From contig JAANWX010000037.1 in assembly GCA_018263575.1 (NCBI GenBank), positions 5 through 33,814 of the forward strand: 33,810 nt of DNA. The letters are read 5' to 3'. Below, one piece after another: positions 1 through 33,810 of the stretch. Position 1 is the first letter of the stretch. Each line of letters opens with the position of its first letter. The DNA is from Chloroflexota bacterium (GTDB lineage: Bacteria > Chloroflexota > Anaerolineae > Anaerolineales > UBA11858). The position numbers were made by a program, and so were the translations under genes. The notes under the pieces are model-generated. The model did no database searches. It was not told where the DNA came from and saw only the letters and a list, made by a program, of their open reading frames with translations.

Positions 1-1
1 G

Positions 2-121
2 CGCATTTTAGGTTTCTCTGGCCCTGACGCCATTGCCTGGGTTCGAGAATACGTCCCCGGCGCGCTCGAAAACCCCGCTCAAGAGAAATTTGTGACGGAG
101 AGATGTGGAGGTGGGCCCTAA
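2..121 (+). CDS. 3' end of an unidentified gene (partial)
   Basis: Frame 2 is open from the left edge for 39 codons and ends at TAA (119-121). The peptide starts RILGFSGPDAIAW and ends TERCGGGP. Codon use is GC-rich like the metabolic genes of the window. I do not recognise the family from this tail. Its position upstream of ygfK would allow a purine-catabolism gene, but the PIN module lies between them, so this is only a guess. Confidence 0.45.
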   Translation, partial: RILGFSGPDAIAWVREYVPGALENPAQEKFVTERCGGGP

Positions 122-142
122 GACAGTTGCTAACCGTTTAGT

Positions 143-188
143 CCCGGAAGTCCCCGGCACTTTGTACTAAGTGCCGGGGACTTCCGGG
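143..188. repeat. Perfect 20-bp palindrome (REP-like)
   Basis: The arms CCCGGAAGTCCCCGGCACTT and AAGTGCCGGGGACTTCCGGG are perfect reverse complements around a 6-nt TGTACT loop. It lies 21 bp after the stop of the upstream partial gene. No T-run follows, so it is not a classical intrinsic terminator, though it could stabilise the 3' end or stop polymerase weakly. The layout resembles stand-alone REP/MITE palindromes. Confidence 0.8.
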
Positions 189-213
189 GCAAACCTTAAA
201 GGCCAATGGCGAG

Positions 214-222
214 TGGTATAAT
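214..222 (+). promoter_or_regulatory. Extended -10 promoter for the PIN/antitoxin pair
   Basis: TGGTATAAT matches the extended -10 consensus TGnTATAAT exactly. No good -35 is visible at 17 bp spacing, which extended -10 promoters tolerate. Transcription would start near 229, leaving about 90 nt before the PIN start codon. That leader contains a short stop-bounded peptide frame (about 245-316) ending DIRFGYDEE, which may be the relic of another small gene. Confidence 0.5.
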
Positions 223-319
223 TTGGATGGGTTAGAATTGAAATAGATTCGCATCTGGCACCCAGAGGTATGCTGTACAGGCCCTGGATATTCGATTTGG
301 TTACGATGAGGAATAGCAT

Positions 320-754
320 ATGCGTTTATATTTTGATAATTGTTGTTTCAATCGGCCTTTTGACGATCAAAGCTCATTGACTATTCGCCTTGAGACAGAG
401 GCGAAAGTGCATATTCAAACAGCTATTCGTGCTGGAGAGTATGCTTTGGGTTGGTCGTATATGCTTGACTATGAAAATGCAGCTAACCCTCTTGAAGAGC
501 GACGTAGCGAGATTCAGAAGTGGGAGACTTTGGCAGATTCTTTTGTGGTTGAATCTCCTGCTATTTTGGAGATGATGCAAGAGATCGTGTCAGTAGGGAT
601 CAAACCATTGGATGCGTTACATGTTGCTTGTGCTATGGAATTAGAATGCCAGTATTTTCTGACAGTTGATAAAGGTGTCCTGAATCGTGCTCAGGCAATT
701 ACCGGTATACAGATTGTGAACCCAATTGATTTTGTAATAGAACAAGGATTATAA
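320..754 (+). CDS. PIN-domain toxin (VapC-like ribonuclease)
   Basis: The 144-residue protein has the PIN layout: an N-terminal MRLYFDNCCFNRP strand with the first acidic residue (Asp6), a helical middle, the conserved KPLDALHVACA segment near residues 94-105, and LTVDKG near 114-119 carrying the last acidic residue. PIN toxins are Mg-dependent RNases that usually cut tRNA or rRNA. A GAGGA ribosome site sits about 7 bp before the ATG. The next gene starts 2 bp after the stop and resembles a cognate antitoxin. Composition is AT-rich relative to ygfK, which suits a mobile TA module. The PIN fold is a confident call; the RNA target is unknown. Confidence 0.85.
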   Translation: MRLYFDNCCFNRPFDDQSSLTIRLETEAKVHIQTAIRAGEYALGWSYMLDYENAANPLEERRSEIQKWETLADSFVVESPAILEMMQEIVSVGIKPLDALHVACAMELECQYFLTVDKGVLNRAQAITGIQIVNPIDFVIEQGL

Positions 755-756
755 CG

Positions 757-969
757 ATGACAATAAAAGCAGATGCAGAAATTAAAGTTTTAGGATTCGA
801 GGCTCTGTCTCGACATTTAGGCTTGGTAGAGGCAGAACGTTTTATTGCTTTAGTCCAACGAGAAAAATTCGATTACACACAATGGCGGCAGAATTTGTTT
901 GCTGAGTTAAGCGGTGAGGAAATCAGCAGTCAAGCGATGGCGTTTCAACGCCGAAAACAAAGCGAATGA
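757..969 (+). CDS. Small antitoxin partner of the PIN toxin
   Basis: A 70-residue acidic protein with the pattern LSRHLGLVEAERFIALV, then REKFDYTQWRQNLF and EEISSQAMAFQRR. This is a recognisable small-protein family found beside PIN toxins. It is predicted to be mostly helical with no evident DNA-binding domain. It starts 2 bp after the toxin stop, so the two are translationally coupled. Toxin-first order is the reverse of the usual vapBC arrangement. The antitoxin role is inferred from family context and adjacency. Confidence 0.7.
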   Translation: MTIKADAEIKVLGFEALSRHLGLVEAERFIALVQREKFDYTQWRQNLFAELSGEEISSQAMAFQRRKQSE

Positions 970-1186
970 ACTCGCCGCCCGGCCATGCGAATCAATTCGC
1001 TGCTGGCCTGCATAGCGAATAAATTCGCCATCCGCCTACGCGGATTAGAAATTAAACAGCGTTAACCGACGCGCTCTGTGTGCTTTGGCAAAAACAAAAA
1101 AAGGTTTAAATCCGCGTTCATCCGCTGAATCAGCGTCATCAGCGTTCCATTAAATCAGCAGTAAATGAAAAATCGAGGAGATAACT
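970..1186. other. Gene-free leader of ygfK
   Basis: No coding frame is supported. The stretch carries short near-repeats (GCGAATCAATTCGC, GCGAATAAATTCGCC) and a phrase of the type ATCCGCGTTCATCCGC before a good GAGGAG ribosome site about 8 bp ahead of the ygfK ATG. No promoter stands out. Confidence 0.5.
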
Positions 1187-4100
1187 ATGAGCGATGTCAT
1201 GTACCCCGTAAAATTCAAGAACCTGCTCCACTGGATGATTGAGGAGTACCAAAACGAGAACCGTATCTTCAACATCCCGGCGGAGAAATTTTATTATAAA
1301 CCGGACGAGACCTATTTTGAGATTTTCGGTGAAAAGTGCGAGACGCCCCTAGGCCCCGCCGCCGGCCCTCACACGCAAATTGCCCAAAACATCCTCGTTG
1401 CTTATCTGACCGGGGGACGTTTTTTCGAGCTTAAGACCGTTCAAATCATGGATGAGCTTGAAATCGAGAAACCCTGTATCGACGCCCCGGATGAAGGCTA
1501 CAACACAGAATGGTCAACGGAGCTCAAGGTGGAAGAGGCCTTCGAGGAATATGTCAAAGCCTGGTTTCTGATCTATGTGGCTGAAAAAATGCTGGGGATT
1601 TCTCAATCCGACGAGCGGGCCTTTGTCTTCAACATGAGCGTTGGTTACGATTTGGAGGGCATAAAGTCCCCCAAGATTGACGCTTTCATCGAAGGTCTAA
1701 AAGACGCCTCTGAGACACAGATCTTCCAAGAGTGCATCGCAGAATTGGAGAGAGCCATCCGGGCCGGGGAAATTCCCAACGTAGAGGAGGAGGGATTCGC
1801 CGCTGGGATCTCCTCCTACATCTCCAACTCTATCACCCTCTCCACCATGCACGGCACCCCCCCCGACGAACAGGAATCGATTTGTAAGTACTTGATTGCT
1901 GAGAAAGGCCTCCACACCTTCGTCAAGCTCAACCCGACCTTGCTGGGCTACGAGTACGTCCAAGACGCTTTCACGAAGTTGGGGTACGACCATATCACCC
2001 TCGAGGAGGACACCTTTGCTCACGACCTACAATATCCCGCCGCGGTGGAGATGATCCGTAACTTGCGGGCCTTTTCCGAGGAACACGAGGTGGCCTTTGG
2101 GGTGAAATTATCCAATACCCTGGCTGTGGTCAACGACAAAGGGATGTTGCCCACCGACGAGATGTACATGAGCGGGCGTGCACTTTATCCTCTAACCATC
2201 AATTTGGCTCGCATGCTATCTGAAGAGTTTGAGGGTCGATTACCCATCTCTTACGCTGGGGGCGCAAATGCATTCAATGTTGCTGACATCTTCGAAACTG
2301 GCATTAAGCCCATCACCGTAGCTACTGATTTCCTGAAACCGGGTGGATATTCTCGACAGAAACAAATGGTCGAGCACCTTGAAGAGTCTATGAAATCAAT
2401 TCCACCGGAATCCGTTTCCCTGGAGCGGTTGCGCCGGGTGGCTGAAGACTCCTTGACAAAGCATATTTATCAAAAAGAGGCCAAACCCGATGAACCCATG
2501 AAGACCGGCCAAAAGTTGGGCTTGCTGGATTGTTTCGTGGCCCCCTGCGTGGTGGCTTGTCCCATCCACCAGGATGTCCCGGAATATATCCGGCTGATCG
2601 GTGAAGGGAGATATTTTGAGGCCTACCAGTTAATCGTGTCTAAAAACGCCCTTCCTTTTTTCACCGGATTCATCTGTGAGAGGCCCTGTGAGTATAAATG
2701 TGTTCGCAACGATTATGAATGTGCCGTTCGCATTCGTGACCTAAAAAGGATCGCCGATGAGAGGGGGTTTGACCAGTATGTGGAGACCCTGGCGGATCCC
2801 AAGCCCAAAAATGGCGTCAAAGTGGCCGTGATCGGCGCAGGATCGTCCGGCCTTTCCTCCGCCTACTTCTTGGCCCGGGAAGGTTTCGAGGTCACCGTCT
2901 TTGACAAGACCAACAAACCGGGCGGGATGGTGGAACACGGCATTCCAGATTTTCGCATTCCCGATTGGGCCATCGAAAAAGACCTGGCCCTCGTCAAGTC
3001 GACGGGCGTGAATTTTGAACTGGGCTGCGACCCCAAGATCGATGTTCAAAAACTCAAGGAAGATGGGTATAAATATATCCACTTGGCTATTGGAGCCTGG
3101 AAGTCACGCATGTTGGAGGTGGAAGGCGACCAGGACAAAGTGCGCGGGGCCATCAAATTCCTGCGAAAATTCAAGCGAGACCCACAATCGGTACGGCTTG
3201 GTAAAAACGTGGCCGTCATCGGCGCGGGGAACAGTGCCATGGACAGCGCTAGAGCGGCCAAGCGTGTGGCTGGCGTGGAAAACGTCACCATCATTTACCG
3301 CCGCACTCAAAAACAAATGCCCGCTGAGCCTGAAGAACTAGAGCTTGCCTTAGAAGATGACATCACCTTCCGCGAATTGCTGAACCCCGTTTCATTAAAA
3401 GATGGCATTCTGACTTGCCAGCAAATGAAGTTGGGTGAGGTAGATGCCAGCGGCCGGCGGCGTCCCCTTCCCGTGGAGGGTGAATTTGTCGAGTTCGAGA
3501 TCGACACCGTCCTCTCCGCCATTGGCGAGTTGGTGGATTATGACCTCCTGGAGGCCAACGGGATCGCCATCGACGAGCGGGGCGACATCCTCGTTGACCG
3601 GTTCAACGAAACCAGCGTGGAAAATGTCTACATTGGTGGGGACGCCTACCGTGGCCCGGCCTCTATCGTTGAGGCCATCGCCGATGGTCAGGCGGTGGCG
3701 GATGGGATTTTTGCCAAGGAAGGCGTGGAATCTGAAATCTACACCCCCGATGATTATGCCTTTGACCAGCCCCAACGTTTGGAAGACATCACCGCCCGGA
3801 AGGCCGTCCTCCACCCCATCGTCCCCGATGACGAATTCGACACGGACTATGCCACCGAGGCGAATCGCTGCTTAGAATGTAACCTGGTTTGCAATAAATG
3901 CGTCGAGGTATGCCCTAACGGCGCCAACGTGGCCGTCGTGGTGGATTCCCCCGGCTTGCGGGACGTCAACCAAATTTTGCACGTGGAAGGTCTCTGCAAC
4001 GAATGTGGCAACTGCACCACTTTTTGCCCCTATGACGGCGACCCCTACAAAGATAAATTCACCCTCTACTGGAAACTTGAGGACTTCGAGGTCATGGAGA

Positions 4101-4294
4101 ACGACGGCTACCTCTACCTCACAGACTCGACCCTCAGGATGAAACACGCTGGCGAGGTCTACGACCTGAGCTTGGATAACGGCCAAGTCGCTTTCCAAAA
4201 CCCCGCTGTAACTCCCACCCCCGAGATGGGACACCTGCTGGCAATGATTCAGGCCGTTGAGGAGCGCTACCGGTATTTGATGGGTGGGTATTAG
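1187..4294 (+). CDS. ygfK: YgfK-type Fe-S flavoprotein oxidoreductase subunit
   Basis: At 1035 residues it matches the length of E. coli YgfK ('putative selenate reductase subunit'). The N-terminal ~430 residues form a dihydroorotate-dehydrogenase-like region (TPLGPAAGPHTQ near 53-64; VKLSNTLAVVND; SYAGGANAFNVAD). A GltD/DPYD-type Fe-S domain follows with CFVAPCVVACP (449-459) and CERPCEYKC (497-505). The FAD motif VIGAGSSGL is at 548-556 and the NAD(P)H motif VIGAGNSAMD at 677-686. The C-terminus carries ferredoxin-like clusters: CLECNLVCNKCVEVCP (895-910) and CNECGNCTTFCP (937-948). Known YgfK genes sit in urate/purine fermentation or selenium-dependent Mo-hydroxylase loci and pass electrons between NAD(P)H, flavin and Fe-S centres. 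ssnA follows, but no Mo-hydroxylase gene is in this window. Confidence 0.93.
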   Translation: MSDVMYPVKFKNLLHWMIEEYQNENRIFNIPAEKFYYKPDETYFEIFGEKCETPLGPAAGPHTQIAQNILVAYLTGGRFFELKTVQIMDELEIEKPCIDAPDEGYNTEWSTELKVEEAFEEYVKAWFLIYVAEKMLGISQSDERAFVFNMSVGYDLEGIKSPKIDAFIEGLKDASETQIFQECIAELERAIRAGEIPNVEEEGFAAGISSYISNSITLSTMHGTPPDEQESICKYLIAEKGLHTFVKLNPTLLGYEYVQDAFTKLGYDHITLEEDTFAHDLQYPAAVEMIRNLRAFSEEHEVAFGVKLSNTLAVVNDKGMLPTDEMYMSGRALYPLTINLARMLSEEFEGRLPISYAGGANAFNVADIFETGIKPITVATDFLKPGGYSRQKQMVEHLEESMKSIPPESVSLERLRRVAEDSLTKHIYQKEAKPDEPMKTGQKLGLLDCFVAPCVVACPIHQDVPEYIRLIGEGRYFEAYQLIVSKNALPFFTGFICERPCEYKCVRNDYECAVRIRDLKRIADERGFDQYVETLADPKPKNGVKVAVIGAGSSGLSSAYFLAREGFEVTVFDKTNKPGGMVEHGIPDFRIPDWAIEKDLALVKSTGVNFELGCDPKIDVQKLKEDGYKYIHLAIGAWKSRMLEVEGDQDKVRGAIKFLRKFKRDPQSVRLGKNVAVIGAGNSAMDSARAAKRVAGVENVTIIYRRTQKQMPAEPEELELALEDDITFRELLNPVSLKDGILTCQQMKLGEVDASGRRRPLPVEGEFVEFEIDTVLSAIGELVDYDLLEANGIAIDERGDILVDRFNETSVENVYIGGDAYRGPASIVEAIADGQAVADGIFAKEGVESEIYTPDDYAFDQPQRLEDITARKAVLHPIVPDDEFDTDYATEANRCLECNLVCNKCVEVCPNGANVAVVVDSPGLRDVNQILHVEGLCNECGNCTTFCPYDGDPYKDKFTLYWKLEDFEVMENDGYLYLTDSTLRMKHAGEVYDLSLDNGQVAFQNPAVTPTPEMGHLLAMIQAVEERYRYLMGGY

Positions 4295-4684
4295 GAATCA
4301 GGAGATCAGGAAACCAGGAATCAGGAGATCAGGAAATCAGGAAATCAGGAAGACAGGAAAACAGGAAAACAGGAAACCAGGAAACCAGGAATCAGGAGAT
4401 CAGGAGATCAGGAAAACAGGAATCAGGAAACCAGGAATCAGGGATTAGGAGGATGCGGAACGGAAGGTGCATTGCACTCCTTGTTTTTAGGAGTGCGTTG
4501 CACCTGATCCCCCAATCCCCTCTCCCCCTGGGATGCCCAAAGGGCACAGCCTACAACCTAGGGTTGCCCACCGGGCGGGCTGCACACCGTGAGCAAAGGG
4601 AGGGCTAGGGTGAGGGCTTTGTGTTCTCAACAAAAACTTTGTGCACTTTGTGTCTCTGTGGTGAAATTATAAGAGGAGTTACCG
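4295..4684. repeat. Degenerate AGGAAATCAGG array, hairpin and C-rich tract
   Basis: Directly after the ygfK stop, 4295-4450 is a tandem array of imperfect 8-11 bp units (AGGAATC, AGGAGATC, AGGAAAACAGG), G/A-rich in the sense of ygfK. A hairpin of the GTGCAATGCAC family follows (4465-4505, listed separately), then a C-rich segment (CCCCAATCCCCTCTCCCC). The stretch ends with CTTTGTGCACTTTGTGTCTC and the AGAGGAGT ribosome site of ssnA. No gene is present. Confidence 0.85.
4465..4505. repeat. GTGCAATGCAC-family hairpin, copy 1
   Basis: The arms AGGTGCATTGCACTCCT and AGGAGTGCGTTGCACCT pair over 17 bp with one mismatch and one wobble around a TGTTTTT loop. Related hairpins occur at 6210, 13169 and 16812, always between genes. 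Confidence 0.8.
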
Positions 4685-6007
4685 ATGACAATTCGATTTG
4701 AAAACGGCACCATTGTAACTTTAGGCGAAGATAACCAAGTCCTAAAAAACAGCACCCTCGTCACCGACGGGGAAAACGTCGCCGCCATGGGCGGAGGGGC
4801 CGAGATGCGGGAACGCTACCCCGATGCGGAGGTGGTGGACTGCTCGGGCCAGGTCATCCTCCCCGGATTCATCTGCACCCACCATCACTTCTACTCCACC
4901 ATGGCCCGGGGCATGGCCATCCCCGGCGAACCGGCCTCTAATTTTGTCGAAATCCTGGAACGCTTATGGTGGAAACTTGACATGGCCCTCTCCGAGGACG
5001 ATATCGCCCCCTCGGCCCAAATTCCCCTCATCGAGTGCATTCGCAACGGCACCACCACCGTCATCGACCACCACGCCTCTCCCTCTTTCCGGGATGGCTC
5101 CTTGGACATCATCGAAGAGGCCGTCCGTGAGGCTGGTCTGCGGGCCTCCCTTTGTTACGAGGTCTCAGACCGCAACGTGCCCGGAGCCGGGATCGCCGAG
5201 AACGAGCGTTTCATTAAAAAGGTGGGGCAGGGGGATGGGCAGATTGCGGCCATGATGGGCTTGCACGCCTCCTTCACCGTTTCCGACGAGACGGTCGAAA
5301 AGTGCGTGGGCATCGCCAAAGACGCCGGGGTGGGATGTCACATCCATGTGGCGGAAGACGCCGCCGACCGGGAGGATTCCCTCGCAAAATACGGGAAACC
5401 CACCGTCAACCGCCTTCACGACCTGGGCGTGACCGGCCAGAACTCCATCTTTGTCCACTGCGTCCACGTTGACCTCTCCGAGATGGATATCCTGGCCGAT
5501 ACGGACACCATCGTCGTCCACAACCCCGAATCGAACATGAACAACGCTGTCGGCGTCACTCCCCTCCTTGAATTACTGGAAAAAGGTGTTTTGGTGGGCT
5601 TGGGCACAGACGGCATGGCCTCGGATATGCTCTCCCAGATGCGAGTGGCTTATTTGCTGCATCGGCTCGCCAACCGGGATCCGCGCGTAGCTTTTGTCGA
5701 AGCTCCCCAACTATTACTGGGGAACAATGCCGAAATCGCCCGTCGCCAGTTTGGTCTCCGCCTGGGCGAGATTGCCCCCGGCCTCCCGGCTGACCTGGCC
5801 ATTTTAGATTACCATCCTCCCACGCCCTTCAGCGAGAAAAACACCCTGGGACACCTTATTTTTGGTATGACTGACGCTAGGGTCGATACCACCGTTTGCC
5901 GGGGCGAAATTCTAATGAGGAACAAAGAAATTCTCACTCTCGACGAAGAACGCATAGCAGCCCGCTCCCGTGAGCTGGCGCCGAAGATGTGGAAGAGATT
6001 GGTCTGA
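4685..6007 (+). CDS. ssnA: SsnA-type aminohydrolase (amidohydrolase superfamily)
   Basis: The 440-residue metal-dependent hydrolase is of the cytosine deaminase/TRZ-ATZ type. Visible metal and catalytic sites are the THHHFYST triad (His66-68), HIHVAED (219-225), HCVH (258-261) and GTDGMASD (307-314, metal Asp309). The N-terminal and C-terminal beta-sandwich pieces (NGTIVTLGE; ADLAILDYHPPT) are intact. SsnA proteins accompany ygfK in purine catabolic clusters, where they are thought to hydrolyse an imidazole or formimino-type intermediate; the exact substrate is not readable here. Ribosome site AGAGGAGTT precedes the ATG. It probably belongs to one transcription unit with ygfK despite the 390-bp repeat-filled gap. 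Confidence 0.88.
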   Translation: MTIRFENGTIVTLGEDNQVLKNSTLVTDGENVAAMGGGAEMRERYPDAEVVDCSGQVILPGFICTHHHFYSTMARGMAIPGEPASNFVEILERLWWKLDMALSEDDIAPSAQIPLIECIRNGTTTVIDHHASPSFRDGSLDIIEEAVREAGLRASLCYEVSDRNVPGAGIAENERFIKKVGQGDGQIAAMMGLHASFTVSDETVEKCVGIAKDAGVGCHIHVAEDAADREDSLAKYGKPTVNRLHDLGVTGQNSIFVHCVHVDLSEMDILADTDTIVVHNPESNMNNAVGVTPLLELLEKGVLVGLGTDGMASDMLSQMRVAYLLHRLANRDPRVAFVEAPQLLLGNNAEIARRQFGLRLGEIAPGLPADLAILDYHPPTPFSEKNTLGHLIFGMTDARVDTTVCRGEILMRNKEILTLDEERIAARSRELAPKMWKRLV

Positions 6008-6205
6008 TTGGTCGGAATGGTCGAATTAGTCTGATTGGTCGAAATAGTCGAAATAGTCGAATTGGTCGAAGTTGTCTCAGTAATCTAAGTAGTCGAGGCA
6101 GATCAATCAAATTACTCAGGCTGTTCGACCACTAAGACCACTAAGACCACTCAGACCACTCAGGCCACTCAGACTACTCAGACTACTCAGACCAATTCAA
6201 CCTAT
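6008..6205. repeat. Strand-switching degenerate array (GGTCGAAATAGTCG / GACCACTCAG)
   Basis: From 6008 to about 6105, starting right after the ssnA stop, the + strand is a G-rich array of units such as TTGGTCGAA and TAGTCGAA. From about 6121 to 6205 it becomes a C-rich array of GACCACTCAGACCACT units leading to the next gene. The two halves are approximate reverse complements, so the transcript could fold back on itself over some 80 nt. Confidence 0.85.
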
Positions 6206-6209
6206 CTCC

Positions 6210-6247
6210 AGGTGCAATGCACTTTAGACTGCAAGTGCAACGCACCT
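6210..6247. repeat. GTGCAATGCAC-family hairpin, copy 2
   Basis: The arms AGGTGCAATGCACT and AGTGCAACGCACCT pair over 14 bp with two adjacent mismatches around TTAGACTGCA. It sits just before the ATG at 6266. The ATG inside it (6212) is therefore probably not the real start of the next gene. Confidence 0.75.
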
Positions 6248-6265
6248 TCGACCACTCAGACCACT

Positions 6266-6562
6266 ATGGCTACTTTCAAAAAATTCGAAGACATCCGTAG
6301 CTGGCAAAACGCTAGAATATTATCTCGGATGATCTACCAAGTCTCTAACCAAGGAGCCTTTGCAAAGGATTATCGGTTGCGGGATCAAATCCGGGGAGCT
6401 GCGGGATCAGTGATGCACAATATTGCTGAAGGCTTTGGCGCTGGTTCTGATAATGAGTTCATCCGATTTTTGGGATACGCCCGGCGCTCAGCGGCTGAGA
6501 CGCAGTCCCAGCTCTACATTGCCTTAGATCAAAACTACATTACTGAAGACCAAATTCAGTAA
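6266..6562 (+). pseudogene. Four helix bundle (23S rRNA IVP-like) protein, 3'-truncated
   Basis: I start at the ATG giving [14 protein letters not shown] rather than the ORF-track start, because the extra 18 residues come from the hairpin repeat. The family motifs are present: F-E-D-I-x-x-W near the start, [21 protein letters not shown] in the middle, and [20 protein letters not shown]. Members normally run ~115-125 residues with a last helix ending in a GFIRYL-like motif. Here the frame stops after [10 protein letters not shown], exactly where the minus-strand transposase remnant begins. I read it as a gene broken by that element. No second half is visible beyond the element. Confidence 0.75.
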
Positions 6563-7131
6563 ATCACAGAATGAGGTGGTTTGTGTGCAGGGACAGCACA
6601 AATGGCTGAATAGTCATTCTCGATTGCACGGATTAACAGCCTGCAAAAACGGTGTAAGCGCAAGCGGTTTTCATCAATACGACGAGGACCAGGAGCAAGC
6701 AAGCGAGCAAACTCCCATTTCAAAAAGACCCAAGCGTTGGTGAGGATCAGGCCCACACTCTGTAAGAAGAAACGCATGGTTGGGTTGCGGGAAGTAGTAG
6801 TGGCTCGTACTCGCCGAAGCAAGCGATAACTACATTCCACACCAAAGCGACGGCGATATTGCTGGTATACTTTGTCGGCTGACCAATCTAAAAGGATGAG
6901 GATAAACGATAACCACTTGCGGCGACGTTTCCCTGTTTTATCGGGCACCAAAGATGCTTTCATAGCAATTGTAGCCTGGGTTCCGTCAGTGAATGTATAA
7001 GAAGTTATGTAGCTTTTGCGACCACGACATAATGCCCGTGTCCCGCCGGTTTTTCCACGAATTGGATTGAGCCGCAGGCTCAACCGCATGAAATCCGAAC
7101 CCAAATCGCCAACGCGATCAACGAGACCCAT
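6556..7131 (-). pseudogene. Transposase C-terminal part, IS4/ISH3-like, N-terminally truncated
   Basis: The 191-residue frame contains VYQQYRRRFGVECSYRLLRR, the Y-x2-R-x3-E-x6-R/K signature of IS4-superfamily DDE transposases, followed by FFLQSVGLILTNAWVFLKW, which resembles ISH3-type proteins. Full proteins are ~350-400 residues, so the N-terminal catalytic Asp region is missing. An in-frame stop lies 11-12 codons upstream of the first Met. A plausible continuation (VRRYEHDNLQHLRAPLG) lies in another frame beyond 7131, hinting at a frameshift. The element is unlikely to be active. No terminal inverted repeats were found by eye. Confidence 0.7.
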
Positions 7132-7446
7132 AACCCCAACGGTGCACGCAAATGTTGTAGATTATCATGCTCATAGCGGCGTACCCCAAGGGCATGCTCC
7201 GCGATCCCCGCCGCCGTACTCCTGCGAGTATGCTTCGCGAAGGACTGCGGCTAGAGCATTGTTATCCTACTTTTCTACAGAACTCGAGTGCACCCACCCC
7301 AACCACCCCGCCTATCGTAGATAGTATAGCATAATTCTGTTCTTTGTTCGCAAATTTCCGCCCGCACTCCGCATTCCCCAATCCGCACTCCGCAATCCGC
7401 ACTCGTCACATGGCACATGCCACATGCAACATGCAACTCGCCCTTT
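7132..7446. repeat. Gene-free stretch with palindromic debris and a short-motif array
   Basis: 7160-7260 holds near-palindromic pieces (GGCATGCTCCGCGAT and GAGTATGCTTCGCGAAGG). 7350-7440 is an array of CCGCACTCCGCAATCCGCACT followed by CACATGCCACATGCAACATGC units. It abuts the stop of the minus-strand methylase-like gene. In that gene's sense the array is G-rich (GAGTGCGGATTGCGG). No gene is supported. Confidence 0.7.
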
Positions 7447-9702
7447 CTACCTCCCCATCCCCAATACCAACTGCGGTTCATCATATGTCAACGGATCCTG
7501 CTCGAAGCGTTCCGCGACCGTGTCTCTGGTCAGGCTCAGGTCGTTGGCCAGCCCCCGCAGGTGGCGGAACTTCATAAAGCCCCAATTTTCATCGAGAAGA
7601 TTGTCCAAGGGCGGGTGATAGTGCCGTTTGTGGGCTACCAGGTTGGCTCGTCCCCCCGGCAGGATGATCCATGGGTTTGGGGGCGGCTGGGGAGATTTCA
7701 GGACGATCTTGCTCAGGATGGCCGAAGCGGAGATGAAGAACGTGTACGCGGTCTCTCCGCCATCGTTCCAGGTAAAAACACGGACATTGCCAAGCGGGGC
7801 CGCCTGGTGGGGTGTGTAATTCAACCGGCGGCCAAGGTTTTGGAGCAAAGCGGCCATTTCCTTTAAGTCCTCGCGCCGGGCTGTGGGAGCGTCACCGGGC
7901 TTCAGAACCCAGTTCTCGCTGTCGGGAGACTCTTCCTGTCCATAAGAATCCAAGCAGACCTGGATCAGCTTTGCGTCTGGCGTCAGCAGGCCGGGAAAAG
8001 CCGCGTAGAGTTCCGCTTCCAAGTCCGAGCGGGAAGACCCTTCTTCGGCCAGGGATTTGATCAGAGTCATCTCTACCCGGTCAGCCAAGGTGAGGGGGCT
8101 TAACGAAAGCTCCTTGTGCCACCAGCGATCCACCTCCGGGTAGCGGAGGAAACCCTGGCGGTAGGCGAAGGTGTCTTCTAGGGACTTGGTCAAGTTTTGG
8201 TAGGTGGTCGCGCTGGGTGGGGACTCCCCACCGGGGAAAGCACCCTCAGCGTCCAGAGCGGCCAACCCGGCGGCGTGGAGGGTGAGGGTCGGGGCCGGTT
8301 CCCCCATCTCCCGCAATTGCCCATAGCCACTAGCGCGCAGAATTGAGGTGATGTCCTTGGGCGAAGTGGTCGGGGCGGGTTTTGGGCGGGGATGCCAGAG
8401 CAGTTGGGCAGAATCCCCCGCGCTGTCGAGGGCCAATCCCCCTAATGAAAGACCAGCCGAATGCGCCGCCAGCGTGACCGCGCTCAAGAAATCTTTGTCT
8501 CCGTGGGTGAGGCCCAGGCAGGGAGTAGCGGGCTTCAGGTGGGGCGTCAGTCTGCTCAGAGCGCTGTGGAGGGCGCGGGCGTACCAGGCGTTATCGAAGC
8601 TGGGCAGGCGCATGATATTGCGGAGGGGAGCGGCCGCTTTTTGCCCCCACAGCCACCCAGACCAAAGCGCGGAGAATGTCCAGTAGGCCTGGTTGGGTTG
8701 AGGGAAAGCCATCAGGACGGCCCCAATTTTCTCGTCGAGTTGAGGGGCCAGGTCGCGGATGGGGCCGCCAAACACGCTCACCCCTCCCTCCGGGGGCGGC
8801 TCCGGCCAGGGGACGAGGGGGACGGAATCTCCCCCGGCAGCCCACGCCTCTACGCCTTCCTCCAACGCAAACCAGACATTGTTTTCACGATATTGTTCGG
8901 GGAGCGCGAGATGGGTGAAGGGGTTTGGGTTGGGGGGATGTTCCCACAGGCTGGCGGCCCGGTAGCAGGCGTTCAAAATCAGGGCGGCCAAATGGGAATC
9001 CTTGGGCGGCGCGAGCGCCATTCCGCTGAATTGGTTGATGATGGTGAAAAGGGCGTAGACGGCGCGGGCGGTATAAACGGTGAGGGCGTCCTCCGCGTGG
9101 GAGCGGATGGGGTCACCGGGCGGGGCCACCCGGGTCAGGGCGCGGGCTTGGTAGAGGGGATTGTTTTGGTACTGGGCAGCTTTTTGGGTGTCGGCTGGGG
9201 TGGTGGGATATTCCCCGGAGTTTCCACAATGGGAGCAGCGGCAGAGCTTGGCGTGCGGGGTGGGGGATTCCCTCTTCCACAGGAATGCCTGGGCGGGGAT
9301 GGTTTTGCCGCAGTGGGGACACTCTGTGGCATAAAGCGAGAGGATGTGCGGCTCCAGCCGTTCTTTCCCTTTGAAGGTGGAGGCTAACGTCGCCAGGGCG
9401 GATTGGAAGTCAGCGTGTTGGGGTGGTTGGGCGTGTTGGCGGAGGAGGAAGCGGGCGATGGGGTTGTTGGCCGCCACGACTACCCTGTGACCGCTCCGGG
9501 CGGCCTCGACGCTGAGGTGGGGGACGTTCCCCAGCGGGGCGAGCACCCACCCTCGCGGGGGTGGGGAACGTTCGAGCCAGGTGGAGATAATTTTCGAGGG
9601 GGCGCGGGGCTGGATTCTCCCCAGTGGTGGCGTTTTTTCGGTGGGCTGCCCTCTGATGTAGGGGAAGGGCTTCAAGGGTATTCTCCTCATCCACGAATAC
9701 AC
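7447..9702 (-). CDS. Degenerate Zn-ribbon DNA-methylase-like protein (COG1743/DUF1156-like)
   Basis: The 751-residue protein follows the plan of large adenine-specific methylases with a Zn-ribbon. A motif-I-like LAPLGNVPHLSVEAARSGHRV is at 54-74, followed by ANNPIARFLL. The Zn-ribbon is CPHC (128-131) and CRCSHC (154-159). FGGPIRDLAPQLDEKIGAVLMAFPQPNQAYW (split at 311-341) falls where the family has GDARDL...DAVVTDPPY, and LGLTHGDKDFLSAV resembles the later FTHKD segment. The SAM motif (DPFAGxG) reads APLGNV and the catalytic DPPY reads AFPQP, so methylation looks lost. The start is GTG at 9702; an in-frame ATG at 9690 is an alternative, and neither has a strong ribosome site. Family assignment is by motif recall and moderate in confidence. 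No nuclease or helicase partner is adjacent. Confidence 0.6.
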   Translation of the reverse strand: MYSWMRRIPLKPFPYIRGQPTEKTPPLGRIQPRAPSKIISTWLERSPPPRGWVLAPLGNVPHLSVEAARSGHRVVVAANNPIARFLLRQHAQPPQHADFQSALATLASTFKGKERLEPHILSLYATECPHCGKTIPAQAFLWKRESPTPHAKLCRCSHCGNSGEYPTTPADTQKAAQYQNNPLYQARALTRVAPPGDPIRSHAEDALTVYTARAVYALFTIINQFSGMALAPPKDSHLAALILNACYRAASLWEHPPNPNPFTHLALPEQYRENNVWFALEEGVEAWAAGGDSVPLVPWPEPPPEGGVSVFGGPIRDLAPQLDEKIGAVLMAFPQPNQAYWTFSALWSGWLWGQKAAAPLRNIMRLPSFDNAWYARALHSALSRLTPHLKPATPCLGLTHGDKDFLSAVTLAAHSAGLSLGGLALDSAGDSAQLLWHPRPKPAPTTSPKDITSILRASGYGQLREMGEPAPTLTLHAAGLAALDAEGAFPGGESPPSATTYQNLTKSLEDTFAYRQGFLRYPEVDRWWHKELSLSPLTLADRVEMTLIKSLAEEGSSRSDLEAELYAAFPGLLTPDAKLIQVCLDSYGQEESPDSENWVLKPGDAPTARREDLKEMAALLQNLGRRLNYTPHQAAPLGNVRVFTWNDGGETAYTFFISASAILSKIVLKSPQPPPNPWIILPGGRANLVAHKRHYHPPLDNLLDENWGFMKFRHLRGLANDLSLTRDTVAERFEQDPLTYDEPQLVLGMGR

Positions 9703-9717
9703 GAAACTTTGTAATGC

Positions 9718-9726
9718 TGATATAAT
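9718..9726 (+). promoter_or_regulatory. Extended -10 promoter for the 9759-10483 gene pair
   Basis: TGATATAAT fits the TGnTATAAT consensus. The start site would lie near 9733, about 26 nt ahead of the ATG at 9759. It sits in the 56-bp divergent spacer shared with the minus-strand methylase-like gene. Confidence 0.5.
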
Positions 9727-9758
9727 AACCGTAAGCAGAAAGATGTAAAAGGTAATAG

Positions 9759-10100
9759 ATGAAAAATACTGGTAAACGCTGGACAGTTTACGATCGTGGC
9801 GGTAATCCTATTTATCTTACTCAAGAAAGATGGGAGCATATCGTCGATGCAAATAATCACCCGGAGATGTTGGCTTATGAGGAATATCTCCGACTTACAC
9901 TCAAACAAGCTCGTAGACGACAAGAGGCACTAAATCCGCGTAAATATCGTTATGCCCATCAGTTCCATGATTTGCCTGATGACGTGAATCACATTGTTGT
10001 AATCGTCTTGTTTGGTTATGATGTTGATGAGGATGGCCGAACTATCCCCAATAATTACGTAGCTACAGCCTTTTTCAAGCATATTTGGTTAAAAGGGTAA
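9759..10100 (+). CDS. Putative small nuclease toxin (BECR-fold-like), partner of a DUF2283 protein
   Basis: The 113-residue protein has the pattern PIYLTQERWEHIVD, HPEMLAYEEYLRLTL, a basic KYRYAHQF segment, VNHIVVIVLFG and a C-terminal NNYVATAFF strand. The helical start followed by beta strands rich in conserved His, Arg, Tyr and Thr resembles barnase/EndoU/colicin/RelE-like RNase folds. I infer this from the pattern and do not recognise a named family with certainty. The downstream gene begins 5 bp after its stop and encodes a DUF2283 protein, a common neighbour of such genes. Composition is AT-rich. A toxin-antitoxin unit is likely, with the active residues unproven. Confidence 0.55.
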   Translation: MKNTGKRWTVYDRGGNPIYLTQERWEHIVDANNHPEMLAYEEYLRLTLKQARRRQEALNPRKYRYAHQFHDLPDDVNHIVVIVLFGYDVDEDGRTIPNNYVATAFFKHIWLKG

Positions 10101-10105
10101 TCTCT

Positions 10106-10483
10106 ATGAAAAAAGAACCAATTTATTCTTACGATAAAGAAGTAGACATTTTATATATCTCATTTTCTCCTGGGGAAAAGGCGTCTACCGCTGTTGAGTT
10201 GAACGACAATATATTATTGCGATTTAACAAAGCCGAAAAACGCGCTGTTGGCCTTACACTGATGGATTTTTCGACCCTGATCCAATTAACCAATTTAGGC
10301 CCCCGTAATTTCCCATTGACAGGTCTGAATGACTTAGAGCCAGAATGGCAAGGAATTGTATTAGAAATTATCAAAAGTTCGCCAGTGAATCAGATTTTGA
10401 AAATTTCAGCCTATACGCCGTCTCTGGCAGAAACAATGCCGATTACTTTTGTAGAAAAACCACCAATCCCGATAGCTGCCTAA
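10106..10483 (+). CDS. DUF2283 family protein (probable antitoxin)
   Basis: I use the ATG at 10106, five bases after the preceding stop, instead of the overlapping upstream start. The protein is 125 residues. Residues 1-50 carry the DUF2283 signature: YSYDKEVDILYISF, then a negatively charged loop, LNDNILLRFN and a VGLTLMDFS segment. The C-terminal 60 residues (ILKISAYTPSLAETMPITFV) extend past the core domain and could bind the partner protein. DUF2283 proteins frequently form two-gene units with small toxins. Function is inferred from neighbour and family only. Confidence 0.65.
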   Translation: MKKEPIYSYDKEVDILYISFSPGEKASTAVELNDNILLRFNKAEKRAVGLTLMDFSTLIQLTNLGPRNFPLTGLNDLEPEWQGIVLEIIKSSPVNQILKISAYTPSLAETMPITFVEKPPIPIAA

Positions 10484-11268
10484 CTTCCTTGGCTTTGTAA
10501 AAATGATTCTAACACAGCGTTGAATTCCTCCGGCTTCTCAGCAGGGAGGCCGTGCCGTGCGTCTTCTACGACGGCCAACTCTCCCTTCGGGATTTGCTCA
10601 AGGTAGGCTTCTTTCTCCTCCACGGGGGTGTAATCCTCATCGGAGGCGATCACCAGGGTTGGGCAAGTGATCTCCCCGAGGCGGCCCATAACGCTCCACC
10701 CCAAAATGGCGCGCATTGATTCCCTGTAGGCACGCGGGTCGTTCTCCGCCCAGCGTTCCACGAAGACATCCCGTATTTCCCCATGCTCCGGCTTGGGGAA
10801 GATGCGCTCGCTCAATATCTCCCCTATTTTTCGCATGCCGAAGATTCTCACCACCAGGAATCGCTGCCAGGCTTGGAGACGTTCCTGGAAGGTTCGGGCG
10901 ACGTACTCCGGGCTGCTATTGACGATTACCAAAGATTTGAGCATTTCCGGGTGGTCGATTGCCAACTGAAAGGCGATCATCCCGCCCATAGAGATTCCGA
11001 CGACGTGAACGGGGGCAGTGGTCAGCTTTTCTATCAATTTGGCCGTGTCCGCCGCGAAGAGGGGGATGCTGTAAGGGCCGGGCGGCTTGGCAGATTTCCC
11101 ATGCCCGCGCACATCGAAAAGGATCACTTGGTATCGCTTGGCAAAGAAATCTGCCTGTGCTTCCCAGTCGCGGGTGCTAGAGCCGAGGCCGTGAATGAAT
11201 ACTAGGGGGTCTCCCTGGCCGGTGATTTCGTAATAGAGATTGATGTCGTCGAGATGTAGGATGGGCAT
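10480..11268 (-). CDS. Alpha/beta-fold hydrolase
   Basis: The 262-residue protein has the full catalytic set: oxyanion HGLGSS at 26-31, nucleophile elbow GISMGG with Ser93, acid in ASDED near 208-212, and His239 in ARHGLP. DVRGHGKS (52-59) is the classical strand-4 signature shared with 3-oxoadipate enol-lactonases, esterases and haloalkane-type hydrolases. No cap feature pins down the substrate. The stop overlaps the 3' end of the convergent DUF2283 gene by 4 bp. The start codon ATG follows a weak AAAGGTAAC site and an upstream C-rich array (in gene sense). Confidence 0.85.
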   Translation of the reverse strand: MPILHLDDINLYYEITGQGDPLVFIHGLGSSTRDWEAQADFFAKRYQVILFDVRGHGKSAKPPGPYSIPLFAADTAKLIEKLTTAPVHVVGISMGGMIAFQLAIDHPEMLKSLVIVNSSPEYVARTFQERLQAWQRFLVVRIFGMRKIGEILSERIFPKPEHGEIRDVFVERWAENDPRAYRESMRAILGWSVMGRLGEITCPTLVIASDEDYTPVEEKEAYLEQIPKGELAVVEDARHGLPAEKPEEFNAVLESFLQSQGS

Positions 11269-11385
11269 TGTTACCTTTGGGGGTTGGTATACTGGGAAAT
11301 GGGTAGGTTGGGGATTGGTATACTGGGAAATTGGTAGGTTGGGGATTGGTATACTGGGAAACTGGGAGATTGGGGGATGAAGAAA
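11269..11385. repeat. Array of GGTATACTGGGAAATTGGTAGGTTGG units
   Basis: About three ~35-bp units built from ATTGGTATACTGGGAAA and GGTAGGTTGGGG lie immediately before the hydrolase start. Read in the gene's sense they are C-rich (CCAATCCCCAACC). Confidence 0.85.
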
Positions 11386-11394
11386 TAAGCGGAT

Positions 11395-11478
11395 TTAGGC
11401 TGCGAATCCGTTCCTTTCCCAATTCGTTGTAGTATTCCCTTCGGAGCGTTCTTCTATATATCGTTTTACATCACTCAT
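11395..11478 (-). pseudogene. Remnant of an XRE/HigA-type antitoxin gene
   Basis: A 27-residue frame starts MSDVKRYIEERSEGN, a beginning common in XRE-type antitoxins of this kind. It is preceded by a strong AGAGGAGATTT ribosome site and ends quickly in TTTNWERNGFAA. The helix-turn-helix body is missing. I call it a 5' relic with a preserved translation start. It is short, so chance resemblance is possible. Confidence 0.35.
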
Positions 11479-11504
11479 AAATCTCCTCTGTTTCTCATCA
11501 CCTT

Positions 11505-11572
11505 GCTACCCAAAATATCCAATACCCAATACCCAATATCCAAAACCTGACATCCAACATCCACCCTCCAAT
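11505..11572. repeat. Array of CCAATACCCAATATCCAA units after pyk
   Basis: The + strand reads CCAATACCCAATACCCAAT and CATCCAACATCCACC. In the sense of pyk, whose stop it touches, it is G/T-rich (GGATATTGGGTATTGGG). Confidence 0.8.
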
Positions 11573-13009
11573 TCACCTTCTACTCACTTTGTGCAACAGT
11601 GCCAAATTCGGCGGCATCATCCGGTTGATGGGGAACCCGGCGATGAGCACAATTTCTTGCCCTGGCTGGATGGGTGAGGCTTCTAGGACGGCGGCTTCAA
11701 CATGAACTAACATTTCTTCCAATGTCTCGACATGGGGTGTGAGATAAGGCCTTGTACCCCATAACATGGCAAGGTAGTGGACGGTTTCTTCCTGCGAGGT
11801 AAAGGCCAGGATCGGAACATCCGGGCGGGCCTTGGACATTAGCCGCGCTGTACGCCCACTTTGGGTGAAGACGGCGATGGCGGCCGCATCCTGGTCGTGG
11901 GCCAGCTCTCGGGCCGCGCGCGTGATGGCAAAAGCATCGTCACTGGAAAGGTCAGCCGCGCGGGAAATGTCCGCCTTCCCCCAGGCCGCGCTTTGAGATT
12001 CGCTTTGGTAGATGATGGCGTCCATCATTTTTACCGTTCTCACGGGATATTTGCCGATGGCCGTTTCCCCGGAGAGCATGACCGCGTCGCTTCCGTCCAA
12101 GATAGCGTTGGCCACATCGGAGGCCTCAGCGCGGGTTGGGCGGGGGTTGTGAACCATGGAATCGAGCATTTGCGTGGCCGTGATCACATAGCTGAGGTGC
12201 TTGTTGGCCATGGCGATAATTCTTTTCTGGGCGATGGGTACCGTTTCTGGGGGCATTTCGATACCTAAGTCTCCTCGTGCTACCATCACCCCATCGGCGG
12301 CATGGATGATTTCGTGCAGGTTCTCGATGGCGTCAGGGTGTTCTAGTTTGGCGATGATGGGCTTTTGGGACTGGGAGGGGTCGAGGCGGGCGATTTCCTG
12401 GCGCAAGCGACCCACGTCACGCGCCGAGCGCACAAAAGAAAGGGCGATCACATCGACATTTTGTTCCAGGCCAAATTCAAGGTCAGCTTTATCCTTGGAC
12501 GTTAGGGCCTGGAGTTCTAGATCCGCGCCGGGGAGGTTGACGCCTTTGTGGCTTTTGAGCGTCCCCCCCACCACGACCCTGGTTTCCACTTCCTCCGAGC
12601 GGATTTTGAGCACCTCAAGTTCCAATTGCCCGTCATCCAGCAGGATTTTTCCCCCGACTTCTACGCTTTGGGGTAAACGCTTGTACGTGACAGGGATTCG
12701 TTGGCCTTCTCCGGTGAATTTTCGGGTGCTCAAAATCAGCCGTTGGCCGTCTTCGAGTTCCACTTGGCCCGATTCAATATTCCCCGTGCGGATCTTTGGC
12801 CCTGAGAGGTCTTGGAGGATGGTGAGGGGTACCCCCATCTCCCGCGAAGCTGTCCGCAAGCGCTGGATCACGCGGGCGTGGTTCTCGCAGGTGCCATGGG
12901 AGAAGTTCAGGCGGGCGACGTTCATCCCGGCTTTGAGGAGTTCCCGGATGGTGGCCTCGTTGTTGCTGGCCGGGCCAAGGGTGGCGATGATCTTTGCGCG
13001 TCTGGTCAT
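11573..13009 (-). CDS. pyk: Pyruvate kinase
   Basis: The 478-residue enzyme converts phosphoenolpyruvate and ADP to pyruvate and ATP. Visible landmarks are KIIATLGPAS at 6-15, NFSHGT (35-40), DLSGPKIRTG (67-76), the catalytic Lys221 in IAKLEHPDAI, MVARGDLGIEMP (242-253), the TATQMLDSM loop (277-285) and MLSGETAIGKYP. The C-terminal regulatory domain is present at normal length. ATG follows AAGGAACTCC. A 14-bp hairpin lies 55-108 bp upstream. It is the last of a minus-strand metabolic series behind ald and the CoA-transferase, separated from them by 230 bp with its own leader. Confidence 0.97.
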   Translation of the reverse strand: MTRRAKIIATLGPASNNEATIRELLKAGMNVARLNFSHGTCENHARVIQRLRTASREMGVPLTILQDLSGPKIRTGNIESGQVELEDGQRLILSTRKFTGEGQRIPVTYKRLPQSVEVGGKILLDDGQLELEVLKIRSEEVETRVVVGGTLKSHKGVNLPGADLELQALTSKDKADLEFGLEQNVDVIALSFVRSARDVGRLRQEIARLDPSQSQKPIIAKLEHPDAIENLHEIIHAADGVMVARGDLGIEMPPETVPIAQKRIIAMANKHLSYVITATQMLDSMVHNPRPTRAEASDVANAILDGSDAVMLSGETAIGKYPVRTVKMMDAIIYQSESQSAAWGKADISRAADLSSDDAFAITRAARELAHDQDAAAIAVFTQSGRTARLMSKARPDVPILAFTSQEETVHYLAMLWGTRPYLTPHVETLEEMLVHVEAAVLEASPIQPGQEIVLIAGFPINRMMPPNLALLHKVSRR

Positions 13010-13063
13010 GGGGAGTTCCTTGAGGGGGATGTGGCTGTGTCTCTTGACCAGCCACCTACTGCT

Positions 13064-13117
13064 GACCGTGGGTCTCCAAGTTATCGAATTAGCGTGTAAA
13101 GTGGGAGACCTGCGGTC
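13064..13117. repeat. 14-bp hairpin in the pyk leader
   Basis: The arms GACCGTGGGTCTCC and GGAGACCTGCGGTC pair over all 14 positions if two G-U wobbles are allowed, around a 26-nt loop. It lies 55 bp before pyk and after the CoA-transferase gene. It could be terminator-like or regulatory; there is no T-run. Confidence 0.55.
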
Positions 13118-13168
13118 ATTTTGGGTGCGCGGTCAGGAGACGCTGCGCACATCTAGTTCTTCAGGTTT

Positions 13169-13206
13169 GATGTGCAATGTATCTGCTTTTAGATGCATTG
13201 CACATC
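13169..13206. repeat. GTGCAATGCAC-family hairpin, copy 3
   Basis: The arms GATGTGCAATGTATCT and AGATGCATTGCACATC pair over 16 bp with one wobble around GCTTTT. It shares the TGTGCAATG core with the copies at 4465, 6210 and 16812. Confidence 0.75.
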
Positions 13207-13210
13207 TTTC

Positions 13211-13239
13211 TCGTCACTCATCACTCATCACGTTTCACT
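13211..13239. repeat. Short ACTCATCACTCATCAC array after the CoA-transferase
   Basis: In gene sense this reads GTGATGAGTGATGAGTGACG immediately after the stop codon. The same motif recurs at 17264-17312 and 20801-20840. Confidence 0.75.
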
Positions 13240-14535
13240 CTAAATGTAGTTTAATTCCTTTGCCTCATACGTCAGTTCGTCTCTAAACTGGGGATGTGCC
13301 ACATTGATCAGCTCCTGCACCCGCTCGCGGATGGTTTTCCCGTAGAGATCGGCCACGCCGTATTCCGTCACCACGTAGCGGACGTGGTTGCGGCTGGTGA
13401 CCACCCCGGCCCCTTTCTTCAGGGTGGGGACAATGCGGCTGAAATCCTTGGCCATGCTGGGCAAAGAGATGATGGGCACGCCGCCTTTGGAGCGGGCCGC
13501 GCCATAGATGAAGTCAAGCTGTCCGCCCACGCCGCTGTAGAGCTTGGTGCCAATGCTGTCGGCGCAAATCTGACCCGTCAGGTCAACCTCGATGGCGGCA
13601 TTGATGGCCACCATGCGCTCATTTTGTGCCACCACAAAGGGATCGTTGACGTACTCCGTGCGGTGGAACTCCAAGAGCGCGTTGTTGTGCGCCCAATCGT
13701 AGAGCCGTTTGGTGCCCAGGATGAATCCGGCGATAATCTTTCCGGGGTGGAGGGTCTTGCGGGCGTTGGTCAGCACCCCAGCCTCGACCAGGTCGATCAC
13801 GCCATCCGAGAACAGCTCGGTGTGGACGCCTAAATCCTTCTTATCGAAAAGATACTTCAAAACCGCGTCCGGGACGGCTCCAATTCCCATTTGCATGGTG
13901 GCCCCATCCGGGATCAGGCTGGCAATGTGCTGGGCGATGTTCTCGACGATGGGGGAAGGCTCTCCCCCGCCCATGGCGAGTTCTGGGATGGGATAATCCA
14001 CGGGGACAATGTGGTCGATTTTGCTGACGTGGATGAAAGAATCCCCCAAGGTGCGGGGCATTTGCTCGTTGACCTCGGCGATGATGATGTCTGCTGATTC
14101 GGCGGGAGTTTTGCTCAGGCCTACCTCAACGCTGAAACTGCAAAAACCATGTTCATCCGGGGGAGAAAGGTGCACAAAAGCCGCGTCCAAGGGGAGGTGG
14201 CCATCCTTGAAGAGGAGGGGAAACTCGGAGAGCAGCACGGGGGTAAAATCCGCCCGCCCGGCCTGGACAGCTTTGCGGGTGTTAGGGCTGATAAAAATGG
14301 TGTTCACGCGCAAGTGACCTTCTATTTCAGGTTTCACGTAGTCAGCGGGGCCAACGGTGAGGGCCTGAACGATTTCCACATCTTCTAATTCGGGAGCGCG
14401 ATCTACCAAGGCATCCAAAACCTTCATGGGCACAGAGCAGTTCCCGGTCAAAAAGATGCGGTCATGGGAGTTGATGGCTTGAACGGCTTCTTGCGCGGTG
14501 CAAACTTTATCGCGATAGAGTTCAGTCCAGCTCAT
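13240..14535 (-). CDS. Acetyl-CoA hydrolase / 4-hydroxybutyrate CoA-transferase family protein
   Basis: The 431-residue protein belongs to the ACH1/Cat2 group of CoA-transferases. Signatures include HLSPPDEHGFCSF near 122-134, GATMQMGIGAVPDAV near 211-225, the active-site glutamate in HTELFSDG (Glu240), GVGGQLDFI and the C-terminal VVTEYGVADLYGKT. These enzymes move CoA between acetyl-CoA and acids such as acetate, butyrate or 4-hydroxybutyrate through a glutamyl-CoA intermediate. The start lies 1 bp after the alanine dehydrogenase stop, with GGGGAGGA inside that gene's end, so translation is coupled. Coupling to ald suggests acid production from amino-acid-derived acyl-CoA. The exact acid is not readable. 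Confidence 0.9.
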   Translation of the reverse strand: MSWTELYRDKVCTAQEAVQAINSHDRIFLTGNCSVPMKVLDALVDRAPELEDVEIVQALTVGPADYVKPEIEGHLRVNTIFISPNTRKAVQAGRADFTPVLLSEFPLLFKDGHLPLDAAFVHLSPPDEHGFCSFSVEVGLSKTPAESADIIIAEVNEQMPRTLGDSFIHVSKIDHIVPVDYPIPELAMGGGEPSPIVENIAQHIASLIPDGATMQMGIGAVPDAVLKYLFDKKDLGVHTELFSDGVIDLVEAGVLTNARKTLHPGKIIAGFILGTKRLYDWAHNNALLEFHRTEYVNDPFVVAQNERMVAINAAIEVDLTGQICADSIGTKLYSGVGGQLDFIYGAARSKGGVPIISLPSMAKDFSRIVPTLKKGAGVVTSRNHVRYVVTEYGVADLYGKTIRERVQELINVAHPQFRDELTYEAKELNYI

Positions 14536-14536
14536 G

Positions 14537-15631
14537 TTATTTCCTCCCCGTCAATGCGTTGTCCAAGGCTTGGTGCATAATTTTGCCATTGTGGGTGTAG
14601 GTTCCCTTTCTTAGCGCTGAATTCTCCTCCATAGCTCTTTCTACGCCCAGTTGGGCAATCAGCTTGATGAAGGGCCAAGAAGCGTTGTTCATGGCGTGGG
14701 TGGCGGTTCGGCCGAGAACCCCGGTCATGTTGGGCACGCAATAGTGGATGACGTTTTCATCCAGGTAGGTGGGATTGCTGTGACTGGTGGGGCGGCTGGT
14801 TTCGAAACATCCCCCCTGGTCAATGGAAAGGTCAATGATAATGGAGCGGGAATGCAGCCGCTTGACCATTTCTCGGCTGACGATGACGGGCGTGCGGGAA
14901 CCCGGCTGGAGGATAGCCCCCACGACCACGTCGGCAAAGGAGCAAACTCTCGCGATGTTGAAATCATAGGCGACCATGGTGTTGATTTTTCCGCAAAACT
15001 CCCGGTCGACTTCGTGGAGCGTTTCCAGGTCATTGTCGAGGAGGTGGACGGTGGCCCCCATCCCCTGGAAGGTGCGGGCCGCCATGCGCCCGACCGTTCC
15101 GGCCCCGAGGATGGCGACGTCGGCGGGGGGGATGCCGGGGATGCCCCCCAGCGCGAAACCGTTCCCCCCGTGGTTGTTCTGGGAGAGGGTGGCCGCCACC
15201 TGGGGCACCATCCGCCCGGCCACCTGGCTGAGGGGGACGAGAACCGGCAAGCGACCATTTTCTTCTTGGATGATGTCGAAACCGATGGCGGTGATGTTCT
15301 TCTTGAGAAGTTTTTCAATTTTGCTGGGCCGGCCTGAAGCGAGGTGCAAGAAGCCCATCACGGTTTGCCCTTCTCGCATCCAATCGAATTCTTGGTCGAG
15401 GGGGCGGACAACTTTGAGAAGCAGGTCTGCGCGGCCATAAACTTCTTCTCCGCTGTAGGCAATTTGCCCGCCGTTTTTTTGGTAGTCGTGGTCGCTGAAA
15501 CCACTTCCCAGCCCGGCCTCGTGTTCGACGAAAACCGTGTGCCCGGCTTGGACGAGGAGCTGGACGCCGGCGGGAGTGAGTCCAACGCGATATTCAGAGT
15601 CACGGCGTTCTTTGGGGATACAGATGTTCAT
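14537..15631 (-). CDS. ald: Alanine dehydrogenase
   Basis: The 364-residue enzyme interconverts L-alanine and pyruvate plus ammonia with NAD. Visible features are IPKERRDSEYRVGLTP at the start, substrate Lys73 in LLKVVRP, catalytic His96 in GFLHLASG, the Rossmann motif GAGTVG (176-181) and the acidic DLSIDQGG segment near 267-274 holding the catalytic Asp. Length and motifs are complete. GAGGT precedes the ATG. It is the first gene of a tight pair with the CoA-transferase and lies downstream of argF on the same strand, separated by 221 bp of arrays. Ammonia release plus CoA-transferase fits alanine fermentation; the reverse, ammonia assimilation, is also possible. Confidence 0.94.
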   Translation of the reverse strand: MNICIPKERRDSEYRVGLTPAGVQLLVQAGHTVFVEHEAGLGSGFSDHDYQKNGGQIAYSGEEVYGRADLLLKVVRPLDQEFDWMREGQTVMGFLHLASGRPSKIEKLLKKNITAIGFDIIQEENGRLPVLVPLSQVAGRMVPQVAATLSQNNHGGNGFALGGIPGIPPADVAILGAGTVGRMAARTFQGMGATVHLLDNDLETLHEVDREFCGKINTMVAYDFNIARVCSFADVVVGAILQPGSRTPVIVSREMVKRLHSRSIIIDLSIDQGGCFETSRPTSHSNPTYLDENVIHYCVPNMTGVLGRTATHAMNNASWPFIKLIAQLGVERAMEENSALRKGTYTHNGKIMHQALDNALTGRK

Positions 15632-15649
15632 GGGGTACCTCGGGGAAAA

Positions 15650-15715
15650 TCAGGGAGACAGGGAAACAGGGAGACAGGGAAACAGGGAAACAGGGGAAAC
15701 CGGGTAAGCAGGGGG
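15650..15715. repeat. CAGGGAAACAGGGAGA array upstream of ald
   Basis: About seven units of CAGGGAAA or CAGGGAGA. In the sense of ald this is a pyrimidine-rich leader (CCCTGTTTCCCTGTCTC) placed just before the ribosome site. Confidence 0.85.
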
Positions 15716-15792
15716 GACTGCCATTCGTTCGCAGATTTTGGCGGTGGGCGAACCCATAACAAATCTTTTTCTCTTTTGCGTATAGTCATGGA

Positions 15793-15852
15793 TGTCTTAC
15801 CTCTTCTGGTTCCTTTGGTTCTTTTGTCTCCTCTGTCTCTTCTACCACCTCT
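15793..15852. repeat. Pyrimidine-rich array after argF
   Basis: The + strand CTCTTCTGGTTCCTTTGG continues in similar units up to the argF stop. In gene sense it is purine-rich (GAAGAGACAGAGGAGACAAAAG). Confidence 0.65.
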
Positions 15853-16770
15853 TTAGCCTAACAATTCCGCCAACACCGCCTTCTGCGCGTGCATTCTATT
15901 ATGCGCCTGGGGGAATAGGACGGAGTGGGGGCCATCGGCGACCTCGTCGGTGATTTCTTCGCCCCGGTGGGCGGGGAGACAGTGCAAGACGATGACGTCT
16001 TCTTCGGCTTCGGCCACCAGTTGGGCGTTGACCTGGTAGGGCGGGAAGACCTGGCGGCGTTTCTCTGTTTCTTCGCCTTGTCCCATGCTGACCCAGGTGT
16101 CGGTGTAGATGGCCTGGGCGCCCTTTACCGCCTGGTGGGGATCGTGCAGGAGGGTGATGGTGGCGCCGCTTTCTTGGGCAAATTTCTGGCCTTCTTGGAT
16201 GGCTGCTTTAGGCATATCGTAGCCTTTCGGATTGGCGATGGTGAAGTTGGCCCCCAGCTTGGCGCAAATGTGCATGAGCGAGACGGCCACGTTGTTTCCA
16301 TCCCCCACGAAGGTGACGTTGAGACCCTTGAGCGTCCCGTGGTTCTCTTGAATTGTGAGCGCGTCAGAGAGGGCCTGGCAAGGGTGGTTATAATCGCTGA
16401 GGCCGTTGATGATGGGGATCGAGGCCCATTCGGCCAATTGCTCAACGTGTTCGTGGGCGAAGACGCGGGCCATGACCCCGTCCACGTAGCCGGAGACGAC
16501 CCGGGCCACGTCGGCGATGGATTCTCGTTTGCCCAGGCCGATTTCTGCCGGGGAGAGGTAGAGCGCGTCCCCGCCCAGGTGGCGCATCCCCATCTCGAAG
16601 GACACGCGCGTCCGCAAACTGGGTTTTTGGAAGATCATGGCTAAGGTCTTATCCTTCAAAATAGGACGGTTGCCGCCCTCTTTCCATTCGGTCTTTAGCT
16701 CCACGGCGTAGTCCAAAAGCCCTTGCAGCTCTTCAGGTGAATAATCGGCAATTGTTAAAAAATCTTTCAT
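15853..16770 (-). CDS. argF: Ornithine carbamoyltransferase
   Basis: I start at [14 protein letters not shown] (ATG 16770), which follows an ideal AAGGAGCT site; the ORF-track start adds 17 unlikely residues. The resulting 305-residue length fits the family. Carbamoyl-phosphate binding residues are in [11 protein letters not shown] (49-59; Leu replaces Thr of the usual STRTR) and HPCQ (129-132). Ornithine-side signatures are DTWVSMGQ (224-231) and HCLPAHRG (263-270). It makes citrulline in arginine synthesis or runs backwards in arginine catabolism. No other arg gene is next to it, so direction cannot be told. The SMG loop argues for ornithine rather than the YgeW-type substrate. Confidence 0.94.
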
Positions 16771-16811
16771 AGGTAGCTCCTTGTGGTTTCTAAAACATAA
16801 ATTAATAGGTA

Positions 16812-16856
16812 GCAAGTGCATTGCACTCCGCGTATTTTGGAGTGCGTTGCACTTGC
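16812..16856. repeat. GTGCAATGCAC-family hairpin, copy 4
   Basis: The arms GCAAGTGCATTGCACTCC and GGAGTGCGTTGCACTTGC pair over 18 bp with two adjacent non-complementary positions, one a wobble. It stands 42 bp before the argF start. A related half site, GTGCAACGCACCTGAA, follows near 16888. Confidence 0.8.
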
Positions 16857-17263
16857 GGGACTGGGCTGGATTTCAGGCTTCGCTGTGCAACGCACCTGAA
16901 TAGTATATCACGAGGATGCTTGAAGTTCTACGCGACCTAATCCACGCAGGTGGATTTCGCACACGGTGTGCACCCATTGGTGAGTCAGCCTCGAATTATA
17001 TTCGAGTTTTCGAGAAATCTTTTTCGTGTGCCTGCTCCATATGCTGGTGGTGTAGCGGGAGTTTCTATACCCCGTGGGCGCGAGATGGTACCCCTTCGGG
17101 TACACCAAATGGGTGCACACCGTGTGGCTTCGCGAAAATCTCGACTACAGACCACTACCATTTTGAGCAATTACTTTTTCGTGCTAGATGAGTGGCCTTG
17201 GGTACCACGGAAAGATTTCTCCTCGTTCCAGCAAAAAACGTACTGGAACATCGTCGAAATGAC
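16857..17263. repeat. Gene-free palindrome-rich element
   Basis: No recognisable protein is present in any frame. The stretch contains a long inverted repeat (CACACGGTGTGCACCCATTGG at 16960-16980 against CCAAATGGGTGCACACCGTGTG at 17105-17126). Inside lie the hairpins CTCGAAT-TAT-ATTCGAG (16990-17006) and GGTACCC-CTTC-GGGTAC (about 17089-17104), and ATCCAC-GCAG-GTGGAT (16940-16955) sits just outside the left arm. A GTTCCAG/CTGGAAC stem lies near 17225-17249. The layout suggests a non-autonomous mobile element or a structured RNA. Confidence 0.6.
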
Positions 17264-17312
17264 ATTTACTCATTACTCATCACTCATCACTCATCACTCA
17301 TCACTCCTCATG
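17264..17312. repeat. CATCACTCATCACT array at the DUF389 gene end
   Basis: Five to six 8-bp units ACTCATC. In gene sense (GATGAGTGATGAGT) the array begins inside the last codons (…MMHEE) and supplies the TGA stop codon itself. Confidence 0.8.
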
Positions 17313-19505
17313 CATCATCCCCAAATACTCCCCCTCCACCCAGCCCTCCAAATGCTGCTCCAAAACGGAGATGTGGTACCACTCCGTACCCTCGAGGGTG
17401 ACCGGGTCTTCTAGGACAACCACCTGAGTCCCGTCGTCGATTCTGCCCACTTCCAATCCGCCGGGGGAATAATACACCCGCAGCCCCCAGTAATTTACGT
17501 TCACTACTTGTAGTACCCAGGGAGTATTGGTAGGCGTGAGCGTGGCGGTGGGCGTGTTGGTGGAGGTGGGAGTTTGGGTGGGAGAAGGGGTTACAGTCGG
17601 GGTAAGGGTATGGGTGGGTGTGGGCGTGGAGGTGGGCTGGTTGGTGGAGGTGGGGAGGGGGGTGTTGGTCGGTGTGGGCGGAATAAAGGCGCGTAATTGC
17701 GCCGAGGGAATGGTGCTGACCGTAAGCGCAACAGGACGTTGAAGATGACCTGCTATATCCTCCTGTAAAGCGCGGGCCTTCGAATGGCTAATGGTGCTGG
17801 GGCCTCGGAGGATGATATTGATTTGCAGCGTTTCTCCTGTCTGATAACCGTTTATCAATTTCCAAGTGTCTAATTCGGCCCCCTCGAATTCGTTTACGCC
17901 AAGCTCCACGGCCTCTTGGATGTCTTCGTTTAGTTGGGTTGTTCGGGTAGATTGGTAGGTCAAAACGGCCAGGGGAATAGTGACCATGACCAATAAGATG
18001 ACAATGCCGGTCAGTCCCCGGCGCAAGGTAATGTTTTTCTCGGCATTCTGGTACCGTGGACGAAACCCCAGCCAGATGAAGACTAAAGCCCCGGCGGCAA
18101 TTATGGCGATCAGGTTGGTGATGAAGAGCAAGCCCGCTCCACGGGTGAGGTCGAACGCGCCCATGACGAGAGTGAGGCCGACGTTGGCTAGGGGCGGGGT
18201 CAGGGCTGCCGCTACGGCCACGCCAGCAAAGGCGTTAGATACGTTGCTCCGGCTGATGGAGTAGGCGGCCGTCGTGCCCGCGATGAGGGCGATGCCCAAG
18301 TCCAATAAAGAAGGTTGTGAAAAAGCCAGCATCTCATGGGTAACTTGTGGATTAGGGGCAATAAGGCCTATCACGCTTCCCATAATAATCGCTAAAACGA
18401 CTCCTCGTAGCATCATCATCAACGCCCGCCAAAAGTTCCGCGATTCACCCAGGACGATGTTCAAGGACATCCCCAAAATAGAGGCCATAAGCGGGGAGAC
18501 CATCATGGCCCCGACGATGATCTCTGGGCTGTCCAAGAGAAACCCCAGAGCGGCAAAAAGTGCTCCAAGGGCCAGCGTGAACGAATAATCCACATTATGT
18601 CGAATCCCTCTTTGGATTGATTGGTAGGCTTTTGTTTGTTCACCAACGCTGACATTGGGTAGAAAATTGAACAAGCGCACCCACAGCTTTTGACGCGCGC
18701 TGCGTAAGAAGGGGATTTTGCGCCGGAGGATGATAGTCGAGATAGGGGACTGATTAAAAATAGCCTTAGGAATGTTCCCAAAGACGAATCGGTTGACAAT
18801 ATTTCTCTCGGCACTGGCCCCAACGATGAGGAGGTTGTAGCCTCTTCCAGCTTCTCGAAGGATGCCTTCGACAGGGCTTGTCGCTACGATCACTTTGTGG
18901 GTGGTTTCGATGTTGGGAAAGCTCTTGTCTATTTCCTTTAATCGTTCGCGCCCCGCGTTGAGTTCTGCCTTTGCGTGATGTGAGGCCACATAGAGGAGCG
19001 TGATTTTTGCACCCGGATTCATTTGGTGGGCAATTTTCACCGCGTGGATGGCGTTTGGGCCTCCCGCGACGGGTATGAGAATGTTTTGAGGTTGGCGGGT
19101 ATAGTTTCTCTGGGAAATGATGATGTCATTCGAGGCCTCTTGAAGCACCGCGTCTAAGGTTTGGCTAAGGATATAACGTCCTCTGGATTCTTTTCCCCCC
19201 CACCCTAGCACCACCACCTCAGCTTTGGTTTTTTGGGTTTCTTGCAGGATGATGCGTTCAGCGAGCTGTTGGTGGTGAATGATGATCTCTACGGGGACGT
19301 CACTCTGCTCTTGATACGCGCTTAGCCACGTCCATTTTTGAGATTCAGCATCCGGATTCCCGGCCACAACGCACACAGAGCCGCCCTTTCCACGGGCCAG
19401 GTCACAGGCCAAGTCCACTAATGGCTTATCTTGTTCATCTCTTACCGCGACGAGAATGGTTGTTTTCTTGGTACCTTTTTGGTCTTTCAGGTTAGGAGTT
19501 TGCAT
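17301..19505 (-). CDS. USP-USP-DUF389 membrane protein with C-terminal SH3-like domain
   Basis: This is a 734-residue fusion. Residues 14-132 and 140-262 are two universal-stress-protein domains; the second keeps the VGASAERNIVNRFVFG nucleotide-binding pattern (228-243). Residues ~300-520 are a DUF389 integral membrane domain with six or so hydrophobic segments and the signatures GAMMVSPLMA (332-341) and AVAAALTPPLANVG (430-443). A Thr/Pro linker spans ~610-662. Residues 663-728 form an SH3b-like domain (LRVYYSPGG, GWVEGEYL). The linker and SH3 part are expected outside the cell, the USP domains inside. It starts 9 bp after the ClC gene stop with AGGAGGAG, so they form an operon, consistent with an ion- or stress-responsive transport unit. 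Transport substrate is unknown. Confidence 0.85.
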   Translation of the reverse strand: MQTPNLKDQKGTKKTTILVAVRDEQDKPLVDLACDLARGKGGSVCVVAGNPDAESQKWTWLSAYQEQSDVPVEIIIHHQQLAERIILQETQKTKAEVVVLGWGGKESRGRYILSQTLDAVLQEASNDIIISQRNYTRQPQNILIPVAGGPNAIHAVKIAHQMNPGAKITLLYVASHHAKAELNAGRERLKEIDKSFPNIETTHKVIVATSPVEGILREAGRGYNLLIVGASAERNIVNRFVFGNIPKAIFNQSPISTIILRRKIPFLRSARQKLWVRLFNFLPNVSVGEQTKAYQSIQRGIRHNVDYSFTLALGALFAALGFLLDSPEIIVGAMMVSPLMASILGMSLNIVLGESRNFWRALMMMLRGVVLAIIMGSVIGLIAPNPQVTHEMLAFSQPSLLDLGIALIAGTTAAYSISRSNVSNAFAGVAVAAALTPPLANVGLTLVMGAFDLTRGAGLLFITNLIAIIAAGALVFIWLGFRPRYQNAEKNITLRRGLTGIVILLVMVTIPLAVLTYQSTRTTQLNEDIQEAVELGVNEFEGAELDTWKLINGYQTGETLQINIILRGPSTISHSKARALQEDIAGHLQRPVALTVSTIPSAQLRAFIPPTPTNTPLPTSTNQPTSTPTPTHTLTPTVTPSPTQTPTSTNTPTATLTPTNTPWVLQVVNVNYWGLRVYYSPGGLEVGRIDDGTQVVVLEDPVTLEGTEWYHISVLEQHLEGWVEGEYLGMMHEE

Positions 19506-19514
19506 TTCTCCTCC

Positions 19515-20807
19515 TTATGCTTTGTCCCACATCCGCCAGACGATGGCCCCGATCACACCCCCGATGATGGCGGGGACGAGGGCTTGTTTGCCGAGGATTT
19601 CGAGGACGATGACGATTCCGGCCAGGGGGACTTCCAGCGCGGCGGTGACGCCGGCCGTGATCCCGGCCACGACCAAGAGGGGGGAGGGGGGCACGCCGGG
19701 GAGGAATCCGACCAGGGCGGCCCCCATCCCGCCAATCCACATGGCCGGGCCGAAGATTCCCACACTTCCCCCGCTGCCCGACCGCAGGCCCACGTCCAGG
19801 CTTTTTCCCACGGTGAGGGCTAACAACCCGACCAACCCCAACTTCCCCAACAGCGCGTCTTGGAGGGGGAGCAGGCCCGGCCGACCAATCTCCAGCGGCA
19901 GGGACGTGGAGGAATATCCCCCGGAGAAGAGGATGACGATAGGGACAGCGGCCAAGGCCCCTAAAGCGGGGTGCAGCCAACGGGGGCCAAAGTTGCTCCA
20001 GTGTTTGCCTACCAGGCGGTAGAATTGGATGTAGAGTTTGGCGATGACGGCCCCCACCAGGGCTGCCAGAGTGGTGTGCAGCAAGGTTGTGGGGGTGTTT
20101 GGGACAGGGGTAAGTTGGCCTAATTGGAAGACAGGGCTATAACCAGTTAAAGCTCCGGTGGTGAGATAAGCCAGGAGGCTCGTCAGCATAGCGGCTACGG
20201 TGTGGTAGAGGGCCAGTTGGCCTCGACCCTTTTTATAAGCGAGGGCCTCGATGCCCACCAATGTTCCGCCTATGGGGGCCAGCAGGAACGCGCCGACTCC
20301 CGCGCCCGCGCCCAGTAAGGACATGGTTTGGCGTTTGACTTTTTCTTTTAGCCCCAGAATATGACTCCAGAAAATGCCGACTGCCATGCCTGAGAAAAAA
20401 CTTGGCCCGACCAGGCCTCCCCCGCCAGTGGCAACACATAGGATGGTGCTAATTTCTTTGATTGGCCACCAGTACCAGGGGGCTTCTCCTTTTCTGTCAA
20501 CGATGGCCAGGGTGGCGTCACTGATCCCAGGCCCAGAGATGATGGGAGCGATATGGAGCAGGAGTCCCATGATGAACGAGCCAGTGACGCTCGCGACGCC
20601 AAAGACCAGGGCTGGATGGTAGGGCAAGTTTGTGAGAAAGAGGGTTATCTTGGGAATTGACCATTTAAAAAGCGAGATGGATACTCCCACCAAGGGGCCA
20701 ATCAAGAAGGCCATGAAGATAGGCCAGACGTTCGATGAGAAGAATTCCTGCTCATCTAAAAAGGGGATGACGTCGGGATAAATTTCTTGAGGTGTCTCTT
20801 TACTCAT
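19515..20807 (-). CDS. ClC-family chloride channel/transporter
   Basis: The 430-residue, strongly hydrophobic protein has the three ClC anion-pathway motifs in altered form: SGPGIS at 91-96 (usually GSGIP), GGLVGPSFFSG at 130-140 (usually G-R/K-E-G-P) and GSVGIFGPAMW at 347-357 (GxFxP). The gating glutamate position reads Val133. Glu186 in VGIEAL lies near the inner-proton-glutamate region, but equivalence is uncertain by eye. Loss of the gate suggests an uncoupled or channel-like conductor, or another anion such as fluoride-type variants; this is inference. No CBS domains follow. It precedes the USP-DUF389 gene by 9 bp. The start ATG lies in a GTGATGCGTAATGAG array with no strong ribosome site. 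Confidence 0.85.
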   Translation of the reverse strand: MSKETPQEIYPDVIPFLDEQEFFSSNVWPIFMAFLIGPLVGVSISLFKWSIPKITLFLTNLPYHPALVFGVASVTGSFIMGLLLHIAPIISGPGISDATLAIVDRKGEAPWYWWPIKEISTILCVATGGGGLVGPSFFSGMAVGIFWSHILGLKEKVKRQTMSLLGAGAGVGAFLLAPIGGTLVGIEALAYKKGRGQLALYHTVAAMLTSLLAYLTTGALTGYSPVFQLGQLTPVPNTPTTLLHTTLAALVGAVIAKLYIQFYRLVGKHWSNFGPRWLHPALGALAAVPIVILFSGGYSSTSLPLEIGRPGLLPLQDALLGKLGLVGLLALTVGKSLDVGLRSGSGGSVGIFGPAMWIGGMGAALVGFLPGVPPSPLLVVAGITAGVTAALEVPLAGIVIVLEILGKQALVPAIIGGVIGAIVWRMWDKA

Positions 20808-20839
20808 TACGCATCACTCGTTACTCTTCACTTTTCACG
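20801..20839. repeat. GTGATGAG-type array giving the ClC start codon
   Basis: Between the permease remnant stop and the ClC start the gene-sense strand reads GTGAAGAGTAACGAGTGATG then CGTAATGAGTAAAG. The array includes the ATG of the ClC gene. Confidence 0.6.
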
Positions 20840-21480
20840 CTACCCCAAAATCCTCTTAATAAGCGATTTTACCACTCCCTCATATTTCTTGACGAGCAAC
20901 ACAGAGGTGGGAGTGTAGAGGGGAACTTGATAGCCTCGCTTGAATTCGGGGTGTTTGCGGCGCAGGACGATGACGGAAAGGTTGACCAGGGCAAAAATCA
21001 ACAAAAAGATCAGGCTGGCGGCCGAGCCTACGGCTTCGATGGGCAAGGTGAGCGCCATTCCCAGGATGATGACGCCTGTGACGGTGATGGCGATGTGGGG
21101 TGTGCGCCGCTTTTCGTGGATGTCTGCCATGCGTTCGGGGAGCAAAAGGTCGCGCCCCATGGAGAAGGCCACTCTGGAGGCGGCCATCCGGCCACAAAAC
21201 CAGCTGCGCCCGGAAAGGCCATGCGCACAAAGGCGTAGCCGCCCCCGGCCTTGGGGATGGTGGAGGCCAGCTCGGCGTAGGCGAAAGCTGTTAGCAGCGT
21301 AACGAGGCCATTGAGGGCGAAAGCCAGCAGGGAGGCTGGCCCCGCTTCACCAGCCGCTAACCCGGTGAGGACGAAAATTCCCGCGCCTATCATAGCTCCT
21401 ATGCCAATCATGGAGGCGTCAAAAAGGCCCAGGTCGCGGGAAAACGAAGTGTGGTTATTGGGTTTGTTGTTAGTGGGCAT
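20840..21480 (-). pseudogene. APC-family amino acid permease with large internal deletion
   Basis: Two overlapping frames represent one gene. The first 97 residues (SFSRDLGLFDASMIGIGAMIGAGIF, YAELASTIPKAGGGYAFV, GAAGFVAGW) are TM1-TM3 of an APC permease. The second frame resumes at MAASRVAFSMGRDLLLPERMADI and continues through the late helices to KRGYQVPLYTP. About 200 residues of the normal ~450 are missing. The join at about 21190 shifts frame at GGATGGCCGCC, a sequence that fits both sides, suggesting deletion at a microhomology or an assembly collapse. The product cannot be functional. Confidence 0.85.
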
Positions 21481-21550
21481 GGGGGTCTCTCTTGTCTAAT
21501 GGTCCAAGCGAGGGGTATATCTTAGTGAGAAACACCACGGTATTATAACA

Positions 21551-22579
21551 TTACCCGCCCTGGTTGAACCCCTCCCAATTCAAAAAGACCGAGAGTATTT
21601 CAAGATTTTGCTCAAAATCAGTATCTTGGTGATTGGTCAGTTCTATGTCGACAGCGGGGATGCCTTCTAGCGAGACCCAATCTGTTAGTTGACCGTTATA
21701 CATACATCCCGTGTTGATGGGGGGATAAGGATAAGCGCTCACCGAGGCAACGGCTTCCGCCAAGTGTATTGAAGCAGGGTCTGGCTCCTTACCGCCGGGA
21801 AAAATGCCCAGCCCCGCGCTATGATAACTGATAAGGGCTTCAATACTATGGGCGCGAAGGAAGTTCATCAGGGCCTTGGTTTCAGGCTCAGAAGCCGGGG
21901 TGCGCCCCGCCGAAATGGGCATATAGCTCCAACATCCCTCCCTCGGCCAATCAGCTTGCCAAAAAGCGGGGAAATTCCTGTTGATATCGACTCCGTTCTC
22001 ATTGGCCCGCCCTGCTGCGCCCTGGGATCTGGCTCTCCCATCCGGGTTGAGGGAGCGCAAAATGTAGAGTGTCACGCCACTGGGTATCTTTTGGGGATAT
22101 TGTTGGAAATAGGCCATCAACTCATCGGCCAAGGCAATTGTGTTCCACTCATACCCCCCGTGGATACCGGCCACGATCATGCGCTCAGACCTTCCCCGCC
22201 CAAAACGGTATACTTCCAGGGGATGGCCAGCAACGGAATGACCAATGACGATAGGTTGGGCAGAGATTAAGGGAAGCGTTGGCGTAAAGGTTGGTTCGGG
22301 GGATGGTGATGGTGTGCTGGTTGGTGGAGGTGAGGGAGTTGATGGGCTGGTGGGGGATGGTTCGCTGGTGGGGGAGCGTGTGGCGGTGACTGGTGGGGGA
22401 GATGTCTCCGCGGCGGTGTGTGTCGCGGTTGGGGGCGACTCCCCGCTGGGGGACGACCTTCCCCCCGGGGGAGCGTCAGCCCCTATCCCCCCAAAAAAGA
22501 GCACGCCCAGCACAATCACCCCGCCCCCGGCAAAGGCCCATATCCCCAAAACGAAAGTCTTGATTTTACGAGTATCCAT
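21551..22579 (-). CDS. Membrane-anchored M14 zinc carboxypeptidase-like protein
   Basis: I start at MDTRKIKTFVLG (22579), which puts an uncleaved signal anchor at residues ~6-30; the longer ORF adds 32 unconvincing residues. A Pro/Ser/Thr linker covers ~38-105, then the M14 domain: IHGGYE with His140 and Glu144 as zinc ligands (HxxxE rather than HxxE), NENGVDINRNFP with the substrate-binding NR pair, SYHSAG (His253) and AVDIELTNHQ (catalytic Glu313). Total is 342 residues. It should trim peptides, possibly cell-wall stem peptides, outside the membrane. It is divergent from the COG2509 gene with a hairpin between them. The specific substrate is not readable. Confidence 0.82.
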   Translation of the reverse strand: MDTRKIKTFVLGIWAFAGGGVIVLGVLFFGGIGADAPPGGRSSPSGESPPTATHTAAETSPPPVTATRSPTSEPSPTSPSTPSPPPTSTPSPSPEPTFTPTLPLISAQPIVIGHSVAGHPLEVYRFGRGRSERMIVAGIHGGYEWNTIALADELMAYFQQYPQKIPSGVTLYILRSLNPDGRARSQGAAGRANENGVDINRNFPAFWQADWPREGCWSYMPISAGRTPASEPETKALMNFLRAHSIEALISYHSAGLGIFPGGKEPDPASIHLAEAVASVSAYPYPPINTGCMYNGQLTDWVSLEGIPAVDIELTNHQDTDFEQNLEILSVFLNWEGFNQGG

Positions 22580-22666
22580 GACAGGGAGTATACCATCCCT
22601 GGAAAATCTTGGTAGAATCAAACCCACACGCAAAGGAGACGTAATCGTTAATGCCCTGGTGAAGCA

Positions 22667-22708
22667 AGACTTCAAAAGTCTCCAAAGCTTTTAAGACTTT
22701 TGAAGTCT
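22667..22708. repeat. Perfect 15-bp hairpin between divergent genes
   Basis: AGACTTCAAAAGTCT and AGACTTTTGAAGTCT are exact reverse complements around a 12-nt loop, and each arm is itself almost palindromic. The structure ends 17 bp before the ATG at 22726, right beside the GAAGGAGA ribosome site. It could act as an operator or translation control element, or be a REP-type repeat. Confidence 0.75.
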
Positions 22709-22725
22709 GCCCCAGAAGGAGACCC

Positions 22726-24342
22726 ATGCTGATACTTTATAACATCCGCTTGCCGCTCGAGCACTCGCAAGATGAGCTGGAAAAGGCCATCCTAAAAAAG
22801 CTGGGGATTCAGGCTACCGATTTGCTCGAATATGCTGTGGCGAAACGCAGCCACGACGCCCGTAGAAAGAATAATATAAAACTGGTCTATTCTGTGCGGG
22901 TTGAGGTGCGGAGTGAAAAAGCGATTTTGCGGCGCAAGGGGAAAGATAATTCGGTTCGGATGGCCCCCGACACGGGTTATGAGTTTGTGACCCAGTCCCC
23001 CAAGGATTTGAGCCAGCGGCCTCTGGTGATTGGCACGGGGCCTTGCGGTTTGTTTGCCGGGCTGGTTTTGGCGCAAATGGGCTTTAGGCCGATTCTCATC
23101 GAGCGGGGGAAACGGGTTCGGGAACGCACCAAAGATACTTATGGATTTTGGCGCCAGCGGGTTTTAGACCCCGAATCGAATGTCCAGTTTGGCGAGGGGG
23201 GAGCGGGCACTTTCTCGGATGGCAAGCTCCACACCCGGGTCAAGGATAAAGAAAACCGTGACCGTAAAGTGTTGCGGGAGCTGGTGAAGGCCGGCGCACC
23301 GGAAGAAATTCTCACGGTCAACAAACCTCATATTGGCACATTGCGATTGGTGAAGATCGTGGAAAATTTGCGAGACACCATCGAGGGCTTGGGCGGTGAG
23401 TTTCATTTCCAAAGCAAAATGGATGACTTGATCCTCGAAGATGGGCACGTGCGGGGTGTGTTTTTAGCCAATGGGGAAGAGATTCTTGGCGATAGGGTAA
23501 TTTTGGCGATTGGGCATAGCGCCCGCGACACCTTCGACATGCTTTTCCGGCGAGGGGTGGACATTGCGCCGAAGCCTTTTTCTATAGGACTGCGGGTTGA
23601 GCATCCTCAAGCCATGATCGACGAATGCCGTTTTGGGGAGAATGCCGGGAATCCCATTTTAGGGGCCGCTGACTATAAATTGGTGCACCATGCCAGCAAC
23701 GGGCGGGGCGTGTATAGTTTTTGCATGTGTCCTGGCGGCAAGGTCTTGGCGGCTGCGTCGGAGCCGGGTACGGTGGTGACCAATGGGATGAGCCAATACA
23801 CGCGCAGCGCTACGAATGCTAACAGTGCCATTGTGGTGGAGGTTTTCCCTGAAGATTATCCGGAGAGTCCCTTAGCCGGGGTAGCCTATCAACGCCAATG
23901 GGAGCGCCGGGCTTTCGAGTTGGGGGGAGGAACTTATGACGCGCCGGCCCAGTTGGTGGGAGATTTTCTCGCCGGCCGCCCTTCTACCGAACTCGGCGCG
24001 GTTTTGCCTTCCTATCGGCCCGGTGTCCGCCTGGGTGACCTGAGCGGCAGCCTGCCTGGCTATGTCCTGGACTCGATTCGCGAGGCCTTGCCGGTCTTTG
24101 ATCGACAGATTCGGGGCTTTACGCTGCCCGACGCTGTCCTGACCGGGGTTGAAACGCGCACCTCTTCGCCAATTCGAATCCTACGCGGCCGAGATTTTCA
24201 GAGCGTCACCGTGGCGGGGCTTTATCCCGCCGGGGAGGGGTCTGGCTACGCGGGCGGGATCCTTTCTTCCGCCATGGATGGGATTAAGGTGGCTGAGGCG
24301 GTGGCTTTGGAGATGGTGAGGGGATCAGATTCATCCCCGTAG
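22726..24342 (+). CDS. COG2509-type FAD-dependent oxidoreductase
   Basis: The 538-residue protein has a small N-terminal domain (1-95, IRLPLEHSQDELEKAI, KRSHDARRK) typical of COG2509 proteins. The FAD Rossmann motif is VIGTGPCGLFAG (101-112), followed by LIERGKRVRERT, then VQFGEGGAGTFSDGKL and the C-terminal GLYPAGEGSGYAGGILSSAMDG where the flavin ring binds. Such proteins are widespread but uncharacterised; some are annotated as NAD(FAD)-utilising dehydrogenases. GAAGGAGA precedes the ATG. Its last 97 bp are overlapped antisense by the convergent higA gene. Confidence 0.88.
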   Translation: MLILYNIRLPLEHSQDELEKAILKKLGIQATDLLEYAVAKRSHDARRKNNIKLVYSVRVEVRSEKAILRRKGKDNSVRMAPDTGYEFVTQSPKDLSQRPLVIGTGPCGLFAGLVLAQMGFRPILIERGKRVRERTKDTYGFWRQRVLDPESNVQFGEGGAGTFSDGKLHTRVKDKENRDRKVLRELVKAGAPEEILTVNKPHIGTLRLVKIVENLRDTIEGLGGEFHFQSKMDDLILEDGHVRGVFLANGEEILGDRVILAIGHSARDTFDMLFRRGVDIAPKPFSIGLRVEHPQAMIDECRFGENAGNPILGAADYKLVHHASNGRGVYSFCMCPGGKVLAAASEPGTVVTNGMSQYTRSATNANSAIVVEVFPEDYPESPLAGVAYQRQWERRAFELGGGTYDAPAQLVGDFLAGRPSTELGAVLPSYRPGVRLGDLSGSLPGYVLDSIREALPVFDRQIRGFTLPDAVLTGVETRTSSPIRILRGRDFQSVTVAGLYPAGEGSGYAGGILSSAMDGIKVAEAVALEMVRGSDSSP

Positions 24343-24698
24343 GGTTGAATAAGTATTTCGGTGGGAATCCCAAGACCCTTATGCAGGTTCCTAATCATTC
24401 GGAGAGAGAGAGACCGTTTTCTGTTAAGGATTTCAGAAACCCGGCCGCTTGTCCCAATATAAGGCTCAAGATCTTTTCTAGTGAGGCCACGGGTTTCCAT
24501 GTAATACTTGATGGCTTCGATGGGGTCTGGTAGGGGAATTGGATAATGCTTTGTTTCGTAAGCTTCAATTAGCGTTGTTAATACCTCAAAGTGGTCTCCT
24601 TTTTGAGTACCAGGCTCTATATTTGTTTCAAGTAAGTGTTCTATTTCTTGTAGTGCCGCTTTGTAATCCTTTTCGGATTTTATTGGACGAATTTCCAT
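24246..24698 (-). CDS. higA: HigA-type antitoxin (XRE helix-turn-helix)
   Basis: The 150-residue protein starts MEIRPIKSEKDYKAALQEIE and has an acidic, helical N-terminal half. The HTH lies at ~74-117 (ETRGLTRKDLEPYIG, GRVSEILNRKR, LSLRMIRNLHKGLGIP). Usual HigA proteins of this type end near LGIPTEILIQ. Here a further ~32 residues run antisense through the end of the COG2509 gene. GGAGGA precedes the ATG 14 bp after the toxin stop. The antitoxin binds HigB and represses the pair's promoter; a palindrome stands upstream of higB. Confidence 0.88.
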   Translation of the reverse strand: MEIRPIKSEKDYKAALQEIEHLLETNIEPGTQKGDHFEVLTTLIEAYETKHYPIPLPDPIEAIKYYMETRGLTRKDLEPYIGTSGRVSEILNRKRSLSLRMIRNLHKGLGIPTEILIQPYGDESDPLTISKATASATLIPSMAEERIPPA

Positions 24699-24712
24699 TT
24701 GATTCCTCCGGC

Positions 24713-25009
24713 TTATATTTGAGCCACATCAGAAAGTTTGTCATATTCTGCGTGGGTTCCAAACCATCTAATAAATACTTTTCCGAACTGGTATTCAACC
24801 CTCACAATCAACCTGTATGTATTCCCTTTGATGTCGAAAACTACAACTTTATCCCCAACAAAATCCACATTGCTGTATGTCCTTTTGATGTCCAAAGGTT
24901 CTTTCCAGTCTGATGAGTTAGCATCGTGATACCATGAAAGCAGTTGGTTTTTAGCGTCAGGGTGATTTTCAACATATTCTAGTATAGTTTTCTTTTTTAG
25001 AATGTGCAT
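24713..25009 (-). CDS. higB: HigB-type mRNA interferase toxin
   Basis: I choose the ATG at 25009 (MHILKKKTILEYVENHPDAK), giving 98 residues. The upstream in-frame ATG would sit beyond the -10 box. Family marks are LLSWYHDANSSDWKEPLDIKR, a VDFVGDKVVVFDIKGN strand pair, YRLIVRVEYQFGKVFIRWFGTHAEYDK and a short tail. HigB toxins cleave mRNA on ribosomes. Toxin-first order with higA 14 bp downstream is the normal higBA arrangement. A TATAAT box lies only 4 bp before the ATG, so the mRNA is probably leaderless. Confidence 0.88.
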   Translation of the reverse strand: MHILKKKTILEYVENHPDAKNQLLSWYHDANSSDWKEPLDIKRTYSNVDFVGDKVVVFDIKGNTYRLIVRVEYQFGKVFIRWFGTHAEYDKLSDVAQI

Positions 25010-25013
25010 AGGT

Positions 25014-25044
25014 ATTATAACACAATATACTCCCAATTTGGGAG
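25014..25044 (-). promoter_or_regulatory. higBA promoter (-10) and palindromic operator
   Basis: On the minus strand TATAAT (25019-25014) stands 4 bp before the higB ATG. Ten bp upstream of that box is the perfect palindrome CTCCCAA-A-TTGGGAG (25044-25030), a good candidate operator for HigA autorepression. No strong -35 was seen. Confidence 0.5.
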
Positions 25045-25171
25045 GAATCTTGCGGGAATGTATTTTTCTTTTACCCAGTGTTCAGGGATTCCGGCATGGA
25101 TTACTCACTCTCTTCGGCAAATTGAAGCTCCCCACAGTCTTCTGCTCGAAGATAGGCTTTCTTGTTCCTAG

Positions 25172-25243
25172 CACCCCCACCCTGACTCGAACAGGGGTCT
25201 TCGGCTCCGGAGGCCGACACTCTATCCACTGAGCTATGGGGGC
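25172..25243 (-). tRNA. tRNA-Arg (CCG)
   Basis: The minus strand folds as a full cloverleaf of 72 nt: acceptor GCCCCCA/TGGGGGT, D-stem GCTC/GAGT, anticodon stem TCGGC/GCCGA with loop CTCCGGA (anticodon CCG), and T-arm CCCTG-TTCGAGT-CAGGG. CCA is not encoded. G1-U72 is a wobble pair. Confidence 0.93.
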
Positions 25244-25289
25244 AAGTGGGCACATTTTACCAAAGGGGAGGTGATTGGACAAGGCGGGG

Positions 25290-25925
25290 TCAATTCATCT
25301 CAAGAGAAGGTTTACGAATGGTCAGGCTCAGCAGGCTGAGCAAAATGCAGATGCCAGCGGAGGTGAAAAGCACTATCTGGTAACTGCCCACGGCATCACG
25401 AACAAAGCCAAAGGGGATTGGCCCCAGGGCGGCACCCACCACGCCAGCGGTGGTGGCAAACCCGTAGATGCTCCCCAGGTTTTTTCTTCCATAGAAGGTG
25501 GGCCAAGCCACCGAGCTTAGTGTGCGAGCCACGCCATTGGTGGCGCCCAAGATCAACCCAAAGAAAAAGGCAGCTCCTGTGCCTTGGAGAAACTGCACCA
25601 TCACTAATGATCCCGCCTGGAAAAGCAGACCTAGGGCTAATAGAAATCGCAGCGGGATGCGGTCGGCGAGGTAACCGCTCCCCAGGTTGGCGACCGCGGC
25701 GGCCAGGGCTACCGGCACATAAACAGAAGCGGCCACCGCAGCATCGAGACCACGATCAGCGAACATGCTCACCAGGTGAAAAAACAGCCCTGTGGAGAAC
25801 ATCGCAAAAGCGGCCAAACCGATCAAGAGGATCCAGAACGCGCTGGTTTTTAGGGCTTCTTGGAGGCTCCAGTTTTCTTCCAGGTCTGCTATTGGTGCGG
25901 TGGATGGATCATCTTCCGATATCTT
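25290..25925 (-). pseudogene. C-terminal half of an MFS transporter
   Basis: About 210 residues with six hydrophobic segments remain, beginning after a linker ending EENWSLQEALKTSAFWIL, which in OFA-type (oxalate/formate-like) MFS proteins marks the start of TM7. Later landmarks are FHLVSMFADRGLDAAVAA, GYLADRIPLRFLL and GSIYGFATTAGVVGAALGP. TM1-TM6 are absent. Upstream of about 25925 the sequence becomes AT-rich and carries a fragment on the opposite strand. The first ~25 residues of the track ORF are readthrough into that junk. It is a truncated remnant next to tRNA-Arg. Confidence 0.75.
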
Positions 25926-26179
25926 GTACCTTTGATGCGCGAAAAAGGTCTTTGGGGGATGTGCTTTTTGATTCGTCGACAACCTTTTTGACAGTTGACG
26001 ATGCTTACATATCTCCTATTGACCAACCATCTCAGATTTTACATAATGCTCCAACGGCAATGATTATAGAGGAAAGCTTGACCATTTTCTTTCGTTCCGC
26101 ATGTGGAAGTTTCCGACCGGGAGATCGAGATTACAGTCACTACCTGAATCCGGATTTACCAATCGACACCTTGCATTAA
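25904..26179 (+). pseudogene. Unidentified coding remnant, possibly fused to the downstream modification-enzyme remnant
   Basis: An AT-rich frame reads FDARKRSLGDVLFDSSTTF through ESLTIFFRSACGSFRPGDRD to DLPIDTLH and ends at TAA (26177-26179). I do not recognise it. The next fragment (VGQIRFPDEKRLIVLAGH…) continues in exactly the same frame after that stop, so both may have been one gene interrupted by a nonsense mutation. The left edge overlaps the MFS remnant on the opposite strand, marking a recombination junction. Confidence 0.4.
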
Positions 26180-26399
26180 GTTGGCCAGATTCGATTTCCT
26201 GATGAGAAACGTCTTATTGTGTTAGCTGGTCATATGCAGACTGAGTTGACTTCTCGCAGTGGCAAGAAAAATCAATACGACTTGGCTAAAAAAATTCTCA
26301 AAGATGAATTCTATGATGCGGGGATTTTTGCTTTTCATGACGATAATGGGCATTTTCGCTTCAGTCTTGTCGTAGTTCATTACCAGTTAGTCCTGCACA
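26180..26399 (+). pseudogene. N-terminal remnant of an Eco57I-like restriction-modification enzyme
   Basis: The translation GQIRFPDEKRLIVLAGHMQ, ELTSRSGKKNQYDLAKKILK, DAGIFAFHDDNGHFRFSLVV resembles the N-terminal region of large Eco57I-type (type IIG) modification proteins. It breaks off near 26395, where an IS1-like insertion seems to begin (GGTAGTGG at 26400). A second piece of the same gene type, carrying the NPPY motif, lies beyond the insertion. Confidence 0.6.
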
Positions 26400-26458
26400 G
26401 GTAGTGGTATTATATCTGAGATAACCTACAAGCGAAGTAAAAATATAGGAGTGAAATC

Positions 26459-26776
26459 ATGAGGAACTGCCCCAGCTGTGGCTCAGATAATTGGATAAAA
26501 AACGGTTCAATCCACAACGGTAAACAAAAGTATCAGTGTAAGGATTGTGGACGACAATTTGTTGATAATCCTAAAAACGCACCTATCTCAAGTTATACCA
26601 AAGAACTAATTGATAAACTGCTCTTGGAAAAAATACCTCTGGCTGGTATCGCTAGAGTGACTGGCGTTTCTGAGCGTTGGTTGCAATACTACGTCACTAG
26701 CCTGCGGGCTGTACACCGTATTACAATGCTTATCTTGCCTAATCACTACTTCTACAGGACTACCGATTACTGGTAG
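26459..26776 (+). pseudogene. IS1-family transposase N-terminus (InsA-like), truncated
   Basis: Residues 1-80 carry the zinc-finger CPSCGS…CKDCGRQFVDNP and helix-turn-helix LLLEKIPLAGIARVTGVSERWLQ of IS1 InsA. The catalytic InsB half is missing; after YVTSL the frame runs into unrelated sequence and stops. AGGAGTG precedes the ATG. It is an inactive fragment sitting between two pieces of the modification gene. Confidence 0.8.
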
Positions 26777-26990
26777 AATGACCGGTTTAATTAATACAAC
26801 ACCTGGACAAATGGAATTCGTAAACAATCAAAAATCACCAGCAGGTTTTGATATTGTGTTAGCAAATCCGCCTTATGTTCGAGCTGATGCTAAATTTGAA
26901 CATATCCAGGATGAAATAGACCGACAAAAAGCTATCGAAGAATGGAAAAAATATCGAGAAAACTTGAAAAAATCAAAAATCGGGATGGTT
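26735..26990 (+). pseudogene. NPPY-containing fragment of the Eco57I-like DNA methylase
   Basis: The frame contains AGFDIVLANPPYVRADAKFEH, the catalytic NPPY motif of N6-adenine methylases in its usual Eco57I-type setting, followed by DRQKAIEEWKKYRENLKKSK. The expected continuation (…LYEKWDLY…) is lost at about 26985, where a hairpin (26990-27010) and the next transposase begin. The piece is certainly non-functional alone. Confidence 0.75.
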
Positions 26991-27010
26991 CATCTCTCTG
27001 TGAGAGATGA
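26990..27010. repeat. Perfect 9-bp hairpin at a mobile-element junction
   Basis: TCATCTCTC-TGT-GAGAGATGA. It lies between the broken methylase and the stop codon of the minus-strand transposase at 27020, so it may be a transposase terminator or an element end. Confidence 0.6.
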
Positions 27011-27019
27011 CAGAGATAT

Positions 27020-27880
27020 TTACGGTTTTTCTAGGTTAACGGTGGAGAAAAAATCGGTGGCGCCCAAGTCTTGAAGGTTGATGCCAGCACGTTGGACGGC
27101 ATTGGTACCCTGATTACAGCCACGGCTCTTGACGTCGAAATTCTCCATCAAAGCCACGCCAGCGAAGAAGTTCTGACCAGTCACCAGTCGGAAAGATTTA
27201 GCGATAAGACTAAAAGGCTTGAAGCGACTATTGGTACTTTCAAGAGCATTAGTCGTTTTGGGAGTATCTTCGGTGACAGCCAGGTAGAGCAAAGTATTGA
27301 TGGTTTCACCATGTTTTTTGATGAAGCGTTCCAATCGCTTTGTCAAACGCTGAACGCTGGAAGTTTGCAGGATTTGGTCTGGATCACGAAGTTGAGAGAC
27401 AACTCCTTCTAGCATGAGCACACAGACACTCTCGTACCCAGGCGAAAAAGCCTTGAGGGCCGTACCCAAGATAGGGCGCAAGAACTTTCGTAATAACCTT
27501 TTTTTGAGTCTTTTCTGCTTGCGGCGTTGTTTGTAGGAAAGAGATTTGGGTGTATCCAAGGTAATCTCCTTGACGGCATCGTCGAATAAGCGAATGATTT
27601 GGCGTATCAAATGCACCAAATCACGCAGGTGTTCAAGGTTCAAGCCAGCTCGTTCCAGATGTTTGCCATAGGTAACTGCCAGGTCGGTCAAAAAGAAATC
27701 AGGTTGATAGTGTTCTCCAACGACGTCTTGTAACTGATCTGGAATATTCTGCGCCTTGCGCTTGAGCGTGCGCACACTGCGAATCAGACCAGATTCACAG
27801 ATGATGACCCCTAAACTATAAGCTCGTTTGCCTAATTTGGGGAAGGTCTCATCAAATAATAAAAAACGAGCAGACTTTTG
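27020..27880 (-). pseudogene. DDE-type transposase, N-terminally truncated
   Basis: About 286 residues of a transposase remain. Candidate catalytic residues are Asp in LLFDETFPK, Asp in FFLTDLAVTYGK and Glu in TTNALESTNSRFK, with a long Lys/Arg-rich helical insertion between the last two. The family is not clear to me; the long insert argues against IS3 or IS4 types. The first ~37 residues of the track ORF (to about SKTSKNCRQ) come from a U32 peptidase gene read in another frame, so the true N-terminus is missing. It ends NLQDLGATDFFSTVN. No terminal repeats were identified. Confidence 0.65.
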
Positions 27881-27881
27881 A

Positions 27882-28040
27882 CGACAGTTTTTCGATGTCT
27901 TTGATAGAGTTCCCGGCAGCTTGTCTGGCACCAAATTGCCTTGCACCAATATACACCGCGTCAGCCCCGGCATTTATTGCCAGCTTACCGGATTCTAAGT
28001 TTTTTGCCGGAGCGAGGAGTTCAATTTGTTTTTTAGGTAT
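27882..28040 (-). pseudogene. U32 peptidase family N-terminal stub
   Basis: On the minus strand, frame ATA-CCT-AAA reads KKQIELLAPAKNLESGKLAI then NAGADAVYIGARQFGAR, the unmistakable start of U32-family (YegQ/TrhP-like) proteins. No ATG, GTG or TTG start is available before an in-frame TGA near 28062, so the start is lost or ATA. The gene is cut after ~53 codons by the transposase junction. It is missing from the ORF track because its frame is short. Confidence 0.75.
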
Positions 28041-28094
28041 AGGAAAGGACGAGAAGAATCAAAAAAACGGCGCCAGGGCCGTTTTCAGGAAGAG

Positions 28095-28166
28095 TGGCGA
28101 GGGAGAGAATCGAACTCTCGGCCAAGGGCTTATGAGTCCCCTGCTCTACCGCTGAGCTACCTCGCC
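28095..28166 (-). tRNA. tRNA-Met (CAT)
   Basis: A 72-nt cloverleaf: acceptor GGCGAGG/CCTCGCC with discriminator A, D-stem GCTC/GAGC, anticodon loop CTCATAA (anticodon CAT), T-arm GAGAG-TTCGATT-CTCTC. The anticodon stem GGGGA/GCCCT has an A31-G39 mismatch. The acceptor is fully paired at 1-72, so it is not a formyl-initiator. It could be elongator Met or a lysidine-modified Ile tRNA. Confidence 0.9.
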
Positions 28167-28221
28167 ATGACGGGCATTATCTTACTATGGAGGCTGGAAT
28201 TTGTCAACATTTTTTTCTCCT

Positions 28222-28273
28222 AGGTCAGTGTTCAGTATCCAACCTCTAGCCTCCAACTTCCAACATCCAACCC
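28222..28273. repeat. CCAACTTCCAACATCCAACC array after dprA
   Basis: In the sense of dprA this is G-rich (GGTTGGATGTTGGAAGTTGG) and touches the stop codon. Confidence 0.75.
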
Positions 28274-29176
28274 CTAAAACATCGCCATCTGTTCGGGTTC
28301 TTGGGGAAATCGATGTGTCCTGATCCGGGCCGCCAGGTCGTCTAAATCCAGCGTGACGGGGGAGAGGGATTCCGCTGCGCCCTCGGCGATGAGGGCGTCG
28401 TTGCCGGGGCTGCCGGGGACGGCCAGGAGCAGACGCCCCTGGCGTTGGGCGCGTTTGGCTGTGTCTGTGCTGCCGCTCTCCACCTGGGCCTCCACCACGA
28501 TCACCCCTTTGGCCAGCCCGCTCGTGATCCGGTCCCGCGCCATGAGCTGGGGGCCTCTCACCCGCGTATCGGGGCGCAGCTCAGATAGCACCGCGCCCCG
28601 TTGGGTGATGGTCTCCGCCAGGGGGAGGTTACGCTTGGGGTGGATGGCCTTCAACCCCGACCCGAGCACGGCCAGCGTCCGGCCCTCGGCGGATTCCAGT
28701 GCCCCCCGGTGGGCGGCGGTGTCGATCCCTATCGCCAACCCGCTCACCACGGTCAGGCCCCGTTCCGCCATCTCTTTGCCCAGGGCGCGGGCCAATTTCA
28801 GGCTTTTGGGCGTGGCTTTGCGCGTTCCCACAATGGCCACAGCAGCTTCATCCCCCGGAAGAATCTCCCCCCTCACGAAAAGCAGGGGCGGGGCAGAGCT
28901 GATCTGGCGAAGGTTGACCGGGTACTCCTCCTCATCCCAGCTTATTAGCCGGATACCCTCCTTCGTATAGTCATGTATTTGGACTGCGAGTTCATCCCAG
29001 TCCAGGGACTGCATCTGGGCCACCGTTTTCTCTGTGACGCGCGGAATCTCCACCAACGCCTCCGGGGAGGCCTCGAAAATGCTCGTAACATCCCCAAAGC
29101 GGGCCAGCAGTTTACCCGTGGTCACCCCGCCAACGCCGGAGATGGTGCTCAGTGCGAACCAGTGTAATTTACTCAT
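28274..29176 (-). CDS. dprA: DNA-processing protein DprA
   Basis: The 300-residue protein loads RecA on incoming single-stranded DNA during transformation. An HhH/SAM-like start (ISGVGGVTTGKLLARFGD) precedes the Rossmann-like core with AIVGTRKATPKS (~114-125), VVSGLAIGIDTAAHRGAL (~143-160), LAVLGSGLKAIHPKRN and the GSTDTAKRAQRQGRLLLAVPG segment. The optional C-terminal winged helix of longer DprA proteins is absent. A C-rich array in gene sense fills its upstream side. Confidence 0.93.
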   Translation of the reverse strand: MSKLHWFALSTISGVGGVTTGKLLARFGDVTSIFEASPEALVEIPRVTEKTVAQMQSLDWDELAVQIHDYTKEGIRLISWDEEEYPVNLRQISSAPPLLFVRGEILPGDEAAVAIVGTRKATPKSLKLARALGKEMAERGLTVVSGLAIGIDTAAHRGALESAEGRTLAVLGSGLKAIHPKRNLPLAETITQRGAVLSELRPDTRVRGPQLMARDRITSGLAKGVIVVEAQVESGSTDTAKRAQRQGRLLLAVPGSPGNDALIAEGAAESLSPVTLDLDDLAARIRTHRFPQEPEQMAMF

Positions 29177-29235
29177 AGAACCTCGTGTAGTGGTAGACTG
29201 GTGATATTGGTAGGTTGGTAAATTGGTGTGAGGGT
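29177..29235. repeat. GGTAGGTTGGTAAATTGGT array upstream of dprA
   Basis: Short units TTGGTAGGT and TTGGTAAAT precede dprA; in gene sense ACCAATTTACCAACC. The motif family is the same as at 29689-29845. Confidence 0.7.
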
Positions 29236-29241
29236 GTTGGG

Positions 29242-29688
29242 TCAGTCAGGGGAGGGTAGTTTGATATTAACATCGTATTGAGATATGTCGTCGTGGATGA
29301 CCTTATCTCCGTATTCCTTGTTTCCGCGTTGCTGGTTACGGACATACCGAATGAATCCGTTGAGTGAACGCAATGCGCTGTGGCAAAGCTCTCTTTGTTC
29401 TTGTATCTTATCTTGAGTATATTGAAGTTGGTCACAGGCAATGAAAGCGCTCAGGGTCTCATTTAGCGATCCACGGGCAATGTAATAAAAGCGCAAACTT
29501 TCCAAGTAGTGATAGCGACCATAACCCTCAGCGATGTTTAGCACCACGCTGATAGAGGCCCGCCGCAATTGGTCTGCAAGATTATATTTTTCTTCAGCAG
29601 GCAAACGTTTCACTACGTCATAGGCCTCTTTCAAAACTTGTGATGCCAACTGATAGCATTCTAGATCCTCAAAACCACGATGTGCCAT
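29242..29688 (-). CDS. Four helix bundle protein (23S rRNA IVP-like)
   Basis: The 148-residue helical protein has family marks FEDLECYQLASQV at the start, YNLADQLRRASISVVLNIAEGYGR (split around 35-60) and a last helix ending LNGFIRYVRNQ near residue 110-118. It then has a ~30-residue hydrophilic tail not typical of the family. These proteins were first seen encoded in intervening sequences of 23S rRNA but occur widely as single genes of unknown role. It is intact, unlike its relative at 6266. Start MAHRGFEDLE; AAGGAG lies close to the ATG. Confidence 0.85.
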   Translation of the reverse strand: MAHRGFEDLECYQLASQVLKEAYDVVKRLPAEEKYNLADQLRRASISVVLNIAEGYGRYHYLESLRFYYIARGSLNETLSAFIACDQLQYTQDKIQEQRELCHSALRSLNGFIRYVRNQQRGNKEYGDKVIHDDISQYDVNIKLPSPD

Positions 29689-30101
29689 TGCTAACTCCTT
29701 GTTGTTAGTAGATTGGTGATATTGGTGTGCTGGCAGATTGGTGATTTTGGAAGGTTGGTAAATTGGTGATATTGGTGTGCTGGTAGATTGGTAGTATTGG
29801 TAGGTTGGTAAACTGGTTATATTGGTATATTAGTATATTGGTTGCTCTCACCAATCTCCCAGTTTCCCAATATACCGGTTTTACCAGTGTCCCAGTCTCC
29901 CAGTCTCCAATATACCAGTTTTACCAGTTTCCCAATATCCCAATCCCCAGTCTCCCAATATCCCAATCCCCAGTTTCCCAATCTCCCAGTCTCCCAGTCT
30001 CCAATATACCAGTTTTACCAGTTTCCCAATATCCCAATCCCCAGTCTCCCAGTCACCCAATCTCCCAATCTCCCAATCTCCCAGTCACCCAATCTACCAA
30101 C
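29689..30101. repeat. Large strand-switching array (ATTGGT… / CCCAATATACCAG…)
   Basis: 29700-29845 on the + strand is an ATTGGTGATATTGGTGTGCTGG-type array of T/G-rich units. From ~29846 to 30101 the + strand becomes CTCCCAGTTTCCCAATATACC-type C-rich units. The C-rich half contains longer near-identical blocks, for example CCAATATACCAGTTTTACCA occurring twice (near 29907 and 30001). The halves are approximate reverse complements. No gene is supported; ORF-track proteins here are repeat translations. Confidence 0.9.
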
Positions 30102-33100
30102 CTACCCCGCCGAATGTATCGTCCGCGTACAAGTCAAAACACAGATGCTTTTCGCGCCCGCCCGGCGGAGGACGCGGGTGACCTCCTCTAAAGTGGCCCC
30201 GGAGTCGTAGAGGTCGTCAATGACCAGGAGGTTTTTTTCACGCAGTTGACCTTGCACGGCAAAAGCTCCTTTTACGTTGGCGCGTTTTTGGGCCAGGGTG
30301 TTGAATTCTTTTTGGGGCGCGGTTTGGCGGGTTTTGACCAGGACGGGCCGGTAGGCGGTTTCTAATTTGGCGGTCATGGCCTTGGAGAAAGCGGACACGG
30401 GGTCAAAGTCCCGCGCTGTGGAAGGGGGAACGGGGAGGACGGCCTCCACTTTGCTCAGGAGGGGATTCTCTTGGCACACGGCCAGGGCACGTTCGACCAG
30501 CGGTTCTAAAGCACTTTGGTCGCCCTGATATTTCAAGCGATACGCCAATTCCCCGACCGGCGTGCGGCCCCAATCCTCGCCGCTGAAACGGCTGTGGAAC
30601 CCCAACGCCCACCCGGCTTCCCAGGGGCCGGGCAGCGGCCTGGGGTGGGGACGGGCGAGATAGGCGGAGACAGCATCCTCCTCTTCACCCTGCTCAAGGG
30701 GAGTCGCCAGGTCCTCATCTGTAGGGCGATTTACCAAATCGCCTTCACCACGCTCGAGGGGGATCGTCAGATCCCCCGGGGTGCGAGACTTAGACAGCAA
30801 TTTCTTCAGGGCAACGCGGGCAGACTCTTGCGTATAGCCACGTTCGTTCGAGTCTGCGGCGATTGTTTCCAATAATTCGCGGGGGCGGGGATCACCAATT
30901 TTCCCTAAAGCCTTGACCGTGTATTGTCGTACCTGGGGCTTTTTTTCATGGGCCAGCAAGCCCATCAGCGGCTCAACCGCTCGCGGGTCGCTAATTTTAC
31001 CCAGGGCGGAGGCAGCCAGGCGGCGGACATTCCCGTTAGAACTTTCAAGGGCGGCTACCAGCTCTGGCACGGCGTGAGGGGAGCCGCTTTCTCCCAACTG
31101 GTAGACCCGTTCACTTTGTTTTTTAACCGGGACAGTGTCCAGGTCTAAAGTCTTCCCCTTTTCCGGACCGGGGATGACCTTGTTGCCGTCCAGAGCCAAA
31201 ATACCTTCCTCGATCAAGTGGTCGATGACGCTGGTCACTTCCCCTCGGCCATAGGTGTCCAGGTAGCCGAAAAATGGATCTCCCTGATACTCTTCAACTC
31301 GTTGCGAGTCGGAGCCAACCAGCACTTTGGCCACGCCGCTCCGGGGCAGTTCGCCGGGCATCTCGTCCACGCAGGCGATGATAATGTCAGTGATGTTTTG
31401 GGATGACCGAGAATGGGATCCGCGGGATCTGTCGATCCCGCTTGAGCTTGGGAGAGGGGCCTCTGCGCTGTGCTCGTGGGAGAACGCATCTGCACTGTGC
31501 TTGTGGGGGGACGCATCTGTACTACGCTCGAGGGGGGACGTCTCACCACGCTCGAGGGGGAACGCCAGTTCCCCCGGATGGGGATCATCTGTCTCTCCAC
31601 CATCCCATATTGCCAGCACGCACCTAATCTCCCCAAACGAAATACTTTCCGGCAAGCGGTCTTTGATGGGCCTCAGATAGGTGATTTCGCCCATACTCTC
31701 CAAAACCGCGTGAATTTGGGCTACAACTTCACCAGTCACCACCTGGTCAAGAGCCACCTTTCCTTCCTCGATCAGCTCGGCTGCGTGCTTGTAAATCGTG
31801 TTCACGGTCAGGCCGCGGTGGGCGGCAATTTCTTGGGGATTAAGGCCCCGATCAAAGAGTTGGGCTGTGTATCCCACCGTTCCCCCGGCCTTGCGTTTGG
31901 CGCGGCGGTGGCGGATCTTTTGGGCGTTGGGGAAGTCGAGGGGGATGGTGGCCTTAGCAGCGATGGCGTCTTTGCCCCGGGGCGTTAGGTGCAGGGAGGG
32001 GTATTCTCCCCCGATGACCTTGAAGTAACCCCGCTGGATGAGTTGTCGGATCAAATTCTTGAGCTCTTTTTGCCGGAAATCTTCTAGGCGGCCATAATAG
32101 ATGTTCTTCGTATAGCCAGCATTACGCATTGACTTGGCCTCTGAACCAGCCAGCATTTTTGCCAGTTTCCCTTGCCCCACCTCCCACCCCAGGCGGCGGA
32201 CAGCGTCCAAAATCACTAGCGGGACACGGGCCTCTTCGGTGGCCAGGGGTTGGGCGGAGGTTTCGGGGAGGGGCTGCTCTTGGGACAGGCAGTTGTCGCA
32301 GCAGCGGGCCGCTTGGGGCGGGGTGGTGTCGCCGAAATGGTCAAGGATCACTTCCCGGCGGCAGGTATCACCCTCCGCGTAGGCAATCATCTTTTTCAGT
32401 TGAGCTTCCTTGCGCTGGCGGTGGGCCTCCGTTTTCTTCATAATCGCGGCGATGGCCTCCCCCTTCCAAACGCCGGGGCGGAGTAACATGCGTGTGCCTT
32501 CATCCCCCAAATGTTCCAGTGCCCCAGCTTCTTCCAGGTGCGAGAGGATGACGTTGATTTTCACCTCGTGCAACGCGGTGGCCCGGGAGAGATACTCGTT
32601 CGAGAGCCACAGGGTCTCCCGTCCGCTGCTGGTGATGGTTTCGTAAATTTGGCGCAATTCAGAGGTGGTGGGAGCGCTGTTCTCGATGAACCATTCCTGG
32701 AGGGCGCGGTCTTCGGGGGCGTAGAGCAGCGTCACCTGGGCCGGTTCTCCATCCCGTCCCGCGCGGCCGGCCTGTTGGTAGTAGGCCTCCAGTGAGCTGG
32801 GGATGGCGTAGTGGATCACTTGCCGCACGTCGGGCCGGTCGATGCCCATCCCAAAAGCGTTGGTCGAGGCAATGGCGTTCAAATCTCCGCACTGAAAGGC
32901 ATTTTGGATGCGGGTCCGTTCTTCTCCTGGCAGCCCGGCGTGGTAAAACTCGACCGGAATCCGGGCCACCTCCCGCAAAAAATCGGCCACTTCTTCGGCC
33001 TCACGCCGGGTGCCGGTATACACAATGGCGGCTTGGTCACGGGGCTGGTTTTCGGGGGAGAACAAATCCCGCAGGGCACGCAGCTTTTCCGCCAGGCTGT

Positions 33101-33752
33101 AGGTGTAGCGCACCATAAAGGCCAGGTTGGGGCGGTTGAACCCGGTCACGATGCGGCGCATGTGAGGGAGTTCCAGCAGGCGGGCGATATCCCCCTGGAC
33201 GGTGGGCGTGGCCGTGGCGGTGAGGGCGGCGGTGAGCGGTTCCCCCATCTCCCGGCGGGCTTCGGCAATGTTCAGGTAGTCGGGGCGGAAGTCGTGTCCC
33301 CACTCGGAGAGGCAGTGGGCCTCATCCACCGCGAGAAGACCAATCTCCAGGTCTTGGATGGCACGCTGGAAGGGGACGCTGCGCAGCCGTTCGGGGGCGA
33401 CGTAAACCAGGCGGTATTCCCCCCGGGTCATGGCCTGAAGGCGTTGGCTTTGTTCGGCGGAGGAAAGGGTGCTGTTGATGTAGGTGGCGGGGATGCTGTG
33501 GGCGGTGAGGTGATCGACCTGGTCTTTCATGAGGGCGATGAGGGGGGAGATGACCAGGGCCGGCCCGGGGCGGTGGAGGGCGGTGAGCTGGTAAATGAGG
33601 GATTTCCCGGCCCCGGTGGGCATGACCGCCAGGGTATCTTCCCCGTCGAGCAGGCTCTGCACCGCCTTTTCCTGGCCTGGCCGGAACGCTCGGAACCCGA
33701 AGTTGGCCCGGAGGGTGGTGGTCAGGTCGTCGGGGGGAGTGGGGGTGGTCAT
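30102..33752 (-). CDS. recQ: RecQ helicase fused to winged-helix, HEAT and phosphoribosyltransferase domains
   Basis: The protein has 1216 residues; classic RecQ has ~600. Order: SF2 helicase (Walker A MPTGAGKS 44-51, DEAH 143-146, arginine-finger motif QQAGRAGRDG 325-334); RecQ zinc site Cys464 plus CCDNC (484-488); RQC winged helix (~510-595); helicase-C HTH (LFDRGLNPQEIAAHRGLTVNT); low-complexity insert 728-780; a second RQC-like wing (788-860); two to three HEAT repeats (885-985); a second insert (~990-1045); and a C-terminal PRTase/ComF-like domain with the PRPP loop VIDDLYDSGATLEEV (1177-1191). It likely unwinds DNA in repair or recombination; the PRTase may bind a nucleotide or PRPP ligand. 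The frame is uninterrupted, so the fusion looks genuine. Confidence 0.9.
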   Translation of the reverse strand: MTTPTPPDDLTTTLRANFGFRAFRPGQEKAVQSLLDGEDTLAVMPTGAGKSLIYQLTALHRPGPALVISPLIALMKDQVDHLTAHSIPATYINSTLSSAEQSQRLQAMTRGEYRLVYVAPERLRSVPFQRAIQDLEIGLLAVDEAHCLSEWGHDFRPDYLNIAEARREMGEPLTAALTATATPTVQGDIARLLELPHMRRIVTGFNRPNLAFMVRYTYSLAEKLRALRDLFSPENQPRDQAAIVYTGTRREAEEVADFLREVARIPVEFYHAGLPGEERTRIQNAFQCGDLNAIASTNAFGMGIDRPDVRQVIHYAIPSSLEAYYQQAGRAGRDGEPAQVTLLYAPEDRALQEWFIENSAPTTSELRQIYETITSSGRETLWLSNEYLSRATALHEVKINVILSHLEEAGALEHLGDEGTRMLLRPGVWKGEAIAAIMKKTEAHRQRKEAQLKKMIAYAEGDTCRREVILDHFGDTTPPQAARCCDNCLSQEQPLPETSAQPLATEEARVPLVILDAVRRLGWEVGQGKLAKMLAGSEAKSMRNAGYTKNIYYGRLEDFRQKELKNLIRQLIQRGYFKVIGGEYPSLHLTPRGKDAIAAKATIPLDFPNAQKIRHRRAKRKAGGTVGYTAQLFDRGLNPQEIAAHRGLTVNTIYKHAAELIEEGKVALDQVVTGEVVAQIHAVLESMGEITYLRPIKDRLPESISFGEIRCVLAIWDGGETDDPHPGELAFPLERGETSPLERSTDASPHKHSADAFSHEHSAEAPLPSSSGIDRSRGSHSRSSQNITDIIIACVDEMPGELPRSGVAKVLVGSDSQRVEEYQGDPFFGYLDTYGRGEVTSVIDHLIEEGILALDGNKVIPGPEKGKTLDLDTVPVKKQSERVYQLGESGSPHAVPELVAALESSNGNVRRLAASALGKISDPRAVEPLMGLLAHEKKPQVRQYTVKALGKIGDPRPRELLETIAADSNERGYTQESARVALKKLLSKSRTPGDLTIPLERGEGDLVNRPTDEDLATPLEQGEEEDAVSAYLARPHPRPLPGPWEAGWALGFHSRFSGEDWGRTPVGELAYRLKYQGDQSALEPLVERALAVCQENPLLSKVEAVLPVPPSTARDFDPVSAFSKAMTAKLETAYRPVLVKTRQTAPQKEFNTLAQKRANVKGAFAVQGQLREKNLLVIDDLYDSGATLEEVTRVLRRAGAKSICVLTCTRTIHSAG
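30690..30790. repeat. In-frame palindromic insertion in recQ, copy A
   Basis: Contains GGCGATTT-ACC-AAATCGCC (30725-30743) and GGGGGATC-GTCA-GATCCCCC (30758-30777) preceded by CACGCTCGA, plus a weaker copy CTGCTCAAGGGGAGTCGCC at ~30688. It encodes the insert TIPLERGEG…DLATPLEQGE between the HEAT and PRTase regions. Confidence 0.75.
31440..31580. repeat. In-frame tandem/palindromic insertion in recQ, copy B
   Basis: About four ~27-bp units (GTGCTCGTGGGAGAACGCAT, GTGCTTGTGGGGGGACGCAT, ACGCTCGAGGGGGGACGTC…) end in GGGGGAAC-GCCA-GTTCCCCC (31556-31575), preceded by CACGCTCGA as in copy A. It encodes LAFPLERGETSPLERS…KHSADAFSHEHSAE without breaking the frame. Confidence 0.8.
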
Positions 33753-33810
33753 GGGGAGTGGGGGAGCTAGGGTGCTAGGGAGCTGGGGAGCTGGGGAGCG
33801 GTGGGGCTAG
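33753..33810. repeat. GGGAGCTGGGGAGCTAGGG array upstream of recQ
   Basis: Short units GGGAGCTGG and GGGTGCTAG reach the window edge. In the sense of recQ this leader is C-rich (AGCTCCCCAGCTCCC). Confidence 0.75.

Follow-up and report, generated by a model that had tools for sequence, protein, structure and literature searches.

Tandem-repeat arrays next to genes of an Anaerolineae genome mostly direct their G-rich strand out of the gene

The window analysed here is the whole stretch of 33,810 nucleotides from a Chloroflexota (Anaerolineae) genome of 2.71 Mb in 121 contigs. It carries genes on both strands—among them ygfK, an ssnA-like amidohydrolase gene, dprA, a recQ-like gene, and the genes for pyruvate kinase and alanine dehydrogenase—and arrays of short tandem repeats lie at many of their ends. 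The arrays are collected in Table 1. The YgfK protein of the window shares 79% identity with its homologue in Chloroflexota bacterium CSMAG_882 and 65% with that of an Anaerolineae MAG, values that make an uncultured member of the Anaerolineae the most likely source.

Table 1. Short-motif tandem arrays of the window, with the gene end next to which each lies (positions count from the first letter of the window; G-type and C-type refer to the strand read in the sense of the gene).
Array	Position	Strand	Setting
AATCAGGA	4295–4450	+	directly 3' of the ygfK stop; G-rich when read with the gene
TTGGTCGA (9-mer)	6008–6070	+	at the stop side of the ssnA-like amidohydrolase gene; begins within its last codons
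GACCACTCA (9-mer)	6127–6194	+	upstream of a 23S-IVP-like gene; C-type
CCGCACT, then CACATGC	7362–7437	-	follows the minus-strand gene 7447–9702 at its stop; read as G-type
TTGGGGATTGG	11277–11378	-	precedes the alpha/beta hydrolase gene (minus strand) at its start; C-type
AATACCC	11514–11571	-	after the pyruvate kinase gene stop; G-type
CTCATCA (GAGTRAT family)	13210–13231	-	after the acetyl-CoA hydrolase/transferase gene stop
CAGGGAAA	15651–15713	-	before the alanine dehydrogenase gene start
ACTCATC (GAGTRAT family)	17268–17310	-	overruns the DUF389 gene stop
ATCCAAC	28237–28273	-	after the dprA stop
TTGGTAA	29191–29227		between two minus-strand genes; orientation suits the dprA start, not the neighbour's stop
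TTGGTAGA	29703–29844	-	precedes the 23S-IVP-like gene 29242–29688 at its start
CCCAGTCT	29845–30100	-	after the stop of the recQ-like gene 30102–33752
GGGAGCTA	33762–33799	-	before the recQ-like gene start, at the window end; outside the nearest-edge table

The TAG stop of ygfK adjoins the first unit of its array, which recurs with the same motif in the sister genome G009 and is absent from G001, G002, G007 and co234_bin11. The array after the amidohydrolase gene and the one that follows it face each other, with the period and a TGGTC core common to both; the two abutting arrays between the recQ-like gene's stop and the 23S-IVP-like gene's start form a G-then-C pair.

The rule that emerges is simple: in an array next to a gene end, be it a start or a stop, the G-rich strand is directed away from the gene. 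Restated for an intergenic region, the top strand is G-rich at the left edge and C-rich at the right, whatever the directions of the flanking genes. A lone array can be made to fit either way by picking its left or its right neighbour, so that the rule is tested only by assigning arrays to the nearest edge and by the order in which arrays of opposite type follow each other in a region. When the intergenic arrays of the window (absolute GC skew of at least 0.3, Tandem Repeats Finder score of at least 30) were scored against the nearest gene edge, 13 of 14 were concordant; the sole exception, at 29191–29227, is equidistant (14 bp) from both flanking genes and hence unassignable.

The same polarity recurs well beyond the window. 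We sampled 1,029,205 bp of the 2.71 Mb genome on 50 contigs, calling genes with a purpose-written Markov-model finder, detecting arrays with Tandem Repeats Finder, and then splitting them by G/C polarity. At all distances 156 of 194 arrays were concordant; within 60 bp of an edge the count was 128 of 147 (p = 5e-21; starts 58/64, stops 70/83), and farther out it was 28 of 47. Stricter gene calls combined with weaker arrays gave 155/175 within 60 bp and 50/97 beyond, with 35 contigs mostly concordant and 2 mostly discordant. Concordance held in every type of region in a first pass (co-directional 113/144, convergent 20/23, divergent 22/26), and where an intergenic region contained both polarities, G preceded C in 33 cases; one region read C-G-C and none plain C-G. 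Among the relatives sampled within the same 60 bp limit, 13 of 16 arrays agreed in 124 kb of G009 (same genus) and 9 of 10 in 233 kb of G014 (another genus of the family); the E. coli and G025 samples held too few arrays for a polarity test. Arrays occur at 1.38 per kb in intergenic and 0.12 per kb in coding DNA, densities that are affected by a first batch of contigs partly picked for motif matches, a choice that should leave orientation relative to genes unaffected.

An earlier note on this DNA had proposed the strand polarity from the window alone, and in this it was right, in the window as in the genome sample and both relatives. Its wording that every clear array obeys was too strong: about 87–90% do so near edges, and farther out agreement is at chance level. 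Nor does each array use a motif of its own, as the note had it, since a few families with units of 7–9 bp recur at hundreds of sites.

Array periods are 7, 8 and 9 and multiples of these, and several motif families are involved. Counted by motif without a skew threshold, arrays within 60 bp of an edge were concordant in 44 of 47 cases for YTGGKNRA, 41 of 46 for GAGTRAT, and 12 of 12 for CAGGRAA; two rarer families, with 6/9 for TTGGARG and 3/5 for GTGGCA, do not reach significance within this distance and are too few to judge. The families are dispersed and lineage-specific. An ATTGGT pattern has 159 matches in the genome of the window, and the GAGTRAT pattern has 229 there, 137 in G009 and 6 in G001; the search covered 18 further genomes of the family and gave no match in them.

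The two gene ends differ in how far the polarity reaches: the range is about 83 bp at starts but only about 19 bp at stops. A model that gives each end its own range fits better than one in which they share it (likelihood ratio 13.2, 2 df); a direct comparison of the 30–100 bp bins alone is no more than suggestive (14/18 vs 5/13, p = 0.06). These unequal ranges speak for separate causes at starts and stops. The arrays also meet the two ends differently—29 of the 63 concordant stop-side arrays that abut a gene pass through the stop codon, and just 4 of 34 start-side arrays enter the gene by 6 nt or more; of the C-type arrays, many end no farther than 15 bp from the start codon (34 were measured). 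Array-free DNA of the window's genome, of G014, of G025 and of E. coli is itself weakly skewed in this direction over comparable distances from edges, and for this reason the arrays may amplify a preference that gene ends ordinarily show.

Edge-polar repeats have been described in other phyla. Rehm et al. 2015 (PMC4692102) reported intergenic heptamers, GGGAATC in Xanthomonas and GGGGA(C/T)T in Nostoc/Anabaena, whose G strand is antisense up to 50 bp upstream of ORFs and sense up to 50 bp after stops, in any ORF orientation; G-quadruplexes were considered and the role was left open. The Anaerolineae arrays resemble these repeats in being mostly intergenic and in having the G strand antisense before starts and sense after stops. 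They differ in that several families are present, many without quadruplex potential, whereas each lineage of Rehm et al. has one G-rich, quadruplex-forming motif, and in that unequal start and stop ranges have been measured. MacGregor 2015 (PMC4679880) described TAACTGA direct repeats in marine Beggiatoaceae, Cyanobacteria and some Bacteroidetes, placed just upstream of starts regardless of gene function, and suggested a translational regulator. These are likewise heptamer arrays close upstream of start codons; however, they use one fixed motif, mainly at starts, while the Anaerolineae motifs differ, and TAACTGA is absent from the array consensus units of the window. Archaeal Borg elements (PMC9879509) are described as carrying tandem repeats that evolve fast and lie both between and within ORFs; in the passages of that source considered here the units are perfect and A-biased, the elements are extrachromosomal, and no gene-edge polarity is reported. 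The open-licence literature yielded no report of an edge-polar array pattern in Chloroflexi. The regularity is real and strong and mostly known in kind; what is new is the phylum and the range of unrelated motifs, and the additions to prior work are a multi-motif repertoire, families that obey without forming quadruplexes, and the distance structure.

What could orient arrays so consistently? The earlier note argued that random microsatellites would not know gene direction. That does not follow, because the outward polarity is common to both gene ends and to regions of all three types (co-directional, convergent and divergent), so that position relative to a gene edge suffices. Its suggestion of a transcription-coupled repeat-forming process is disfavoured, as the strand that is transcribed would be of one type before a gene and of the other type after it.

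We infer, with a probability of about 0.6, that selection through local translation filters at starts and stops sets the orientation. A few tandem repeat families with 7–9 bp units (TTGGTnnA/TGGGAnA, GAGTRAT, CAGGAAA and others) would have spread intergenically in this Anaerolineae lineage, their arrays pressing against gene ends, and each edge would then filter orientation locally through translation, with no directional machine setting it. Upstream of a start the sense strand would have to be C-type, with almost no start codons and hardly any folding; a reversed array would burden translation initiation with decoy start codons and stable folds, over a range of about 80 bp. At a stop, where arrays often overrun the coding end, only the strand rich in G, A and T would give stop codons quickly, and a C-type array would lengthen the protein by tens of codons, over about 20 bp. 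Together, the two filters would produce a G-rich strand pointing outward at both gene ends.

Counts and in silico reversals are consistent with both filters. Because TAA, TAG and TGA contain no C, the G strand supplies stops readily: per 100 nt it has 7.6 stop triplets and 10.3 start triplets, against 1.6 and 0.9 on the C strand. With the start-side arrays flipped, folding energy around the start averages -21.1 kcal/mol instead of -6.3, a penalty that is partly trivial, since a flipped copy self-pairs where the array continues into coding sequence; the 5 discordant start-side arrays average about -19 kcal/mol as they stand. Against the start filter, flipping creates a Shine-Dalgarno sequence together with a start in no more than 8 of 58 start-side arrays. 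At stops, flipping the 29 stop-crossing arrays moves the stop from a median of 3 to 30 codons past the array start. These sequence counterfactuals, with the different ranges at starts and stops, favour ordinary translation constraints. That motifs unable to form quadruplexes follow the same rule also points towards orientation filtering linked to translation, which we consider the most likely cause.

The stop filter nevertheless meets counter-evidence. Arrays whose C strand has as many stops as the G strand, or more, still obey (21/25), as do CAGGRAA arrays at stops (9/9) and arrays that begin 5–15 bp past an existing stop (19/21). On the G strand 46% of triplets are stops or lie a single change from one, on the C strand 23%; this one-step proximity softens the counter-evidence and does not remove it. 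The two arms of one region, furthermore, share motifs beyond chance when compared with swapped arms (p = 0.008), a likeness that hints at inverted copying within regions and that selection at edges does not predict.

A mutational origin is one alternative. A DNA process might seed or extend arrays outward from gene edges with the G-rich strand preferred, by outward 3'-end extension or by copying one arm inverted into the other, so that polarity is mutational and never selected. A single polarity at starts and stops and in all region types fits such a process, as do the G-then-C order (33 cases, with plain C-G never seen), the motif sharing between arms, and arms that pair slightly better than swapped ones (p = 0.04). 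A single outward process predicts symmetry, however, and the start and stop ranges differ; agreement is near chance more than 60 bp from edges, and arrays overlap stops but seldom starts. We regard this origin as unlikely, and it is rather improbable that polarity is written at birth, by a process that adds or copies units outward with the G strand leading or inverts one arm into the other; if it were, unrelated motif families would stand under one rule in at least three phyla. A function in nucleic-acid structure, whether through G-quadruplexes or through paired G and C arms acting as two-way terminators or insulators, is improbable for other reasons. TGGGAnA arrays could form quadruplexes, the similar Xanthomonas and Nostoc repeats do so in vitro (PMC4692102), and both arms are present in 34 of 148 array regions. 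Yet most array regions are single-armed, the advantage of true over swapped arms in pairing is just marginal, and near-edge arrays without four GG runs (62/147) obey equally well, in 55 of 62 cases—a result on which quadruplexes as sole cause are rejected. With a third phylum and several unrelated motifs, some incapable of quadruplexes, these structures are unlikely as the common cause, and the quadruplex reading is insufficient.

Artefact also deserves weighing, and we hold it very improbable. The polarity might reflect free choice of neighbour, ORF ends that are defined by stops and so swallow C-type arrays, or seeding by local composition; any lone array does fit under free choice, the C strand is poor in stop triplets, and background DNA is weakly skewed in the same direction. 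Nearest-edge assignment nonetheless leaves 87% concordant. Arrays that overlap 3' ends inside ORFs are G-type in 27 cases and C-type in 4, so that there is no hidden C-type pool and the definition by stop codons is rejected as a source. At 5–15 bp before starts, only 35% of skewed background 8-mers have the G strand outward, against 18 of 19 arrays, and local base composition is rejected as the seed for starts. We give hardly any credence to the reading in which C-rich arrays, read inward, are putative Rho-loading sites that would halt transcripts entering a gene from either side. The inward strand is indeed C-rich and G-poor at both edges, with periods of 7–9 nt; however, many C-type arrays lie within 15 bp of the start and so probably in the gene's own leader, and the stop-side polarity fades within about 20 bp, which is short for a Rho-loading site.

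Three further candidates were set aside. Backup stops in frame were one, and these showed no frame preference (69, 66 and 61 in the three frames). An mRNA panhandle, with the 5' array of a gene pairing with its 3' array, would require likeness across the gene, and this was 0.205 against 0.18 for random pairs (p = 0.29). A palindromic AGGTGCA...TGCACCT element was considered as a general partner of arrays, and just 2 paired copies were present in the sample.

The arrays show repeats rewriting gene ends: many stop codons sit inside a repeat unit, and several are visible variants of that unit, as in ...GGGGTAG|ATTGGG.

The motifs of the G and C arms—the arrays of opposite polarity within one intergenic region—are shared beyond chance in the two-arm regions of the genome sample (p = 0.008); however, arrays that flank one gene on its two sides show no motif sharing beyond chance (p = 0.29). 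This difference may be a trace of inverted copying within one intergenic region, which is a possible reading of the arm-to-arm likeness.

Arrays are also adjoined by a palindromic element, AGGTGCAWTGCACT...AGTGCGTTGCACCT; in G009, a relative from the same genus, this element occurs three times after ygfK along with array units, and paired copies of it number only two in the 1.03 Mb genome sample. Both four-helix genes of the window are flanked by arrays or have arrays nearby—the PF05635 family has 6 copies in the window's genome and 10 in G009.

Features of the window, with positions, strands, and domains
Feature	Position	Strand	Details
Palindromic element	4465-4505 and ~6212-6250		next to arrays
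23S rRNA intervening-sequence four-helix gene	6212-6562	+	PF05635
DUF389 membrane protein	17301-19505		fusion; universal-stress-protein domains in front of DUF389
23S rRNA intervening-sequence four-helix gene	29242-29688	-	PF05635
RecQ-like helicase	30102-33752		RQC, HTH_40, then HEAT repeats, then phosphoribosyltransferase-like C-terminus

The RecQ-like helicase is an unusual fusion, in which HEAT repeats and a phosphoribosyltransferase-like C-terminus come after the RQC and HTH_40 domains. The DUF389 fusion is extended at its C-terminus and has a linker rich in Thr and Pro.
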